DNA from: Streptosporangium saharense | GTDB lineage: Bacteria; Actinomycetota; Actinomycetes; Streptosporangiales; Streptosporangiaceae | Direction: 5' to 3' | NCBI RefSeq assembly: GCF_014203715.1 | Contig: NZ_JACHJP010000001.1 | Coordinates: forward strand, 970,432 to 1,034,431 | DNA: 64,000 nt | Shown: one piece after another, positions 1-64,000 of the stretch | Position numbering within the stretch: the first letter of the stretch is position 1 | Layout: the number at the start of each line of letters is the position of its first letter | Notes under the pieces: model-generated | What the model saw: only the letters and a program-made list of their open reading frames with translations | Told to the model about the DNA's origin: nothing | The model's database searches: none | Made by a program: the position numbers and the translations under genes

Positions 1-677
1 TTGAGGTTGGCGACGCCCACGGTTCCGATGATCTTCCCGGAGGCGTCCCGGAAGCTGGCCCGCAGCAACTGGGTGCATTTGGCCGCCTCAAGCGCCTTCT
101 GGAGCTTCTCGCCGACCACGGCGTCCTTGCACTTCTTGTCCGTCCTGCGAACCGTCATCAGGTAGCTGCGGCCGCCGTACGACACCTTCTTGTGCTTGAA
201 CAGTTCGCCGAGCGTGAGCGCGTACGGATCGGTCGTGCGGGCGCCGGCGAAGCCGAACTTGCCGCTGGGCGGCTGGGGGATGGCCGGGTCGGTCGCGGTC
301 CTCGTGGGGGCGGCGGTGCCGGGGGCGGGGGTGGAGTCGGAGTTCACCAGCATGGTGAGGCCGACGCCGCCCGCGACGAGCACGGCGAGCGCGCCGAGCG
401 CGATGAACAGCGGTCGCCGGGAACGCGGGCCCTCGTCGTATGGACTCCACATCGCCTGCTTGCGCGACGGGGGCTCCGCGGACGAGGGGCCCGGCGTGGG
501 AGTGGGGGCGTTGCCGTACGGCGGGCTCTCCACGGGGCGCTCCCCCTGGACGGGGCTCTGCGGGACGGGCGGTGTGGGGTCGAACCAGCCCTCGGCACGT
601 GCGGGCGGCATCTGACCCGCGGGGCTCTCAGGCTGGACGTACGGCTGGCGGCGCGGCGGCTCCCCGGGAAAACCCAT
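1..677 (-). CDS. Membrane-anchored protein with Pro-rich N-terminus (3' end outside window)
   Basis: Reads from an ATG at 677 leftward without a stop to the window edge, so about 225 residues of a longer protein are visible. Residues 1-85 are rich in Pro, Gly and Ser and look disordered and cytoplasmic. Basic residues (RSRR, about 85-88) precede a single hydrophobic segment at about 90-112. A Pro/Thr/Ala linker follows, then an extracytoplasmic domain with two Cys residues (KKCKD and AAKCTQ) that could form a disulphide. This topology is common for actinobacterial surface proteins. I do not recognise a named family and assign no function. It is followed upstream in the same orientation by the CAP-domain gene, about 36 bases away, so the two may be cotranscribed. 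Confidence 0.7.
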   Translation of the reverse strand, partial: MGFPGEPPRRQPYVQPESPAGQMPPARAEGWFDPTPPVPQSPVQGERPVESPPYGNAPTPTPGPSSAEPPSRKQAMWSPYDEGPRSRRPLFIALGALAVLVAGGVGLTMLVNSDSTPAPGTAAPTRTATDPAIPQPPSGKFGFAGARTTDPYALTLGELFKHKKVSYGGRSYLMTVRRTDKKCKDAVVGEKLQKALEAAKCTQLLRASFRDASGKIIGTVGVANL

Positions 678-713
678 GGGGCAGAGACTAGCCCGCTCTC
701 CGGGCCGGTTCAC

Positions 714-1493
714 TCACGAGTAACCGAAGTCCTGGGTCCACCAGGGACCGCTGACGCCGCCCATCACCCCGACGCCGGTCGCCTTGAGCGAGCAGTTGAG
801 GATGTTGCCTCGATGGCTGGTGCTGGCCAGCCAGCCCCGCACCGCCTCGGCGGCCGTGGCGAAGCCCCGGCCGATGTTCTCCGCGCCCCCGTTGCGGTAG
901 CCCGCGGCCTCCATCCGCTGCCAGGGCGAGCGTCCGTCGGGGGAGGTGTGGGAGAAGACGTCGCTGGCGGCCATCTCGGCGGAGTGCGCCCTGGCCGACT
1001 GGACCAGCCGCCTGTCGATCCGGAACGGCGCGCACCCCGCTTTCCTGCGCTGGGCGTTGACGAGCCTGACGAACTCGCTCTCCAGGGAGCTCAGCGGGAC
1101 GGCGGAGGTGTCGGTGTTCTCCCTGCCCCCGATGTTCTGGTTGTCCCCGCCGATGATGTAGCGGGGGCCGTTGTCGGCGCCGAGGTCGTCGAGCGGGGCG
1201 CGGGGCAGCCGGGTGGCCTGGGGAGTAGGGCGCTCGTTCGGCGTCACCGGGGCTGGCGTGGGGCGGATGACACGTTCGAGCGGGGGACGTCCGTTGGCGT
1301 ATCCCTGTTCGACGGCCGTGGGCGTCGGTCGCGCGGGTCCCGTGTTGTTCAGATAGATCTTCGGGGTGTCGTCGTCACGGCTTCCACGCCCGATGAGATA
1401 GCCCAGCAGCAGCACCGTCATCAGGCAAGCGAAAAGCCCCATACGGCGCAGACTGGTCCGCTGGGTGTCGCGAAGGTGAGGAAGCTGCCACAT
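714..1493 (-). CDS. CAP/SCP-domain (allergen V5/Tpx-1-like) exported protein
   Basis: About 259 residues from an ATG at 1493 (an in-frame ATG at 1442 is the alternative). The N-terminus has a basic stretch and one hydrophobic segment (GLFACLMTVLLLGYLIG), so it is a signal anchor. A Pro/Thr-rich linker follows. The C-terminal 130 residues are a bacterial CAP domain: LVNAQRRKAGC, the H-S-AEMA helix, DVFSHTSPDGRSPWQR, AENIGRGF, and SHRGNILNC near the end. Two Cys residues bracket the domain. CAP proteins are secreted; their bacterial role is poorly defined. The reading frame stays open upstream to 1637, but the added residues look untranslated. A TTGACA hexamer lies at 1543-1538, without a convincing -10. 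Confidence 0.85.
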   Translation of the reverse strand: MWQLPHLRDTQRTSLRRMGLFACLMTVLLLGYLIGRGSRDDDTPKIYLNNTGPARPTPTAVEQGYANGRPPLERVIRPTPAPVTPNERPTPQATRLPRAPLDDLGADNGPRYIIGGDNQNIGGRENTDTSAVPLSSLESEFVRLVNAQRRKAGCAPFRIDRRLVQSARAHSAEMAASDVFSHTSPDGRSPWQRMEAAGYRNGGAENIGRGFATAAEAVRGWLASTSHRGNILNCSLKATGVGVMGGVSGPWWTQDFGYS

Positions 1494-1657
1494 TCCGCTG
1501 CCAAAGATAGAGATGTTTGTGCTGAGGAAAAAGAGAATGTCAAGAACGTATTGGAACCGTTCTGCGAAGAACGGGAGGGCTGATCGTGGCAATGGTCCGG
1601 TGGGGCGGTGCCGTACGGGTAGACTGCTCGGGGACACCGGTGGGGTGAGGCCTCGTT

Positions 1658-1687
1658 TTGACCCGCGCTCAGCCGTACCGGTAACCT
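1658..1687 (+). promoter_or_regulatory. Putative housekeeping promoter of rplM-rpsI-glmM
   Basis: TTGACC at 1658-1663 and TAACCT at 1682-1687 are separated by 18 bases, a good match to a group 1 sigma promoter in a high-GC background. Transcription would start near 1694, giving a leader of about 170 bases before the rplM GTG start. Sequence match only. Confidence 0.5.
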
Positions 1688-1709
1688 GCTAGTTCGTTGT
1701 GTGCGAATT

Positions 1710-1830
1710 GGTCTCCTCAGCAGACCGATGCGCGGCGCGTCCGGCGTCATCTCCTGCGTCTCGGGAGACGGAAGGTCCGGGCTGTCGTGTGCCCGCACCT
1801 ACCGACCATGTTGCTGTCATCTCTGACAGC
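1710..1830 (+). promoter_or_regulatory. Structured 5' leader of rplM (three small hairpins)
   Basis: The untranslated stretch before rplM holds three inverted repeats: GGTCT/AGACC at 1710-1726, CGTCT/AGACG around a CGGG loop at 1757-1770, and a perfect GCTGTCA-TCTC-TGACAGC at 1813-1830, about 33 bases before the start codon. Ribosomal protein leaders often bind their own product, so autoregulation is possible. I cannot match this to a described leader family. Confidence 0.4.
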
Positions 1831-1862
1831 GCCGAAGACGCGAGCAAAGAAGGCATACGACC

Positions 1863-2306
1863 GTGCGCACGTACACACCCAAGCCTGCCGAAGTCGAGCG
1901 TCAGTGGTTCATCATCGACGCCACCGACATCGTGCTTGGCCGGCTGGCCAGCCACGTCGCGATCCTGCTCCGCGGTAAGCACAAGCCGATCTTCGCCAAC
2001 CATGTCGACACCGGTGACTTCGTCATCGTCATCAACGCCGACAAGGTCGCACTGACCGGCAACAAGCTTGAGCAGAAGAAGGCGTACCGTCACTCGGGCT
2101 ACCCCGGTGGTCTGCGTTCGGTGACCTACGGCGAGCTCATGGAGAAGCGTCCCGACCGCGCCGTCGAGAAGGCCGTCAAGGGCATGCTCCCCAAGAACGC
2201 TCTCGGCCGGAAGATGATCAAGAAGCTCAAGGTCTACGCGGGCTCCGAGCACCCGCACCAGGCTCAGCGCCCGACCCCCTTCGAGCTCACCCAGATCGCC
2301 CAGTAG
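1863..2306 (+). CDS. rplM: 50S ribosomal protein L13
   Basis: 147 residues, the usual L13 length, from a GTG start at 1863. The signature blocks are present: RQWFIIDA near the start, [18 protein letters not shown], the [12 protein letters not shown] segment, and [13 protein letters not shown]13 assembles early on 23S rRNA in the 50S subunit. It is first in the rplM-rpsI pair, with rpsI 71 bases downstream and glmM immediately after that. The gene has a long, folded leader, so control at the RNA level is plausible. Nothing is unusual in the protein. Confidence 0.98.
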
Positions 2307-2377
2307 CCACCGGCTGACCATCGCCAGCAGCGTCGGCCGGACGGCCTGCGCCGAGTTAGGAAAGTAAGAGGAGAACC

Positions 2378-2899
<522 letters not shown>

Positions 2900-2900
2900 G

Positions 2901-4256
2901 TTGGGGCGCCTTTTCGGCACCGACGGGGTACGTGGGGTCGCGGGTCGCGACCTCACGGCCGAGTTCGCCATGGACCTGTCCGTGGCGGCCGCTCATGCCC
3001 TCGGCGATGCCGGGGCGTTCAACGCCAGCGTCGGGCGGCGTGGCCGCCCGGTCGCCGTCGTGGGCCGGGACCCGCGGGCTTCAGGAGAGTTCCTGGAGGC
3101 CGCAGTGGTCGCCGGCCTTGCGTCGTCTGGCGTGGACGTTCTCCGGCTCGGCGTGTTGCCAACCCCGGCGGTCGCGTATCTGACCACGGCTCTCGGAGCC
3201 GACATGGGCGTGATGATCTCCGCCTCCCACAATCCCGCACCGGACAACGGGATCAAGTTCCTCACCCGCGGTGGCTACAAGCTGCCCGACACGGTGGAGA
3301 ACGAGATCGAGGAACGGCTCGGCGAGAAGTGGGACCGCCCCGTCGGCGCTGAGGTCGGCCGTGTCCGTGAGGCGTACGGCGAGGCCGACCGTTACGTCTC
3401 CCACCTGCTGTCCACGGTCTCCGGCCGTCTGGACGGCCTGAACGTCGTCCTCGACTGCGCGCACGGAGCCGCCCACGTGGTGGCGCCCGAGGCACTGCGC
3501 AGGGCCGGGGCGACCGTCGAGACCATCGGGACCCGTCCTGACGGTCTCAACATCAACGCCGGTTGCGGCTCGACCCACCTGGACAAGCTCCAGCAGGTCG
3601 TGGTCTCCAGAGGGGCGGACCTCGGTATCGCCTACGACGGGGACGCCGACCGCTGCCTGGCGGTCTCGCACACCGGCGAGGTCGTCGACGGCGACCAGAT
3701 CATGGCGATCCTGGCCACCTCCATGCACGCGGAGGGCAAGCTGGTCGGCGACACCGTAGTGGCCACGGTGATGTCCAACCTGGGCTTCAAGATCGCGATG
3801 CGGAACGCGGGTATCGACGTCATCGAGACGGCCGTCGGTGACCGCTACGTCCTTGAGGCCATGCGGGCCGGTGGCTACAACCTCGGCGGGGAGCAGTCGG
3901 GGCACGTCCTGCTGCTCGACCACGCGACGACGGGGGATGGTCTGCTGACCTCGCTCCACCTGCTGTCGGTCGTGGCCCGCGAGGGCAGGCCGCTGGCCGA
4001 ACTCGCCTCGGTGATGACCCGGCTCCCGCAGATCCTGGTCAACGTCAAGGATGTGGACCGCGCCAAGGCCTCCGTGCCCGAGCTGTCCGCGGCGGTCGCC
4101 GCGGTCGAGCTGGAGCTCGGGGAGACCGGGCGGGTGCTGATCCGTCCGAGCGGCACGGAACCCATGATCCGCGTCATGGTCGAGGCCTCCTCCGCGGAGC
4201 AGGCCGAGCGGATGGCCGGCCACCTGGCCGAGGTCGTCCGTACGGCCTGCGTCTGA
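2901..4256 (+). CDS. glmM: Phosphoglucosamine mutase
   Basis: 451 residues. It converts glucosamine-6-phosphate to glucosamine-1-phosphate for UDP-GlcNAc and peptidoglycan synthesis. I chose the TTG at 2901 because it yields (M)[14 protein letters not shown], the standard GlmM start; the open frame upstream lies inside rpsI. The phosphoserine loop is [16 protein letters not shown] (about 98-113), the metal loop is AYDGDADRC, and the phosphate-binding loop near the C-terminus is [14 protein letters not shown]. The start is one base after the rpsI stop and has no good Shine-Dalgarno, so translation probably depends on rpsI. GlmS, the preceding enzyme, is encoded at 16187. Confidence 0.97.
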
Positions 4257-4263
4257 GAACACC

Positions 4264-4305
4264 CGGCCCGCCCGGTGCGCCTACGCACACCGGGCGGGCC
4301 GTTTT
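4264..4305 (+). terminator. Rho-independent terminator after glmM
   Basis: A 14-bp perfect stem pairs CGGCCCGCCCGGTG (4264-4277) with 4288-4301, has a 10-base loop, and is followed by TTTT. It sits 7 bases after the glmM stop and 6 bases before the end of the convergent PIN gene, so it may serve both strands. Confidence 0.85.
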
Positions 4306-4311
4306 CGTGTC

Positions 4312-4776
4312 TCAGGAGTGGGAGCGGAGCTGAGTGTCCAGCGTCCAGATGCCGACCTCCACGTTGGTCACCCTGGTGCGGTAGAGCTCCCGCTCGGTCA
4401 GGATGCAGAGGTCGCCCAGCCCCAGCTTGGCCATCACGTGGTCGGAGAACGGCGTGCCTGTCCCCGCCCCCGCGAGCAGGGAGCGCAGGAACCCCTCACC
4501 CCATTCGACCGTGTGCAGGACCCAGGGAGCCTCACCGGCGATGACCAGACTCAGCAATTGGTGCAGTTTGTCGGCGCGGTCCCTGCGGACGCGGCCGTCG
4601 GAGAGCTGGGCGATGTGGTTGCCGGTCTCTATCACCGTGGTGACGGGCAGGATGAGGTCGCATCCCCGCCTCTGCTCCAGTTGTTGCTTGACACTCTCTC
4701 GGTCCTGGTTCTTGCCGGGGATATCGAGGATGTTGCAGAGCACGGAGGTGTCGACGAACTCCACTCTGGGCGCCAT
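4312..4776 (-). CDS. PIN-domain protein, partner of the AAA ATPase
   Basis: 154 residues, a complete small PIN-like nuclease fold. Acidic residues expected for a metal site are visible: D9 in FVDTSVL, E50 in TVIETGNHI, D112 in FSDHVMA and D122 in LGLGDLCILT. PIN proteins are usually metal-dependent ribonucleases and often toxins. It begins two bases after the stop of the ATPase gene, so the two form a tight operon and the protein probably acts with, or under control of, the ATPase. There is no small VapB-like antitoxin next to it, so a plain VapBC pair is unlikely. RNA cleavage is inferred from the fold, not shown. Confidence 0.75.
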   Translation of the reverse strand: MAPRVEFVDTSVLCNILDIPGKNQDRESVKQQLEQRRGCDLILPVTTVIETGNHIAQLSDGRVRRDRADKLHQLLSLVIAGEAPWVLHTVEWGEGFLRSLLAGAGTGTPFSDHVMAKLGLGDLCILTERELYRTRVTNVEVGIWTLDTQLRSHS

Positions 4777-4778
4777 GG

Positions 4779-6092
4779 TCAGTCGATCCCCATGAGTCGG
4801 TCGAACGCGGTGAAGTCGCGGGAGCGGACGGGCGCCTGTTCCAGGAGCCCGGAGGTGATGACCGTGCCGAGATCGCCCTGGGCCATCAGGGTGGGGTAAC
4901 CGTCCATATCGGGGAGTTTTCTGAGCTGGGAGAGACCGGTCGTCCGGTCCCGGGTGCAGACGACGACGTTTCCGTGCTCCTCGGGCTCCAGGGCGGAGAG
5001 GAGGGCGGGGCTGTGCGTGGTGAAGATCACCTGGGCGGTGTCCTCCCGCGTGGCCTGTCTGACCAGGTCAAGGATCTGACTGGCCTGGGAGGGGTGCAGG
5101 CCGTTCTCCAACTCCTCGATCACCAGGGTGGGGGACACCGTCTCACGGGTGCGTCCCTGGCGGAGCAGGCTGGTGGCGATGGCCGTGAACCTCAGCAGGC
5201 CGTCACTCATCTCCCTGGCAGGGGTCAGGGCGCCGTCCTCCCTGAGGGCGAGCATCACGTCGTTGAGCGGGGACCGGATGACCTCGATCCCCGTCACCTC
5301 GTGGTCGACGAGTCCCCGCACATGGGAGACGAGCTGCCGGAACCGTTCGGGATCGTCGTCGGCCATACGACCGACCACGGCGGAGAGGTTTTCTGCTGTT
5401 CTGCGCAGTCGCACATCCCGGCTGGGGATGTACTGCCGCATGAGATGGGGGACAGGGTCCAGGTGGAAGACCCCGCGCAGCGTCTCCAGGACGTCTTCGA
5501 CGGCGGTGACGACGCGCCTTTCCGCCTCGGTTTCCCCGGCCAGCCGGAGAGGCAGCTGGCTGATCAGCAGCCGGTCGGAGCGGAAGGGCACTCCGGGGGC
5601 TTGTCCTCGACGGCCGTTGTACCAGGTGGCGTCGACAGTCCCAGACCGTGGGTCCGTCTCTGTCGACCTGAGGAGGTCGTGGAAGTCATCGTTCCCAGAC
5701 CGGCCGGTCAGGCGCTCGCTGACGATCACCGGTTCGGGGCGGACCAGGATCGTGACGTCGAACCGCAGATGGACGTATCCTTCGTCGGCTTGGCCGACGG
5801 CGATGACGTCGCATCCGAGTTGGAACTGATCAGACCCGTGAGGCGGGCACCCTTCGATGCCGCCCCGCAGTGCTCCCTCGTCGCCTCGCCTGCTGTCCAG
5901 CGCGTCGACGATGTCTCCGCCCTCCGCCAGGCGGGACAGGACTTCGAGGCCGTCGAGGGCGTTGGACTTCCCGCCGCTGTTGCGGCCGATGAGCGTCGTC
6001 ATCGGCCCCAGAGGGAGAACCGCGTCACGGAAGGTCTTGAACTCGGTGAGACGCAGTTCTGCCAGGCGAGACTTCATAGGTGAACCGTACAT
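4779..6092 (-). CDS. AAA family ATPase (AAA_21/OLD-like ATPase domain)
   Basis: About 437 residues from the ATG at 6092, chosen because AGGAGG stands five bases upstream; a GTG at 6098 overlaps that site. The N-terminus ELRLTEFKTFRD and Walker A GRNSGGKSN (36-44) are typical of RecF/OLD-type ATPases. Walker B is near 322-334 (TLVIEELENGLHP, with Glu where many relatives have Asp). IFTTHSPALLSAL follows. No TOPRIM domain follows the ATPase core, so this is not a full OLD nuclease. The paired PIN protein could supply the nuclease, an arrangement analogous to ATPase-nuclease defence pairs such as PtuAB (Septu) or AriAB (PARIS). Defence function is inference. Confidence 0.8.
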   Translation of the reverse strand: MYGSPMKSRLAELRLTEFKTFRDAVLPLGPMTTLIGRNSGGKSNALDGLEVLSRLAEGGDIVDALDSRRGDEGALRGGIEGCPPHGSDQFQLGCDVIAVGQADEGYVHLRFDVTILVRPEPVIVSERLTGRSGNDDFHDLLRSTETDPRSGTVDATWYNGRRGQAPGVPFRSDRLLISQLPLRLAGETEAERRVVTAVEDVLETLRGVFHLDPVPHLMRQYIPSRDVRLRRTAENLSAVVGRMADDDPERFRQLVSHVRGLVDHEVTGIEVIRSPLNDVMLALREDGALTPAREMSDGLLRFTAIATSLLRQGRTRETVSPTLVIEELENGLHPSQASQILDLVRQATREDTAQVIFTTHSPALLSALEPEEHGNVVVCTRDRTTGLSQLRKLPDMDGYPTLMAQGDLGTVITSGLLEQAPVRSRDFTAFDRLMGID

Positions 6093-6117
6093 GCGCACCT
6101 CCTACAGGAGGTGCGCA
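6092..6117 (-). promoter_or_regulatory. Perfect 26-bp inverted repeat overlapping the ATPase ribosome binding site
   Basis: TGCGCACCTCCT and AGGAGGTGCGCA are perfect 12-bp arms around a two-base centre. The repeat starts 7 bases after the end of the upstream permease gene and contains the AGGAGG Shine-Dalgarno of the ATPase gene. In mRNA the arms could pair around a short loop and hide that site. It may also be a protein operator or a 3' end for the ABC operon. Confidence 0.7.
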
Positions 6118-6124
6118 CGCGGAC

Positions 6125-6841
6125 CTACTCGTCGCCGGTGAGGGAGAAGGTGCGCAGGCGTTGGCCGGCCCAGAGGACGGCGCCTGCGGTGATGAGGAGG
6201 AGGGCGGTGGCGGCGAAGCCTATGGTGAGGTCGCTGGACAGGAACGACGAGGATGACACCTGGTCGGCCACGGTCTGGGCCCACTGCTGGATGGAGTATC
6301 TCCTGGCGCCGGGGACGAAGTTGCCGACGACGCCCTCCCAGATGAGGGCGTAGGCGATGCCGACCGTCACCGCGTGCCTGGTGAGGACGCCGAGCAGCAT
6401 GAACAGCGCCGCGTAGGCGAGGCCCCCGGCCAGGGCGCCGACCGCGAAGCCGTACGCGATGCCGGATTCGAAGCCGACCAGCAGGTAGGCGGCGACGAGG
6501 GTCGGCACGGCGGCGAACAGGGCCAGGACCGAGGAGGCGACGAGGAACTTGGTCTGCGCGACGACCGGGCGGGAGATCGGCTTGGACAGCAGGTGGACGA
6601 TCGTGCCGTCGTCGATCTCGGGGGCGATCACGCCGGTCCCGGCGATCAGGCCGAGCAGGGGCAGGATGGTGCCGAGGGCGAACTTCTGCATGAAGTCAAC
6701 GGCGATCCGCTCGCTCCCGCCGCTGATCATCCGCACCAGCACGGCCAGCCCGATCAGCACGACCGGCAGCAGGACCAGCAGCCAGATCCTTCTGCGGCCG
6801 AGCAGCGCGCGGTAGGAGATTCCGGCGATGACAGCGTTCAT
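6125..6841 (-). CDS. ABC-2 type transporter permease
   Basis: 238 residues with about six hydrophobic segments, the layout of an ABC-2 (drug/NosY-like) permease. The early motif APEIDDGTIVHLLSKPISR in the cytoplasmic loop, where a mobile element of the transporter contacts the ATPase, is typical of the family. Last gene of a four-gene minus-strand operon, 2 bases after the ATPase gene at 6844-7758, so it presumably forms a transporter with that ATPase. The substrate cannot be told from sequence. Its end abuts the inverted repeat at 6092-6117. Confidence 0.88.
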   Translation of the reverse strand: MNAVIAGISYRALLGRRRIWLLVLLPVVLIGLAVLVRMISGGSERIAVDFMQKFALGTILPLLGLIAGTGVIAPEIDDGTIVHLLSKPISRPVVAQTKFLVASSVLALFAAVPTLVAAYLLVGFESGIAYGFAVGALAGGLAYAALFMLLGVLTRHAVTVGIAYALIWEGVVGNFVPGARRYSIQQWAQTVADQVSSSSFLSSDLTIGFAATALLLITAGAVLWAGQRLRTFSLTGDE

Positions 6842-6843
6842 TG

Positions 6844-7758
6844 TCAGCTGCTCCTGTTGATCAGGTAGGAGAAGACGCTCTCCAGGTCTTCGTCGGCGGG
6901 GGAGATCTGCCAGATCCGCACGTCCGCGTCCCTGGCGACCCTGGGCAGCAGCCAGGTGAACCGCCGGAAGTCGACAGCCTGCACCTCAAGCCCCGTCTGG
7001 GTGAGGGAGACCGAGCTTGAGGAGCCGTCGGAGATCAGGGCCGAGGCCAGCCGTCTGTCGTCGCTCGACCGGACCCGGAACACGTGGGGCCGGTCGGTCA
7101 TCCTGCGGCGGATCTCGCGGAAGTCGCCGGTGGCCGCGTGACGGCCCGCGACCAGCACCTCGATGTGCTGGGCGACGCGCTCGACCTCCTCCAGGATGTG
7201 CGAGCTGAACAGGATGGTCTTGCCCGCGGCGCCCATGGCACGCACGAGGTCCATCAGGTGCATGCGCTGGCGCGGGTCCATGCCGTTGAACGGCTCGTCG
7301 AGCAGCAGGACCTGGGGGTCGTGCACGAGGGCGGCGGCGACCTTGATGCGCTGGCGCATGCCCTTGGAGTAGGTCTCGATCCTGCGTTCGGCGGCGGTCT
7401 CCATCTCGACCGTGGCGACGGCCTTGCGGGCGGCGCCCTCGGGGTCGGACAGCCGGTGGAGCCTGGCGCTGGACAGCACGAACTCCCAGCCGGTCAGGAA
7501 GCCGTAGGCGGCCTCGCGCTCGGGGACCAGGCCGATCGAGCGGTAGACCTCGTGGTTGCGCCAGATCTTGACGCCGTCGAGGGTCACGGTGCCGCCGGAG
7601 GGGGCCAGGAAACCGGCCATCATGTGCAGCAGCGTGGACTTGCCCGCGCCGTTGGGGCCGAGCAGGCCGGTGACGCCGGGGGCGACGGTCATGGTGACGT
7701 CGTTGACGGCCACCACGTTGCCGTACCAGCGGGAGACCTGGGCCAGTTCGATGTTCAT
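6844..7758 (-). CDS. ABC transporter ATP-binding protein (second of the operon)
   Basis: 304 residues. Walker A is GPNGAGKS, the signature is TYSKGMRQR (the YSxGMxQR variant usual for ABC-2 exporters), Walker B is VLLLDEPFNGMDP, and the switch His lies in FSSHILEEV. The C-terminal 90 residues are an accessory domain. It overlaps the upstream permease gene by 4 bases and is followed two bases later by the second permease, so it most likely energises that permease. Probably cytoplasmic face of an exporter. Confidence 0.92.
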   Translation of the reverse strand: MNIELAQVSRWYGNVVAVNDVTMTVAPGVTGLLGPNGAGKSTLLHMMAGFLAPSGGTVTLDGVKIWRNHEVYRSIGLVPEREAAYGFLTGWEFVLSSARLHRLSDPEGAARKAVATVEMETAAERRIETYSKGMRQRIKVAAALVHDPQVLLLDEPFNGMDPRQRMHLMDLVRAMGAAGKTILFSSHILEEVERVAQHIEVLVAGRHAATGDFREIRRRMTDRPHVFRVRSSDDRRLASALISDGSSSSVSLTQTGLEVQAVDFRRFTWLLPRVARDADVRIWQISPADEDLESVFSYLINRSS

Positions 7759-8636
7759 CGCGCGGCCGCCTTCCGGTAGCGCGTGACCAGGGCGATCACG
7801 GACAGGGCGATCAGGACGACCACCAGCAGCAGCTGCAGCGCGACGGCGCCGCCGCCGCTCGGGTAGACGACGGGGGAGGAGGCGTCCGCGCCGAAGAGCC
7901 CGACGTGCACCGCCGCGTCGACCAGGAAGAACGGGTTGATCATCAGCGCCCAGCCGGAGGCGGTGTAGTTGTTCACCGACTCCATGGTCGCCGAGACGAG
8001 GGTCGAGACCGCCGACGTGAGCAGGTAGAACGCGATGACGGAGGCCACCCCGAGGCCGCGGCGCGGGGTGAAGGAGGCGATCGCCACACCGATGCAGGAC
8101 AGCAGCAGCGCGGAGACGGCCGCCCCGGCCATGGCGGCCAGGTAGTTGCCGGTCTTGACCGGATCCGGCAGGTCGACGACCAGCTCACCGATATAGAGCA
8201 CGGTCAGCGGTACGGCCAGCAGCAGGAACATCGCCGTGATCATCGCCGCGAGCTTCGCGCCGACGTAGTCCCACAGCGTCACCGGGCGGGACAGGTAGAG
8301 CGGGAGCACCCGGAAGCGCAGGTCGGGGGCCACGATGTACGGCGACTGCGCGGCCAGGAAGACCGCCAGCACCGCCTGCATGATGGAGCCGTAGGAGGTG
8401 TAGGCCATCACCTTCTGCCGCAGCAGCGCCATGACCGCGATGGAGACGACCGCGGGCAGCATCATGACGCCCACGATCAGGAAGGGGATGATCTTCGCCC
8501 GTATGGTGCGGCCGAGGCCGAAGATCCCGCGCAGGCTGTGTACGGCCAGCGCCACGGTGGCGTGTCTGCGGCCGAGCCGTACGCCGTCGTAGTGGCGGTA
8601 TCCGATGTCGTGGATGACACCTGTCGGCTCAGACAT
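7755..8636 (-). CDS. ABC-2 type transporter permease
   Basis: 293 residues. After a cytoplasmic N-terminus of about 45 residues (HDIGYRHYDGVRLGRR is typical of this actinobacterial subfamily) there are about six transmembrane segments and a basic C-terminus. The segment YIVAPDLRFRVLPLYLSRPV matches the cytoplasmic coupling region of ABC-2 permeases. Its gene overlaps both neighbours: by 8 bases with the upstream ATPase and by 4 bases with the downstream ATPase. It pairs with the ATPase at 8629-9549. Confidence 0.88.
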   Translation of the reverse strand: MSEPTGVIHDIGYRHYDGVRLGRRHATVALAVHSLRGIFGLGRTIRAKIIPFLIVGVMMLPAVVSIAVMALLRQKVMAYTSYGSIMQAVLAVFLAAQSPYIVAPDLRFRVLPLYLSRPVTLWDYVGAKLAAMITAMFLLLAVPLTVLYIGELVVDLPDPVKTGNYLAAMAGAAVSALLLSCIGVAIASFTPRRGLGVASVIAFYLLTSAVSTLVSATMESVNNYTASGWALMINPFFLVDAAVHVGLFGADASSPVVYPSGGGAVALQLLLVVVLIALSVIALVTRYRKAAAR

Positions 8637-9549
8637 CGGCGGACTCCCTGCTGACCGGCTCCTTGAAGACGTCCTCGATGCGCTGGCGCCCCTGCTCCAT
8701 GCGGACCAGGCACAGGTCCAGGTCGCAGACGGCGTCGCGGAGCGTGTCGAAGGTCTCCGGCGCGCGGACCTGGACCAGAAGAGAACGGCCGTGCTCGACG
8801 ACGGTCTCGCCCAGCTCGGTCAGGCGGGCGGCCAGCGCCTGGCGGCCCTCCTCGACCTCGACCGTGACCGTCTGGGTGGTCTGGGTGAAATCGGCGATCG
8901 ACGAGGAGCGCAGCAGCTTGCCGCCGTCGATCACGATGACGTGGTCGCAGACCCGTTCGAGCTCGCCGAGCAGGTGGGAGGTCACCAGCACGCTGATGCC
9001 GAACTCGGTGCCGATCCTGCGGATCAGCGCCAGCATCTCGTCGCGGCCCTGCGGGTCGAGGCCGTTGGTCGGTTCGTCGAGGAAGACCAGGCGGGGGTCG
9101 TGCACCAGCGCCTGGGCCAGCTTGACCCGCTGCTTCATGCCGGTCGAGTAGCCGCCCATCACGCGGTAGCGCTCCTCGTACAGGCCCACGTGGCGCAGGA
9201 CGTCGGCGGCGCGCTCTCTGGCGGACGTGCGTGGCAGACCGGACATCTGCCCCATGTGCACGGTGAACTCGGTCGCGGACATGTCGGGGGGCAGACAGTC
9301 GTGCTCCGGCATGTATCCGACGACCCTGCGGATCTCGGGACCCTGGGTCGTGGTGTCCATGCCGAGCACCTGGGCCTTCCCCGCTGAGGGGTCGAGCAGA
9401 CCCAGCAGGATCTTGATGAGGGTGGACTTGCCCGCGCCGTTGGCGCCGACCAGGCCGGTGACGCCGGGACCCACGTTCACGGTGAGCTGGTCGAGCGCCG
9501 TCACCCGGGGAAAGCGTCTGGTTAGTCCCTCGGTGGCGAGGATGGTCAT
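8629..9549 (-). CDS. ABC transporter ATP-binding protein (first of the operon)
   Basis: 306 residues. Walker A GANGAGKST, signature GYSTGMKQR, Walker B LVFLDEPTNGLDP and the switch region TSHLLGELE are all intact. It resembles the second ATPase of this operon (both have PGVTGLxGxNGAGKST), suggesting duplication of an ATPase-permease unit. It is the promoter-proximal gene; 78 bases separate it from the DUF389 gene upstream, long enough to hold the operon promoter, though I see no confident -35/-10 there. Confidence 0.93.
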   Translation of the reverse strand: MTILATEGLTRRFPRVTALDQLTVNVGPGVTGLVGANGAGKSTLIKILLGLLDPSAGKAQVLGMDTTTQGPEIRRVVGYMPEHDCLPPDMSATEFTVHMGQMSGLPRTSARERAADVLRHVGLYEERYRVMGGYSTGMKQRVKLAQALVHDPRLVFLDEPTNGLDPQGRDEMLALIRRIGTEFGISVLVTSHLLGELERVCDHVIVIDGGKLLRSSSIADFTQTTQTVTVEVEEGRQALAARLTELGETVVEHGRSLLVQVRAPETFDTLRDAVCDLDLCLVRMEQGRQRIEDVFKEPVSRESADV

Positions 9550-9627
9550 GCTCGGACCCTACCTAGCGGATGGGGGTAATTCCTCGCCCGAGCGAATGAG
9601 GAGGGCATCGTCCGAAAGTTCAGGTTC

Positions 9628-10593
9628 TCAGGGCTTCTCCCAGGGGGTTCCCCGGCGAGGATGCACGGGCAGCCGCACGCCGTACCGCGACCAGTAGGCC
9701 CGCTGGACGACGAGCGTTGCCGTACCGGAGATGACCATGCCCGCGACGTTGACCGCGAGCTGGGTGACGGAGGCGGCCATGTCGTCCCAGCGGGCCAGGG
9801 CGGCGGCGACCGCGAAGTATCCGGCGGCGGGGACTGTCGTGACCGAGATGAAGACGCCGACCAGGGCGGAGGACTTGCCCGCGGTGACCGAGAGCACCCC
9901 GGCCGCGCCCGCCAGCAGCGCCACGATGAACGACCACCGGTCGGGTTTGACGATGAACTCGATCTCCTTGTGCTCACTGAGGCTGGTCGGCCCGATCCAG
10001 CCGAGTCCCCGGGAGACCAGGGCGCAGGCGAGGGTGACCGCGACGGCGAAGGAGAAGCCGACGGCCAGCGCGCGCAGGGCCCTGGTGATCAGCCGTCTGT
10101 CGCGGCGCAGCAGGCCGAAGCAGATGGCGGCGATGGCGCCGAACTCGGGGCCGAGGACCATCGCGCCGACGATGAGGATCGGTGAGTCGGTGATGACGCC
10201 GATGGCCGCGAGCTGCGTGGCGATCGCCAGGAAGGCGAGGAAGGCCCAGGTGATCCTGGACTCGGCGGCGACCTTCCTGGCGAGTTCCGCCCAGATCACC
10301 GCGTCGTCGCTCTCGCCGGGGGCCTCCCGTTCCGCGCGGTCGGCCGCCTCGGAGAGGGACAGGTCGACCTCCTCGGCGGAGATGGAGCCCTCGGTGCGCA
10401 GGCCGAGGCGCTGGAGGTGCTCGATCACCTCGTTGGCGGCCTCCCGCGCGACGTCGAACTGGACCAGGTCTCCGCTGGGGGAGCGGGCCGCGCCGGGCAG
10501 CACGACGAGGTTGGTCACCCCGACGGCGCCGTCGAGCAGCCCGAGGACGTCCTCGGTGCGCCCGGCAGGGCTGATCACACGCAGATGCAGCAC
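9628..10593 (-). CDS. DUF389 domain membrane protein
   Basis: 321 residues. The N-terminal 100 residues are soluble and begin MLHLRVISPAGRTEDVLGLL, as DUF389 proteins do. The membrane part carries the family signature AIGVITDSPILIVGAMVLGPEFGAI, then further hydrophobic helices at about 180-300. Members are widespread in actinobacteria, archaea and cyanobacteria; I know of no established function. It is a single gene, divergent from the operator and repeat ORF at 10.65 kb, with an intergenic gap of about 95 bases. Confidence 0.88.
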   Translation of the reverse strand: MLHLRVISPAGRTEDVLGLLDGAVGVTNLVVLPGAARSPSGDLVQFDVAREAANEVIEHLQRLGLRTEGSISAEEVDLSLSEAADRAEREAPGESDDAVIWAELARKVAAESRITWAFLAFLAIATQLAAIGVITDSPILIVGAMVLGPEFGAIAAICFGLLRRDRRLITRALRALAVGFSFAVAVTLACALVSRGLGWIGPTSLSEHKEIEFIVKPDRWSFIVALLAGAAGVLSVTAGKSSALVGVFISVTTVPAAGYFAVAAALARWDDMAASVTQLAVNVAGMVISGTATLVVQRAYWSRYGVRLPVHPRRGTPWEKP

Positions 10594-10650
10594 GGGCCAA
10601 CCCTAGATCCTCCTGGTTCGACAACATTCGCGCCTGGCCGAACCTTGGAG

Positions 10651-10676
10651 TATCTATTAGATATATCTGTTAGATA
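10651..10676. promoter_or_regulatory. Tandem palindromic operator (two TATCTrTTAGATA units)
   Basis: TATCTATTAGATA (10651-10663) is followed directly by TATCTGTTAGATA (10664-10676). Each unit is itself a near palindrome with TATCT/AGATA arms around three bases. This is an A+T island in a G+C-rich region, sits just before the ribosome binding site of the next ORF, and lies between divergent genes. It looks like a double operator for a dimeric repressor; which one is unknown. Confidence 0.7.
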
Positions 10677-10689
10677 GAAGGGGGTCATG

Positions 10690-10932
10690 ATGGCGCGACG
10701 AGATCAGACGGGGCATGTGCTCGGCGAGCCGCCGTTCGTCATGTGTGATGGTGTACGGCTGGCATCGCCGGGCCGTGTGTTCGGTGAGTCGCTGCTCGAC
10801 ATGGGTGTACGGCTCGCATCGGTGGATCGCGTGTTCGATGAGCCGCCGTTCGTCACGCGTGAGGGTGTACGGCTGGCGTCGCCCGGCCGTGTGACGGGCG
10901 GGGACGTTCCCGGGGCCGAGGGGCGAAGGTGA
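10690..10932 (+). CDS. Short ORF of three 20-residue repeats, coupled to the CPBP gene
   Basis: About 80 residues from the second of two adjacent ATGs (10687, 10690), after a GAAGGGGG ribosome binding site. The protein is three copies of an approximately 20-residue unit with the shared core GVRLASPGRVF and EPPFV, ending in a Gly-rich tail. No signal peptide, membrane segment or known domain. The stop codon overlaps the GTG of the CPBP protease by 4 bases, so it may be a coupled leader product. I do not recognise it. Alternatively the DNA repeat itself matters and the peptide is incidental; repeat lengths divisible by three favour translation. Confidence 0.5.
   Translation: MARRDQTGHVLGEPPFVMCDGVRLASPGRVFGESLLDMGVRLASVDRVFDEPPFVTREGVRLASPGRVTGGDVPGAEGRR
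10714..10887 (+). repeat. Tandem repeat, units of 60, 54 and 60 bases
   Basis: Units begin at 10714, 10774 and 10828; the middle one lacks six bases. The shared core GGTGTACGGCT-CGCATCG differs by only a few bases between units, and a fourth partial unit (CGTGTGACGGG) follows. All length differences are multiples of three. Confidence 0.8.
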
Positions 10933-11855
10933 CCGGGACCGTGAGGCGGGCCCGGGTCGGCTTTGCCCTGTTCGCGCTCGTCACCGTTGGCGGTGGCTGG
11001 CTCTTCGTCGTCCTCGACAGGGCGACCGGGCAGCTCACCGGCACCGGCAGTGCCGTCTCCGCCGACGGTTCCACCTCGGGGCAGGGGCTGTGGATCGTCG
11101 TCCCCGCGCTGACCGCGCTCGTGCTGTTCCTGGTCAGCAGGGACGGCGCCGGGCCGCTGGGGATGACGCCACGCGTCCCCGTCCGCTGGTTCGCGTTCGC
11201 GACGCTGTTCTTCCCCGTGCTGGCCGTCGGCTGTGTCGCCGCGGCGGCGGTCAGCGGCGTCGCGACGTTCACGCCGGGCCTTCCCGGCTCCGTGGCCACC
11301 GTCCTGGGCTTCCTGGTGGTCAAGAACGTGCTTGAGGAGTTCGTTTTCCGTGGGTACGGCACGCGCACCGCGATGGCGCTCGGCCTGCGGGGGGTCATGC
11401 CGCACGTGCTCGTCGGGGCGGTCTGGGGGCTGTGGCACCTGCCGCTGTATCTGGTCTGGATGTCCCCGGCCGACCTGCGCGCCGCGACGACGCTGCCGCT
11501 CGCCTGGTACGTGCCGTTGTTCCTTCTCGGGATCACGGCGCTGGCCGTCCTGTACGGCGAGCTGCGGGTGTGGACCGGCTCCATCTGGCCGGGGGTGGTG
11601 CTCCACACGGTCAGCGGCGCGCTCACCCTCTCGCTCATGACCGGCGGCCACCTGCGCTTCACGGGACCCGGCGAGGTGCTGTTCGGCCTGTCCCCCGCCT
11701 CGGTGGCCTCCATGATCGTCTGCGGCGGCACGGGACTGTATCTGCTGCGGCGCCGTACAGGACGGTCAGGCAGGGGAGGGCGTCAGCCCAGGGATCTGGC
11801 CATGCCGACCGCGATGGGGCCGAGCAGCGGCAGCGCCACGTTCGACAGGGCGTAG
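10929..11855 (+). CDS. CPBP family intramembrane glutamic endopeptidase
   Basis: 308 residues with about eight transmembrane segments. The catalytic signature of the CPBP/Rce1 (Abi) family is present: EEFVFRGYGTR (EExxxR) near residue 137, then WGLWHLP with its His, and a later His in VVLHTVSG. Such proteases sit in the membrane; roles vary from bacteriocin immunity to protein processing. The GTG start at 10929 overlaps the stop of the repeat ORF. The 3' end overlaps the convergent aspT gene by 73 bases, so the last 24 codons are also coding on the other strand. Expression is probably set by the tandem operator at 10651-10676. Confidence 0.85.
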   Translation: MTGTVRRARVGFALFALVTVGGGWLFVVLDRATGQLTGTGSAVSADGSTSGQGLWIVVPALTALVLFLVSRDGAGPLGMTPRVPVRWFAFATLFFPVLAVGCVAAAAVSGVATFTPGLPGSVATVLGFLVVKNVLEEFVFRGYGTRTAMALGLRGVMPHVLVGAVWGLWHLPLYLVWMSPADLRAATTLPLAWYVPLFLLGITALAVLYGELRVWTGSIWPGVVLHTVSGALTLSLMTGGHLRFTGPGEVLFGLSPASVASMIVCGGTGLYLLRRRTGRSGRGGRQPRDLAMPTAMGPSSGSATFDRA

Positions 11856-13468
11856 ACGATCGTGTACGACATCAACGGCGTCGGGTTGCCCGCGACCTGC
11901 TGGATCGCGGTGATGGCCGGGGTCGAGCACTGCTGCCCGGCCACGGCTCCCAGGGCGAGGGGCGGCTCAAGCTTCAGCACCTTGAATCCCACGACCAGTG
12001 AGATCGTCGCGGGGACCAGCGTGACGAGGATGCCGACCAGCGGCAGGGCCAGACCGTACTTGGTGATGAGGGAGACCGCCTGGGGGCCGGAGGACAGGCC
12101 GACCGCGCTGATGAAGACCGCGAGCCCCAGGTCCTTGATCACCGAGGCGGCGGCGGGGTCGTACTGGCCGAAGGTCGGGTGGCGGGCGCGCAGCCAGCCG
12201 AAGAACAGGCCGGTCAGCAGGCAGCCGCCGCCCGTGCCCAGCGACAGTGGGATGTCGCCGAGGGTGAGGGTGAGCTTCCCGATGAGCAGGCCAAGGACGA
12301 TACCGGCCGCGATGTAGACGAAGTCGGCCTTCACCCCGGTGCCCAGGCGGGTGCCCATCCAGGCGGCGGCGCGTTCCACGTCCCCGCGCACGCCGATGAT
12401 CCGCACCACGTCCCCGGTGTTGACCACCGTCCCCGGGCGGATGGGCAGGGTGTGCTCCATCCGGCTGATGTCGCGCAGGTAGACGCCCTGCACGGCCTCG
12501 GGAGGGAGGTCGTGGCGCAGGTGGGCGAGGGTCTGGCCGGAGTGGTCCCTACGGGTGAGCAGGACGTCGGCGACCTCCAGGTCGAGGTTGAGGTCACGGC
12601 CCCCGGGCAGTTCGGGGCCGAGGACGGCGTCGGCCTTGATCGCCTCCTGGCGACGTCCGACGACCACCACCTCGTCGCCCTTCCGCAGCACGGTCTGCGG
12701 ATCGACGTCGATCACCTGGCCGTCGCGCAGGACGCGTTCCACGGTGGCCTGGCCGTCCATGGCCGCCTCGACCTGCGCGACCGTCCTGCCCGCGCCCGCG
12801 ATGACCCGCTGGGCCCTGCCGACGACCGAGGGCAGCGCCGGGGTGCTACTCGCCCGCGAGCCGGTGCCGCCGAGACTCTTCCACAGCTTGGCCGCGGACT
12901 CCCGCAGGTCGAAGCGGAGCAGGGCGGGGGTGATCTGGCTGGTCAGCAGCACGATCGTGATCAGGCCGCAGATGTAGGAGATGGAGTAGGCGGTGCCGAT
13001 GTTGGCCTGAAGTGTCCTGATCTCGGCGGCGGGCAGCGGCAGCCTGCCGACGGCGTCGGTCGCGGTGCCGACGACCGCCGACTCGGTGGCGCCGCCCGCC
13101 ATGAGCCCGGCGGCGGTCCCCGCGTCCAGTTTGAGGATGACGACCGCCAGCGCGGTCACCGCGAGTACGGTCACCACCTCGATGAGGGTGAACCAGCCGT
13201 AGCGCAGGCTGGTCCTGTTGAGGCTGGAGAAGAACGACGGACCGCTCATGTAGCCGAGGGTGAAGATGAACAGCGCGAACGCGATGTTCTTGACCTGGTC
13301 GTTCAGGGTGACGCCGCCGCCGACCATGCCGACGACGATGGCCACGATCAGCGTGCCCGCGATGCCGCCGAGCGAGAGCCGCCAGAATTTGATCCTGCCC
13401 AGCGCGAAGCCGAGCGCCAGGCAGACGAACAGGGCGATCTCCGGGGTGCCCCTGAGCAGCTCCTTCAT
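11783..13468 (-). CDS. aspT: Aspartate:alanine exchanger family transporter (AspT-type)
   Basis: 561 residues, the AspT length. It has an N-terminal membrane half, a central cytoplasmic part with two TrkA_C-type domains (around VIDVDPQTVLRKGDEVVVVG and GTVVNTGDVVRIIG), and a C-terminal membrane half, the duplicated AspT/YidE layout. GGATESAVVGTATDAV and the second-half QQCSTPAITAIQQVAG are the paired conserved motifs. In AspT systems aspartate enters, is decarboxylated, and alanine leaves, consuming a cytoplasmic proton. The adjacent decarboxylase gene overlaps the start by 4 bases, strong support for this assignment. The frame is open far upstream inside the decarboxylase gene, which is a shadow. 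Confidence 0.92.
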   Translation of the reverse strand: MKELLRGTPEIALFVCLALGFALGRIKFWRLSLGGIAGTLIVAIVVGMVGGGVTLNDQVKNIAFALFIFTLGYMSGPSFFSSLNRTSLRYGWFTLIEVVTVLAVTALAVVILKLDAGTAAGLMAGGATESAVVGTATDAVGRLPLPAAEIRTLQANIGTAYSISYICGLITIVLLTSQITPALLRFDLRESAAKLWKSLGGTGSRASSTPALPSVVGRAQRVIAGAGRTVAQVEAAMDGQATVERVLRDGQVIDVDPQTVLRKGDEVVVVGRRQEAIKADAVLGPELPGGRDLNLDLEVADVLLTRRDHSGQTLAHLRHDLPPEAVQGVYLRDISRMEHTLPIRPGTVVNTGDVVRIIGVRGDVERAAAWMGTRLGTGVKADFVYIAAGIVLGLLIGKLTLTLGDIPLSLGTGGGCLLTGLFFGWLRARHPTFGQYDPAAASVIKDLGLAVFISAVGLSSGPQAVSLITKYGLALPLVGILVTLVPATISLVVGFKVLKLEPPLALGAVAGQQCSTPAITAIQQVAGNPTPLMSYTIVYALSNVALPLLGPIAVGMARSLG

Positions 13469-15078
13469 GAGCGGTCGAACTCGTCCTTGTAGCCCTGCAC
13501 GACCTCTTTGAGCCAGGTGCCGATCTTCTCGTAGGCGTCCATCTCCAGGTTGGCCAGGCTGACCCGGACGCTCCACTCGGGGCCGTCGAAGCCGCCGCCG
13601 TTCAGCAGCACGACCGACCCCTTCTCCGCGAGCCTGAAGACCGGGTCCACGGGCTCGTAGTTGTGGACAAGCCAGGTGGCGAACTCCTGGCCGAAGGTGC
13701 GGCCGATGAAGGACAGCAGGTCGAGTTCGGCGTAGTAGTGGGCGGACAGCGGGTCCTTGGGCAGGGGGACGCCCATCCCCTTGACCAGGGCGTGCAGCCT
13801 GCGGGCGACGATCGCCTGGCAGGTGTGCCGGTACTCGTTCTCCTCGTCCATCAGCTCCGCGAGGGCGAACAGCGCCATCTGCGCCTGCTGCGGAAGCGAC
13901 AGACCGGCGGTGTGGTTGAGCGCCACCTGCCGGGAGTCGGCGACGAGCCGGTCGATGAACCTGATCTTCTCGGGCTCCAGGCTGATGCTGCCGTAGCGCT
14001 CCCTGAGCCGGTCCCTGTCGGAGCGGGGCAGGGCGGCCAGCTTCTCCTCGAAGACGTTGTCCTGGTTGATCGCGATGACGCCGAGCCGCCAGCCGGTGGC
14101 GCCGAAGTACTTGCTGAAGGAGTACACCCCGATGGTGTTGCGCGGCGCGGCCGACATCAGGGAGCGGTAGCCGTTGACGAACGTGCCGTAGACGTCGTCG
14201 GTGATGATCGTCAGCCCCGGGTTGCTCGTCCTGCTGATCTCCACGATGCGGTCGAGCGCCTCGGGGGCGAGCATCACCGAGGGCGGGTTCGACGGGTTGA
14301 CGACGAAGACCGCCTTCACCTGGGGGTCGGAGAGTTTGTCCAGTTCGCGGAGGTCGTACTGCCAGGTGTGCACGCCCGACGCGTTCACCTTGGTCGCGGC
14401 GATCTCGATCGTCTTGAACCGGTAGCGCTCCAGGTGCGGGATCTCCAGATACGGGCTGAAGATCGGCGTCATCAGCGCGATGGTGTCCTCGGGCCGCAGG
14501 ATGCCGTTGATCACGGCGCTGTCGAAGACGTAGCACATGGCCGCGGTGCCGCCCTCGGTCGCGAACAGGTCGTACGGCCTGGCCGGATCGTGGCCGTCGC
14601 ACACCTCCTTGACGAGGTAGGCGTGGACCACCCGCTCGACGTGGGAGAGCATGCGCACGGGGTCGGGGTAGTGGTCGCCGACCACCGCGTCGGTCAGTTC
14701 CCACACCCAGGCGTCGGGGTCGAACCCGAGCCGGTCGACCCCCCAGGCCACGGAACGGCTGAGCTGCTCGGCCCCCGGCCGGTCCGCGTTGTCACGCAGG
14801 AAGGCCGTCATGCGCTCGGCGATGCCGTCCTCGCGGGGCACGCCCGCCAGGCCGTCCCACTCGTCCCAGTCGCGCCGCGCCTCGGCCATGCCGAAGGAGC
14901 CGAGCAGGAAGAACGCCTCGCGGGGCGCGGTGGCGGTCCAGTTGGGGTTCCCACGGCCCGCGTTGAGCAGCGCGCGGGCGTTCCTCCCGTTCCGCTCCCC
15001 GGCGAGGGCGATCAGCTCGTTCTTCAGCTCGAACGGGCTGAGCGACTCCCACCGGCGCTCCGCCTGACGATCGACCAT
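13465..15078 (-). CDS. aspD: Bifunctional aspartate transaminase/aspartate 4-decarboxylase
   Basis: 537 residues, the full length of AspD/AsdA enzymes. RGNPNW near residue 43, FATEGGTAAMCYVF, VVNPSNPPSVML, ITDDVYGTF and the PLP-lysine segment SFSKYFGATGWRLG are all family motifs. It converts L-aspartate to L-alanine and CO2. With the overlapping aspT it forms an aspartate-alanine antiport cycle that can generate proton motive force. Why a soil actinomycete would use it is open; acid tolerance or amino-acid use are options. The gene stands alone upstream, with coaA ending 49 bases before its start. Confidence 0.95.
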   Translation of the reverse strand: MVDRQAERRWESLSPFELKNELIALAGERNGRNARALLNAGRGNPNWTATAPREAFFLLGSFGMAEARRDWDEWDGLAGVPREDGIAERMTAFLRDNADRPGAEQLSRSVAWGVDRLGFDPDAWVWELTDAVVGDHYPDPVRMLSHVERVVHAYLVKEVCDGHDPARPYDLFATEGGTAAMCYVFDSAVINGILRPEDTIALMTPIFSPYLEIPHLERYRFKTIEIAATKVNASGVHTWQYDLRELDKLSDPQVKAVFVVNPSNPPSVMLAPEALDRIVEISRTSNPGLTIITDDVYGTFVNGYRSLMSAAPRNTIGVYSFSKYFGATGWRLGVIAINQDNVFEEKLAALPRSDRDRLRERYGSISLEPEKIRFIDRLVADSRQVALNHTAGLSLPQQAQMALFALAELMDEENEYRHTCQAIVARRLHALVKGMGVPLPKDPLSAHYYAELDLLSFIGRTFGQEFATWLVHNYEPVDPVFRLAEKGSVVLLNGGGFDGPEWSVRVSLANLEMDAYEKIGTWLKEVVQGYKDEFDRS

Positions 15079-15126
15079 GTTTCCCCCATGTCAACGGATG
15101 GGGGGACCGGTCAGACTCCTACCCGG

Positions 15127-16059
15127 TCAGATGCGGCGTAGCCGTACGCGGCGGACGGAGTGGTTGGGGCCCTTGTAGAGGATCAGGCCCGCGCGGCCCC
15201 TGGTTGGGGCGATGTTCTCGACCAGGTTGCGTTCGTTGATGTCGCGCCAGATGTCCCTGGCGAACGTGGTGGCCTCCTCCTCCGACAGCTCGGCCAGGTG
15301 CCTGAAGTAGGACTTGGGGTCCTCGAAGGCCGTACGGCGCAGCTTGTGGAAGCGGTCCACGTACCAGTCGCGGATGTGCTCGACCTTGGCGTCCACGTAG
15401 ATGGAGAAGTCGAAGTAGTCGTTGACGGCCAGCGCCGCGGGCGGGGCCGGTTGCAGGACGTTGAGGCCCTCGACGATGAGGATGTCCGGCCTGCGCACGG
15501 TCTGCAGGGCGCCGGGGACGATGTCGTACTCAAGATGGCTGTAGACCGGGGCGCTGACCTCGGGCAGACCGGCCTTGACGTCGGCGACGAAGCGCACCAG
15601 GGCCCGGCGGTCGTAGCTCTCCGGGAAGCCCTTCCTGTGCATGATGTCCCGCTCGGTGAGCACCGCGTTCGGGTACAGGAAGCTGTCGGTCGTGACCAGA
15701 TCGACCCTGGGGTGCTCCGGCCAGCGGGCGAGCAGGGTGTGCAGCAGCCTGGCCGTTGTCGACTTGCCGACCGCGACGCTGCCCGCGATGCCCAGGATGT
15801 ACGGCGAGGGCCGCTGCCCGGCGCCGAGGAAGGTGTTGACCGCCGCCCCCCGCTGCCTGGCGCCGGTGAAGTGCAGGTTGAGCAGCCGGGTGAGCGGCAG
15901 GTAGATGTCGGTGACCTCGGCCAGGTCGATCGGGTCGTCGACGCCGCGCAGCTCCTCAAGCTCGTCCTCGGTGAGCGTCAGCGGAGTGTTCTTGCGGAGC
16001 TCACCCCACTGCTTGCGGCTCAGCTCGACGTACGGCGTGCCGTCCAACCCGTTGGCCAT
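15127..16059 (-). CDS. coaA: Pantothenate kinase, type I
   Basis: 310 residues. The P-loop [14 protein letters not shown], the [13 protein letters not shown] segment, [15 protein letters not shown] and [10 protein letters not shown] are hallmarks of the CoaA family. It phosphorylates pantothenate in the first step of coenzyme A synthesis in the cytoplasm. It is transcribed away from glmS; both promoters share the 127-base gap. The same divergent pair occurs in other actinomycetes. Confidence 0.96.
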
Positions 16060-16132
16060 AGCTCCGAAGCCTACTGATCGGTCAAAAGTGCCTTTCGGTG
16101 GGGACGCCTTTGCCCGATGGCGGGCAGGAATC

Positions 16133-16162
16133 TTGGGCCTGCGGGCACGTTCTCCCTAGTCT
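16133..16162 (+). promoter_or_regulatory. Putative glmS promoter
   Basis: TTGGGC (16133-16138) and TAGTCT (16157-16162) with an 18-base spacer, 24 bases before the glmS ATG. The ribosome binding site AAAAGGGGG follows. The leader is too short to hold a glmS ribozyme, and no ribozyme-like fold is evident. Confidence 0.4.
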
Positions 16163-16186
16163 CGTTCGGACGAAAAGGGGGATCCC

Positions 16187-18031
16187 ATGTGCGGAATCGT
16201 GGGTTATGTCGGCGGGCGGCGGGCCGTTGACGTGGTCGTCGAGGGGCTGGGGCGGCTGGAGTACCGGGGGTACGACTCGTCGGGGGTCGCCCTCGTCGGG
16301 ACCGACGGGGAGCTGACCGTCGAGAAGAGGGCGGGCAAGCTGGCCAACCTGCGCTCAAGTCTGGCCGGGCACTCCGTGCCGCCCGCGACGACCGGGATCG
16401 GGCACACCAGGTGGGCCACCCACGGCGCGCCGACCGACCGCAACGCCCACCCGCACACCGACTGCTACGAGCGGATCGCGGTCATCCACAACGGCATCAT
16501 CGAGAACTTCGCCGAGCTGCGGGCCGAGCTTGAGGACAACGGGCACAAGATCGACTCGGAGACCGACACCGAGGTGGTCGCGCACATGCTCGAAGGGTTC
16601 GCCGACCTCGGGCTCGCCGAGGCGATGCGCCGTACCTGCCGACGTCTTGAGGGGGCCTTCACGCTGCTGGCCGTCTCGGTGGACGAGCCGGACACGGTGG
16701 TCGGCGCCCGGCGCAACTCGCCGCTGGTCGTCGGACGCGGTGACGGGGAGAACTTCCTGGGCTCGGACGTGGCGGCCTTCATCGCCCACACGCGGGAGGC
16801 GGTCGAGCTGGGCCAGGACCAGGTGGTACGGCTGCGCGCCAGCGAGATCACGGTCACCGACTTCGAGGGCCGTCCCGCCCCGACGCGCAACTACCACGTG
16901 GACTGGGACGCCTCGGCGGCGGAGAAGAGTGGCTACGACCACTTCATGCTGAAGGAGATCGCCGAGCAGCCCAGGGCGGTCGCGGACACGCTGCTGGGCA
17001 GGATCGGCGCGGACGGGCTGCTGACGCTGGACGAGATGCGGCTTTCCGGCGAGGAGCTGCGGGAGATCAACAAGATCATCGTGGTCGCCTGCGGCACCTC
17101 CTACCATGCCGGACTTATCGCGAAATATGCCATCGAACACTGGGCGGGTATCCCGTGCGAGGTCGAGCTGGCCAGCGAGTTCAGATACCGTGACCCGATC
17201 CTCACCCGCGACACGCTGATCATCGTGATCAGCCAGTCCGGCGAGACGATGGACACCCTGATGGCCGTACGGCACGCCCGCGAGCAGCACTCCCGGGTGC
17301 TGGCCATCTGCAACGTCAACGGCTCGACCATCCCGCGCGAGGCGGACGCCGTCCTCTACACCCACGCGGGCCCGGAGATCGCCGTCGCCTCGACCAAGGC
17401 CTTCCTCACCCAGCTCGTCGCCTGCTACCTGGTCGCGCTCTACCTCGCCCAGGTCAGGGGGACCAAGTTCGGCGACGAGATCTCCCAGATCGTCGCGAGG
17501 CTGTGGGAGATGCCCTCGCGGGTCGAGGAGGTGCTCTCCACGATGGAGCCGGTCAGGGAACTGGCCCGCTCGTTGGCCGGGGAGCGCTGCGTGCTCTTCC
17601 TCGGCCGTCACGTCGGCTTCCCCGTCGCCCTCGAAGGGGCGCTGAAGCTCAAGGAGCTCGCCTACATGCACGCCGAGGGCTTCGCGGCCGGGGAGCTCAA
17701 GCACGGGCCGATCGCGCTGATCGAGAGCGGGCTGCCCGTCGTGGTCGTGGTGCCCTCGCCGTCCGGCCAGCGGGTGACCCACGAGAAGATCGTCTCCAAC
17801 ATCCAGGAGATCAGGGCGAGGGGGGCCAAGACCATCGTCATCGCCGAGGAGGGGGACACCTCGGTCGAGCCGTACGCCGACACGCTGATCCGCGTTCCCG
17901 CGGTGCCGACCCTGCTCCAGCCGCTGGTGGCGACCGTGCCGCTGCAGGTCTTCGCCTGCGAGCTGGCCACGGCCAAGGGGCACGACGTGGACCAGCCCCG
18001 CAACCTGGCCAAGTCCGTCACGGTGGAGTAG
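16187..18031 (+). CDS. glmS: Glutamine--fructose-6-phosphate aminotransferase (isomerizing)
   Basis: 614 residues. The N-terminal glutaminase begins MCGIVGYVG, with Cys1 as nucleophile after Met removal, and has LEYRGYDSSG and HTRWATHG. Two SIS domains follow (ACGTSYHAG, SQSGETMDTL, then FLGRHVGFPVALEGALKLKE) and the C-terminus ends LAKSVTVE. It makes glucosamine-6-phosphate, feeding GlmM for cell-wall UDP-GlcNAc. The last 14 bases overlap the end of a convergent membrane-protein gene. Confidence 0.98.
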   Translation: MCGIVGYVGGRRAVDVVVEGLGRLEYRGYDSSGVALVGTDGELTVEKRAGKLANLRSSLAGHSVPPATTGIGHTRWATHGAPTDRNAHPHTDCYERIAVIHNGIIENFAELRAELEDNGHKIDSETDTEVVAHMLEGFADLGLAEAMRRTCRRLEGAFTLLAVSVDEPDTVVGARRNSPLVVGRGDGENFLGSDVAAFIAHTREAVELGQDQVVRLRASEITVTDFEGRPAPTRNYHVDWDASAAEKSGYDHFMLKEIAEQPRAVADTLLGRIGADGLLTLDEMRLSGEELREINKIIVVACGTSYHAGLIAKYAIEHWAGIPCEVELASEFRYRDPILTRDTLIIVISQSGETMDTLMAVRHAREQHSRVLAICNVNGSTIPREADAVLYTHAGPEIAVASTKAFLTQLVACYLVALYLAQVRGTKFGDEISQIVARLWEMPSRVEEVLSTMEPVRELARSLAGERCVLFLGRHVGFPVALEGALKLKELAYMHAEGFAAGELKHGPIALIESGLPVVVVVPSPSGQRVTHEKIVSNIQEIRARGAKTIVIAEEGDTSVEPYADTLIRVPAVPTLLQPLVATVPLQVFACELATAKGHDVDQPRNLAKSVTVE

Positions 18032-18773
18032 CCGCGGGTCCCACGGTGATCGCCCACTGCCGGGTGCCCGCGAGGAAGGCCGCGACCGTCAGGGGCAGGC
18101 TGACGAGGCCCGTCACCAGGTCGCCCCAGACGGGCAGGCTGACGGCGGCCAGGGCCCCGGCGAAGGCGAGGACCGCGTTGCCCGTGGCCAGCGTGTGGGC
18201 CGAGCGGGAGCGGGTGGCGAGCACGGCCGCGACCACGTCGGCGGGGGCGGCCGGGATCGGGCGCAGCCGCAGGGAGCGGACCAGGAGCAGCGTTCCGCCC
18301 GTGACGGCGGCGGTCATCACGGTCCAGGGCAGCCCCGGGACGGGCCGTCCCGTCACGGCGACGCCGATCCCGGCCAGCAGGCCCAGCACGCTCAGCGCGG
18401 CGCCGCCGTACAGGAAGGAGCGAGCCTGGGGGGACAGCAGCCGGGGCGGGGCGGGGGCGGCCGCGACCGGGCCGGGCTCGCGCCTGGCGCCGATCGCCAG
18501 CTCCGCCCCGAGCACGCCCAGGAACCAGCCGCTGAACGGATCGAGTGTCAGCGGATCCGGGAGCCCCGTGAGAAGAACGAGGCCCGCAGCCAGCCCAGAG
18601 GCCCGCCACATGCGTGTGGTCCGCAGGTAGCGCCGCACGACCGGCTCCGCGCCGGGGGTGACCGCCAGCGCCTGACGCCTGGCGAACAGGGAGATCCGCT
18701 GCGGGTGCACCGGGCCCGACCAGTACCACGCCGCGAAGGCCATCAGGACGGCGGTGGCGGCCAGCGAGAGCAT
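18018..18773 (-). CDS. Uncharacterised integral membrane protein
   Basis: 251 residues with about six to seven hydrophobic segments arranged in pairs, separated by Arg-rich loops (FARRQ, RTTRMW, ATRSRS). No catalytic motif is evident and I do not recognise the family. Its gene converges on glmS, overlapping it by 14 bases, and stands divergent from acpS. The gap between it and acpS holds a pair of DnaA-box-like sequences. Confidence 0.75.
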   Translation of the reverse strand: MLSLAATAVLMAFAAWYWSGPVHPQRISLFARRQALAVTPGAEPVVRRYLRTTRMWRASGLAAGLVLLTGLPDPLTLDPFSGWFLGVLGAELAIGARREPGPVAAAPAPPRLLSPQARSFLYGGAALSVLGLLAGIGVAVTGRPVPGLPWTVMTAAVTGGTLLLVRSLRLRPIPAAPADVVAAVLATRSRSAHTLATGNAVLAFAGALAAVSLPVWGDLVTGLVSLPLTVAAFLAGTRQWAITVGPAATPP

Positions 18774-18829
18774 GTGATCATTTTAGGAGCGGCGACCGAC
18801 ATTTCCCGTCTCGGCAGGCCATGGGGGAT

Positions 18830-18850
18830 GTGTCCACAACCTGTGGACAA
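18830..18850. promoter_or_regulatory. Head-to-head pair of DnaA-box-like 9-mers
   Basis: The minus strand of 18842-18850 reads TTGTCCACA, the DnaA box preferred in Streptomyces and relatives. The plus strand of 18830-18838 reads GTGTCCACA, one mismatch. Together they give a perfect TGTCCACA-ACC-TGTGGACA dyad in the gap before acpS. Only two boxes and no A+T-rich unwinding region are present, so this is not an origin. Confidence 0.55.
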
Positions 18851-18903
18851 CATCCATGGATTGCCGGGACATGAAAGTGGGTAACGCGGCCTAGCCTGGA
18901 ACC

Positions 18904-19254
18904 GTGATCGTGGGTATCGGGGTCGACGTCGTGGACGTGGCACGTTTCGCGGCGTCGCTCGAAAGGACGCCCTCCCTGCGGGCCAGGCTGTTCACCGAGG
19001 CCGAGCGCGGGCTGGCCGTACGGTCCCTGGCGGCGCGGTTCGCGGCCAAGGAGGCCGTCGCCAAGGCCCTGGGCGCCCCTCCCGGCCTGAGCCACCTCGA
19101 CGCCGAGGTCCTCCCCGGCGCGTACGGCAGGCCCGAACTGCGGGTCCACGGCACGGTCGCCGAGGTCGCCGTGACCCTCGGCGTCCTGCGGTGGCACGTG
19201 TCGCTGACCCACGACGCCGGTGTCGCCGTCGCCTACGTGATCGCCGAAGGCTGA
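18904..19254 (+). CDS. acpS: Holo-[acyl-carrier-protein] synthase
   Basis: 116 residues from a GTG at 18904. The family motifs are [12 protein letters not shown] (metal-binding Asp) and [14 protein letters not shown] (Glu/Lys), and the protein has the usual AcpS length. It transfers 4'-phosphopantetheine from CoA to acyl carrier proteins. It is followed 49 bases later by nnrD, a common actinobacterial pairing. There is no obvious Shine-Dalgarno before the GTG, so translation may be leaderless. Confidence 0.95.
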
Positions 19255-19303
19255 CCGCACGGCCTCGCGCTGCGGCGTGGACGGGACGGGATACCGTCGG
19301 ATC

Positions 19304-20794
19304 ATGCTCAGCGCTTACACCTCCGACCAGATCAGGACGGCCGAGGCGGCCCTGATGGCGAAGCTGCCCGACGGCACGCTCATGGACCGGGCCGCGACCG
19401 GCCTCGCCACGGTCTGCGCGGCGCTGCTCGGCGGCGTGTACGGCTCGCGCGTCGTGCTGCTGGTCGGCTCTGGAGACAACGGGGGCGACGCCCTGTTCGC
19501 CGGGGCACGCCTGGCGGCCAGGGGAGCCAGGGTCGACGCGGTCCTGGCCGGGACCCGGGTCCACGAGGCCGGGCTCGCGGCCCTGCGTCGCGCCGGGGGA
19601 CGCGTCCTGGACGTCAGGGAGGCCGGGGACGACGGGCGGGAGCGGGCACGCACACTGATCAAGCGAGCCGACCTGGTCATGGACGGCCTGCTCGGCATCG
19701 GGGGCGCCGGAGCGCTGCGGGAGCCGTACTCGACGCTGGCGGAACTGACGCATGAGACCGACAGACCGCTGGTCGTCGCCGTTGACGTGCCGAGCGGGGT
19801 GGACGCCAGCACCGGGCGGGTCGAGGGGGAGGCGGTCAGGGCCGACTACACGGTCACCTTCGGCGCCTGCAAGGCGGGACTGCTCGTCAGCCCGGGGGCG
19901 CGCCACACGGGACGGATCGAGTTCGTCGACATCGGGCTCGGGCCTTACACACCGGAGCCCGCGGTGACCGCGCTGACCGACGCCGACGTGGCCGCGATGC
20001 TGCCCAGGCCGGACACCACCTCCGACAAGTACCGCAGGGGCGTGGTCGGCGTCGCGGCGGGTAGTCACGGCTACACCGGGGCCGCGGTGCTGGCGGTCGG
20101 CGGGGCGGTCAGGTCGGGGGCGGGGATGGTCCGCTACGCCGGGGTCGCCGAGCCGGTGGCGCAGGTGCGCGCCCGCTGGCCGGAGGCGGTGATCACGGAG
20201 CTGGCGCCGGGGGAGGGCGTCGGCGAGGTCGGCAGGGTGCAGGCGTGGGTGCTCGGTCCCGGCCTCGGGACGGGGGCGGAGTCGCTGGAGATCGCCCGTA
20301 CCGTGCTGGCGAGCGACGTGCCCGTGCTCCTCGACGCGGACGCGCTGACGCTGGCCGCCCGCGACAGGTCGCTGCTGCGCCGTACGGCACCGGTGCTCGT
20401 CACCCCGCACGCGGGCGAGCTGTCGCGGCTGCTCGACGTGCCCAGGGAGCGGATCGAGGCGGACCCTCTCGACCATGTACGGCGGGCGGTGGACGAGCTG
20501 GGCGTGACCGTGCTGCTCAAGGGTTCGACCACGCTCGTGGCGCGGGACGGCCTGCCGGTCAGGGTGAACCTCACCGGCAGCCCGTGGCTGGCCACCGCGG
20601 GCACCGGCGACGTGCTGGCCGGGATCGCGGGGACGCTCCTGGCGGCCGGGCTCGACGCCTACGACGCGGCCTCGTGCGCCGCCCACCTGCACGGCCTGGC
20701 CGGTGCCGACGGGCCCGTGTCCGCCTGGGACGTCCTTGAGGCCGTCCAGGGGGTCGTACGGTCCCTCCTCGAACCCGGGTTCCGGTCGAAGTAG
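19304..20794 (+). CDS. nnrD: Bifunctional NAD(P)H-hydrate epimerase / ADP-dependent NAD(P)H-hydrate dehydratase
   Basis: 496 residues from the ATG at 19304, giving MLSAYTSDQIRTAEAALMA as in relatives; an in-frame ATG at 19277 is less likely. The N-terminal YjeF_N domain has VGSGDNGGDALFAGARLA and VVAVDVPSGVDA. The C-terminal ribokinase-like dehydratase has KYRRGVVGVAAGS, VTPHAGELSRLL, LLKGSTTLVA and the catalytic GTGDVLAGI. It repairs hydrated NADH and NADPH. Common neighbour of acpS and alr in actinomycetes. I use nnrD as the fused-gene symbol. Confidence 0.94.
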   Translation: MLSAYTSDQIRTAEAALMAKLPDGTLMDRAATGLATVCAALLGGVYGSRVVLLVGSGDNGGDALFAGARLAARGARVDAVLAGTRVHEAGLAALRRAGGRVLDVREAGDDGRERARTLIKRADLVMDGLLGIGGAGALREPYSTLAELTHETDRPLVVAVDVPSGVDASTGRVEGEAVRADYTVTFGACKAGLLVSPGARHTGRIEFVDIGLGPYTPEPAVTALTDADVAAMLPRPDTTSDKYRRGVVGVAAGSHGYTGAAVLAVGGAVRSGAGMVRYAGVAEPVAQVRARWPEAVITELAPGEGVGEVGRVQAWVLGPGLGTGAESLEIARTVLASDVPVLLDADALTLAARDRSLLRRTAPVLVTPHAGELSRLLDVPRERIEADPLDHVRRAVDELGVTVLLKGSTTLVARDGLPVRVNLTGSPWLATAGTGDVLAGIAGTLLAAGLDAYDAASCAAHLHGLAGADGPVSAWDVLEAVQGVVRSLLEPGFRSK

Positions 20795-20923
20795 GGCGGG
20801 AGTTTCGGACGCGGCGAGCCGGGCAGGTGGAGTGCTCGTCCCGGCCGCCAACCAGGCGCCGGAAACGTCCCTAAAGGGGTGCCTTTGGCATAGGTTAGAC
20901 CGCTGACCTGGGAGACTGGATGA

Positions 20924-22051
20924 ATGAGCATGCCGATGACCCCTGCCGAGGCGAGGGTGAACCTCTCTGCCATCAGGGAAAACGTGGCCTTGCTGAGGGA
21001 GCGCTCTCAGGGCGCGGAGACCATGGCCGTGGTCAAGTCCGACGGTTACGGCCACGGCCTGGCCGCCTCCGCCGAGGCCTGCCTCGCGGGGGGCGCGACC
21101 AGGTTCGGCACCGCCTACATCCGTGAGGCTCTGGCGCTGCGGGCCGCCGGGGTCACGGTGCCGGTCCTGGCGTGGATCATCCCGCCGGGCGAGCCTCTTG
21201 AGGAGGCGATCGTCCAGGGGATCGACCTGTCGGCGGGCGCCGTGTGGCTGGTCGACGCGATCGCCGAGGCCGCGGGCCGTACGGGCAGGGTGGCCAGGGT
21301 GCACCTGAAGGTGGACACCGGCATCCGCAGGGGCGGCGCGACCAGCGCCGAGTGGCCCGCGCTCGTGGAGCGTGCCACCAAGCGGCAGATCGAGGGGACG
21401 ATCGAGGTCGTCGGGCTCTGGTCCCACCTCGCCTGCGCCGACATGCCCGGCCACCCGTCCGTCGAGATCCAGCTCGACGCCTTCGACGAGGCCCTGGCCA
21501 TCGCCGGACGGGCGGGGCTCGGCGGCTCGCACGTGATCCGGCACCTGGCCAACTCGGCGGCGGTGCTGACGCTGCCCAGGGCGCGCTACGACATGGTCCG
21601 TCCCGGGCTCGCGCTCTTCGGCCTGAGCCCCATCCCGGAGCTGGGCGACTTCGGGCTGCGGCCCGCGATGACCCTGGTCGCGCGGATCGCGATGGCCAAG
21701 CGGGTGCCCGCGGGCTGCGGCGTCTCCTATGGCCACACCTACCTCACCGACCGCGAGACCACGCTCGGCCTCGTCCCCCTCGGCTACGCCGACGGCATCA
21801 TGCGCCACGCGGGCAACACGGCCCAGGTGCTCGCGGGCGGCAGGCGGCGACTCGTCGCGGGACGGGTCTGCATGGACCAGTTCGTCATCGACGTCGGGGA
21901 CGACCCGATCGCCGAGGGTGACGAGGTCGTCGTCTTCGGTGACGGATCGCGGGGGGAGCCGACCCTGCAGGAGTGGGCGGATTCCCTTGGCACGATTACC
22001 CATGAGATTGTGACCAGGATCGGATCGCGGGTTCCGCGCGTTTACCACTGA
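20924..22051 (+). CDS. alr: Alanine racemase
   Basis: 375 residues from the ATG at 20924 (ATGs at 20930 and 20936 are also in frame; GGGAG is best spaced for the first). The PLP lysine lies in AVVKSDGYGHGL near residue 38, the catalytic Tyr in GVSYGHTYLT, and the C-terminal MDQFVIDVGD is typical. It interconverts L- and D-alanine for peptidoglycan. Next genes are an alpha/beta hydrolase and tsaE, the usual actinobacterial order. Confidence 0.96.
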   Translation: MSMPMTPAEARVNLSAIRENVALLRERSQGAETMAVVKSDGYGHGLAASAEACLAGGATRFGTAYIREALALRAAGVTVPVLAWIIPPGEPLEEAIVQGIDLSAGAVWLVDAIAEAAGRTGRVARVHLKVDTGIRRGGATSAEWPALVERATKRQIEGTIEVVGLWSHLACADMPGHPSVEIQLDAFDEALAIAGRAGLGGSHVIRHLANSAAVLTLPRARYDMVRPGLALFGLSPIPELGDFGLRPAMTLVARIAMAKRVPAGCGVSYGHTYLTDRETTLGLVPLGYADGIMRHAGNTAQVLAGGRRRLVAGRVCMDQFVIDVGDDPIAEGDEVVVFGDGSRGEPTLQEWADSLGTITHEIVTRIGSRVPRVYH

Positions 22052-22073
22052 GAGGGCATGACTGGGGGGTCGC

Positions 22074-23174
22074 ATGAGCAACACCGCACGGCGCAGGGTC
22101 GGCATCGCGGGAGCCGTCGTCGGCACCGCGTCCGCCGGGGTGGCCGCAGCGGCCCTCGCCAAGCGGTACGCGGTCGGACGCATCAGGCTCCGGCCCGACC
22201 TGGAGATGAGCGAGCCGCTCGGTGAGCTGCGCGGCGAGCCGGTCAGGGTCACCACCTCCGACGGCGTCAGCCTCTACGCCGAGGTGGACGGTTTGGAGAC
22301 CTCCCCGCTGACCGTGGTGCTCTGCCACGGCTACACGCTCAATCTGGACTCCTGGCACTACCAGCGACGCGACCTGCGTGAGTCCTACCGCCTGGTCCTG
22401 TGGGACCAGCGCGCGCACGGCCGCTCGCCCCGCGCGGGCGCGGAGGGCTCCACGATCGACCGGCTCGGCGACGACCTGGCCGAGGTGATCGCGGAGCTGG
22501 TGCCGGGGCCGTGCGTCCTGGTCGGCCACTCCATGGGCGGGATGACCGTCATGGCGCTGGCCGAGCGCTACCCCGAGCTGTTCGGCGACAAGATCAAGGG
22601 TGTCGCGCTGATCTCCACCTCGGCGGGCAAACTGGCCGAGATCTCCCTCGGGCTGCCCGCGCTGCTGTCGAGGGCGGTGCACAAGGTCACCCCGAGCACG
22701 GTCGCCCTGCTCGGCCGGGGCGGCGCGCTGGTCGACAAGGGGCGTCAGGCGGGCAACGACGTGGCCTTCCTGCTCCTGCGCCACCTGGGCTTCGGCGACC
22801 CGAAGAGCGTCAGCCCGACTGTCGTCGACTTCGCCGAGTCGATGATCCGCTCGACGCCGTTCGAGGTGATCGCCGACTTCTACCCCGCGCTGATGTCGCA
22901 CGACAAGCTGAGCGCCCTCGGCGTCCTGGACGACGTGCCGACCTCCATCATCGTGGGGGACAAGGACTGGCTGACGCCGATCGAGCACAGCAGGGCCATC
23001 GCGGCGGCGCTGCCGCGCGCCCAGCTCACCGAGGTTCCGGGAACCTCCCACCTGATCCAGCTCGAACGCCCTACGGTCGTCAACGACGCGCTGCGCGACC
23101 TGCTCAAGCGGGCGGCGGCCGAACCAGGGGGCGGCGAGCCCGGACGGACACCACCAGGGGAGAAGAGACAGTGA
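22074..23174 (+). CDS. Alpha/beta hydrolase with N-terminal hydrophobic segment
   Basis: 366 residues. After a hydrophobic N-terminal segment (GIAGAVVGTASAGVAAAALA) that may be an anchor or signal, an alpha/beta-hydrolase fold follows. It has an oxyanion-type HGYTLNLDSW, nucleophile elbow GHSMGG (Ser near 155), an Asp in GDKDWLTP and the His in GTSHLIQLE. The substrate is unknown; this family sits between alr and tsaE in many actinomycetes. The C-terminal 20 residues are Gly/Pro/Arg-rich. The stop codon overlaps the tsaE GTG by 4 bases. Confidence 0.88.
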   Translation: MSNTARRRVGIAGAVVGTASAGVAAAALAKRYAVGRIRLRPDLEMSEPLGELRGEPVRVTTSDGVSLYAEVDGLETSPLTVVLCHGYTLNLDSWHYQRRDLRESYRLVLWDQRAHGRSPRAGAEGSTIDRLGDDLAEVIAELVPGPCVLVGHSMGGMTVMALAERYPELFGDKIKGVALISTSAGKLAEISLGLPALLSRAVHKVTPSTVALLGRGGALVDKGRQAGNDVAFLLLRHLGFGDPKSVSPTVVDFAESMIRSTPFEVIADFYPALMSHDKLSALGVLDDVPTSIIVGDKDWLTPIEHSRAIAAALPRAQLTEVPGTSHLIQLERPTVVNDALRDLLKRAAAEPGGGEPGRTPPGEKRQ

Positions 23175-23623
23175 GAGTCGTGGCGACCGCCGAGGAGATG
23201 CGTGAGCTCGGCGTCGAGCTGGCCGGGCTGCTGCGCGCGGGAGACCTCGCGGTGCTCTCCGGGCCGCTGGGCGCGGGCAAGACGACCCTGGTCCAGGGGA
23301 TCGCCGAGGGGCTGAAGGTGCGCGGGCCGATCACCTCCCCGACCTTCGTCATCGCCAGGGTCCACCCCTCGCTGGCCGGGGGCCCCGCCCTGGTGCACGC
23401 CGACGCCTACCGGCTCGGCGGGGACCTTGAGGTCGACGACCTCGACCTGGACGCCTCCCTCGAAGACTCGGTGACGGTCGTCGAGTGGGGTGAGGGCCTC
23501 GTCGAGGGGCTGACCGAGGACCGCCTTGAGATCCACATCCAGCGCGCCGAGGCGGCCGGGGTCGGCGAGGAGCGGACCGTACGGCTGAACGGCGTCGGCG
23601 CCCGCTGGGAGGGCGTTGTCTGA
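23171..23623 (+). CDS. tsaE: tRNA threonylcarbamoyladenosine biosynthesis ATPase TsaE
   Basis: 150 residues from the GTG at 23171, which overlaps the hydrolase stop (GTGA). Walker A is GPLGAGKTTLVQGI, followed by ITSPTFVI and VHADAYRL, and VTVVEWGEGL marks Walker B. TsaE binds TsaB-TsaD and its ATP hydrolysis is needed to turn over t6A synthesis at position 37 of ANN-decoding tRNAs. TsaB and TsaD are encoded 1.4-2.6 kb downstream, separated by a sortase pair. The frame open upstream is a shadow inside the hydrolase gene. Confidence 0.95.
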   Translation: MRVVATAEEMRELGVELAGLLRAGDLAVLSGPLGAGKTTLVQGIAEGLKVRGPITSPTFVIARVHPSLAGGPALVHADAYRLGGDLEVDDLDLDASLEDSVTVVEWGEGLVEGLTEDRLEIHIQRAEAAGVGEERTVRLNGVGARWEGVV

Positions 23624-23746
23624 TTCACCCCCGTAGGCACGGGAATCCTGTCACTCTGGCAGCACGCCCCACTTGGTATAGATCATTGGAACCGAAGATC
23701 GACCATGCGGGTATGCCCATGTTTAATGGGATTCAGGCGGGAAGTT

Positions 23747-24460
23747 ATGCCGGGCAAAGGGTCGTCGGCCGGACTGCGAAGTGGAGTGCGACGGGTGCCA
23801 AGGGTCAAGCGTGTCGCGGTTCTGGGGGCTGCGGCCCTCTTCGGAGTGGCCGGATGTACGGCCCAGCCCACCACGGAGAACACGGACGGGAACGTCTCGC
23901 CCGTGTCGCAACGGACGGCGATCAGCAGGCAGGACATCGAGGTCCAGCTCCAACCGGCCCGCGCCAAGGCCGGGCAGAAGGTATGGGTGCTGGCGAACTG
24001 CCCCATCCCCGAGGGCGGCCCCGAGCACAGGGGCACCGCCTCCTCCGAGGCCTTCGGCGCCCCGATCACCCTTGAGCCCATCCTCGCCACCCCGAGCCCC
24101 TCGGCCTCGGCGACCGGCACGCCCGCGGCGCGCCCCTGGGTCCGCGGCCAGGCCACCGTCGCCGACAGCGTGAAGGCCGGGGTCTACGACGTCAACACCA
24201 GGTGCGAGGGCACCAACGACACCGGCAAGGCCGGGCTGCGGATCGTCTCCGACACCAAGCCGAGCTCCGAGCCGACCACGCGCCCGAGGCCGACCCGCAC
24301 GATCATCTCCACCCACGCTCCCGGCACCGGCGGCGGAGGCACCGCCGCGGGCGGCCCCAACGACGGCTCCGGCATGCCGCTCGGCGCCACCGGGGCACTG
24401 CTCGCCGTCGCCCTGGCGGGCGGCGCGGGCTACCTCGTCGTACGGCGCCGCCGCTCGTAG
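23747..24460 (+). CDS. Exported protein with lipobox-like signal and sortase-like C-terminal sorting signal
   Basis: 237 residues from the ATG at 23747 (GGCGGGAAG upstream); a GTG at 23795 and an ATG at 23705 are alternatives. A basic N-region is followed by a hydrophobic stretch ending LFGVAGC, a lipobox-like site with Cys37. The mature part has an Ig-like region with two Cys, then Pro/Thr-rich linkers. The C-terminus has LGATG (212-216), a hydrophobic span and RRRRS, the layout of a sortase signal, although the usual second-position Pro is Gly. The next gene is a class F sortase, 17 bases away, so it is probably the substrate. A simple membrane anchor is the alternative. Confidence 0.75.
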   Translation: MPGKGSSAGLRSGVRRVPRVKRVAVLGAAALFGVAGCTAQPTTENTDGNVSPVSQRTAISRQDIEVQLQPARAKAGQKVWVLANCPIPEGGPEHRGTASSEAFGAPITLEPILATPSPSASATGTPAARPWVRGQATVADSVKAGVYDVNTRCEGTNDTGKAGLRIVSDTKPSSEPTTRPRPTRTIISTHAPGTGGGGTAAGGPNDGSGMPLGATGALLAVALAGGAGYLVVRRRRS

Positions 24461-24477
24461 TGGCCCCGTAGGCACCG

Positions 24478-25035
24478 ATGGCAGACTCCTCCCGCTGGAC
24501 CCGGATCATCGTCGCCGGGCTCGTCACCGGCTTCGTGATGGTCGCGGTCAACAAGGGCGTGGGCAGGGACGAGACCCCCGCCCGCGCCTCGGTCGTGCCC
24601 AAGCGCCTCGACATCCCCTCGCTGGGCATCGAGGCGCCGCTGATGAAGCTCGGCGTCACCGACGGCCAGATCGACCTGCCGCCCTTCGACAGGCCGGACA
24701 CGGCCGGATGGCTCAAGGAGAGCGCGGTCCCCGGCGACCCCGGCTCCGCGGTGATCCTCGGGCACGTGGACACCAAGACCGACCCGGCCGTCTTCTACAA
24801 GCTGAAGCAGATGCGGTCCGGGCAGGTGATCAAGGTCGTGCGCAGCGACGGCAAGGTCGCCCAGTACCGCGTCGACTCCATCGAGCAGACCAGCAAGGAA
24901 CGTTTCCCCGCAGACAAGGTCTACCTGGAGGACGGCCTGAGGCTCATCACCTGCGGCGGGACCTTCGACTGGGACAAGCACGAGTACCGCGACAACGTGA
25001 TCGTCTACGCGACCCTCGTCAAGGCGAGGACCTGA
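24478..25035 (+). CDS. Class F sortase
   Basis: 185 residues. An N-terminal hydrophobic anchor (about 9-25) leads into a sortase fold. The catalytic triad is visible: H96 in VILGHVDT, C159 in LITCGG and R171 in HEYRDNVIVY. The early PKRLDIPSLGIEAPL motif is typical of class F enzymes of actinomycetes. It cleaves sorting signals on the outer face of the membrane and attaches proteins to the wall. It is likely cotranscribed with the preceding candidate substrate. Placement between tsaE and tsaB separates genes that are often adjacent. Confidence 0.92.
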   Translation: MADSSRWTRIIVAGLVTGFVMVAVNKGVGRDETPARASVVPKRLDIPSLGIEAPLMKLGVTDGQIDLPPFDRPDTAGWLKESAVPGDPGSAVILGHVDTKTDPAVFYKLKQMRSGQVIKVVRSDGKVAQYRVDSIEQTSKERFPADKVYLEDGLRLITCGGTFDWDKHEYRDNVIVYATLVKART

Positions 25036-25066
25036 CCCGATCCGAGACGGACTAGGCTAACTGTTC

Positions 25067-25750
25067 GTGCTGGTCCTGGCCTTTGATACCGCGACCCCCG
25101 CCGTCACCGCAGCGCTGCACGACGGCGAGAGAGTCCTGGCCGAGTCGACGACGGTTGACGCGCGTCGGCACGGCGAACTGCTCGTACCCACGATTGAGAC
25201 GGTCCTGCGGGAGGCCGGTGCCGTCCTCGCCGACGTCACGGTCGTCGTCGCGGGCGCCGGTCCCGGTCCCTACACCGGGCTGCGGGTCGGCCTGGTCACC
25301 GCCCAGGCCCTGGCGACCTCGCTGGGCGTGCCCGCGTACGGCGTGTGCACCCTCGACGCCGTGGCCTACGGCAGCGGCCTTGAGGAGCCGTTCCTGGTGG
25401 CAACCGACGCCCGCCGCAAGGAGGTCTTCTGGGGCCACTACGAGGACCGCAGGACACGTCTGTCCGGACCGGCCGTCGACAAGCCCCAGGACCTGCCCGC
25501 TGAGCTGCCGCTCGTCGGCGCGGGCGCGCGGATGTACGCCGAGGTCGTCGGCGCCTCCCGGCTGCTCGACGTCCCCGAGTACCCCTTCGCCGGGGCGCTG
25601 GCGGCGCTTGCCGCCGAGCAGCTCGGCCAGCCCGACGTGGCGGAGGTCGTGGAGAGCGGCACGCACCCGGTGCTGAGCCTGCCCAGGCCGATCTACCTGC
25701 GCCGTCCCGACGCCCAGGTGCCCGCGCCGCCGAAGAGGGTCACGGCGTGA
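25067..25750 (+). CDS. tsaB: tRNA threonylcarbamoyladenosine biosynthesis protein TsaB
   Basis: 227 residues from a GTG at 25067 giving (M)LVLAFDTATPAVTAAL, the family N-terminus. It has GAGPGPYTGLRVGL and YLRRPDAQVPAP at the end. TsaB is an inactive ASKHA-fold partner that dimerises with TsaD. The stop overlaps the rimI start (GTGA). tsaB-rimI-tsaD are consecutive and overlapping, so they form one translational unit. Confidence 0.95.
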   Translation: MLVLAFDTATPAVTAALHDGERVLAESTTVDARRHGELLVPTIETVLREAGAVLADVTVVVAGAGPGPYTGLRVGLVTAQALATSLGVPAYGVCTLDAVAYGSGLEEPFLVATDARRKEVFWGHYEDRRTRLSGPAVDKPQDLPAELPLVGAGARMYAEVVGASRLLDVPEYPFAGALAALAAEQLGQPDVAEVVESGTHPVLSLPRPIYLRRPDAQVPAPPKRVTA

Positions 25751-26199
25751 GCGCTACCCTGCGCCCGATGACCGTGGACGACCTGCCCGCGGTGATGAAG
25801 GTCGAGCGTGAGACCTTCCCGCTGGACGCCTGGAGCGAGGGCATGCTCCGCGGCGAGCTGGACGACCAGCCGAGGACCAGGCACTACGTGGTCGCCGTCG
25901 TCGGCGAGGAGATCGTCGGCTACGCCGGTCTCTACGCCGCGGGGGACCAGGCCGACGTGCAGACCATCGCCGTCTCCGAGGGCCACCGCAGGTCGGGCAT
26001 CGGCGGCGCCATGCTGACCGAACTGCTCACCGAGGCCGTACGGCGCGGCGCCGAGTCGGTCTTCCTTGAGGTGCGCGCGGACAACCCGGGGGCGCAGGCC
26101 GTCTACCACAGGTTCGGGTTCGAGCGGATCGGCCTGCGCCGCCGCTACTACGAGGACGGCACCGACGCGATCATGATGAAGAAGGATCTCAATGCGTGA
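25747..26199 (+). CDS. rimI: Ribosomal protein S18-alanine N-acetyltransferase-like GNAT
   Basis: 150 residues. GNAT fold with [21 protein letters not shown], the acetyl-CoA loop [39 protein letters not shown], and [14 protein letters not shown] near the C-terminus, the RimI pattern. It is encoded between tsaB and tsaD as in most actinobacteria, overlapping the former by 4 bases and the latter by 8. The natural target, S18 or other N-termini, cannot be told from the sequence. Confidence 0.93.
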
Positions 26200-27223
26200 C
26201 GAACCCCTGGTGCTGGGCATCGAGACCTCCTGCGACGAGACCGGGATCGGCATCGTCAGGGGGCACACCCTGCTGGCCAACACGATCGCCTCAAGCGTCG
26301 AGCAGCACGCCCGCTTCGGCGGCGTCGTGCCCGAGGTCGCCTCACGGGCCCACCTTGAGGCCATGACCCCGACCGTCGAGCGGGCCCTCGACCAGGCCGG
26401 TCTGCGCATGACCGACATCGACGCCATCGCGGTGACCGCCGGTCCCGGTCTCGCGGGTGCCCTGCTCGTCGGCGTCGCCGCCGCCAAGGCCTACTCGCTC
26501 GGGCTTGGCGTGCCCCTGTACGGCGTGAACCACCTGGCCGCCCACGTCGCGGTTGACCAGCTCGAACACGGCGCCCTGCCGAAGCCCTGCATCGCGATGC
26601 TGGTCTCCGGCGGCCACTCCTCGCTGCTGCTGGTGCCCGACGTCGCCAAGGAGGTCATCCCGCTCGGCTCGACCGTGGACGACGCGGCGGGGGAGGCCTT
26701 CGACAAGGTAGCCCGCGTGCTCGGCCTGCCCTTCCCCGGCGGCCCCCACATCGACCGGGTCGCGGGCGACGGCTCGGGCACGGCCATCGCCTTCCCCAGG
26801 GGCAAGCACGACGACGGGACGCTCGACTTCTCCTTCTCCGGCCTGAAGACCGCAGTCGCCCGCTGGGTCGAGGCCAGGGAGCGCGCCGGTGAGACGATCC
26901 ACGTGCCGGACGTGGCCGCCTCCTTCCAGGAGGCCGTTGTGGACGTGCTGACCCACAAGGCTCTGCTGGCCTGCCGCGAGTACGGCGTGCAGGACCTGCT
27001 GATCGGTGGCGGCGTCGCCGCCAACTCCCGGCTGCGGGCGCTGGCCCAGGAGCGCTGCGACGCGGCGGGCGTACGGCTGCGCGTCCCCCGGCCCGGTCTG
27101 TGCACCGACAACGGGGCCATGGTGGCCGCGCTCGGCTCCGACCTGGTCGCGGCCGGGATCTCCCCGTCTCCGCTGGACATCCCCGCCGACTCCTCGCTGC
27201 CGATCACCACGGTCCACGTGTGA
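26192..27223 (+). CDS. tsaD: tRNA N6-adenosine threonylcarbamoyltransferase TsaD
   Basis: 343 residues. The ASKHA fold begins [16 protein letters not shown]. The metal-binding His pair is in NHLAAH, and [31 protein letters not shown] and [10 protein letters not shown] are standard. It transfers threonylcarbamoyl from TC-AMP to A37 of tRNAs. The start overlaps rimI by 8 bases. It ends 15 bases before the convergent OYE gene. Confidence 0.97.
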
Positions 27224-27238
27224 CCCCCCGGCCAGGCG

Positions 27239-28297
27239 TCAGGCCGGGTGCAGGGCGAGCGCCGGGTAGTCGGTGTAGCCGACGTGGTCGCCGCCGAAGG
27301 CCGTGCTGAGGTCGGCCTCGTTCAGCGGCGCGCCCAGGCGCAGGCGCACCGGCAGGTCGGGGTTGGCCAGGAACGCCTTGCCCAGGGCCACCAGGTCGGC
27401 GCCCTGGGCGAGCCAGTGGGCGACGGAGTCCGAGGGGACGTCCTTGGCGGGGTCGTTGACGATGAGCGCGTTCGGCCACAGGGAGCGGACCCTCTTGTCG
27501 AACTCCGCGGAGCCGCCCGCCAGATGGTGCAGATAGACCAGGTCGAGGCTGGCGAGCTCGGCCAGCAGCGCCGGGTAGACCTCGTCCGCGTCCTCCTCCA
27601 CCAGGTCCTGGATACCGGTGGCGGGGGAGATCCTGATGCCGACCCGGTGGGCGCCGATCGCCTCGGTGACGGCCCTGGCGGTCTCGACGGCGAAGCGGAT
27701 CCGGTTCTCCACGGAGCCGCCGAAGCGGTCCTGGCGCTGGTTGGCGTTCTGCGACAGGAACTGCTGGATGAGATAGCCGTTGGCCCCGTGCAGCTCGACC
27801 CCGTCGAACCCGGCGTCGACGGCGCGTCGGGCGGCGTCGGCGAAGTCACCGATGGTCGCCTCGACCTCCTCGGTGGTCAGCGCGACGGGGGTCGGCAGGT
27901 CCTGCATGCCGTTCGGGGTGAAGATCTGGCCGCCGGGCCGTACCGCGGAAGGGGCGACGGGAAGCGCGCCCGTGTTGTCGGGGTGCCCGATCCGGCCCGC
28001 GTGCATGATCTGGGCGAAGATCCGGCCGCCCGCTGCGTGGACGGCGTCGGTCACCTCACGCCACCCGGCGACCTGCTGGTCGGTGTGCAGTCCCGGCGTG
28101 TCCATGTATCCCTTGCCGGCCGCGCTCGGCTGCACGCCCTCGGAGACGATCAGTCCGGCCGAGGCGCGTTGCGCGTAGTACAGGGCGGTCAGCGTGGAGG
28201 GGACGCCGTCGACGTAGGCGCGCGAGCGGGTCATGGGGGCCATCACCAGGCGGTTGGGCAGCTCCAGCGCGCCGAGCCTGAACGGGGAGAACGGCAT
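27239..28297 (-). CDS. Old Yellow Enzyme family NADH:flavin oxidoreductase / alkene reductase
   Basis: 352 residues from the ATG at 28297, preceded by GAAGGGATC; upstream frame extension is ignored. The FMN-binding TIM barrel starts MPFSPFRLGALELPNRLVMAPMTR-like (Thr27-type residue present). GRIGHPDNTG, FDGVELHGANGYLIQQFLS and RFGGSVENR are OYE signatures. These enzymes reduce activated C=C bonds of electrophiles such as enones, nitro compounds and quinones. A divergent MarR regulator with a Cys-rich tail and shared operators at 28331-28391 suggests induction by electrophile stress. Confidence 0.93.
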   Translation of the reverse strand: MPFSPFRLGALELPNRLVMAPMTRSRAYVDGVPSTLTALYYAQRASAGLIVSEGVQPSAAGKGYMDTPGLHTDQQVAGWREVTDAVHAAGGRIFAQIMHAGRIGHPDNTGALPVAPSAVRPGGQIFTPNGMQDLPTPVALTTEEVEATIGDFADAARRAVDAGFDGVELHGANGYLIQQFLSQNANQRQDRFGGSVENRIRFAVETARAVTEAIGAHRVGIRISPATGIQDLVEEDADEVYPALLAELASLDLVYLHHLAGGSAEFDKRVRSLWPNALIVNDPAKDVPSDSVAHWLAQGADLVALGKAFLANPDLPVRLRLGAPLNEADLSTAFGGDHVGYTDYPALALHPA

Positions 28298-28330
28298 GAC
28301 TGATCCCTTCGAGATCTGACGTGGTCGGCT

Positions 28331-28391
28331 AACTTGGGCGGCCAACTTGGTTGGCCAAGGCTTAGTTCTACAACTTGGGCAGCCAACTTGC
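28331..28391. promoter_or_regulatory. Twin 20-bp operator sites between OYE and MarR genes
   Basis: AACTTGGGCGGCCAACTTGG (28331-28350) and AACTTGGGCAGCCAACTTGC (28372-28391) are near-identical and lie 41 bases apart, about four helical turns. Each has a TTGG-N4-CCAA palindrome at its centre. A further TTGGCCAA palindrome lies between them. This fits binding by the divergent MarR. Confidence 0.75.
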
Positions 28392-28424
28392 AAGGGGTAC
28401 GCTGGAGTCGAACAGGAGGACGAG

Positions 28425-28943
28425 ATGACGCTTCCACGGCTTGACGAGGAGCTGACGAGGGTCGAAGCCTGGGACGAGAGTCCTGACAGCCTGAACTGCC
28501 TGATGGTCCAGGCCACCCGAGGGCACCGCACTCTCCTGGCGAGCCTCCTGGCGGAGATCGACCTCTACCCGGGCCAGGAACGCGCCCTGACCCTGCTGTG
28601 GGAGCTCGGCCCCCAGCCGCAGAACGTGCTGGCCAAGCACATCGGCATCGACATGTCCACGATGACCAAGACTCTCCAGCGTCTCGAACGCAGCGGCTTC
28701 GTCAGCCGCGCGCCGAGCCCCGCCAACCGCCGCGTCAGCATCGTGAGCAGCACCCCCAAGGGCGACGCCCTGCGCCCCGAGGTCGAACGCGCCCTGGCGG
28801 AGGTCCACCGCAGGATGACCAAGGGCCTGAACTCCACCCAGGCCGGGGAGCTGGCCTTCCTGCTGAGCGTCGTCAGGGACAACCTGTGCGGCGAGGGGAC
28901 GTGCGAGACCTCCTCCTGCGCCACGGGCGACGACCTCTGCTGA
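28425..28943 (+). CDS. MarR family regulator with Cys-rich C-terminal tail
   Basis: 172 residues from the ATG at 28425 after AGGAGGACGAG. The winged helix is clear: TLLWELGPQPQNVLAKHIGIDMSTMTKTLQRLERSGFV and a wing with ANRRVSIV. The last 18 residues hold four Cys (CGEGTCETSSCATGDDLC) and a fifth Cys lies at about residue 20. Such clustering suggests thiol oxidation, electrophile modification or metal binding as the signal. It faces the OYE gene across the twin operators, so it probably represses that gene and itself. The signal is inferred. Confidence 0.88.
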   Translation: MTLPRLDEELTRVEAWDESPDSLNCLMVQATRGHRTLLASLLAEIDLYPGQERALTLLWELGPQPQNVLAKHIGIDMSTMTKTLQRLERSGFVSRAPSPANRRVSIVSSTPKGDALRPEVERALAEVHRRMTKGLNSTQAGELAFLLSVVRDNLCGEGTCETSSCATGDDLC

Positions 28944-28946
28944 CCG

Positions 28947-30179
28947 TCAGTCCTTGTCGTTGCGCGGCGGGCGCAGCAGGGCCTCGGCGAGGGCGAGCAT
29001 GGTCTCCTCAAGCGCGCCGAGACGGCGGGTGAGGTCGGCGCGCGCGGGCTCGACGGCCCGGGTCAGCGCCTCGGCGAGCTGCTCGCGGTCCGGCTGGGCC
29101 CGCAGCATGCCGCCCAGCGGCGCGAGGGCCGCGCGGGCCTGGGCGACGCACTCCTCAAGAGAGTCGAACCGCCGCGCGTGCTCCCCCTCCCTGGCCTCAA
29201 GCAGCCCCTCCAGGCGTTCCGTCGCCTGTACGGCATAGCCGTCGAGCGCGCGCAGCCGGGAGTCCACGGCCTCGATCCTGCTGGTCGTCCGCCCCTCCAC
29301 GTCGTCGAGACGCTCGTCGAGGGTGTCGAACCGCACCTCGTGCCGGGCCGCGACCTCCCCGAGCCGCCCGCCCGTCTCCGCCACCCGCTCCTCCAGTACG
29401 GCGAGCCGCCCGTCGAACCCGCCAAGACGGTCCTCGACGTCCTCGGTCAGACCGTCGATCCTGGCCATGACCAGGTCGATCTTGCCGCTCACCCGCTCGA
29501 CGGCACCGGACAGACGGCAGGCCGCCTCGCCGACAGCCTCGGCCAGCCCCGCCGACAGCTCGGGCAGGCCCTCCTCAAGGCGCTCCGTACGCTGGGCCAA
29601 CTCGCCCAGCGTCCTGTCCAGGCGGGTGAACCGGCCCGCCGCGGCCTCCATGCCCGTCTGGAGACGGCCGAGCCGCTCACCGACCAGCTCACCGGTGTCC
29701 CGGGTGCCGTCGGTGAGCGCCTGGAGGCAGCCGAGCGCCTCCTCGACGTTCTCCCCGACGGTGCCGAGATCGGCCCACAGGCTCGGCAGCTCGCCCAGCG
29801 GTACGACCCGCGCGCCGACCGACTCGACGCCCTCGGACAGGGTGCCGATCCGCGCGCCGACCGCGTCCACGTGGTCGCGGACCGCCTCGACGTGCTGGGC
29901 GAGCCCCTCGGCCCACGAGGGCGGACGGGCCATGACGTCGTCGAGACGGACGGTCACGGATTCGAGCGTGCCGCTCAGCCCGCCAAGCTCCCGCTCCCTG
30001 ACCTCACGCAGCAGCCACTCCATGCCTTCGAGGCGCTGACGGATCTCGTCGAGCACCGCGCCCTGGGTGCGTTGCTCGTACACGTGGTCCTGGGCGGCGC
30101 GCGCCAGTAACTCGCGCATCCGGTCGGAGATGGCGCTCTGACCGCCTGGCTGGAGCAGGGTGTGGTCGGAGTGATCCAT
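28947..30179 (-). CDS. Long coiled-coil protein of unknown function
   Basis: 410 residues from the ATG at 30179, set by AAGGAG six bases upstream. Almost all of the protein is predicted by eye as helical coiled coil with heptad-like Leu/Val spacing and many Arg/Glu/Asp. Short recurring segments such as RLDxLDERLDDVE and GRLAVLEERVAETGGRLGE point to internal repetition. No signal peptide or membrane segment is seen, so it is likely cytoplasmic. It resembles apolipoprotein-like or scaffold proteins only in composition. The final residues are RPPRNDKD. The gene ends 4 bases from the convergent MarR gene. Confidence 0.75.
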   Translation of the reverse strand: MDHSDHTLLQPGGQSAISDRMRELLARAAQDHVYEQRTQGAVLDEIRQRLEGMEWLLREVRERELGGLSGTLESVTVRLDDVMARPPSWAEGLAQHVEAVRDHVDAVGARIGTLSEGVESVGARVVPLGELPSLWADLGTVGENVEEALGCLQALTDGTRDTGELVGERLGRLQTGMEAAAGRFTRLDRTLGELAQRTERLEEGLPELSAGLAEAVGEAACRLSGAVERVSGKIDLVMARIDGLTEDVEDRLGGFDGRLAVLEERVAETGGRLGEVAARHEVRFDTLDERLDDVEGRTTSRIEAVDSRLRALDGYAVQATERLEGLLEAREGEHARRFDSLEECVAQARAALAPLGGMLRAQPDREQLAEALTRAVEPARADLTRRLGALEETMLALAEALLRPPRNDKD

Positions 30180-30194
30180 GGAAAACTCCTTCAC

Positions 30195-30391
30195 CCACCG
30201 ACGATCGGCCGCGCGGTGGACGTTTGCGATTTGTTTGCGATTTTTACCGGTGAATTACCGGAGAACGCGGCCAGAGCCGCACGCGGAAAAACTCCGCGCG
30301 GGCAACCCTAGCCCCTGGATCGTGCGTTCTCCGTGCTGAATTTAAAAGATCTCGATTGCCGGTGAATTGCTCCATGCACCGTTTTGCCAGG
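30195..30391. promoter_or_regulatory. Intergenic region with short repeats before the coiled-coil gene
   Basis: GTTTGCGATT occurs twice in tandem (30219-30241), followed by CCGGT-GAATT-ACCGG (about 30247-30261) and a second CCGGTGAATT near 30359. It is less G+C-rich than its surroundings and lies upstream of the coiled-coil gene, so a promoter is likely here. I cannot assign -35 and -10 with confidence. Confidence 0.3.
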
Positions 30392-31555
30392 TCAGGAAGG
30401 GGTGCAGATCAGGGCGAAGGGCCTTTCCTCGATACGGGTCAGAATGACGACCGCGGATTTGCCCCCGGGCAGTCTGAGGTCCTTTCGCAACCGATCGACA
30501 TCGACCGCCGAACCCCTTTTTTTGATCGTCACGTTCCCCACCCCGCGCTCGCGCAGCGCGGCCCTCAGGCGTTTGAGCGAGAACGGCAGCGTCTCGTGGA
30601 CCTCGTACCGCGACGCCCACGGCGTCCGCGCCGGGCCGTCCCCCGTGATGTAGGCGATGCGCAGGTCGAGCAGGTGCCCGCCGACCGCGTCGGCGACCTC
30701 CGCGACGAGGTGGGCCCTGATCGCCGCCCCGTCCGGCTCGTGGACGAAGCGCCCGACCGGGCCGTGCTCCGCCGTACCGAGTGCGGGATCGGGGGTCAGC
30801 GTCGCGCCGGACGGCAGCATCGTGGCCCTGCGCCCGACCCCGCCCGCCAGGGCGCCGCACCAGATCGCGGCCTCCTTGACCTCGCCCCGGTAGGAGACCC
30901 ACTCGGCCTCCGCGTCCTGCGGGATGAACGCGTAGTCGATCCCGGGGGCGACCTTCAGGCACGCCGCCCGCGCCGCCCTCGCCATCTCCAGCACCAGTGG
31001 CCACGGCGGTGAGTAGGCCATCGGGTCGAAGGTCCTGCCCCGTGCCGTACGGCGGGCGGGGTCGGCGAACAGGACGTCGAAACCGGACGGATCGACCGTG
31101 GCGGCGTCAGCCGTACGGACCGTGATCCGGTCGCCGAACCCCAGCGCCTCGGCGTTGGCGCGGGCCACCGCGGCGGTGAGCGGATCGGCGTCGACGGCCT
31201 CGACCACGCATCCGGCCCTGGCCAGGGCGAGGGTGTCCCCGCCGATGCCGCAACAGACGTCGGCGACCCGGGAGCCGGGCGGGACGCGCAGGGCGCGGTG
31301 GTCGGCCACCTCGCGGCGGGTCGCCTGTTCGAGCCCGTTCGGTGTGAAGTACATCACCTGGGCGTCGGCGCCGAACTTCTCCGCGGCGCGCCGTCTGAGC
31401 CCGGCCTGGGTGAGCGCCGCGGAGGTCAGGTCGGCGTCGTAGGTCTTCCTGAGCCGCGTCACCGCCGCGACGGGGTCGTCTCCCGCGCTCTCAGCCGCCG
31501 CCAGGGCCTCCTGGCCACGGGGCGTCAACAGCCCCAGGAACGAGTCAAGCTCCAC
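30392..31555 (-). CDS. Class I SAM-dependent methyltransferase with THUMP-like C-terminal domain
   Basis: 387 residues. The N-terminus is a helical domain. The Rossmann methyltransferase core follows with VADVCCGIGGDTLAL (motif I, about 96-110), VEAVDADPL and VLFADPARR (motif IV). The C-terminal third, with LPFSLKRLRAALRERGVGNVTIKKRG, matches the THUMP-like domain attached to these actinobacterial enzymes. RNA is the likely substrate by analogy with THUMP methyltransferases, but the target is unknown. Tandem with the Uma2 and monooxygenase genes, with 49 bases between. Confidence 0.88.
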   Translation of the reverse strand: MELDSFLGLLTPRGQEALAAAESAGDDPVAAVTRLRKTYDADLTSAALTQAGLRRRAAEKFGADAQVMYFTPNGLEQATRREVADHRALRVPPGSRVADVCCGIGGDTLALARAGCVVEAVDADPLTAAVARANAEALGFGDRITVRTADAATVDPSGFDVLFADPARRTARGRTFDPMAYSPPWPLVLEMARAARAACLKVAPGIDYAFIPQDAEAEWVSYRGEVKEAAIWCGALAGGVGRRATMLPSGATLTPDPALGTAEHGPVGRFVHEPDGAAIRAHLVAEVADAVGGHLLDLRIAYITGDGPARTPWASRYEVHETLPFSLKRLRAALRERGVGNVTIKKRGSAVDVDRLRKDLRLPGGKSAVVILTRIEERPFALICTPS

Positions 31556-31604
31556 ACCGCCCGACGCTACCGCCTCGCACGGGTGGAGCCTGTCCCGCGA
31601 TCCG

Positions 31605-32285
31605 TCAGTCGGGCAGCTCGCTGAGGTCGATGTCGATGGGGAAGGGGTCGGCGAGCTTGAGACGTCCGTGGTGAATGCCGGTGACGACGTAGCTCTGGTT
31701 CACCGGGTCGAGCTCGTAGACGTAGACCACGGGCTCGTCGGCGTTGTTCTCCACCAGCCAGAAGTGCTGGATGCCCGCGGCGGCGTAGCGCCTGGGTTTC
31801 ACCTCGCGGTCACGCAGTTCGGACTCGGGGGAGATGACCTCGACGACAAGGTGAACCTCCTGGGGAAGGTAGGCCGTGCGGGACCTGTCCCTCGCCACCT
31901 CACTGTCGATGATCAGGACATCCGGACACGGTCGCTGCCGTGGGCCGAGCACGACGTCCATCTGGGTTACGGCCTTCAGCTGCTTGGGCGCCTGGGCGTT
32001 GAGGCAGGTTCGCAGGCCGTACAGGACGTGCTCGTGGAAACGCTTCTGGGGGGACATGAAGATGAGGGCTCCATCGACGAGTTCGACGTGCTTGAAGAAG
32101 TCCGGCTCGCCGTGGGGGCCCTCCTGGGGAAGCCGGTCGAGGTCGTCGGCCGTCCATCCGCCTGGCGGTGGGTAGGGCCAGTTGGCGAGCAGCTCGCCGA
32201 CCTCGCGCGTTGTGCTCGTTTCCTCGCTCAGCGTGCTGGTCACGTCGCCCACCGTAGCGTCTTTCTCGTCACCGTTCGTAGTCAT
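31605..32285 (-). CDS. Uma2 family protein (DUF820, PD-(D/E)XK nuclease fold)
   Basis: 226 residues. The first 30 residues are Thr/Glu-rich and variable. The family core has YPPPGGWTADDLDRLP, HVELVDGALIFMSPQ, the PCPDVLII strand, LVVEVISPES (catalytic Asp and E-x-S region) and RRYAAAGIQHFWLVE. The PD-(D/E)XK-type residues appear intact. Uma2 proteins occur in many copies in actinomycetes and their role is unknown; no toxin-antitoxin partner is visible here. Confidence 0.9.
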   Translation of the reverse strand: MTTNGDEKDATVGDVTSTLSEETSTTREVGELLANWPYPPPGGWTADDLDRLPQEGPHGEPDFFKHVELVDGALIFMSPQKRFHEHVLYGLRTCLNAQAPKQLKAVTQMDVVLGPRQRPCPDVLIIDSEVARDRSRTAYLPQEVHLVVEVISPESELRDREVKPRRYAAAGIQHFWLVENNADEPVVYVYELDPVNQSYVVTGIHHGRLKLADPFPIDIDLSELPD

Positions 32286-32390
32286 CGGGTTGCGTTCCCC
32301 CCGGTGCTCTCTCGTCTGTTCCCGAAGTCGTATGTTCCCCGATGGGCGTCCCGGTGTCGCCCCGAAGCGCGGGAATTCGCACGATGGTCC

Positions 32391-33734
32391 TCAGGCGTCC
32401 GCGGCGCGGTAGGCGGTGAGGTCGGCGACGAACTTCCTGCGCAGCGCCGGGATGCCGTTGGTCACGCGGAAGAACATCCGGTTGGCCGCCAGGACCGCGC
32501 GGCCGACGACCGGCCTGTGCAGGGGGTCGTCGCCGTTCGTGCCGTTCTGGGCGAGGGAGTCGGCGACGCGGGCGAAGCCGTACGGGATCATCTCCGCCTC
32601 GTAGGCGGCGACGGCGTCCAGCAGTGACGCGGCGCCATCGCGTACGGCGACGAGTCGCCTGGTCAGGAGCATCGCGTCGCGCAGGGCGGTGTTGGCGCCC
32701 ACGCCCCGGCCGGGGGTCATGGTGTGTACGGCGTCGCCGAGCAGGGTGACGTTCGTGCTCTTCCAGGGGGCGACCGGCTCCGAGGTGCGGATGGCGATGG
32801 GGAAGCAACTGCCCGGGTCGGCGGCGCGGAACAGCGCGCGCAGGTCCGGGTGCCAGTTGGGCGTCATGTCCAGGACCACCCGCTTGAGGTCCTCGCCGCG
32901 CAGGTCCATCACGCCGGGCGGGAACCTGCGGGCCGAGGCGGAGAAGCCCCAGTTGATGTAGTCGCGGGTGTTGTCGTACAGCAGGCCGGGCCAGCGCGCG
33001 ATCAGCTCCGCCTCGTTGCCGCCGACGCCGTGTTTGACCGCGCCGTCGCGGTCCCACTTGAACTCCATGACGTGCCAGATGCAGAACTGGCCCCTGGGGG
33101 CGAAGGTGACGGAGATCCCGTCGAAGGCTTCGTCGGGCAGCAGGGCCCTGGTCTCCGGGGTCACCGCGACCTTGGCGGAGACCGCGATCACCCCGGTGTC
33201 CCTGACCTTCGCGTGTGGGAGGTACTGCCTGCGGACCCTGGAGCCGGTGCCGTCGGCGGCGACGAGCAGGTCGCCGGTGGCCGAGGTGCCGTCGGCGAAG
33301 AAGGCGGTCACGGTGCCGTCGGCGCCGCGCTCGTAGTGGGTGAAGGTCTTGCCGAAGCGCACCACGTCCTCCATCCCGGTGAGCAGCACCTGGCGCAGCG
33401 TCATCCGGGAGACCGAGCGTTCGCTGTGGACCGGGTCGTCGCTCTCGGGAAGCCGGAAGGAGGCGATCGTCCTGCGCCGTTCGGTCAGCACGTTGAAGTG
33501 GGCGGGTGTCCTGGCGCAGGTGGCGGTGTAGGTGTCGAACAGTTCCCGGGGCAGACACTCCTTCAGCGCCTGGTTGCCCGTTGGGTCGATGCCGACGCGG
33601 TAGCCGTGCACGCCGTCGGCGCGGGTGCGGTCGCGTTCGTAGACGGCGACCGAGATCCCGGCGCGCCGTAGGCCGTGGGCCAGGCACATGCCGCCGGTGC
33701 CCGCGCCGATGACGATCACGTGGAGAGGGGACAT
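32391..33734 (-). CDS. FAD-dependent aromatic monooxygenase
   Basis: 447 residues from the ATG at 33734, preceded by AAGGGAGTCC. The N-terminal FAD-binding GAGTGGMCLAHGLRRAG, the DGTGSRVRRQYLP region (DG motif) and LLGDAVHTMTPGRGVGANTALRDA (GD motif) define a class A flavin hydroxylase. Substrate is unknown; relatives act on aromatic or polyketide compounds. The divergent MarR regulator and three palindromes suggest control by a phenolic or antibiotic-like ligand. Other secondary-metabolite genes are not visible here, so a detoxification role is as likely as biosynthesis. Confidence 0.92.
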   Translation of the reverse strand: MSPLHVIVIGAGTGGMCLAHGLRRAGISVAVYERDRTRADGVHGYRVGIDPTGNQALKECLPRELFDTYTATCARTPAHFNVLTERRRTIASFRLPESDDPVHSERSVSRMTLRQVLLTGMEDVVRFGKTFTHYERGADGTVTAFFADGTSATGDLLVAADGTGSRVRRQYLPHAKVRDTGVIAVSAKVAVTPETRALLPDEAFDGISVTFAPRGQFCIWHVMEFKWDRDGAVKHGVGGNEAELIARWPGLLYDNTRDYINWGFSASARRFPPGVMDLRGEDLKRVVLDMTPNWHPDLRALFRAADPGSCFPIAIRTSEPVAPWKSTNVTLLGDAVHTMTPGRGVGANTALRDAMLLTRRLVAVRDGAASLLDAVAAYEAEMIPYGFARVADSLAQNGTNGDDPLHRPVVGRAVLAANRMFFRVTNGIPALRRKFVADLTAYRAADA

Positions 33735-33776
33735 AGGACTCCCTTGAGAAGGCTGCTCCTCTCGAACGCCATGTAT

Positions 33777-33828
33777 CTTGATGTTCGAGGCATATTTGGC
33801 TTGATAGTCGAGAGGCTTGAATGTCAAG
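33777..33828. promoter_or_regulatory. Three CTTGA-N3-TCrAG operators in the monooxygenase/MarR gap
   Basis: CTTGATGTTCGAG (33777-33789), CTTGATAGTCGAG (33800-33812) and CTTGAATGTCAAG (33816-33828) share arms CTTGA and TCrAG. The third covers the MarR start codon at 33821. They are very likely MarR binding sites for autoregulation and for repression of the monooxygenase. Confidence 0.75.
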
Positions 33829-34336
33829 GGAAAAGTCCGGTGGCTCCGGGGCCGCACGACAGGACAGTGCGCTCAGGGCGGAGCTCGGAGAGGAGATCCA
33901 GGCAGGTCAGGCGGCCGTTGACGCGTTCGACGAAGCGGTCGCGCTCTGTCTCGGGGTGAACAGGACCGACCTGCGCTGCCTGGAGATCCTGGCGCGCGAG
34001 GGGAGCGTCACGCCCAGCGTCCTCGGGGCGGGCCTGGGGCTCACCACGGGCAGCGTGACCGCGATGCTCGACCGTCTCGAACGGGCGGGACACCTGACGC
34101 GCTCCCCGGACCCGGGAGACCGCAGGAAGGTGGTCGTGCGCGCGACTCCCGAGGTCCTCGCCAGGGTGGCCGAGCTGTACGGTCCCATCGTCGAGCGGGG
34201 AGGGCGGATGATCGCGGGTTACTCCGACGAGGAGGTCCGTGTGGTGCTGGGTTTCCTGCGGGGTTCGCGGGCGCTGTACGAGGCCGAGATCGAGCGGGTC
34301 AGGGGCCTGCCGGGGGCGGGACGGCGGAGGGTTTGA
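33821..34336 (+). CDS. MarR family transcriptional regulator
   Basis: 171 residues. The winged helix is clear: LRCLEILAREGSVTPSVLGAGLGLTTGSVTAMLDRLERAGHL and the wing RSPDPGDRRKVVVRATPE. It is divergent from the monooxygenase gene and its start codon lies inside the third of three palindromic sites, so it is probably autorepressed. Ligand not predictable. The ATG at 33821 lacks a strong Shine-Dalgarno, so a slightly different start or leaderless expression is possible. Confidence 0.88.
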   Translation: MSREKSGGSGAARQDSALRAELGEEIQAGQAAVDAFDEAVALCLGVNRTDLRCLEILAREGSVTPSVLGAGLGLTTGSVTAMLDRLERAGHLTRSPDPGDRRKVVVRATPEVLARVAELYGPIVERGGRMIAGYSDEEVRVVLGFLRGSRALYEAEIERVRGLPGAGRRRV

Positions 34337-34368
34337 GGTTCGCGTACCCAGTGCGGGGGTGGTTCGTG

Positions 34369-34397
34369 TTGACTGTCAAGGCCACCTTGCATACTGT
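34369..34397 (+). promoter_or_regulatory. groES promoter
   Basis: TTGACT (34369-34374), a 17-base spacer and TACTGT (34392-34397), followed seven bases later by the CIRCE operator. The -35 overlaps TTGA-CTG-TCAA, resembling the upstream MarR sites. Confidence 0.7.
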
Positions 34398-34403
34398 TCC
34401 GTA

Positions 34404-34430
34404 TTGGCACTCTCCCGGTGAGAGTGCCAA
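34404..34430. promoter_or_regulatory. CIRCE operator (HrcA site)
   Basis: TTGGCACTC, nine bases, GAGTGCCAA: a perfect 9-bp inverted repeat differing from the TTAGCACTC consensus by one base per arm. In groE operons HrcA binds CIRCE and releases it on heat shock. The gene for HrcA is not in this window. Confidence 0.95.
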
Positions 34431-34519
34431 ACATACGCGACGAGGCAGGTCTGACACCCGCGACGGCAGACCGCTGGTCGCCTCTTCTAGATCATCCAAA
34501 TCTGAAGGGGAGGTCCGAC

Positions 34520-34831
34520 GTGACGACCGCCACCAAGGTTCCCGTTAAGCCGCTCGGCGACCGCATTGTGGTCCAGCCGCTTGAGGCCGAGCAGACCACT
34601 GCTTCCGGTCTCGTGATCCCGGACACCGCCAAGGAGAAGCCGCAGGAGGGCAAGGTCCTCGCTGTCGGCCCTGGCAACTGGGACGAGGACGGCGACAAGC
34701 GCATCCCGCTCGACGTCAAGGAGGGCGACGTCGTCCTCTACAGCAAGTACGGCGGCACCGAGGTGAAGTACGGCGGCGAGGAGTACCTCGTGCTCTCCGC
34801 CCGCGACGTGCTCGCCATCATCGAGAAGTAA
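34520..34831 (+). CDS. groES: Co-chaperonin GroES
   Basis: 103 residues from the GTG at 34520, preceded by GGGGAGG; the frame upstream is open but runs through the CIRCE element. [35 protein letters not shown] includes the mobile loop that binds GroEL, and the C-terminus DVLAIIEK is canonical. It caps GroEL for ATP-driven folding. Transcribed with groEL1 under CIRCE/HrcA control, with a hairpin in the intergenic gap that may lower downstream expression. Confidence 0.97.
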
Positions 34832-34858
34832 CCAACACTTCACAGCGATGACGTATCG

Positions 34859-34889
34859 AGCCCCGGGCCGCGCGAGCGCCCGGGGCTTT
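34859..34889 (+). terminator. Hairpin between groES and groEL1
   Basis: AGCCCCGGGC (34859-34868) pairs perfectly with 34878-34887, followed by only TTT. It looks like a partial terminator or processing site that lets some transcripts end after groES. Confidence 0.6.
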
Positions 34890-34891
34890 GA

Positions 34892-36544
<1,653 letters not shown>

Positions 36545-36559
36545 TCCGCTTTCGCCGTA

Positions 36560-36597
36560 CGGCCCGCATCTCTCGCAGATGCGGGCCGTTTCGTTTT
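36560..36597 (+). terminator. Rho-independent terminator after groEL1
   Basis: CGGCCCGCATCT (36560-36571) pairs perfectly with 36577-36588 around a five-base loop, followed by TTTCGTTTT. Confidence 0.85.
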
Positions 36598-36785
36598 CCG
36601 GTAAACCGGAACGTGTCTCAAAGCGTCATCCTGGGATGCGCACAAGGAGTAAACTTTCACATGACCAATGGCCGACATAATCGGCAATCCAATGAAATAT
36701 TCCATGGCGATCAAAGCCTTACTGTGTCTGGTTGATTACGCCCCGTTATCTCCCTCTCAATGTGACCAATCCGTAGCCGTTCGCC

Positions 36786-37454
36786 ATGACGACAGGCTCG
36801 ATCAGGGCGGGCATCATGCCTAACGTGACCGAGGGATGCGTCGCCGACGCCAAAAGTGGGGTAAGGCTTGCGACGAGATCTGAAGGGGTCCCCCACAGGG
36901 ACGATCTCAAGGATCTGACGAGCCTCGCCGTTCAGGGAGATCGCACCGCGATCGAATCTCTGATCGCGCAGTTACGGCCAATGGTCGTTCGTTATTGCCG
37001 TGCCCGCCTGGGGCGGGTTTCCGGTCAGTACCACATAGCGGACGACGTGGCCCAGGAAGTGTGCATCGCGGTTCTGTCCGCCCTGCCGCGCTATCGCGAC
37101 ATGGGGAGGCCCTTCGCGTCCTTCGTCTTCGGTATCGCCTCGCACAAGGTGGCCGACGCGCTGCGCAGTTCCGTGCGCTCCGCCGTACCCACCCAGGACC
37201 TTCCTGACGGGCCCGACGAGGGGCCGGGGCCCGAGGAGACCGTGGTGCGCTACATCGAGGCCGAGCACGCCCGCAGGCTGCTCTCCAGGCTCCCGGACAA
37301 CCAGCGCGAACTGCTCATGCTCCGGGTGGTCTCGGGATTGTCCGCCGAGGAGACGGGTAATGTGCTCGGCATGTCACCAGGTGCGGTTCGGGTCGCCCAG
37401 CATCGGGCGCTCGCCCGGTTGCGCGCGATGGCGGAGCTGGAGTCGATAGCTTGA
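36786..37454 (+). CDS. sigD: SigD/ShbA-type sigma factor (ECF-like)
   Basis: Up to 222 residues from the ATG at 36786 (ATG at 36816 also possible; the first 35 residues are poorly conserved). Region 2 is seen in [22 protein letters not shown] and [18 protein letters not shown]; region 4 in [45 protein letters not shown]. Its place between groEL1 and guaB matches mycobacterial sigD and Streptomyces shbA. In Streptomyces ShbA drives transcription of the principal sigma factor gene. An A+T-richer 190-base region upstream probably holds its promoter. Confidence 0.9.
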
Positions 37455-37545
37455 CCGCCGACCAGCCGGGCCGGATTCTTCGGCACCGCGGGGAAGCGTG
37501 GAGAGGGTCTCGCCGGGCCGGTGGGACCCGCTGGCGGGTGCCCTC

Positions 37546-37749
37546 ATGACGGCGGTCCACCCCAGGCGCCCCGTCAGGAGATACGGCCCCGAGGAGGACA
37601 GGGGCGTCGCCGAGACCGACAGCCTTCTCGACGCGCTCTCACGGCGTGAGCCCGTCGCGTCCTCGGACGTCGCCGTCGGCCTGCTGGCCGCGCTGATCGG
37701 CGACGTCGATCAGCGATGCCCCTCGGTGTCGGTCACCCCGTCCACGTAA
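37546..37749 (+). CDS. Short RsdA-like sigma-D-binding ORF, lacking a membrane segment
   Basis: 67 residues from the ATG at 37546 (a GTG at 37498 would add 16). AETDSLLDALSRREPVASSDVAVGLLAALIGDVD resembles the SigD-binding segment at the N-terminus of the anti-sigma factor RsdA, and the location right after sigD is where rsdA lies in other actinomycetes. RsdA proteins continue with a transmembrane helix and an outer domain; here the frame stops about 13 residues after the motif. It may be a degenerate or soluble anti-sigma factor. Its end overlaps the DUF5319 gene by 40 bases on the other strand. Confidence 0.5.
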   Translation: MTAVHPRRPVRRYGPEEDRGVAETDSLLDALSRREPVASSDVAVGLLAALIGDVDQRCPSVSVTPST

Positions 37750-38090
37750 CCCCTGGCGTACTCCCAGGTCACGTAGTTGGTCGGGTCGGGTTGGTAGGCG
37801 GGTTCGTGGACCTGTGGCCTGCCGTTCTCGATCATCTGACGCAGGTTGCCGCGCAGCAGCTCCCAGTCGAAGTAGTGCTGCTCCCCGCACTCGGGGCAGT
37901 CGAGCACCAGCCCGAGCACGCCCTGGGGTTCGAGGAGGGACCTGAAGACCTCGACGTCGGCGAGGTCCGTCATGGCCTCGTCGCGTTCGGCCGAGGTCAG
38001 CGCCTGGGGGGCCTCCGCCTCGCCCATCGCCGCCGCCGGGTCGTCGGGGTCGTCCGCGAACGGATCGCGGGGGACGTCGTCGAGCACCAT
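37710..38090 (-). CDS. DUF5319 family protein
   Basis: 126 residues. A Pro/Asp-rich start (MVLDDVPRDPFADDPDDPAAA) leads to a conserved core with LDCPECGEQHYFDWELLRGNLR and PTNYVTWEYARGYVDGV. The CPEC pair suggests a metal site, although only two Cys are visible. The family is conserved near sigD/guaB in actinobacteria and its role is unknown. Its 3' end overlaps the short RsdA-like ORF. Confidence 0.85.
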   Translation of the reverse strand: MVLDDVPRDPFADDPDDPAAAMGEAEAPQALTSAERDEAMTDLADVEVFRSLLEPQGVLGLVLDCPECGEQHYFDWELLRGNLRQMIENGRPQVHEPAYQPDPTNYVTWEYARGYVDGVTDTEGHR

Positions 38091-38186
38091 CCCACCTTAT
38101 GGCCTGGATGTGCCTCTCGCCCCCGAACAGGTAGGAGCCTGTCGTGGCGTGCGGTTCACCGGCGCGCGGAGCTTTCCTGCCCCGGT

Positions 38187-39185
38187 TCAGGTGAGCCAGC
38201 CGCGCCGGGCCGCCTCGGCGCCCGCCTGGAAGCGGGACTGGGCGCCCAGCTCGGCCATGGCGTCGGCGAATCTGGCGCGTACGGTTCGCACCGAGATCCC
38301 GAGCTGCCTGGCGATCATCTCGTCGCAGACGCCCTGGGCCGCCAGCCGCAGCACCTGGATCATCCCGTCACCCCGGCGCGGCCAGGGCAGCGGCGCCGCG
38401 CGGGCCCACAGCTCGTCGAAGAGCGAGCGCAGCGCGTCCACCACGACCGGCGTCCTGACCAGGTGGAAGTTGTAGGCGCTCTCCGCGAGCGTGCCACCCC
38501 ACCTGGCGGGCACGCCCGCCGCGTCGGACCCGGCGACCAGGAACCAGCTCGGCACCGTGTCCAGGGTGCGGACGCTGGCCCCGGCCTGCTGGAACTGGGT
38601 CAGCTTCTCCCGCAGGGCGGGGATCTCCAGGGTCTGGACGGGGATGATGTTCCTGGTGGACAGCAGTCCCGCGCGCTGCGCCCCGATCCACTGGTCGGCG
38701 TAGCGGTGCGCGAAGTCGTTCATCGTGCGCCGGTCGGGGATGACCGAGAGCAGTTCGAGCGGCGGTGACTGTACGGCCATGCCGATCACGCTCTCGTACA
38801 GCTCGTCCGCCCCGCCGACCAGATCGACCGAGAACCGGCCCGTCTGGTAGTCGCGGCCCGCGTCGTACTGGTGGATGAGGTCGCGGATCGAGCCGACGAC
38901 GGTGTCGATCCTGCGGCTCTCCGCGGCGAGCCGGTCGAGCCGGTCGGCGAGCAGGTGGCCCAGGGCCGTCGCGGGGTGGCGGGCGAGGTACTCGCCGCCC
39001 TGCTCGTGGACCACGCCCAGCTTCACCAGTGTGGCCAGCTCACGGCTGAGCGGCTCCGGGGAGCCGTCCAATGCTTCGGCGAGTTCGGCGCAGGTTGCGC
39101 GGTGTAGTCGTAGCACCGCGTTGTACAGGGAGATCTGGGCCGAGGTGAAGCCCAGACCCTCAAGCGGCGGTGTGTCGGTACGCAT
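38187..39185 (-). CDS. LuxR-type regulator with TrmB-like N-terminal domain
   Basis: 332 residues from the ATG at 39185. An N-terminal winged helix of TrmB type (GLGFTSAQISLYNAVLRLHRATCAELAEALDGS) is followed by a central region around residues 90-270 of unknown ligand specificity. A C-terminal LuxR HTH ends the protein (LRLAAQGVCDEMIARQLGISVRTVRARFADAM). This architecture is frequent in Streptosporangiaceae and Streptomyces and usually lacks known targets. It is divergent from guaB across the long hairpin-rich gap at 39186-39764. No phosphorylatable receiver domain is present. Confidence 0.88.
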   Translation of the reverse strand: MRTDTPPLEGLGFTSAQISLYNAVLRLHRATCAELAEALDGSPEPLSRELATLVKLGVVHEQGGEYLARHPATALGHLLADRLDRLAAESRRIDTVVGSIRDLIHQYDAGRDYQTGRFSVDLVGGADELYESVIGMAVQSPPLELLSVIPDRRTMNDFAHRYADQWIGAQRAGLLSTRNIIPVQTLEIPALREKLTQFQQAGASVRTLDTVPSWFLVAGSDAAGVPARWGGTLAESAYNFHLVRTPVVVDALRSLFDELWARAAPLPWPRRGDGMIQVLRLAAQGVCDEMIARQLGISVRTVRARFADAMAELGAQSRFQAGAEAARRGWLT

Positions 39186-41246
<2,061 letters not shown>

Positions 41247-41264
41247 AGTCCTCCCGGCTCTCGT

Positions 41265-41300
41265 GGCGGGCCGGACCGTGACGGCACGGTACGGCCCGCC
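41265..41300 (+). promoter_or_regulatory. Long hairpin between guaB and guaB3
   Basis: GGCGGGCCG and ACCGTG (41265-41280, with one unpaired G) fold on CACGGT and CGGCCCGCC (41285-41300) around ACGG: 15 pairs and one G/A mismatch. No T-tract, so it is more likely an RNA processing or stability element than a terminator. Confidence 0.55.
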
Positions 41301-41329
41301 GTACAGGCACGACATGGAAAGACAGGCAT

Positions 41330-42448
41330 ATGACTCAGGTGGAGATCGGTCGCGGCAAGAACGGCCGCCGTGCCTACGCGCTCGACGAGATCGGCATCGT
41401 CCCCTCCCGTCGCACCCGTGACCCGGAGGAGGTCTCGATCGCGTGGCAGATCGACGCCTACCGGTTCGAGCTGCCCGTCGTGGTGAGCCCGATGGACAGC
41501 GTGGTCTCCCCGGCGACGGCGATCGAGGTCGGCAGGCTCGGCGGGCTGGCCGTACTCGACCTTGAGGGGTTGTGGACCCGCTACGACGACCCGGCCTCGC
41601 TGCTGGCCGAGGTGGCCGAGCTTGAGGGGGAGGCCGCGACCAGGCGGCTCCAGGAGATCTACAACGCGCCGATCAGGGAAGAGCTGATCGGCCGTCGCAT
41701 CGAGGAGATCCGCGGGGCCGGGGTGACCACGGCGGTCCGGCTGTCGCCGCAGCGCACGGTCCAGTACCACAAGGCCGTCATCGACGCGGGCGTGGACATC
41801 TTCGTGATCCGCGGCACCACGGTCTCCGCCGAGCACGTCTCCGGGCGGGCCGAGCCGCTCAACCTGAAGCAGTTCATCTACGAGCTGGACGTGCCGGTGA
41901 TCGTCGGCGGCTGCGCCACCTACACCGCGGCCCTGCACCTGATGCGGACCGGCGCGGCCGGTGTCCTGGTCGGCTTCGGCGGTGGCGCCTCGCACACCAC
42001 GCGCACGGTGCTCGGCGTCGCGGTGCCGATGGCCACCGCGATCTCCGACGTGGCCGCGGCCCGTCGTGACTACATGGACGAGTCGGGCGGCCGGTACGTC
42101 CACGTCGTCGCCGACGGCGGCATGGGCACCTCGGGCGACATCGCCAAGGCGATCGCCTGCGGCGCGGACGCGGTCATGGTCGGCTCGCCGCTGGCCAGGG
42201 CCGTCGAGGCTCCGGGCCGCGGGTTCCACTGGGGCTCGGAGGCCCAGCACCCCGAGCTGCCCCGGGGCAAGCGGGTGCAGTTCGGCACGGTCGGCACGCT
42301 GGAGCAGATCCTGCACGGCCCCTCCTCGGTCGCCGACGGCTCGATGAACCTCATGGGCGCGCTCAAGCGGACGATGGCCACCGCGGGCTACTCCGACCTG
42401 AAGGAGTTCCAGCGCGTCGAGGTCGTCGTGGCCCCGCAGGGGTCCTGA
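41330..42448 (+). CDS. guaB3: GuaB3 family IMP dehydrogenase-related protein
   Basis: 372 residues, without CBS domains. The IMPDH-like barrel is recognisable ([81 protein letters not shown]). The loop that carries the catalytic Cys in GuaB reads GFGGGASHTTRTV, with no Cys. A GuaB3 tail (FHWGSEAQHPELPRGKRV) replaces the IMPDH C-terminus. Its reaction is unsettled; relatives have been discussed as GMP reductase or IMPDH paralogues. An 83-base gap and a hairpin separate it from guaB. Confidence 0.92.
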   Translation: MTQVEIGRGKNGRRAYALDEIGIVPSRRTRDPEEVSIAWQIDAYRFELPVVVSPMDSVVSPATAIEVGRLGGLAVLDLEGLWTRYDDPASLLAEVAELEGEAATRRLQEIYNAPIREELIGRRIEEIRGAGVTTAVRLSPQRTVQYHKAVIDAGVDIFVIRGTTVSAEHVSGRAEPLNLKQFIYELDVPVIVGGCATYTAALHLMRTGAAGVLVGFGGGASHTTRTVLGVAVPMATAISDVAAARRDYMDESGGRYVHVVADGGMGTSGDIAKAIACGADAVMVGSPLARAVEAPGRGFHWGSEAQHPELPRGKRVQFGTVGTLEQILHGPSSVADGSMNLMGALKRTMATAGYSDLKEFQRVEVVVAPQGS

Positions 42449-42479
42449 CCTCTCGCCTTCGGGAAACCGGAGGCGCTTT

Positions 42480-42517
42480 CCGTGCCCGGGGCGGTTCGCT
42501 CCGGGCACGTGTGTTTT
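42480..42517 (+). terminator. Rho-independent terminator after guaB3
   Basis: CGTGCCCGG (42480-42488) pairs with 42500-42508 around an 11-base loop, followed by TGTGTTTTT. Confidence 0.8.
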
Positions 42518-42735
42518 TCCGCACATCCGAGTTCTGTCCCGTGTCGCTCCGAAACGGAACTGTCACCGATCGGGAAGTTCCCAGGTCGCGACCCTGGAGT
42601 GTGCAACGGGTGCCAGGAATTGGCATCGGGGGACATTGTCATGAATGTCGACGCAGACCCGTGGGTGGTTACAAAATTGACACTGTCTGCGTCGGTAAAA
42701 GTGACGTAAGCCGAAAAATCTGTGAACATTCCCAT
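42518..42735 (+). promoter_or_regulatory. A+T-richer upstream region of the XRE-like gene
   Basis: Contains TGCCA-GGAAT-TGGCA (42611-42625) and GACATT-GTCATG-AATGTC (42632-42649), plus a TTGACA at about 42677-42682. A 22-codon ORF from an ATG at 42641 to a TAA at 42709 sits just before the gene. Promoter and operator use is likely; details are uncertain. Confidence 0.35.
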
Positions 42736-43692
42736 GTGTCGGATGATCGTGAGCTGCGGGTCGCTCTTCGGGAAGGCCCGTTCCACGTCGCGCTCCGCGC
42801 CGCCGTCGAAGCGAGGGGGCTGACGCTGGACCGGCTCCGCCACCGCCTTGAGGAACGCGGGCTGCGGGTCGGGATGACGAGCCTGAGCTACTGGCAGCAG
42901 GGGCTGCGCCGTCCCGAGCGGCCCGAGTCGCTGCGGGCCGTACGGGCGCTTGAGGAGATCCTCATCCTCCCGCCGCGCTCGCTGATGGGCCTGCTCGGAC
43001 CGCCGCGGCCCCGGGGCAGGGGGCAGGGCGGTGGCGTCGTGTCCAGCCCGATCTCCTACGCCACGATCCTCGAACCCTCCCGCGCGCTCTCCGCCCTGCT
43101 GCACGACCTCGACGGCGCCGCCGACGACAGGCGGCTGCACATCGGCGGGATGTACGAGACGCTGCAGATCGGCCCCGACCGCAGCGTCGTGCGCCGGGAG
43201 ACGCTCCAGGTGGTGCGGGCGCAGGAGCCGACCGACCGCCACATCATCGTCTACCGGGGTGACCTGGGGTGCGACGTCGAGCGGGTGCGGATCAGGGCGC
43301 TTGAGGACTGCCGGGTCGGCAGGGTCAGGCGGGACGGGCCGACCGCGCTCGTGGCGGCCGAGCTGCTGTTCGACCGCAGGCTGCGGGTCGGGGAGACCCA
43401 GGTGATCCGCTACGAACTGGCCGACCCGAGCGGGGTGGAGACCACCGAGTACGAGCGCGGGTTCCGCTTCCCCGCCGGGCAGTACACGCTCAGGGTGAGC
43501 TTCGCCGCCTCGGCGCTGCCCGTCGGCATCCGCCGCTTCGCCCGCCACGACCACGCCGCCGAGGAGCACGACCACGGCGAGCTGACCCTCAACGCCCACC
43601 ACGCGGTCCACCTGGTGGCCGACTCCCTGCGCCCCGGCCTGATCGGCATCCGCTGGACCTGGCCTAGTTCAGGACCCCGAGGAGACGCGTGA
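42736..43692 (+). CDS. XRE-like helix-turn-helix protein of unknown function
   Basis: 318 residues from the GTG at 42736; the frame stays open to 42511 but that stretch runs through terminator and operator-like sequence. The N-terminal 70 residues resemble an XRE-type HTH (VALRAAVEARGLTLDRLRHRLEERGLRVGMTSLSYWQQGLRRP). The remaining 240 residues form a likely beta-rich domain, as in a recurring actinobacterial family, containing YRGDLGCDVERVRIRALEDC. I do not recognise a ligand or enzyme motif. The last 29 bases overlap the end of the convergent aldolase gene. Confidence 0.7.
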   Translation: MSDDRELRVALREGPFHVALRAAVEARGLTLDRLRHRLEERGLRVGMTSLSYWQQGLRRPERPESLRAVRALEEILILPPRSLMGLLGPPRPRGRGQGGGVVSSPISYATILEPSRALSALLHDLDGAADDRRLHIGGMYETLQIGPDRSVVRRETLQVVRAQEPTDRHIIVYRGDLGCDVERVRIRALEDCRVGRVRRDGPTALVAAELLFDRRLRVGETQVIRYELADPSGVETTEYERGFRFPAGQYTLRVSFAASALPVGIRRFARHDHAAEEHDHGELTLNAHHAVHLVADSLRPGLIGIRWTWPSSGPRGDA

Positions 43693-44485
43693 CCTCGGTG
43701 GCGACGGCCGTACGGGCCGCTGACAGGTAGACGCGGGAGTCGACGACCCGGGCGTCGGCGGCCAGGTGGTCGCGGATCGTCCCGGTGAAGGTCCTGTTGA
43801 GGTGGGTGGCGATGTTGATCTTCTTCATGCCGTGCCGTACGGCGGCGCGGAGGGTGTCGTCGGGCACGCCGGAGGAGCCGTGCAGCACCAGCGGGACCGG
43901 GACGGCGGCGCGTAGCGCGGAGATCAGCTCCAGGTCGAGCACGGCGTCCCTGGTCGTCATGGCGTGCGAGCTGCCGACGGCCACGGCCAGCGCGTCCACG
44001 CCGGTCCTGGCCACGTAGTCCACGGCCTCGTGCGGCCTGGTCCGCGCCCCGGGAGCGTGCACCCCGTCCTTGCCGCCGACCTCGCCGAGCTCGGCCTCGA
44101 CCCACAGGCCGTGGGCGTGGCAGTGGGCGGCGACCTCGGCGGTGAGCGCCACGTTCTCCTCGTCGGGCAGCGCCGAGGCGTCGAACATCACCGAGCCGAC
44201 CCCCAGCGCGATGGCCTCCTCGACGAGCGCGCGGTCGGTGGCGTGGTCGAGGTGGACGGCGACGGGTACGGCCGCCGCCCTGGCGACCGCCAGCGAGGCC
44301 GCCGCGATCGGGGCGAGCGCACCGTGGTAGCGGACGCAGTTCTCGCTGATCTGCAGCACGACGGGCGTGCCCGCGGCCTCGGCCCCGGCGACGATCGCCT
44401 CCGCGTGTTCGAGCTGGACGACGTTGAACGCGCCGACGCCCGCCGGGGCGTTCCTGATGATGTCGCCTATTCCGGCGAGGGACAT
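43664..44485 (-). CDS. Class II fructose/tagatose-bisphosphate aldolase family protein
   Basis: 273 residues. Zn-dependent aldolase: GAFNVVQLEHAEAIVAGAE, the zinc His in HLDHATDRALVEEA, EAELGEVGGKDG, and VLHGSSGVPDDTLRAAVRHGMKKINIATHL. The length fits the KbaY/GatY group rather than the longer Fba enzymes. It ends an operon of amino-sugar genes, so cleavage of tagatose-1,6-bisphosphate to DHAP and glyceraldehyde-3-phosphate is the preferred role. A general fructose-bisphosphate aldolase is the alternative. Confidence 0.85.
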   Translation of the reverse strand: MSLAGIGDIIRNAPAGVGAFNVVQLEHAEAIVAGAEAAGTPVVLQISENCVRYHGALAPIAAASLAVARAAAVPVAVHLDHATDRALVEEAIALGVGSVMFDASALPDEENVALTAEVAAHCHAHGLWVEAELGEVGGKDGVHAPGARTRPHEAVDYVARTGVDALAVAVGSSHAMTTRDAVLDLELISALRAAVPVPLVLHGSSGVPDDTLRAAVRHGMKKINIATHLNRTFTGTIRDHLAADARVVDSRVYLSAARTAVATEVTRLLGVLN

Positions 44486-44497
44486 GGTTGACCTCCG

Positions 44498-45469
44498 TTA
44501 CACCGGTTCCGGTTCCACCCGGACGCCCGGGTGGACCTCCCGCAGGACGTCGGCGTCGAAGTCACCCGCGACCGGGGCCGCGACCGCCGCCGCGCCGAGC
44601 GCCGCGGCCCGGCGCAGCCGTTCCGGCCAGGGGGTGCCCTCGACCAGGCCGAGCGTCAGCCCCGCGACCAGCGCGTCACCCGCGCCGGTCGGGTTCCCCT
44701 CCACCCGGTACGGCATCGCCGCCCGCCACGCCCCCTCCTGGGTCACCGCGAGCAGGCCGTCCGCCCCGAGGGAGACCACGACCGCCCTGGCCCCCGAGCG
44801 CCTGAGGACCTGGGCTCCCCGCACGGCGGCGCCCGGTCCTTGAGGCTCATCGGAGCCGATCAGGGCGCGCGCGAGTTCCTCGGCGTTCGGCTTGACGATC
44901 TCGGGGTGCCCGCCGGGGGCGTGTCTGAGCGGTTCGCCGTCGGCGTCCACGATCGCCGGGACGCCGCAAGCACGGGCGCGGGCGGCGAGTTCGGCGTACA
45001 GGCGCGGGGAGACCCCGGTGGGCAGGCTGCCGGAGATCACGACCGCGGCGGCACCCCTGAGCCGGGTGTCGTAGTCGTTCAGGAACCGCCCGATCTCGTC
45101 CTCGGTGACGGCCGGGCCAGGCTCGTTGAACAGCGCGGTGCGCCGTACCTCCCGGCCGTGGTCGTGGACGGCCAGCGTGGCGCGGGAGGGGGCGGCGATC
45201 GGGGTGAGGGCCGTGGGCAGGCCCGCCGCGGTGAGGTCGGCCAGGGCCGCCTCGCCGTTCGGGCCGCCCGCCAGACCGGTGACGAGCACCTCGCAGCCGA
45301 GGGCGGCGAGCACCCTGGCCACGTTGACGCCCTTGCCGCCCGCCCTGCGGTGCACGGTCCCGACCCGGTTGACGCCGTCCCAGTCGACGTCTCCGGCCAC
45401 GTAGGTGACGTCGAGTGCGAGGTTCAGCGTGACGGTCAGGACCGGACCGCGGGCGGGCGGGGAGATCAT
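44498..45469 (-). CDS. PfkB family 1-phosphofructokinase / tagatose-6-phosphate kinase-type
   Basis: 323 residues from the ATG at 45469, which overlaps the nagA stop (ATGA). PfkB signatures: TVTLNLALDVTYVAG, HRRAGGKGVNVARVL, and the catalytic GNPTGAGDALVAGL. 1-phosphofructokinase-subfamily proteins phosphorylate fructose-1-phosphate or tagatose-6-phosphate. The neighbouring SIS deaminase and aldolase favour the latter. The last two genes of the operon follow without a gap that would hold a promoter. Confidence 0.88.
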   Translation of the reverse strand: MISPPARGPVLTVTLNLALDVTYVAGDVDWDGVNRVGTVHRRAGGKGVNVARVLAALGCEVLVTGLAGGPNGEAALADLTAAGLPTALTPIAAPSRATLAVHDHGREVRRTALFNEPGPAVTEDEIGRFLNDYDTRLRGAAAVVISGSLPTGVSPRLYAELAARARACGVPAIVDADGEPLRHAPGGHPEIVKPNAEELARALIGSDEPQGPGAAVRGAQVLRRSGARAVVVSLGADGLLAVTQEGAWRAAMPYRVEGNPTGAGDALVAGLTLGLVEGTPWPERLRRAAALGAAAVAAPVAGDFDADVLREVHPGVRVEPEPV

Positions 45470-46602
45470 CGGGGAGCCGTTGTCCACTTTCCGTGCCGCA
45501 TGACGCCGGAGACCTCCAGGTCGTCGGTGAGCACAACGAGGTCGGCCCGCTTGCCGACGGCGACGGAGCCGAGGTGGTCGGCCAGGCCGAGCACCCTGGC
45601 GGGGGTGAGCGAGGTGACCTCGGCCGCCTCGGGAAGTGACAGTCCGACCTGCTGTACGGCTCGGCGGAAGGCCACGTCCATGGTGAGCGTGCTGCCCGCG
45701 ATGGAGCCGCCCCCGGCCAGCCTCGCGACGCCGTCGACGACCTCGACCCGCATCGGGCCCAGGCCGTACACGCCGTCGCCCATGCCCGTGGCGGCCATCG
45801 CGTCGGTGACCAGCGCCGTCCTGCCGGGACCTGCGACGTCGTAGGCCAGGCGCATCATCGCCGGGTGGACGTGCACGCCGTCGTTGACCAGCTCGACCGT
45901 GACCCGCTCGTCCTCAAGCAGCGCGGCCACCGGGCCGGGGTCGCGGTGGTGCAGGGACGGCATCGCGTTGTAGAGGTGGGTGGCCACGCTGCCGCCCGCC
46001 TCGATGCCCCGCAGGGTCTGCTCGTAGTCGGCGTCGCTGTGACCGAGGGCGGCGATCACGTTGTTGGCGACCGCCTCCCTGATGGTGTCCAGGGCGCCGG
46101 GCAGCTCGGCGGCGAGGGTGAGCATCCGCACGTGGCCACGGCCCGCCTTGAGCAGCTCGGTGAACTCCTGCGTGGAGGGGTCCCGCAGGAGAGCCGGGTT
46201 GTGCGCGCCGCAGCGGGCCTTGGAGATGTAGGGGCCTTCGAGGTGGATACCGGCCAGCAGGCCGTCGTCGCACAGGTCGGCCAGCGCGGAGGCGGCCCTG
46301 GACAGCTCGGCCGTGGTCGCGGTGACCAGGCTGGCCATCATCGTGGTCGTCCCGTGCTCGGCGTGCAGGCCGACGACCCTGCGGGCCTCCTCCTGGTCGC
46401 CGTTGGGGAAGGAACCTCCGGCTCCGCCGTGGGAGTGGATGTCGACGAAGCCCGGGACCACGTGGCGGCCCCCGAGGCTGAGGCCCGGTCCCGGGGCGGC
46501 ACCGCGGCCCACGTGGGTGATGCGGCCGTCCTCGATGGTGAGCCAGCCCTCGTGGACACCTTCGGGGGTCACGACACGGGCGTCGGAGAGTGTGATGCTC
46601 AT
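45466..46602 (-). CDS. nagA: N-acetylglucosamine-6-phosphate deacetylase
   Basis: 378 residues from the ATG at 46602 after GGAAGGA. It begins MSITLSDARVVTPEGVHEGW; the metal-dependent amidohydrolase has VPGFVDIHSHGGAGGSFP, GIHLEGPYISKARCGAHNP, ALGHSDADYEQ, HLYNAMPSLHHRDPG, and LVTDAMAATGMGDG with its catalytic Asp. It removes acetate from N-acetylglucosamine- or N-acetylgalactosamine-6-phosphate. Overlapping the kinase gene and preceded by the SIS gene, it supplies free amino-sugar phosphate. Confidence 0.95.
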   Translation of the reverse strand: MSITLSDARVVTPEGVHEGWLTIEDGRITHVGRGAAPGPGLSLGGRHVVPGFVDIHSHGGAGGSFPNGDQEEARRVVGLHAEHGTTTMMASLVTATTAELSRAASALADLCDDGLLAGIHLEGPYISKARCGAHNPALLRDPSTQEFTELLKAGRGHVRMLTLAAELPGALDTIREAVANNVIAALGHSDADYEQTLRGIEAGGSVATHLYNAMPSLHHRDPGPVAALLEDERVTVELVNDGVHVHPAMMRLAYDVAGPGRTALVTDAMAATGMGDGVYGLGPMRVEVVDGVARLAGGGSIAGSTLTMDVAFRRAVQQVGLSLPEAAEVTSLTPARVLGLADHLGSVAVGKRADLVVLTDDLEVSGVMRHGKWTTAPR

Positions 46603-46639
46603 GGCGTCAGTCCTTCCCGCTTCTCCCACGGGTCAATGG

Positions 46640-47521
46640 TCAGGAGGGGAGGATGACGGAGCGGGTCAGATTGAGTGGTTCGTCCGGGTCAAGCCCCTGG
46701 GCCAGTGCCCTGGCCACCGCCACCCGCTGGACCGTGACCAGCTCGGCCATCGGGTCGAGAGGACTGTCCAGGAACGCTCCACCCGTGGCCTCGACCTCGT
46801 CGCGCAGCCCCGGCGCGCCCTCCCCGAGGACCCAGGTGACGCGGTTGGGCCCGGCGATGCTGATCGGGCCGTGGCGGTACTCCATCGCGGGATAGGACTC
46901 GGTCCACGCCCTGCACGCCTCACGCATCTTCAGCGCCGCCTCAAGCGCCAGGCCGTACGGCCAGCCCCTGCCGAGGAAGGTGAACTGCTCGGCGGTCAGC
47001 GCGACCTCGGGGAGCGGGGCGGCGAGCGCCCGTTCGGCGTCGGCGGCCGCGCCGGTCAGGTCCTCGCCGAGGTGGGCGCGGAGCAGGGCGAGCTGCGTCG
47101 TGGCGAAGCGGGTCTGCACGACGGACCTCTCGTCGGCGAAGTCGAGCATCACGATCTCGTCGGCGGCGGTCATGACGGGGGTGCCGGGGGAGGCGGTCAC
47201 GGCGCTCGTCCTGACGCCCCGCCCACGCAGGACGGCGAGCGCGTCGAGGACCTCGGTCGTCGTGCCGGACCTGGTCAGCGCGAGGACCCGGTCGTAGGGA
47301 CGGCCCGTGGGGAACTCGGAGGCGGCGAAGGCGTCGGTCTCGCCGTGCCCCGCCTCCTCGCGGAGGACCGCGTAGGACTGGGCGACGAACCACGAGGTGC
47401 CGCAGCCGATGACGGCGACCCGCTCCCCGGGGCGGGGCAGCGCGTCCCTCGGGGTCTCGGCGACGGCTCTGCGCCAGCAGTCGGGCTGGGACGCGATCTC
47501 GGCTTCGGTGTGCGTGGTCAC
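46640..47521 (-). CDS. SIS-domain sugar isomerase/deaminase (AgaS-like)
   Basis: 293 residues from the GTG at 47521, seven bases after GGGGAGG. It has two SIS domains: VAVIGCGTSWFVAQSYA and RVLALTRSGTTTEVLDAL in the first, FLGRGWPYGLALEAALKMREA and YRHGPISIAGP in the second. It resembles the isomerase half of GlmS without the glutaminase domain. AgaS-type proteins deaminate galactosamine-6-phosphate to tagatose-6-phosphate; the operon context favours this over a fructosamine deglycase. First gene of the operon, divergent from a DeoR regulator. Confidence 0.88.
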   Translation of the reverse strand: MTTHTEAEIASQPDCWRRAVAETPRDALPRPGERVAVIGCGTSWFVAQSYAVLREEAGHGETDAFAASEFPTGRPYDRVLALTRSGTTTEVLDALAVLRGRGVRTSAVTASPGTPVMTAADEIVMLDFADERSVVQTRFATTQLALLRAHLGEDLTGAAADAERALAAPLPEVALTAEQFTFLGRGWPYGLALEAALKMREACRAWTESYPAMEYRHGPISIAGPNRVTWVLGEGAPGLRDEVEATGGAFLDSPLDPMAELVTVQRVAVARALAQGLDPDEPLNLTRSVILPS

Positions 47522-47548
47522 GGCGCGCCTCCCCAAGAAGCTTCGTTT

Positions 47549-47580
47549 ATGAGTGATTTATACCAGAAATGAGCAGCTTT
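47549..47580. promoter_or_regulatory. Repeat in the SIS/DeoR intergenic region, possible DeoR operator
   Basis: ATGAGTGATTT (from 47549) and ATGAGCAGCTTT (from 47569) are direct repeats two helical turns apart, in an A+T-richer stretch 28 bases before the SIS gene start and 77 bases before the DeoR start. A DeoR-type site is a reasonable guess. Confidence 0.4.
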
Positions 47581-47625
47581 GTGCAGAGGTGGGTTTTGAT
47601 CGGCGCGTGTGCGAGGCTGGCTACC

Positions 47626-48396
47626 GTGAGCCGATATGAGCGTTGGAACGCCATCCTCGAACTGCTCTCGCAGGAGGGACGGCTGTCCGTCGAGCGGGCC
47701 GCGGAGGCGCTGACCGTCTCGACGGCGACGATCCGCCGCGACTTCGACCAGCTCGCCCAGCAGCAGATGCTCATGCGCACCCGTGGCGGCGCCGTCTCCC
47801 AGAGCGTGAGCTACGACCTGCCGCTGCGTTACAAGACCGCGCGCCACGCCGACGAGAAACAGCGCATCGCGGACGCCGCCGCCGAACTGGTCACGCCGGG
47901 CGCGATCGTCGGCCTGAACGGCGGCACCACCACCTCCGAGGTCGCCCGCGCGCTGGCGATCAGGGCCGACCCCGACCTCGGCTTCACCGTCGTCACCAAC
48001 GCGCTGAACATCGCCGCCGAGCTGACGGTCAGGCAGCACGTGAAGATCGTGCTGACCGGCGGGGTGGCCAGGCCGCAGTCCTACGAACTGATCGGGCCGC
48101 TGGCCTCCGCGGTGCTCGAACAGGTCGCGCTCGACATCGCCTTCCTCGGGGTGGACGCGCTCGACCCGGTCGCGGGCGCCTTCGCCCACCACGAGGGCGA
48201 GGCGAGCGTCAACAACCTGCTGATCAGCAGGGCCTCCCAGGTCGTCGCGGTCGCCGACGCCTCCAAGATCGGGGGGCGGGCCTTCGCGCGGATCTGCCCG
48301 ATCGACGCGATCGGCACCCTGATCACGGACGAGGGGCTGCCGGACGAGGAGGCCGCCCGGTTCACCGACGCGGGCGTGAAGGTCGTCCGGGTGTAG
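47626..48396 (+). CDS. DeoR/GlpR family transcriptional regulator
   Basis: 256 residues from the GTG at 47626 giving (M)SRYERWNAILELLSQEGRLSVERAAEALTVSTATIRRDFDQLAQQ, the DeoR helix-turn-helix. The C-terminal sugar-phosphate-sensing domain has GLNGGTTTSEVARAL, VVTNALNIA, LTGGVARPQSYELIGPLA and FLGVDALDP. Such repressors respond to phosphorylated sugars. It is divergent from the amino-sugar operon and most likely represses it. The signal is probably an amino-sugar or tagatose phosphate, by inference. Confidence 0.92.
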   Translation: MSRYERWNAILELLSQEGRLSVERAAEALTVSTATIRRDFDQLAQQQMLMRTRGGAVSQSVSYDLPLRYKTARHADEKQRIADAAAELVTPGAIVGLNGGTTTSEVARALAIRADPDLGFTVVTNALNIAAELTVRQHVKIVLTGGVARPQSYELIGPLASAVLEQVALDIAFLGVDALDPVAGAFAHHEGEASVNNLLISRASQVVAVADASKIGGRAFARICPIDAIGTLITDEGLPDEEAARFTDAGVKVVRV

Positions 48397-48438
48397 GGGA
48401 ATCGGGGAGCGGGCTCGCCGTACCGGATTCTGGGTGTT

Positions 48439-49236
48439 TCACGTGGACGGGGCGTCGCGGGTGGCGCGGGCGCGGTCCAGGTAGGTGTGCAGGGCGGCCA
48501 TCTCCTCGGCGGACCAGGGCAGGTTGCGGACGATGTCGTCGCCGTGGTCCTGCCACATCCGCTGGACCGCGGTCCTCAGCCGTTCGCGCTGCTCGTCGGT
48601 GACGCCCTCCGGCTGGAAGGGGACGCCGAGCCGGTCGTACTCGCCCAGGAGGTCCAGCACCCGGGGGTCGTCGACCGGGGTGTCGTTCCGCACGTGGTCC
48701 AGTAGCCGTTCGACCAGCTCGGCCCAGCGCCGCTTGGTCGCCTCCGCGGCCTCGGGACCCGCGGCGGCGATGCCCTGGGCCATCTGCTCGCGCTGCTCTT
48801 CGGTGAAATAGCGGTCCAGCATCGAGATCGTCTCCAAGGTCGTCATGAACTGGTCGGGATCGGGCATCGACCCGGCCTCAAGCCGCTCCAGCAGCCCGCG
48901 GACCTGCTGGGCGAGCCGCTGGAGCTGGTCCGCCCGCGCGTTCAGCTGGCCGAGCTGGGCCGTCAGCAGCCCGCGCATCCCCGCCAGGTCCTCCGACGAG
49001 GAGTCGAGCACGCTCCTGATCCGCTCAAGGGGGATGCCGAGCGCGCCGAGCGCCCGCACGCGGTACAGCCGCCGCAGGTCCTCCTCGGTGTAGCGGCGGT
49101 GGCCCGAGGCCGTACGTCCACTCGCCCGCAGCAGGCCGATCTCGTCGTAGTGGTGCAGCGTACGCACGGTCACCCCGGTCGCCCGCGCCAGCTCGCCGAC
49201 GCTCCAGCGGTGCCCGGCCGCGTCTTCTCCGATCAC
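48439..49236 (-). CDS. MerR family regulator with TipAS-like C-terminal region
   Basis: 265 residues from the GTG at 49236. The N-terminal MerR domain is clear: WSVGELARATGVTVRTLHHYDEIGLLRASGRTASGHRRYTEEDLRRLY, followed by the dimerisation helix (about 75-115). The C-terminal 140 residues include MLDRYFTEEQREQMAQ, resembling the drug-binding domain of TipAL-type regulators. The promoter has a 19-base spacer and a dyad, so the protein likely activates its own gene by DNA distortion. Ligand is unknown; thiopeptides for TipAL are one precedent. Confidence 0.9.
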   Translation of the reverse strand: MIGEDAAGHRWSVGELARATGVTVRTLHHYDEIGLLRASGRTASGHRRYTEEDLRRLYRVRALGALGIPLERIRSVLDSSSEDLAGMRGLLTAQLGQLNARADQLQRLAQQVRGLLERLEAGSMPDPDQFMTTLETISMLDRYFTEEQREQMAQGIAAAGPEAAEATKRRWAELVERLLDHVRNDTPVDDPRVLDLLGEYDRLGVPFQPEGVTDEQRERLRTAVQRMWQDHGDDIVRNLPWSAEEMAALHTYLDRARATRDAPST

Positions 49237-49243
49237 GACCTCG

Positions 49244-49274
49244 ACGGTAGGACCTCACGTCGCGTGAGGTTCAA
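49244..49274 (-). promoter_or_regulatory. MerR-type promoter with 19-bp spacer and dyad
   Basis: On the minus strand TTGAAC (49274-49269) and TACCGT (49249-49244) are 19 bases apart. The spacer contains ACCTCACG-TCG-CGTGAGGT (49252-49270 on the plus strand). Over-long spacing is the hallmark of promoters activated by MerR proteins. Only seven bases separate the -10 from the GTG, so the transcript may be leaderless. Confidence 0.75.
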
Positions 49275-49354
49275 GTCCGCGCCGGTCAGTTGTGGGGAAT
49301 CGTCTAGGATCGTCAGGGTCCGGATGATTCCGCCGCCCCCCGAGGAGCCTGTCT

Positions 49355-49885
49355 GTGAGCGGCGCGCACACCCTGCGGCAAACCGAGGAGGCCGTCTCGG
49401 GGAAGCTCCAGGGGCTTGAGCTGGACTTCCGCGCGATGACCGCGATCTCGAACCTCTACCGGGTGGCCTCGTCCATCAGGAACCACGTCGAGCAGACTGT
49501 GCTGAAGGAGGCCGACCTCACCTGGACCGCCTTCGTGGTGCTGTGGGTCGTGTGGATCTGGGAGTCGATCGAGAACCGGCACGTCGCCGCGGAGGCGGGC
49601 ATCACCAAGGGCACGCTGACCGGGGTCGCGCAGACGCTTGAGACACGCGGGCTGATCGCGCGGGACATCCCGGCCAGTGACCGCAGGCGGACGGTCTTCT
49701 CCCTCACCCCCGAGGGCGAGAAGCTGATGACCACGCTGTTCCCCGAGTTCAACCGGGAGGAGCGGTTCGTGCTCTCCGGCCTCGGCGAGCGGCGGCTGAC
49801 CGAGCTGGGCGAGTCGCTCAGGCACGTCCTGCGGCACCTGGAGAAGGAGGGCCCGGAACGACGGGCCTCCCGTAACGCCGGATAA
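49355..49885 (+). CDS. MarR family transcriptional regulator
   Basis: 176 residues from the GTG at 49355, seven bases after CGAGGAG. After a 40-residue extension the winged helix follows: WTAFVVLWVVWIWESIENRHVAAEAGITKGTLTGVAQTLETRGLI and the wing DIPASDRRRTVFSLTPEG. It is divergent from the MerR gene and upstream of a HisRS-like gene 37 bases away. No operator palindrome stands out besides the MerR dyad. Confidence 0.88.
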   Translation: MSGAHTLRQTEEAVSGKLQGLELDFRAMTAISNLYRVASSIRNHVEQTVLKEADLTWTAFVVLWVVWIWESIENRHVAAEAGITKGTLTGVAQTLETRGLIARDIPASDRRRTVFSLTPEGEKLMTTLFPEFNREERFVLSGLGERRLTELGESLRHVLRHLEKEGPERRASRNAG

Positions 49886-49921
49886 TCCGATGCCGGGTGG
49901 CGGGCCGTACGTCACGCTGGG

Positions 49922-50944
49922 GTGATGGACGACCCTTGGCTCGGACGGATCCTTCGCGAGGGGGCGGCACCCGGGATGCTCGACGCGCTGGTCGAGCGGC
50001 TGTCCCCGGCCGACCTCCAGACGCTGATGATGGCCGTCTACCGGCGTCGCGCGGCGGCCGTCACGCCCGCGGGCCTGCTGCGGCGCTACGAACACGACAG
50101 GTTCACGGCCCCGTCGCCGGTCGACGCGGGCGACCTGGCGCGGCTGACCCTGCTGGCCCACGAGTGCCTCACCCGGCACGGGTTCACCGCTCTCGCCCTG
50201 GCGCCCGTCTGCCCGCTGGGCACGGCCTCGGCGGTGGCGACCGTGAGCCAGGACAAGGTGGTGACGACGACCCGCACCACCGAGGTCGTCTCCGACGTGA
50301 CCAACGTCCTGGCCCTCGAATGCGCGCTGCGCCGCCGCGACCTGCTGCGGGCCGACGCCCGCTCCCGGACGCGGGTACGGCTCGGCGCCGTGCAGCGGGT
50401 CCTGCGCGCGCAGCCGTTCGGGCCGGGCATGATGCCGCACTTCGCCCTTCTCGGGTTGTGTACGGCGGGCAGGGGCGAGGGCTCCTTCGACGTCGAGACC
50501 CTCGTCGAGCACGTCGAAGTCCACCTTGACGTTCTGAGGGGACTCGGCCGGGTGCGGGTCGGCTTCACCGACCTGACAGGCGGGCGGCGCCGTACGGCAC
50601 TGCGGGAAAGGGTCCTTGACGTGCTGGCGCCGAGGCATCCGGAGGTCGGATTCGGCTTCGACGACGAACGGGTGTCGGGACGTGGCTACTACACCGGGGC
50701 CGCGTTCGGGATCGACGTCACCACCCCGGAGGGTGAGGTCGTCAACCTCGGGGACGGCGGGTTCACGACCTGGACCGGCGCGCTGCTCGGCAACGCCAGG
50801 GAACGGCTGCTGGTCAGCGGGCTGGGCGTCGAGCGACTGTGCGGGCTGATGCGACCTTCGTCGCAGGGGGAGTCCTCCTCAGAGGGGAGAAGGGGTGATC
50901 CTTTCACCCTTTCGGGTGACGTGTCGGGTGGGGAGGATGACTAG
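49922..50944 (+). CDS. Class II aminoacyl-tRNA synthetase-like orphan (HisRS/HisZ-like core)
   Basis: About 340 residues from the GTG at 49922 or ATG at 49925. A 60-residue helical N-terminus is followed by a core that recalls histidyl-tRNA synthetase or HisZ: a motif-2-like stretch at about 150-180 (VQRVLRAQPF and PHFALLG), SGRGYYTGAAFGID at about 252-265 like the HisRS RGLDYYTG element, and a motif-3-like SGLGVERL at 299-306. There is no anticodon-binding domain and the C-terminal 30 residues are Ser/Gly-rich. It is not next to his genes. Function unknown; amino-acid activation, regulation or a diverged HisZ are options. Confidence 0.65.
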   Translation: MMDDPWLGRILREGAAPGMLDALVERLSPADLQTLMMAVYRRRAAAVTPAGLLRRYEHDRFTAPSPVDAGDLARLTLLAHECLTRHGFTALALAPVCPLGTASAVATVSQDKVVTTTRTTEVVSDVTNVLALECALRRRDLLRADARSRTRVRLGAVQRVLRAQPFGPGMMPHFALLGLCTAGRGEGSFDVETLVEHVEVHLDVLRGLGRVRVGFTDLTGGRRRTALRERVLDVLAPRHPEVGFGFDDERVSGRGYYTGAAFGIDVTTPEGEVVNLGDGGFTTWTGALLGNARERLLVSGLGVERLCGLMRPSSQGESSSEGRRGDPFTLSGDVSGGEDD

Positions 50945-50954
50945 GGTCCTGGGC

Positions 50955-51980
50955 ATGCGTGCTCTCGGATGGACTCTGGCGGTTGCGGGGCTGGTGCTTG
51001 CCGGATGCGGCACCGGTGGCTCCGGTGAGGCGGAGGGTGGGCTGCGCCAGACGATGGCGCGGCTCGACGCCTCGGGGCCCGCCGCGACCTACCTCGAATA
51101 CGGCGACATGGCGCACTGGCGCAAGCTCGGTGTGGTCACCGACAAGGGCCCCGGCCAGGACCGGCGCTGGGTCGCCGCCGTCGGCTCGGGCTTCGGTGAC
51201 TTCGCCGTCGGCGGGCAGCGGATCGCCGAGGCGACCGGTCTCAACGTGTTCGCCGCCGACCGGGGTGTCATCGCCGGGACACCGCCGAAGTCCGCGATCC
51301 GCGTCGAGGGCACCCTCGACGCCTCGGGCATCAGCGCCAAACTCACCTCCATGGGGGCGAAACCCCGCGAGATCGGCGGTCAGGAGGGGCTGTCCCTCAA
51401 CAAGGACAACATGCTCGACCTGGCCGGGCCGCAGACCGCGCTCGGCCTGACCAACCAGCTCAACCAGGTGGTCGTCACCGACTCCGCGCTGGTCGCAGGT
51501 GCCGCGGCCGACTCCGTCGCGGGGGCGCTCGGCACCGGCTCGTCTCTGGCCGACGACCCCGGCCACGCCGCCGTCGCCGACTGCCTCGGCGACGTGGCCG
51601 CCGCGGTCATCATGGCTCCCAGGCAGCCGGGCGGGGTCATCCTGTACGGCGTCGGCCTGCGCGGGCCCGCCTCGACGGCGGACAAGGCGGTTGACGTGGT
51701 GTGCGTGCTGCCCCGGGTCGCCGAGGTGGGCAAGGTCTTCAAGGAGCGCCTCGTCACGGCCGCCAAGCCGGGTGGCAAGCCCCTGGGCGATCTGGTCGAG
51801 ACGATCACGCACGACGACGTCACCTCGGGCGACCGTACGGTCCACCGCGCCCTGCTGACCGTCAAGCCCGACGGTCCGGTCCTGCTGGCCAACCAGCTCC
51901 TGATCCGCGGTGACCTGGAGCGTCTCGCGGACCCGGCCGCGCCCCTCGACCCGCTCGGCGTCACCCGTCCGAGCTCCTGA
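50955..51980 (+). CDS. Exported lipoprotein of unknown function
   Basis: 341 residues from the ATG at 50955 (ATG at 50937 is also in frame but its GGGGAGG is too close). The signal peptide ends LAVAGLVLAGC, a clear lipobox with Cys at about 19. The mature part is Gly/Ala-rich, with blocks around YLEYGDMAHWRKLGV and GSGFGDFAVGGQRIAEATGL. Two Cys lie at mid-to-late positions (AVADCLGD, VVCVLP). I do not recognise a domain. It starts 11 bases after the HisRS-like gene, so the two may be cotranscribed. Confidence 0.75.
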   Translation: MRALGWTLAVAGLVLAGCGTGGSGEAEGGLRQTMARLDASGPAATYLEYGDMAHWRKLGVVTDKGPGQDRRWVAAVGSGFGDFAVGGQRIAEATGLNVFAADRGVIAGTPPKSAIRVEGTLDASGISAKLTSMGAKPREIGGQEGLSLNKDNMLDLAGPQTALGLTNQLNQVVVTDSALVAGAAADSVAGALGTGSSLADDPGHAAVADCLGDVAAAVIMAPRQPGGVILYGVGLRGPASTADKAVDVVCVLPRVAEVGKVFKERLVTAAKPGGKPLGDLVETITHDDVTSGDRTVHRALLTVKPDGPVLLANQLLIRGDLERLADPAAPLDPLGVTRPSS

Positions 51981-51981
51981 C

Positions 51982-52641
51982 TCACCGGGACGTTCCGGCC
52001 AGGCCGTTCAGGTGGGCGTAGACGACGGCGTGGACCCGGTCGCGCAGGCCGAGTTTGGCCAGGATGCGGGAGACGTGCGTCTTGACGGTCTCCTCGCCGA
52101 CGTGGAGGGCCGCGGCGATCTCGGCGTTGCTGCGGGCGTCGGCCAGCAGGAGCAGCACCTCGCGTTCCCGGGAGGTGAGCCGTTCGACCTCGGCGGGTAC
52201 GGCCGCGGGCTCGATGCTGGTGGTGAAGCGGGCGATCAGGCGCCGGGTCACCGAGGGGTCGATCAGCGCGTCCCCCCGGGCGGCGACCCGGATCGCGGAC
52301 GTCATCTCCTCCGGTGGCAGGCTCTTGAGCAGGAAGCCGCTGGCCCCGGCGCGTAACGCCCGGTAGACGTACTCGTCGCTGTCGTAGGTGGTCACGACCA
52401 GGACCCTGGTGGCGTTCCCCGGCGCCGCCAGGATCGCCTCGGTCGCGGCCAGGCCGTCGAGTTTGGGCATCCGCACGTCCAGGACCGCCACGTCGGGGCG
52501 CAGCCGTACGGTCTCGGCGACCGCCTCGTGGCCGTCGCCGACCTCGGCGACGCAGAGCAGGTCGGGCTGGGTTTCGAGGACGGCGCGCATCCCGGAACGG
52601 AACATCGCGTGGTCGTCGGCGAGCAGCACGCGCAGCGTCAC
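51982..52641 (-). CDS. NarL/LuxR-family response regulator
   Basis: 219 residues. The receiver domain has LADDHAMFRSGM and the phosphorylated Asp in PDVAVLDVRMPKLDG (Asp55-type), plus VTTYDSDEYVYRAL. The C-terminal LuxR HTH is LTSREREVLLLLADARSNAEIAAALHVGEETVKTHVSRILAKLGLRDRVHAVVYA. A HisKA_3 kinase is encoded 3.2 kb upstream on the same strand, with the MMPL gene set between them. The gene is preceded by TTCCC-TGT-GGGAA (52678-52690). Confidence 0.94.
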   Translation of the reverse strand: MTLRVLLADDHAMFRSGMRAVLETQPDLLCVAEVGDGHEAVAETVRLRPDVAVLDVRMPKLDGLAATEAILAAPGNATRVLVVTTYDSDEYVYRALRAGASGFLLKSLPPEEMTSAIRVAARGDALIDPSVTRRLIARFTTSIEPAAVPAEVERLTSREREVLLLLADARSNAEIAAALHVGEETVKTHVSRILAKLGLRDRVHAVVYAHLNGLAGTSR

Positions 52642-52772
52642 GGTGTCTCCAGGTCTCGGGGGCGTCCGGGGGGCCGGTTCCCTGTGGGAAACGTGTCACG
52701 AACGGCGATTGTCTCCCGATGCCAGGGTTTTTCTGGCCCTAACCGCTACATGGAGAAATTTCCGGATATCGT

Positions 52773-52812
52773 CGCTGGATCCGGCCCCCGATGGTGATCT
52801 CCGGATCCAGCG
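52773..52812 (-). terminator. Strong hairpin after the MMPL gene
   Basis: CGCTGGATCCGG (52773-52784) and CCGGATCCAGCG (52801-52812) are perfect 12-bp arms around 16 bases. It starts 13 bases after the MMPL stop on the minus strand. No T-tract follows on that strand, so it may be a weak terminator or 3' stability element. Confidence 0.55.
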
Positions 52813-52824
52813 GACGAACCTCTC

Positions 52825-55026
52825 CTACGGCTCCCGCGTGACCGTCAGCGCGTGCCCACCCGGGGCGGCGTGCCGTACGCCGTGGACCTGCCGGAACAGG
52901 GGGGCGGGCCACCAGTTCCACCGGCCGAGCGCGATCATGGCCGCGGGCAGGATCGTGGTGCGGATGACGAAGGCGTCGAGCAGCACGGCGACCGCGAGGC
53001 TGAAGCCGATCTGCTTCATCTCGGCCAGGTGCAGGAACACGAACCCGGCGAACACCGTGACCATGACGATCGCGGCGCTGGTCACCACGCCCGCCGAGCC
53101 GGCGATGCCGTCGAGAACGGCCTGCCGGGTCGGCACCCCCGCGGCGGCCCGCTCGCGGATACGGCTGACCACGAACACCTGGTAGTCCATCGAGAGCCCG
53201 AACAGGATCACCAGGAGGAACAGCGGCACCCGGGAGCCGATCGCGCTGGTCGCGCTGGGATCGAACCCGAACAGCGTCGTCGCCAGGCCGTACTGGAAGA
53301 ACACCACGACCAGCCCGAACGAGGCCGCGGCCGACAGCGAGTTGAGCAGCACCCCGAGCAGCCCCAGCGTCACCGAGCGGAACACGATCATCGTCATGAC
53401 CAGGGTGACCAGCAGCAGGAGCCCGGCCACCAGCGGCAGCTTCCCGTTCACGTGGTCGAGGTCGTCCACGTTGCGCGCCGCGTCCCCGGTGACGGCGGCC
53501 TCGACCCCCTCGATCGCGCCGACCGTCGCGGGCAGGTAGTCGTCACGGATCCGGTCCAGGGAGCGTTCCGCCTCCGGCGAGCTCAGCCGGTACGGCACGG
53601 CCAGTTCGAGCACGCTGACCCGGCCGTCGGCCGAGACGCGGATGTCGGCCGGGGCGTTCCGCGCGAACAGCGGGTCGGCGTGGGCCCGCCTGCCGAGCTC
53701 CCGCAACGCCTGGCCGACCTCTTCCGTACGGCCCTGCCCGTCGCGTACGACGACCTGGTGCAGGGTCCGCAGCTCGGGGAAGGCGGTCGTCATCCGGTCG
53801 TGGATCCGCAGCGCCGGGATCTCCCGGGAGTGGCTGTCCCGGTTGAGCACGCGCAGCTCCATGCCCAGCGCGGGCAGGGCCAGGACGATCATCACCAGGA
53901 CGGCGACGACCAGGGTGAGCACGGGGTGCCGGTCAGCGGGCCGCAGCAGCGTCCGCCACAGCCGTTCACCGCCCGCCCCGCGCTCCCGGCCGCGACGCGG
54001 CGGCAGGCCACGCAGGGCCCTGCGCTCGGCCCTGCGTTCGGCGCGCTGCCCGATCCTGACGAGCAGCGCGGGAAGCACGGTCACCGAGCTGGCCATCGCG
54101 ACCAGCACGACGAGCACGGTGCCCGTGGCCAGGGAGGAGAACACGACGTCGGCGGCGAGATAGAGCGTGGCGGTCGAGACGAGCACGGCGAGCCCGGAGA
54201 CCACCACCGCCCGCCCCGAGGTGGCCGCGGCCAGTTCGACCACGGCCCGGGGGCTGAGCCGTCCGCCCGCGCGGGCCCGTTCCTCGCGTTCGCGCTTGAG
54301 GTAGAAGAGCGTGTAGTCAACGCCGACGGCCATGCCGATCAGCAGGATCACGTTGTTGCCGACCCCGGCGTCCGGCAACAGGTGTGAGACCAGCATCGAC
54401 AATCCCATGGCGGCGATCGACGACAGCGCCAGCAGCAGCGGCACCGCGGCCATCAGCACCGAGCCGAACACCACGAGCAGGGTGACCAGCGTGACCGGGA
54501 ACGAGATGGCCTCGGAGAGCGCGAGGTCCTCGCCGCGCTGCTGGTTGACGCCCTTGCTGATGGAGGCGCTTCCTGTCTGTTCGACGACCAGGCCGGGATG
54601 GTCGCGCTGGACCTCGGCGGTCTGCGCGAGCAGTGGGTCGACGTGCTGCCGGGCGTCGAGCTCGGGGCCCTTCATCGTCACGGCGATCAGGAGCGTCGTG
54701 CCGTCGGCCGAGCGGGCCGGAGGGCCGACGTTCTCGACCTCGGGGAGCCGCTTCATGCGTGCGGTGACGTCCCGCGCGGCGGCCTGGGTGGACGTCTCCC
54801 TTCCCGGCCTGATCAGGACGTACTCGACGGGCCTGCGCTCAAGGCCCGCGCTGGTCGCGATCTCCTCGGCGCGTCCGGCCTCGCCGATCCAGTAGTCCTC
54901 GGTGCCCGCGTTGCGGGTGCCGGCCGCGATCCCGGCGCCCAGGCACAGCACGACGAACACCAGCCAGCCGATGATCGCCCGCCAGGGGTGGGCCGCGCTC
55001 CAGGCGGCCACGCGCACGACGCTCAT
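52825..55026 (-). CDS. MMPL/RND family transporter
   Basis: 733 residues from the ATG at 55026. Twelve membrane segments in two halves (1+5 each) with large outer loops at about 40-180 and 380-530. The start MSVVRVAAWSAAHPWRAIIGWLVFV, IGMAVGVDYTLFYLKREREER in the first half and LFGLSMDYQVFVVSRIRERA in the second are MMPL motifs, with the proton-relay Asp-Tyr pair in each. It probably exports lipids, siderophores or drugs. The stop TGA of a 15-codon leader ORF overlaps the ATG (ATGA) and there is no own Shine-Dalgarno, so initiation is likely coupled. Upstream genes are a regulator and a small membrane protein. Confidence 0.93.
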   Translation of the reverse strand: MSVVRVAAWSAAHPWRAIIGWLVFVVLCLGAGIAAGTRNAGTEDYWIGEAGRAEEIATSAGLERRPVEYVLIRPGRETSTQAAARDVTARMKRLPEVENVGPPARSADGTTLLIAVTMKGPELDARQHVDPLLAQTAEVQRDHPGLVVEQTGSASISKGVNQQRGEDLALSEAISFPVTLVTLLVVFGSVLMAAVPLLLALSSIAAMGLSMLVSHLLPDAGVGNNVILLIGMAVGVDYTLFYLKREREERARAGGRLSPRAVVELAAATSGRAVVVSGLAVLVSTATLYLAADVVFSSLATGTVLVVLVAMASSVTVLPALLVRIGQRAERRAERRALRGLPPRRGRERGAGGERLWRTLLRPADRHPVLTLVVAVLVMIVLALPALGMELRVLNRDSHSREIPALRIHDRMTTAFPELRTLHQVVVRDGQGRTEEVGQALRELGRRAHADPLFARNAPADIRVSADGRVSVLELAVPYRLSSPEAERSLDRIRDDYLPATVGAIEGVEAAVTGDAARNVDDLDHVNGKLPLVAGLLLLVTLVMTMIVFRSVTLGLLGVLLNSLSAAASFGLVVVFFQYGLATTLFGFDPSATSAIGSRVPLFLLVILFGLSMDYQVFVVSRIRERAAAGVPTRQAVLDGIAGSAGVVTSAAIVMVTVFAGFVFLHLAEMKQIGFSLAVAVLLDAFVIRTTILPAAMIALGRWNWWPAPLFRQVHGVRHAAPGGHALTVTREP

Positions 55027-55070
55027 GGGCGCGTGCCGTACGGGCGGATGGATTTGCGTGGGAGCAGCAT
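55023..55070 (-). CDS. 15-residue leader ORF translationally coupled to the MMPL gene
   Basis: Starts at the ATG at 55070 with AAAGGAGA placed 7-8 bases upstream, an excellent ribosome binding site. It reads MLLPRKSIRPYGTRP and stops at a TGA that shares ATGA with the MMPL start at 55026. The MMPL start has no Shine-Dalgarno, so the leader probably loads ribosomes for it. The peptide is basic and has no recognisable role. Too short for usual gene callers. Confidence 0.55.
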   Translation of the reverse strand: MLLPRKSIRPYGTRP

Positions 55071-55210
55071 GAACTGCTCTCCTTTCTGTGGGGGTACGTG
55101 CGCATGAAGGCACGCCGGAAACGGCGTGGTCGCGCGACTTCCTTCACGGGGGCGGCGAGCTGGCACTCGCCGTCCCCGTACTCATGGTCGGAGGGACATC
55201 GGGGGACGGG

Positions 55211-55432
55211 TCAGCCGACGCTGCGCAGGATGCGCTCGATCTCCGCGACCCGGCCGTTCAGTTCGGTGAGCTGGGTGGTCATCTGGTCCTGCTGCCTGGT
55301 CATCCGGTCGACGGCCGCTCGATACTCCGCCATGGCCGCCCGGTACAGCCTGGCGCTGAGCACGAAGGCCACCGTGATGCCCACGGTGCAGATCAGGATG
55401 ACCCCCAGAGGGAGAAGTGTTTCCTTCGTCAT
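55211..55432 (-). CDS. Small membrane-anchored coiled-coil protein
   Basis: 73 residues. One N-terminal membrane segment (LLPLGVILICTVGITVAFVLSA, about 6-27) is followed by a 40-residue coiled coil (YRAAVDRMTRQQDQMTTQLTELNGRVAEIERIL). The C-terminal part faces the cytoplasm by the basic-residue rule. The start overlaps the ArsR stop by 4 bases (ATGA), so it is expressed with that regulator. It may hold or sense something at the membrane for the ArsR/MMPL set. No family name known to me. Confidence 0.75.
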   Translation of the reverse strand: MTKETLLPLGVILICTVGITVAFVLSARLYRAAMAEYRAAVDRMTRQQDQMTTQLTELNGRVAEIERILRSVG

Positions 55433-55752
55433 TTGCTCTCCTGCACGTCGTCTGGTCCTTCCTGGTCGGCCGCCTCGGCCGCTTTGGCTGCTTCGTCCGC
55501 GCGGAGAGCGTCGAGGACCGTGTCCACGGTGACGTGGACCCTGAACGGCACCAGCTCGTGGAACTTCATCGCCTTTCCCTCGGGGGAGAGCTCCAGCTCA
55601 CCGGTGACCATCCCGGCCTCCTCCAGTCGCTGGAGATGCATGTAGAGCAGAGGCCGCGAGATGCCCAGCCGCCGGGCCAGCTCACTGACGTGCAGCCGTC
55701 CCGAGGAAAGCTCGGCGATGATTCTGAGCCGCTGCGGATGGCCGACGGCCAT
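55429..55752 (-). CDS. ArsR-type winged-helix regulator
   Basis: 107 residues from the ATG at 55752 (GAGGA five bases upstream). MAVGHPQRLRIIAELSSGRLHVSELARRLGISRPLLYMHLQRLEEAGMV is an ArsR/HTH_20-type helix-turn-helix. No metal-binding Cys or His set like that of SmtB is visible, so a non-metal signal is likely. The C-terminal tail is acidic and Ala-rich. TGTAATTTACA at 55812-55822 lies just upstream and looks like its operator. First gene of a set with the small membrane protein and probably the MMPL pump. Confidence 0.88.
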   Translation of the reverse strand: MAVGHPQRLRIIAELSSGRLHVSELARRLGISRPLLYMHLQRLEEAGMVTGELELSPEGKAMKFHELVPFRVHVTVDTVLDALRADEAAKAAEAADQEGPDDVQESK

Positions 55753-55811
55753 GAGCGTCCTCAGCAGTTCCTCACTGGTCAGCGTCCAACTCCCATCAAC
55801 CGACTTTCACC

Positions 55812-55822
55812 TGTAATTTACA
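55812..55822. promoter_or_regulatory. TGTAATTTACA palindrome before the ArsR gene
   Basis: TGTAA/TTACA arms around one base, followed by CTTACATG eight bases on. An A+T-rich island 60 bases before the ArsR start, so a likely operator overlapping its promoter. Confidence 0.6.
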
Positions 55823-55843
55823 TCTTACATGTGTTCGCCGGTT

Positions 55844-57049
55844 TTATCCCTCTGGGGGGCGGGACTGTTCGAGGGGGAAGCTGGCTCTGATCTGCCAGTG
55901 CCTGCCGTCGGGCTGCACGCCGTAGGTGATCCGGCCGCCGAACAGCGCGACCCGCTGCCTGATCCCGGCCAGGCCCCGGTGCGGCGAACTCCGCTGCTCG
56001 ACGGGTCCCTCCCGCTCGCCGAGCTGGTTGGTCACGGTCACGACCGCCTCGGTCTCGCGGTACTCGATCTCGACGCCGACGCTCTCGCCCCGGCCGTGCC
56101 GCAGGGCGTTGGTCAGGGCCTCCTGCGCGACCCGGTACACCGCGACGTCGAGCGAGCCCGGCAGCTCACGGGGTGAGCCGTGGGTCGTCAGCGTGACCTT
56201 CAGCCCTGCGGCCCGCACGCCGTCGAGCAGCTCGTCGAGGTTGTTCAGGCCGGGCTGGCGCCGCCCGGTCTCGGTCTCGTCGCCGTGCAGGATCGCCAGC
56301 AGTTTGCGCAGGTCGGCCATGGCCGCGCGGCTGCTCGACTCGACGGCCGACAGCGAGCGGTAGGCCCGGTCCTCGGTGTCGTCGCCGGACGGAGAGCCGA
56401 GCCCGAGCCTGGCCGCGCCCGCGTGCATGCCGATCGCGCTGACGTGGTGGGAGATCACGTCGTGCAGGTCCCTGGCGATGGCGCTGCGCTCCTCGGCGAC
56501 GGCCCGCTGCACCGCCGCCCGCTCGTCGTGGCGCCGCAGCTCCGCCTGCCGTTCCAGCTCGGCGATGTAGGCGCGCCGCTCGGTCGTGTAGCGCCCGACC
56601 AGCCAGGGCAGCAGCACCCTGGCGGTGAGGTCGATCCCCAGGACGACCAGGCTCGTCGGACGGCAGAGGTTCCCGGCCAGCAGATGGCTTCCCGTGACCC
56701 CGGCCGCCAGCACCGCGAGCGCGGCCCACGCCTGCGTCGAGCGCAGCCACGCCCCCGCGCGGTAGCCCGCGACCAGGAAACCCGCCTCGACCGGATGCCA
56801 GGTGGCGTCGGGGAACAGCAGCGGGGGCACCAAAACGGAGAAGCCGTGGAGCACCGCGACGGCGCCGGAGAAGCGGGGCGGGGTGGCCAGCACCGCGTCG
56901 ATCACCAGGACGGCGAGGAACGCGGTCCAGTACTGCCATACGCCGGTCGGCCGGTCGTGGAGCAGGAACACGCCCGCGTCCGCCACCATGCACACGGCCG
57001 CGACCAGCAACGACTGGTTGGCCAGTGACCGGCTGGCGTCACGTCTCAT
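55844..57049 (-). CDS. Sensor histidine kinase (HisKA_3 type)
   Basis: 401 residues from the ATG at 57049 (GAGGAG eight bases upstream; ATG at 57088 with AGAAGG is an alternative). About four to five N-terminal membrane helices, then a dimerisation/phosphoacceptor domain with the His in ARDLHDVISHHVSAIGMHAG, and an HATPase part with AQEALTNALRHGRG (N box) and HRGLAGIRQRV. This is the NarX/DesK-type partner of NarL regulators; the response regulator gene at 51982 on the same strand is the best candidate partner. It ends 91 bases before the ArsR gene. Confidence 0.9.
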   Translation of the reverse strand: MRRDASRSLANQSLLVAAVCMVADAGVFLLHDRPTGVWQYWTAFLAVLVIDAVLATPPRFSGAVAVLHGFSVLVPPLLFPDATWHPVEAGFLVAGYRAGAWLRSTQAWAALAVLAAGVTGSHLLAGNLCRPTSLVVLGIDLTARVLLPWLVGRYTTERRAYIAELERQAELRRHDERAAVQRAVAEERSAIARDLHDVISHHVSAIGMHAGAARLGLGSPSGDDTEDRAYRSLSAVESSSRAAMADLRKLLAILHGDETETGRRQPGLNNLDELLDGVRAAGLKVTLTTHGSPRELPGSLDVAVYRVAQEALTNALRHGRGESVGVEIEYRETEAVVTVTNQLGEREGPVEQRSSPHRGLAGIRQRVALFGGRITYGVQPDGRHWQIRASFPLEQSRPPEG

Positions 57050-57122
57050 GGCCCTCGCTCCTCGTCGGTCCTCACCCGGCCACGACATGCTGCCTTCTCC
57101 CGCTCCGGGAGGGAAGGGATGC

Positions 57123-57151
57123 GGGTCCCTCACGTGGGGGACCCGGGTCCC
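57123..57151. promoter_or_regulatory. GGGTCCC/GGGACCC repeats in the kinase/exported-operon gap
   Basis: GGGTCCC (57123-57129) is followed by the 14-bp palindrome GGGACCCGGGTCCC (57138-57151). Three half-sites lie in the divergent promoter region between the kinase and the exported operon at 57201. A dimeric regulator site is plausible. Confidence 0.45.
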
Positions 57152-57200
57152 GCCCTCAGGTGACGAAATTCCGGGTGTGCCCCGATTAGCGTCTGGCGCG

Positions 57201-58679
57201 ATGAGAACCTACGGACCCCGCGCGCTCCTCGTGCCGGTCATCGTGGCTGTGCTGATGATCCTGGTGGTCGGTCAACGGCCCGCGCTGGCCGACGGCGCCC
57301 CCACGGGACAGGACCTCCACGTCGCCCAGACGCTGGGCACCCGTGAGCTGTCGGTCGTCCTGCGCCGGGTGGACGAGGTGCCGGGGCCGCTGCGCGTCGA
57401 GGTCCTCACCCACGCGGGGGCCGGTCCGGGAAAGCTGGTTCTGCGGCTGGTCCCGACCGGGGTCAGCAGCGCCGAGGACGACCTGCCCGCCGCGGGCTCG
57501 GTCGTCAGTGAGGGCGAGCTGGTCCTGGGCCCCACGCCCGCCTCGTACGGCGCGACCCTGCGCGTGGACCGGCCGGGGCCGTGGGAGCTGACCGTCGACG
57601 ACGGCCACGACAGCGGGCGGATCCCGTTCGTCGTGCCCGCCCCGGTCAGGTCGCCTCCCGACACGGTCGCCTACGCCGCCTTCTCGGTGGCGGGCGGGCT
57701 GCTGCTGCTCGCGCTCGGCACGGCGGTGTGGTCGCGGCGCTGGTGGCTTCCGCTGGTCCCGGCCTGCGGGATGGTTGCAGCCCTGGCCACGGGGGTGACC
57801 GGTGCGGCGCTGTCCCCGCTCACCCCGCAGCCCCCGCTGCCCGGTCTCCAGGTGGATGCGACAGTGGACAACGTCACGGCTCCCTACACGGCGGCCAGGC
57901 CGGTGAACGCCGACTACTCGCGGCCACCGGTGAACATGCTGGTCCGCGCCTCGGAGAAGACCTCGGGACGCCGCACGGACCTCGACCTGCTGCTGACGGA
58001 CGGCTCGACAGGGCGGCCCGTCGAGGACCTGGTCGTCCACGACGACGCGCTGGTCCACCTGCTGGTGGTCTCGCCGTCCGGCCGCCTGTGGCACCTGCAC
58101 CCGGTCATGACCGGTCCCGGGCACTACCGGGTCGGCCTGGTCCTGGCCGAGCCGGGCCACTACGCGCTCTCGGCGGAGGTGGCCAGGCGCGGCGGCGGTG
58201 TGCAGCTGGTCCGCTCGGCCGCCGGGCTGGACGTCGGCGAGGGCGCCACGCCCGTCGCGGCGGCGCCGACGCCCGGCGGCCCCGGTCCCCGGGAGATCGA
58301 CGGCGTCCGGATCGACCTCGCCGCGACCCGGCCGTCCGCCGGGGAGGCCACCACGATCACCGTCAAGGTGGGGGAGCGCGCCGACCTGCAGCCCTGGCTC
58401 GGCATGGTGGGACACCTCATCGTCGTCGGGCCGCTGCCGTACGCCACGCCGGTCGGCACCGCGGCGCAGACCGCGCCGGTGTGGGGGCACGCGCACGCGA
58501 TGGCCCCCGTGCCCCGGGGCGCGGCGGGCCGTCCCGACGAGACCGTCGCGACGTTCGGGCCCGAGGTGCGCTTCACCCACACCTTCCCCGAGCCGGGGCG
58601 CTACCGGCTCTGGGCGCAGGTGGAACGCGGCTACGCGCTGGTGACCGTACCGGCCGTGCTGGACGTTGGTGCGCCATGA
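57201..58679 (+). CDS. Exported/membrane protein with two Ig-like domains and His-rich motifs
   Basis: 492 residues from the ATG at 57201; the frame upstream is a shadow. A signal peptide (LLVPVIVAVLMILVVGQRPALA, about 9-30), an Ig-like domain to about 145, two membrane helices at about 155-215, then two outer domains. The second half has LVHLLVVSPSGRLWHLHPV (about 285-305), GHYRVGLVLAEPGHYAL, VWGHAHAMAP and FTHTFPEPGRYRLWAQ, blocks shared with copper-handling and FixH/YtkA-neighbour proteins. Clustered His and Met hint at metal binding. First of four overlapping or closely spaced genes, all exported or membrane. Function is unknown. Confidence 0.75.
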   Translation: MRTYGPRALLVPVIVAVLMILVVGQRPALADGAPTGQDLHVAQTLGTRELSVVLRRVDEVPGPLRVEVLTHAGAGPGKLVLRLVPTGVSSAEDDLPAAGSVVSEGELVLGPTPASYGATLRVDRPGPWELTVDDGHDSGRIPFVVPAPVRSPPDTVAYAAFSVAGGLLLLALGTAVWSRRWWLPLVPACGMVAALATGVTGAALSPLTPQPPLPGLQVDATVDNVTAPYTAARPVNADYSRPPVNMLVRASEKTSGRRTDLDLLLTDGSTGRPVEDLVVHDDALVHLLVVSPSGRLWHLHPVMTGPGHYRVGLVLAEPGHYALSAEVARRGGGVQLVRSAAGLDVGEGATPVAAAPTPGGPGPREIDGVRIDLAATRPSAGEATTITVKVGERADLQPWLGMVGHLIVVGPLPYATPVGTAAQTAPVWGHAHAMAPVPRGAAGRPDETVATFGPEVRFTHTFPEPGRYRLWAQVERGYALVTVPAVLDVGAP

Positions 58680-59080
58680 AGCGCCGGGGGACGTGGGCGG
58701 CCGGCTGCGCCGCCGTACTGGCCGGGGCCGTGCTGTGGCTGCTGTGGCCGGGCGGCGGTTCGGAGCCGACGGTGCTGCGCAGCGGGACCGAGCACTATCG
58801 GGTACGGCTCACCGTCGAGCGTTCCGGGACGGGGCCCGTGACGATCGACGTGGCCGACCTGCGGGGGCGGCCGGTGACGCTGCGGAGCGTCACCGTCGAA
58901 CCGGTCATGACGAACATGGGCCACGCCCTCGAACCCGTCACGACCGTCGCCCAGGGGCCGGGGAGATACCGGGCCGAGCGCCTGGCCCTGCCGATGGGGG
59001 GCGCCTGGGCGCTCACGGTGCTCATGCACGGCCCAGAGGGGACCGACCGGGCCACCTTCCCCGTGCTGGTGGCCGGGTGA
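58676..59080 (+). CDS. FixH/YtkA-like small exported protein
   Basis: 134 residues from the ATG at 58676, which overlaps the previous stop (ATGA). One N-terminal membrane segment (WAAGCAAVLAGAVLWLLWPGG), then a beta-sandwich domain with VEPVMTNMGHALEPV and LALPMGGAWALTVLMHGPEG. The MTNMGH element resembles the conserved MP/xMGH motif of YtkA-like proteins associated with cytochrome oxidase or copper handling. No Cys pair. It is coupled in translation to the protein upstream, so the two likely interact outside the membrane. Confidence 0.75.
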   Translation: MKRRGTWAAGCAAVLAGAVLWLLWPGGGSEPTVLRSGTEHYRVRLTVERSGTGPVTIDVADLRGRPVTLRSVTVEPVMTNMGHALEPVTTVAQGPGRYRAERLALPMGGAWALTVLMHGPEGTDRATFPVLVAG

Positions 59081-59107
59081 CTTCTGCGAAGACGACGAAA
59101 GGAGAAG

Positions 59108-60238
59108 ATGATGACCGTCGCTGACGGGGCGTTGCCGATCAGGGGGCGCGCTCCCGCGTCCGCCCGTGCGACCACCGCGCCCAGGGGGTGGGTCCCCGCC
59201 TACGTCGTCCTGCTCGGCGCGGCGTTCTCGCTGTCGGCCGCGAGCTGGGACATCCAGTGGCACATCGACGTGGGGCCCGACACGTTCTTCACCCTGCCGC
59301 ACCTGTTCCTGTACGCGGGCAGCGCCCTGTCCGGGCTGGCCAGCTTGGCCGTGGTGCTCATGACGACCGCCGCGAAACGCGGTGACCGTGAGGTGGACGC
59401 GGCAGTCGGGGGCCGGGCCGTACGGGTGTTCGGCGGAACCTTCGCCGCGCCGCTCGGCTATCTCGTCGCCGGTACCGGCTCCGCGGGCTTCCTGCTCTAC
59501 GGTCTGTTCGACCTGTGGTGGCACAGTCTGTACGGCTTCGACGCGGTGATCGCCTCACCCCCGCACATCGGCCTGCTGCTGTCGATCACGCTGAGCATGG
59601 TCGGCGCCGTGATGGTCTTCGCCGCGGCCGGGGAGCACTCCTGGGGCAGGATCGGCGTCGTGCTCGCCCTCACCGTGATGCTGGCCTTCAGCCTGGTGGC
59701 CGCACAGGGGCTTGAGGAGTTCGAGGGCGGCGTGATCGACGCGATCACCGTCGGCATCACGTTCCTGACGACGCTTGTGCTGTTCACGGCCGTGGGGTTC
59801 CTGCGGAACGTCCGGCTTGTCCTGGGGTTCGGGGTCGTGTTCGCGCTCCTCCAGGGCCTGCTGTGGTGGTTCTCGCCGTGGGCGACCAGGGCGTACGCGG
59901 TGGCCGTCGATCTGCCGATGCGCGACTACGTGATGGGGGCGCCGCTGGTGCCCTCGCAGATGCCGATGTCCCTGCTCGTGGCCGCCGCGCTGACCTGGGG
60001 GATCATGCGGTTCGCGGGCCGCGCGGGACGGCTGGCCGCGCCGCTTGGAGGTTTTCTGGTCGGGGCGCTCGTGACGGTCTGCGGGCTGGCGCAGTCGGCC
60101 CTGGTCTACGGGTACTCGATACCGCCGTTCGGCGACCTGGTGCCCACGATCGTCCTGGGTGCCGTCCTCGGAGCCCTGGCCGGGTTCCTCGGCCGTCGCT
60201 TCGCCGTCATGCTGCGCGCGATGCGGGAAAGCAGGTAA
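59108..60238 (+). CDS. Polytopic membrane protein with conserved-looking His/Trp motifs
   Basis: 376 residues with about nine to ten membrane helices. Two motifs sit at helix ends: WDIQWHIDVGPDTFFTLPHL (about 48-67) and DLWWHSLYGFDAVIASPPHIG (about 137-157). They repeat the pattern D-x-x-W-H ... D-x-F/A ... P-H, which suggests a duplicated metal- or haem-binding site. I do not recognise the family. It lies between two exported proteins and starts 28 bases after the YtkA-like gene, so it is probably the membrane core of a complex formed by this operon. Confidence 0.7.
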   Translation: MMTVADGALPIRGRAPASARATTAPRGWVPAYVVLLGAAFSLSAASWDIQWHIDVGPDTFFTLPHLFLYAGSALSGLASLAVVLMTTAAKRGDREVDAAVGGRAVRVFGGTFAAPLGYLVAGTGSAGFLLYGLFDLWWHSLYGFDAVIASPPHIGLLLSITLSMVGAVMVFAAAGEHSWGRIGVVLALTVMLAFSLVAAQGLEEFEGGVIDAITVGITFLTTLVLFTAVGFLRNVRLVLGFGVVFALLQGLLWWFSPWATRAYAVAVDLPMRDYVMGAPLVPSQMPMSLLVAAALTWGIMRFAGRAGRLAAPLGGFLVGALVTVCGLAQSALVYGYSIPPFGDLVPTIVLGAVLGALAGFLGRRFAVMLRAMRESR

Positions 60239-60242
60239 CCCC

Positions 60243-60785
60243 GTGTTCTCTCCCTTCTCACGAAGAGGCGTCGCGGCGGTGCTGGCCGCGACCGGCCTGG
60301 TCCTGGTGAGCGCGACCCCGGCCCTGGCCTATCCGCCGGTCGAGACCGTGCACACCGAACGCGTCCAGGCCGGGCCGTACGGCATCACCGTGGGGTTCAG
60401 CGTCTGGCCGCTGCGGGCCATGCAGTCGCTGGACTTCACCTTCACTCCCGACGACGGGATCACCGGCAAGCGCGGCACCGTCACCATGACCGGTCCCGAC
60501 GGTCACGCGCACCGGACCAGGATGGCCAGGCATCCGCGCAAGCGCGAGGTGTGGGGCATGGACACCGTGGCCCTGCCCGCCGAGGGCGGTTGGAAGTTCA
60601 CCTTCGCCGTCGAGGGGCCCGCGGGTCGGGGTGAGGGCGTCACGAAGGACATCCAGGTGCTGCCGCAGCCGGGGCCGCCGATGGCCCTGAGCTGGTCGAT
60701 CGGGACCATCCCTCTTTGGGCGCTGATCGCGCTGCTCGCGGTGGCGTGGCGCCGTACCAGAGGGATTGTCCCTGAGGGGGTATAG
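60243..60785 (+). CDS. Exported CopC-like beta-sandwich protein with C-terminal anchor
   Basis: 180 residues from a GTG at 60243, 5 bases after the previous stop. A signal peptide ends near PALAYPP (about 26-28). The mature domain has GPYGITVGFSVWPLRAMQSLDFTFTPDDG and TGPDGHAHRTRMARHPRKREVWGMD, with several His and Met. A C-terminal membrane helix (IGTIPLWALIALLAVAW) and basic residues anchor it. The fold looks similar to CopC/YcnJ-type domains, but the His-1 copper site is not evident. Last gene of the four-gene operon. Confidence 0.72.
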   Translation: MFSPFSRRGVAAVLAATGLVLVSATPALAYPPVETVHTERVQAGPYGITVGFSVWPLRAMQSLDFTFTPDDGITGKRGTVTMTGPDGHAHRTRMARHPRKREVWGMDTVALPAEGGWKFTFAVEGPAGRGEGVTKDIQVLPQPGPPMALSWSIGTIPLWALIALLAVAWRRTRGIVPEGV

Positions 60786-60864
60786 ATCCAGAAATGTGAC
60801 TGACAGGCAGGATGCGGCGTGATCCGATGGCAGGTGAGCCTTCACCCCCGAACGGAGATCACAC

Positions 60865-61569
60865 ATGGCTGTCGAACGGCTCTGGCTGGACGTCCCCTAC
60901 AACGAGAAGGACGAGGCCAAGGCGTTGGGTGCTCGGTGGGACCCGACCGCCAGGAGGTGGTACGCGCCCCAGACCGGTATGACCGGGTTGGAACGCTGGA
61001 CGGCGCTGCCGGACGTGCCCGACCTGCTGCCCGGGGAGGACCGCGCCTTCGGCTCCGGCCTGTTCGTCGATCTGGTCCCCACCTCGTGCTGGTTCACCAA
61101 CGTGCGTTCCTGCGTGGACCAGCGTGACTGGGAACGGCTGCGCCGGATGATCACCCGCCGCGCCGGGCACCGCTGCGAGATCTGCGGCCGGGGCGAGGAC
61201 CGGGCCGTCCAGCGCTGGCTTGAGGCCCACGAGCGCTGGTCCTACGACAAGGCGGCCCGCGTCCAGACCCTGCGCCGGTTGGTGTGCCTGTGCACCGACT
61301 GTCACACCGTCACCCATATGGGCCTGGCGCAGATCCAGGGCAGGGAGGTCCAGGCCGTCGCCCACCTGCGGGCCGTCACCGGGATGAGCGCCGACGAGGC
61401 CGACGCCCACATCGACGCCGCGTTCGCCGAGTGGCACTCCCGTTCGGCCACCACCTGGACCCTGGACCTGAGCATCCTCACCGACGCCGGGGTCACCCTG
61501 GCCACGCCCCCCGAGGCCGGGGCCAGGGTCCGCCAGGCGGAGCGACGGCTCCGGGGCGTCCGTCAGTAG
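60865..61569 (+). CDS. DUF5710 domain protein with HNH-like zinc region
   Basis: 234 residues. The N-terminal 45 residues are a DUF5710 domain (LDVPYNEKDEAKALGARWDPTARRWYAP), a module seen in DNA-processing enzymes such as primases and helicases. At about 107-152 a zinc-type module follows: HRCEICGRG, then EAHERWSY, then CLCTDCHTVTHMG, giving two CxxC pairs and several His, as in HNH endonucleases. It is a free-standing gene in a 79-base gap after the exported operon. A nuclease acting on DNA is the best guess, unproved. Its last 7 bases overlap the convergent gene. Confidence 0.78.
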   Translation: MAVERLWLDVPYNEKDEAKALGARWDPTARRWYAPQTGMTGLERWTALPDVPDLLPGEDRAFGSGLFVDLVPTSCWFTNVRSCVDQRDWERLRRMITRRAGHRCEICGRGEDRAVQRWLEAHERWSYDKAARVQTLRRLVCLCTDCHTVTHMGLAQIQGREVQAVAHLRAVTGMSADEADAHIDAAFAEWHSRSATTWTLDLSILTDAGVTLATPPEAGARVRQAERRLRGVRQ

Positions 61570-62195
61570 CCGACGGTGAAGTGCCGGTGCCCGCCGGGGT
61601 TCTCCAGCTCGTCGAGTACGGCGACCGCCAGATCCTCGGCGGAGATCCGGGAGGTGCCGTCGGCGTCGGCGATGAGGGTGGTCGTCCCCCGTCGATATGC
61701 CCCGGTGCGCGTCCCCGGTTCGAGGAGGGCGGGCGGGCTGAGATAGACCCAGTCGGCCGGGTGCGCCAGGCAGGTGTCCAACTGGACGGCGCTGGCCGCG
61801 GCGATGGTACGGATCTCCCCGGGCACGTAGTCCGGGTTGTCGAGCACGAGCAGGCCGGGGTTGCCCGGGGTCCGCAGGGGAGAGGCCCCGCCGACGACGA
61901 GGACGCGTGTCCCCGCCTTCGCGGCGGCGTCGAGCAGGGCCGTCGTGGTCGCCGCGACCGTGTGCTCCTGCCCGGGGGCGGGCCGGGTCGCGGCCACGAC
62001 CGCGTCGGCGCCGTCGAACAGCTCACCCATGTGCCCCGGATCGTCGGCGTCGCCCACGACGGCGGTCACCCCCGGCGGCAGGGCGGCGGGCCTGTTCCTC
62101 CTGAACACGGCGACGAGGTCGTGGCCTCGGCCCGCGGCCTCGGTGACGACGCGTGAGCCGACCATTCCCGCGGCTCCGACGATGACGATCTTCAT
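61563..62195 (-). CDS. NAD(P)-binding Rossmann protein, atypical SDR
   Basis: 210 residues from the ATG at 62195 (GGAAAGGAC upstream), overlapping the EamA stop by 4 bases. It has the N-terminal dinucleotide motif IVGAAGMVGSRVV and VVGGASPL, and lacks the Tyr-x-x-x-Lys of classical SDRs, so it is a NmrA-like/SDR_a5-type protein: an oxidoreductase or a redox-responsive regulator. It is translated with the EamA exporter. The C-terminus HFTVGY ends at 61563. Confidence 0.88.
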   Translation of the reverse strand: MKIVIVGAAGMVGSRVVTEAAGRGHDLVAVFRRNRPAALPPGVTAVVGDADDPGHMGELFDGADAVVAATRPAPGQEHTVAATTTALLDAAAKAGTRVLVVGGASPLRTPGNPGLLVLDNPDYVPGEIRTIAAASAVQLDTCLAHPADWVYLSPPALLEPGTRTGAYRRGTTTLIADADGTSRISAEDLAVAVLDELENPGGHRHFTVGY

Positions 62196-63097
62196 GAGAG
62201 TGTCCTTTCCAGGGGCGGTACGGCGGAGCGTGGACGGACGGGGCCGGGGAGCTGGCCCGCGACGATCGCGGCGAGGGAGAGCCCGAACCCCGCGATCTGG
62301 ACCGGGCCGAGCGTCTGGCCGAGCAGTACGACACCGAGAACGGCGGCGACCAGCGGCGAGAGCAGGCCGAGAACCGCGACGGAGGTGACGGGCAGGACGG
62401 TGATGCCGTGGAACCACAGGGCGTAGGAGATGAGGCCGCCGACCAGCCCGAGCCAGAGGTAACCGAGGCCCGCGGCCAGGTCGATCGCCGGGGGCGCCCC
62501 CTCGACGAGGAACGTGATCGGGACCAGGAACAGGCCTCCCGCGGCGAGCTGCCACCCGGCGAAGGCGGTCGCGCCGACCCCTTCTGGCCGTCCCCAGCGC
62601 TTGGTGAGCGTCACGCCGAGCGCCATCGTGACCGCGCCCGCGAGACCCGCGACCACCCCGGTGACGTCGAGCGCCGCGTTCGGCCCGATCACCACGAGGC
62701 CGACGCCGACGACGCCCACGATCCCCCACAGAACGCGCCGGGCCGAGGGGCTCTCCCGCAGGACCGTCACGGCGAGGACGGCGACGACGAGCGGCTGGGC
62801 CGCCCCCAGGGTCGCCGCGACGCCGCCGGGCAGCCGCTCGGCCGCGACGAACAGCAGCGGCAGGAACAGCCCGATGTTCAGCACGCCGAGCACCGCGGCC
62901 TTGCCCCACCAGGCTCCGCGCGGCAGCGTCCTGGTGATCGCCAGCGCGACCAGGCCGGCGGGCAGCGCGCGCAGCAGCCCCGCGAACAGGGGGTGGCCCT
63001 GCGGGAGAAGCTCGGTCGTGACGACGTAGGTCGTGCCCCACACCAGGGGCGCGAGCGCGGTCAGGACCGTACGCGGCAGATTTCCGAAATTTGACAC
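62192..63097 (-). CDS. EamA/DMT family exporter
   Basis: 301 residues with ten hydrophobic helices, in two five-helix EamA repeats. The start TALAPLVWGTTYVVTTELLP and LAAAQPLVVAVLAV-type and SYALWFHGITVLPVTSVAVLGLLSPLVAAVLG blocks are typical of the PecM/YdcZ-like branch. It probably exports amino acids, dyes or similar metabolites. Its gene is divergent from a LysR regulator across 79 bases and is coupled to the Rossmann-fold gene. Confidence 0.9.
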   Translation of the reverse strand: MSNFGNLPRTVLTALAPLVWGTTYVVTTELLPQGHPLFAGLLRALPAGLVALAITRTLPRGAWWGKAAVLGVLNIGLFLPLLFVAAERLPGGVAATLGAAQPLVVAVLAVTVLRESPSARRVLWGIVGVVGVGLVVIGPNAALDVTGVVAGLAGAVTMALGVTLTKRWGRPEGVGATAFAGWQLAAGGLFLVPITFLVEGAPPAIDLAAGLGYLWLGLVGGLISYALWFHGITVLPVTSVAVLGLLSPLVAAVLGVVLLGQTLGPVQIAGFGLSLAAIVAGQLPGPVRPRSAVPPLERTLS

Positions 63098-63151
63098 TTT
63101 CGCAGTCTCGCCGCGCGACTATTGATGAGTCCAACACATGTTTGTCAGCTC

Positions 63152-63174
63152 ATCCATCGTGAATCAAGATGGAT
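63152..63174. promoter_or_regulatory. ATCCATC-N9-GATGGAT inverted repeat before the LysR gene
   Basis: Perfect 7-bp arms at 63152-63158 and 63168-63174, ending three bases before the LysR start codon and within the gap shared with the EamA operon. It matches the spaced dyad expected for a LysR site and suggests autorepression and control of the exporter. Confidence 0.6.
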
Positions 63175-63176
63175 TC

Positions 63177-64000
63177 ATGGAGCTCCAGCAAATGCGCTAC
63201 GTCGTCGCCGTCGCCGAGACGAACAGCTTCACCCGGGCCGCCGAACGGTGCCTGGTCGTCCAGTCGGCCCTCAGCCACCAGATCGCCCGCCTGGAGCGGG
63301 AACTCGGCGCCCGCCTCTTCGAACGCACCAGCCGTCGCGTACGGCTGACGCCCGCCGGTGAGGCGTTCCTGCCCGCCGCCCGTCAGTGTCTTGACGCCGC
63401 GGACCGGGCCGCGGCCGAGGTCGCCGCAGCCGTCGGGGAGGTGCGCGGACGGCTCGCGGTCGGCCTGATCCCCACCGTGGCCGCGGTGGACATCCCGGAG
63501 GCGCTGCGCGTCTTCCGCGAGCGCTACCCGCACGTGCGGATCAACCTGCGGGTCGGCGCCAGCGAGGACCTCACCGAGCAGGTCAGGCAGGGCGTGGACG
63601 ACGTGGCCTTCCTCGGGCTGCCGACCACGGCGCGGCCCGAAGGCGTCGCCGTACGGGAACTGGCCCGGGACCGGCTCGTCGCGGTGGTCGCGCCCGGCCA
63701 CCCCCTCGCCGCGGAACCGACGGTCACCCTCCGCAGGCTCTCCCGCGAGGTGTTCGTGGACTTTCCCGCGGGGACGGCGGGACGCGTCCAGTCCGACCAG
63801 GCCTTCGCCGCCGCGGGACTCAGCCGGGACGTGGCCTTCGAGGTGACCACCGCCGACTACGTCACCCGGCTCGTCGGCCCAGGGCTGGCGGTGTCCATGC
63901 TCCCCAGCACCTACGTGCCCCAGCTCACGGGGGTGGTGACCATCGAGGTCACCGATGCGCCGAACCGCATCGAATACGTCATCTGGCGCCGCTCCGGCCA
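63177..64000 (+). CDS. LysR family transcriptional regulator (3' end outside window)
   Basis: 274 residues are visible from the ATG at 63177 and the frame is still open at the edge. The N-terminal HTH is MELQQMRYVVAVAETNSFTRAAERCLVVQSALSHQIARLERELGARLFERTSRRVRLTPAG. The effector domain begins GRLAVGLIPTVAAVDIP and is near complete. It is divergent from the EamA/Rossmann pair, which it probably controls. Few residues appear to be missing, since the family averages about 300. Confidence 0.93.
   Translation, partial: MELQQMRYVVAVAETNSFTRAAERCLVVQSALSHQIARLERELGARLFERTSRRVRLTPAGEAFLPAARQCLDAADRAAAEVAAAVGEVRGRLAVGLIPTVAAVDIPEALRVFRERYPHVRINLRVGASEDLTEQVRQGVDDVAFLGLPTTARPEGVAVRELARDRLVAVVAPGHPLAAEPTVTLRRLSREVFVDFPAGTAGRVQSDQAFAAAGLSRDVAFEVTTADYVTRLVGPGLAVSMLPSTYVPQLTGVVTIEVTDAPNRIEYVIWRRSG

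Follow-up and report, generated by a model that had tools for sequence, protein, structure and literature searches.

Near-elimination of CTCGAG from the genome of Streptosporangium saharense, most likely caused by CTCGAG-cutting enzymes common in its gene pool

XhoI and PaeR7I cut CTCGAG, and Streptomyces make XhoI isoschizomers. Avoidance of Type II restriction sites, including the traces left by lost systems, was described by Rusinov et al. 2015 (PMC4687349), and the elimination of restriction sites by prokaryotic viruses, which is sometimes complete, by Rusinov et al. 2018 (PMC6286503). Avoiding a restriction site is in itself a known phenomenon; new here are the depth of the avoidance, the record it left in dicodons, and the genes it spared. 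As in the 2015 study, a palindromic Type II site is rare both in a carrier genome and in relatives without the system. A difference is that the site is nearly eliminated here, at 0.01–0.03 of expectation. The main text of PMC4687349 contains none of the words codon, synonymous, ribosomal, CTCGAG, and Streptomyces, and so describes neither the Leu-Glu record nor the sparing of translation genes. As in the 2018 study, phages have removed a restriction site; neither CTCGAG nor Streptomyces is mentioned in its main text, and here CTCGAG is absent from all eight sampled Streptomyces phages. A literature search, with most subscription journals outside its scope, found no report of CTCGAG being avoided by actinomycetes or by phages that infect them.

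A 64,000-nucleotide stretch of the S. saharense genome (the window) was searched exactly for CTCGAG, which an earlier note on this DNA had reported as apparently missing. No copy was found on either strand, a stronger result than was claimed: the roughly 20 copies that the note had expected by chance were too few by about half, as the mean over 100 dinucleotide shuffles was 41.6 (sd 6.2), and 43.9 copies were expected under a maximal-order Markov model. The whole-genome count that the note had proposed showed that depletion was genome-wide, with 170 copies in 8.5 Mb against ~6,000 expected. In the ordinary chromosome the site stood at 0.01 of expectation, measured in a "core" sample that omits six stretches (L010–L015) chosen for their clusters in the site list. 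Expectations were maximal-order Markov or codon-product values, and the control for the genome counts was GAGCTC, itself at 0.50–0.89 of expectation. CTCGAG is under-represented beyond composition. General palindrome avoidance was rejected as an explanation, since the median of 43 palindromes in this genome was 0.74 of expectation compared to 0.01 for CTCGAG. The second depleted site in the genome was GCCGGC; a search of the genome for the NaeI family, which would match it, found none.

The avoidance is independent of reading frame and coding. Leu-Glu spellings were counted in the called genes of at least 100 aa in the window, where 107 pairs comprised 41 CTTGAG, 35 CTGGAG, 25 CTCGAA, 6 others, and 0 CTCGAG. 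A larger sample held 292 called genes in 344 kb, window included; the gene calls came from a home-made G+C-frame caller, which missed both of the restriction genes described below. In this sample CTC-GAG occurred twice against 136.9 expected, while CTT-GAG (133 vs. 15.6, 8.5-fold) and CTC-GAA (110 vs. 22.2, 5-fold) were enriched. The earlier statement that Leu-Glu is written CTTGAG or CTCGAA instead thus holds for the enrichment of both, but CTG-GAG, at 170 vs. 223.5 expected, is still common and is the commonest spelling in the larger sample. The recoding noted in the rplM, glmS, and groEL genes was borne out, together with the gene identities (Table 1). The off-frame arrangements xxC-TCG-AGx (0 vs. 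23.5) and xCT-CGA-Gxx (0 vs. 3.4) were empty, and only one CTCGAG lay outside called genes in the same 344 kb against 16.6 expected, in agreement with the earlier proposal of avoidance in every frame and of selection on DNA rather than codon bias. The proposed replacement of TCG-AGC by TCA-AGC fared less well: the cited TCAAGC is present, but TCA is neither preferred nor enriched in that frame (xxC-TCA-AGx, 10 vs. 10.6).

These counts bear on codon-pair or translational avoidance of CTC-GAG, which would be consistent with the bulk of the effect lying in frame 0, the frame with the highest expected number of sites. The effect is not confined to that frame, and codon-pair bias was rejected because the off-frame counts contradict it, as does the depletion outside called genes. 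In addition, translation genes have kept CTC-GAG although translational selection should peak in them, and the sister species G006 uses CTC-GAG at 0.88 of expectation. We consider this explanation scarcely credible.

Table 1. Features of the window, with positions in window coordinates.
Feature	Position	Strand	Observation	Identification
CTCGAG-free stretch (the feature is an absence)	1..64000	.	0 vs 41.6 / 43.9 expected; G000:C1:970432-1034431	exact search
rplM	1863..2306	+	single Leu-Glu is CTTGAG	NCBIfam model
glmS	16187..18031	+	Leu-Glu: CTTGAG 2, CTCGAA 2, CTGGAG 1, CTCGAG 0	NCBIfam model
TCAAGC (off-frame example of the earlier note)	26291..26296	+		sequence match
groEL	34901..36544	+	Leu-Glu: CTTGAG 6, CTGGAG 3, CTCGAA 1, CTCGAG 0	NCBIfam model

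The eight Streptomyces phages together held 0 CTCGAG against 163.2 expected, the lowest value of 43 palindromes. This sample was not random: five phages, two of which belong to one genus, were chosen by terminase similarity to a prophage-like stretch, and the other three are classic phages. Site avoidance by phages of the host range was thus established in phages of Streptomyces, a genus other than that of the host. Mycobacterium and Microbacterium phages likewise avoid CTCGAG, which we counted against the reading preferred here.

The methylase and endonuclease search suggested in the earlier note found an XhoI-like pair in the same genome, ~383 kb upstream of the window. The endonuclease matched PF04555 (166.5 bits vs. 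a cut-off of 25) in a reading frame without an internal stop, and the methylase matched PDLC03313 (E 3.5e-194) as well as the adenine-type Pfam families N6_Mtase and Eco57I. The two frames lie 15 bp apart on the same strand. Residues D86, E100, and K102 were invariant across 12 endonucleases, and N176-P177-P178-Y179 across 12 methylases; we take these to be catalytic motifs. As in XhoI-type systems, an XhoI-family endonuclease stands beside a methylase of the type that PADLOC-DB lists for Type II. The resident endonuclease is ~40–42% identical to the higher-scoring family members compared. A solved-structure search with the endonuclease returned no match at E 0.001. The pair is presumably active and directed at CTCGAG. 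One CTCGAG lies within the endonuclease gene itself, and both restriction genes have a lower G+C content (0.61–0.63) than two neighbours (0.72–0.74); because of these two properties, the resident copy may be a recent arrival.

The sister species G006 lacks both restriction genes and holds 3,739 CTCGAG. At 57 aligned G006 sites, this genome has CTTGAG in 15, CTCGAA in 15, CTGGAG in 7, other sequences in 20, and CTCGAG in none. The sites were replaced mainly by two synonymous transitions, CTTGAG and CTCGAA, while transitions make up only 0.064 of the 0.279 differences at fourfold sites between the two genomes. Erosion without selection, through mutation of a methylated cytosine in CTCGAG to thymine, would account for CTTGAG, the C-to-T product and the most enriched spelling. 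Decay of a single methylated cytosine was nevertheless rejected, as there is no dominant C-to-T product: CTCGAA, which needs a change at another position, is equally common at the replaced sites. The adenine-type families matched by the resident methylase and the complete avoidance of CTCGAG by the sampled phages also speak against such a mutational hotspot, which we regard as very unlikely. The ancestor shared by this species and G006 appears to have escaped the pressure and regained sites; a second purge, through synonymous transitions, presumably followed in this lineage, with the resident pair as a possible agent. That the pair was the agent of this latest purge has, in our view, slightly better than even odds. 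With sister species ~20-fold apart in site number, the two genomes allow the reshaping of genomes by restriction to be studied as a natural experiment, in which the altered codons preserve a readable record of the purge.

Among 16 genomes of the genus, 15 are depleted for CTCGAG and four carry the pair; 11 of the 12 without it are depleted, and one of these, G015, contains just 121 copies within 6.2 Mb. Carriage was expected to predict depletion across the family but did not do so in 200 genomes: the median ratio was 0.53 in 13 genomes with both genes and 0.37 in 187 others (p = 0.67), the latter including G137 and G185 with an endonuclease match only (below the cut-off in G137) and G026, G043, G067, and G089 with methylase matches only. 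The depth of avoidance among relatives therefore does not follow the presence of a matching system. At the level of the phylum, ratios were computed for 100 of 296 rows and the others were only looked over. An XhoI-type restriction-modification system as the cause, as the earlier note had it, is right in that a pair is present but too simple given the 15 depleted genomes and four carriers. These comparisons would fit an unrecognised CTCGAG-directed system of another kind, with an endonuclease of some family other than XhoI or a nuclease that attacks modified CTCGAG, as the main agent in the genus and the resident pair as a recent passenger. However, losses of a once-resident system would give the same pattern, and G089, the most depleted of the 200 family genomes, keeps a methylase fragment only. 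Searches short of a restriction-gene inventory turned up no candidate, and we consider this alternative unlikely. Our claim for the resident pair was lowered more than that for restriction because traces of lost systems belong to the published model.

We favour, with a probability of about 0.78, removal of CTCGAG by long-term, gene-pool-wide restriction that relaxed in G006 and purged this lineage again. Restriction itself is probably the selective agent. XhoI-type endonucleases that cut CTCGAG would circulate through the actinomycete gene pool, and a cell bearing the site would risk breaks each time such a system is acquired, methylates incompletely, or is lost; given that risk, each site would be slightly harmful and synonymous escape mutations would become fixed. 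More tentatively, mycelial actinomycetes and their phages could be under strong and long-lasting restriction pressure at CTCGAG that today's XhoI-family genes do not explain. It is no less tentative that such pressure might be sustained by an unrecognised CTCGAG-directed system or by the time-averaged exposure of the whole gene pool. If this more tentative reading is true, the Leu-Glu spelling spectrum, with CTT-GAG and CTC-GAA coming early and CTG-GAG late, would serve as a clock for when restriction was gained and lost. Should the agent not be the resident pair, some CTCGAG-directed system remains to be found. In practice, CTCGAG-free plasmids would be the first option for moving DNA into such strains.

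Residual sites were located for 55 of the 170 copies (50 listed and five in fetched stretches), and 27 of the 55 fall in the prophage-like stretch or in translation and transcription genes. The set "own_islands" pools that prophage-like stretch with the ribosomal cluster. A cluster of residual sites at C1:928-968k was considered as a mobile island and rejected, as gene calls and family models identified it as a ribosomal and RNA-polymerase gene cluster. Removal of stray copies of a chromosomal protein's binding site would also affect all frames and resident DNA, but no observation pointed to such a DNA-binding site. Most of the examined residual sites lie within coding sequence, and most are in frame 0; neither the phages, which avoid CTCGAG completely, nor the many copies in the sister species fit a chromosomal binding site; this explanation is highly improbable. 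Under the more tentative reading, too, translation genes would keep ancestral sites because codon constraint wins there. Old sites probably persist there because strong codon constraint outweighs restriction pressure, and the spared genes mark where that constraint appears stronger than the purge. One CTCGAG in a ribosomal gene is unchanged in all 16 genomes of the genus.

The reported absence of CTCGAG from the window was borne out by exact search: there were no copies, whereas shuffles predicted 41.6 and a maximal-order Markov model 43.9. The whole genome held 170 copies in 8,496,112 bases against about 5,990 expected, a value scaled up from the 397.5 expected in a 564-kb sample of the chromosome (26 stretches, excluding L010-L015, where residual sites cluster), which held six. 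Among 43 palindromes with at least eight copies expected in 344 kb, CTCGAG was the lowest, at 0.01 of expectation (median 0.74). The depletion is genuine, very deep restriction-site avoidance, a class of mechanism already known. Three other palindromes were scarcer in the window and 344 kb of this genome than in congeners: GCCGGC (0.18; others 0.74), CAGCTG (0.25; 0.52) and ATCGAT (0.06; 0.26). CAA-CTG was raised 2.95-fold, a trace resembling that of CTCGAG. A search of the genome for a NaeI-family gene, relevant to GCCGGC, found none.

In 292 called genes, the CTC-GAG dicodon occurred twice against 136.9 expected, and Leu-Glu was rerouted as the earlier note had read it, with CTT-GAG up 8.5-fold and CTC-GAA up 5-fold; CTG-GAG was reduced to 0.76 of expectation. 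The claim that every frame is affected also stood: off-frame copies were absent (0 vs. 23.5 and 0 vs. 3.4 expected), and one copy lay outside called genes against 16.6 expected. CTT preceding GAC, a control context, was not enriched (0.97). Because the depletion extends off-frame and outside genes and the control was flat, the hexamer is avoided, not a codon, and rare codons are tolerated as the price.

A search for a cognate methylase and endonuclease found an XhoI-like pair, a candidate cause of the depletion whose activity and specificity for CTCGAG are predicted.

Features located in the genome of S. saharense (G000; contigs C1 and C2); protein lengths are those of the longest reading frames
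Feature	Coordinates	Strand	Remarks
Restriction pair	G000:C1:584644-587133	minus	about 383 kb upstream of the window
Methylase, 583 aa		minus	
XhoI-family endonuclease, 240 aa		minus	15 bp downstream of the methylase
Prophage-like stretch	G000:C2:312000-351999 (L012 and L013)		coordinates of the stretch examined; terminase related to Streptomyces phages

Residues of both proteins that we take to be catalytic were invariant in 12 relatives of each. Among the best 80 of at least 563 confirmed endonuclease relatives, proteins of 69–79% identity came from Actinomadura, Streptomyces, Kitasatospora, Kibdelosporangium, Frankia, Nocardiopsis and others. The pair adjoins an o-aminophenol-oxidase-like (PhsA-like multicopper oxidase) gene and a non-ribosomal peptide synthetase gene (L009:9645-19317), and its lower G+C content (0.61–0.63 vs. 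0.72–0.74 for these neighbours) suggests horizontal arrival. In genome G007, the related pair was read beside an integrase-like frame, and 21 contigs of a viral collection (L146-L166) encoded relatives of the endonuclease.

The proposal that an XhoI-type system caused the depletion was thus upheld in part: the pair is present, but its carriage does not predict depletion. The ratio of CTCGAG to the control GAGCTC was 0.05–0.27 in 15 of 16 genus genomes; four of the 16 carried the endonuclease and the same four the methylase. Across 200 family genomes, 15 carried the endonuclease (14 above the cut-off), 17 the methylase and 13 both; depletion was no deeper with the pair (median ratio 0.53, n = 13) than in the other 187 (0.37; p = 0.67), and five of the 87 genomes with a ratio below 0.3 had it. 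Deep depletion is not a phylum rule, since 100 computed rows of a 296-genome sample gave a median of 1.10, with nine below 0.3 and S. saharense the lowest. The most depleted family genome, G089 (62 sites), gave no endonuclease match in the profile search, and its methylase match (L057:1324-2079) covers only model positions 17–181 of 563. This truncated gene is likely a fossil of a lost restriction system, and fits the pattern of such traces described by Rusinov et al. 2015 (PMC4687349).

The sister species G006 (ratio 0.67) had 3,739 sites, neither gene of the pair and CTC-GAG at 0.88 of expectation. Protein and nucleotide trees of 11 genes grouped it with S. saharense at 100% support within the depleted genus; in both trees (window genes 15130–27223) the branch to S. 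saharense was about twice that to G006. At 57 aligned G006 sites (96 genes), S. saharense had CTTGAG 15 times, CTCGAA 15, CTGGAG seven, other states 20 and CTCGAG never, although transitions made up just 0.064 of the 0.279 differences at fourfold sites. In single stretches from 13 other congeners, Leu-Glu was written mostly as CTG-GAG (1.31-fold), with CTT-GAG at 3.75-fold and CTC-GAG at 0.02. Given the transition-type replacements and this contrast, the spectrum therefore fits a purge from a CTCGAG-rich, G006-like pool before transversions accumulate. The pressure would have been lost and sites relaxed in the common ancestor, and then renewed in the S. saharense lineage. Avoidance in that lineage may instead have been continuous, with relaxation in G006 alone, but this leaves its low CTG-GAG unexplained. 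The resident pair as agent of this latest purge is plausible but unproven.

We located 55 residual sites, including all 33 on contig C1. Fourteen lay in translation or transcription genes, 13 in the prophage-like stretch and 28 elsewhere, including UMP kinase, MtrA, ammonia-lyase, transporter ATPase and, with one site, the endonuclease gene itself. Nine of the 14 were frame-0 sites on C1 (L10, RpoC with two adjacent, EF-G, EF-Tu, S3, L6, S4 and RpoA); the others were in L19, a KH-domain RNA-binding protein, a sigma-70 family factor and weakly matched S1-like and CarD-like genes. Across 38 aligned genes of the ribosomal cluster, S. saharense kept six of 16 G006 sites, but none of the 57 elsewhere (Fisher p = 4.7e-5). 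All 16 genus genomes had CTCGAG at the S4 site and 12 of them had it at the RpoA site, even though fourfold differences between S. saharense and six congeners reached 0.15–0.24 in these two genes; elsewhere they were 0.28–0.39. Codon constraint would be the simplest reason for the preservation of such sites. The prophage-like stretch, whose terminase shares 56% identity with its counterpart in Streptomyces phage SoJo, held its 13 sites against 22.7 expected (about 0.57).

All eight Streptomyces phages in a non-random sample (25 kb each) lacked CTCGAG (0 vs. 163.2 expected, lowest of 43 palindromes). It was also missing from Bxb1 (0/14.1), Appa (0/20.4), Zanella (0/17.4) and Pseudomonas phage D3112 (0/6.3), and occurred once in D29 (1/14.2) and TM4 (1/15.1); Rhodococcus phage REQ3 was not depleted (17/17.5). 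Avoidance by phages points to cleavage as the selective agent, but it extends to phages of other hosts, which may or may not be depleted themselves. Restriction at CTCGAG acting across the whole gene pool is the best description of the driver. In the Streptomyces phages (L317-L322, L327, L328), AGGCCT was nearly missing too (3 vs. 66.0), as was GCCGGC in phiC31 (1/30.9) and Hiyaa (0/17.9).
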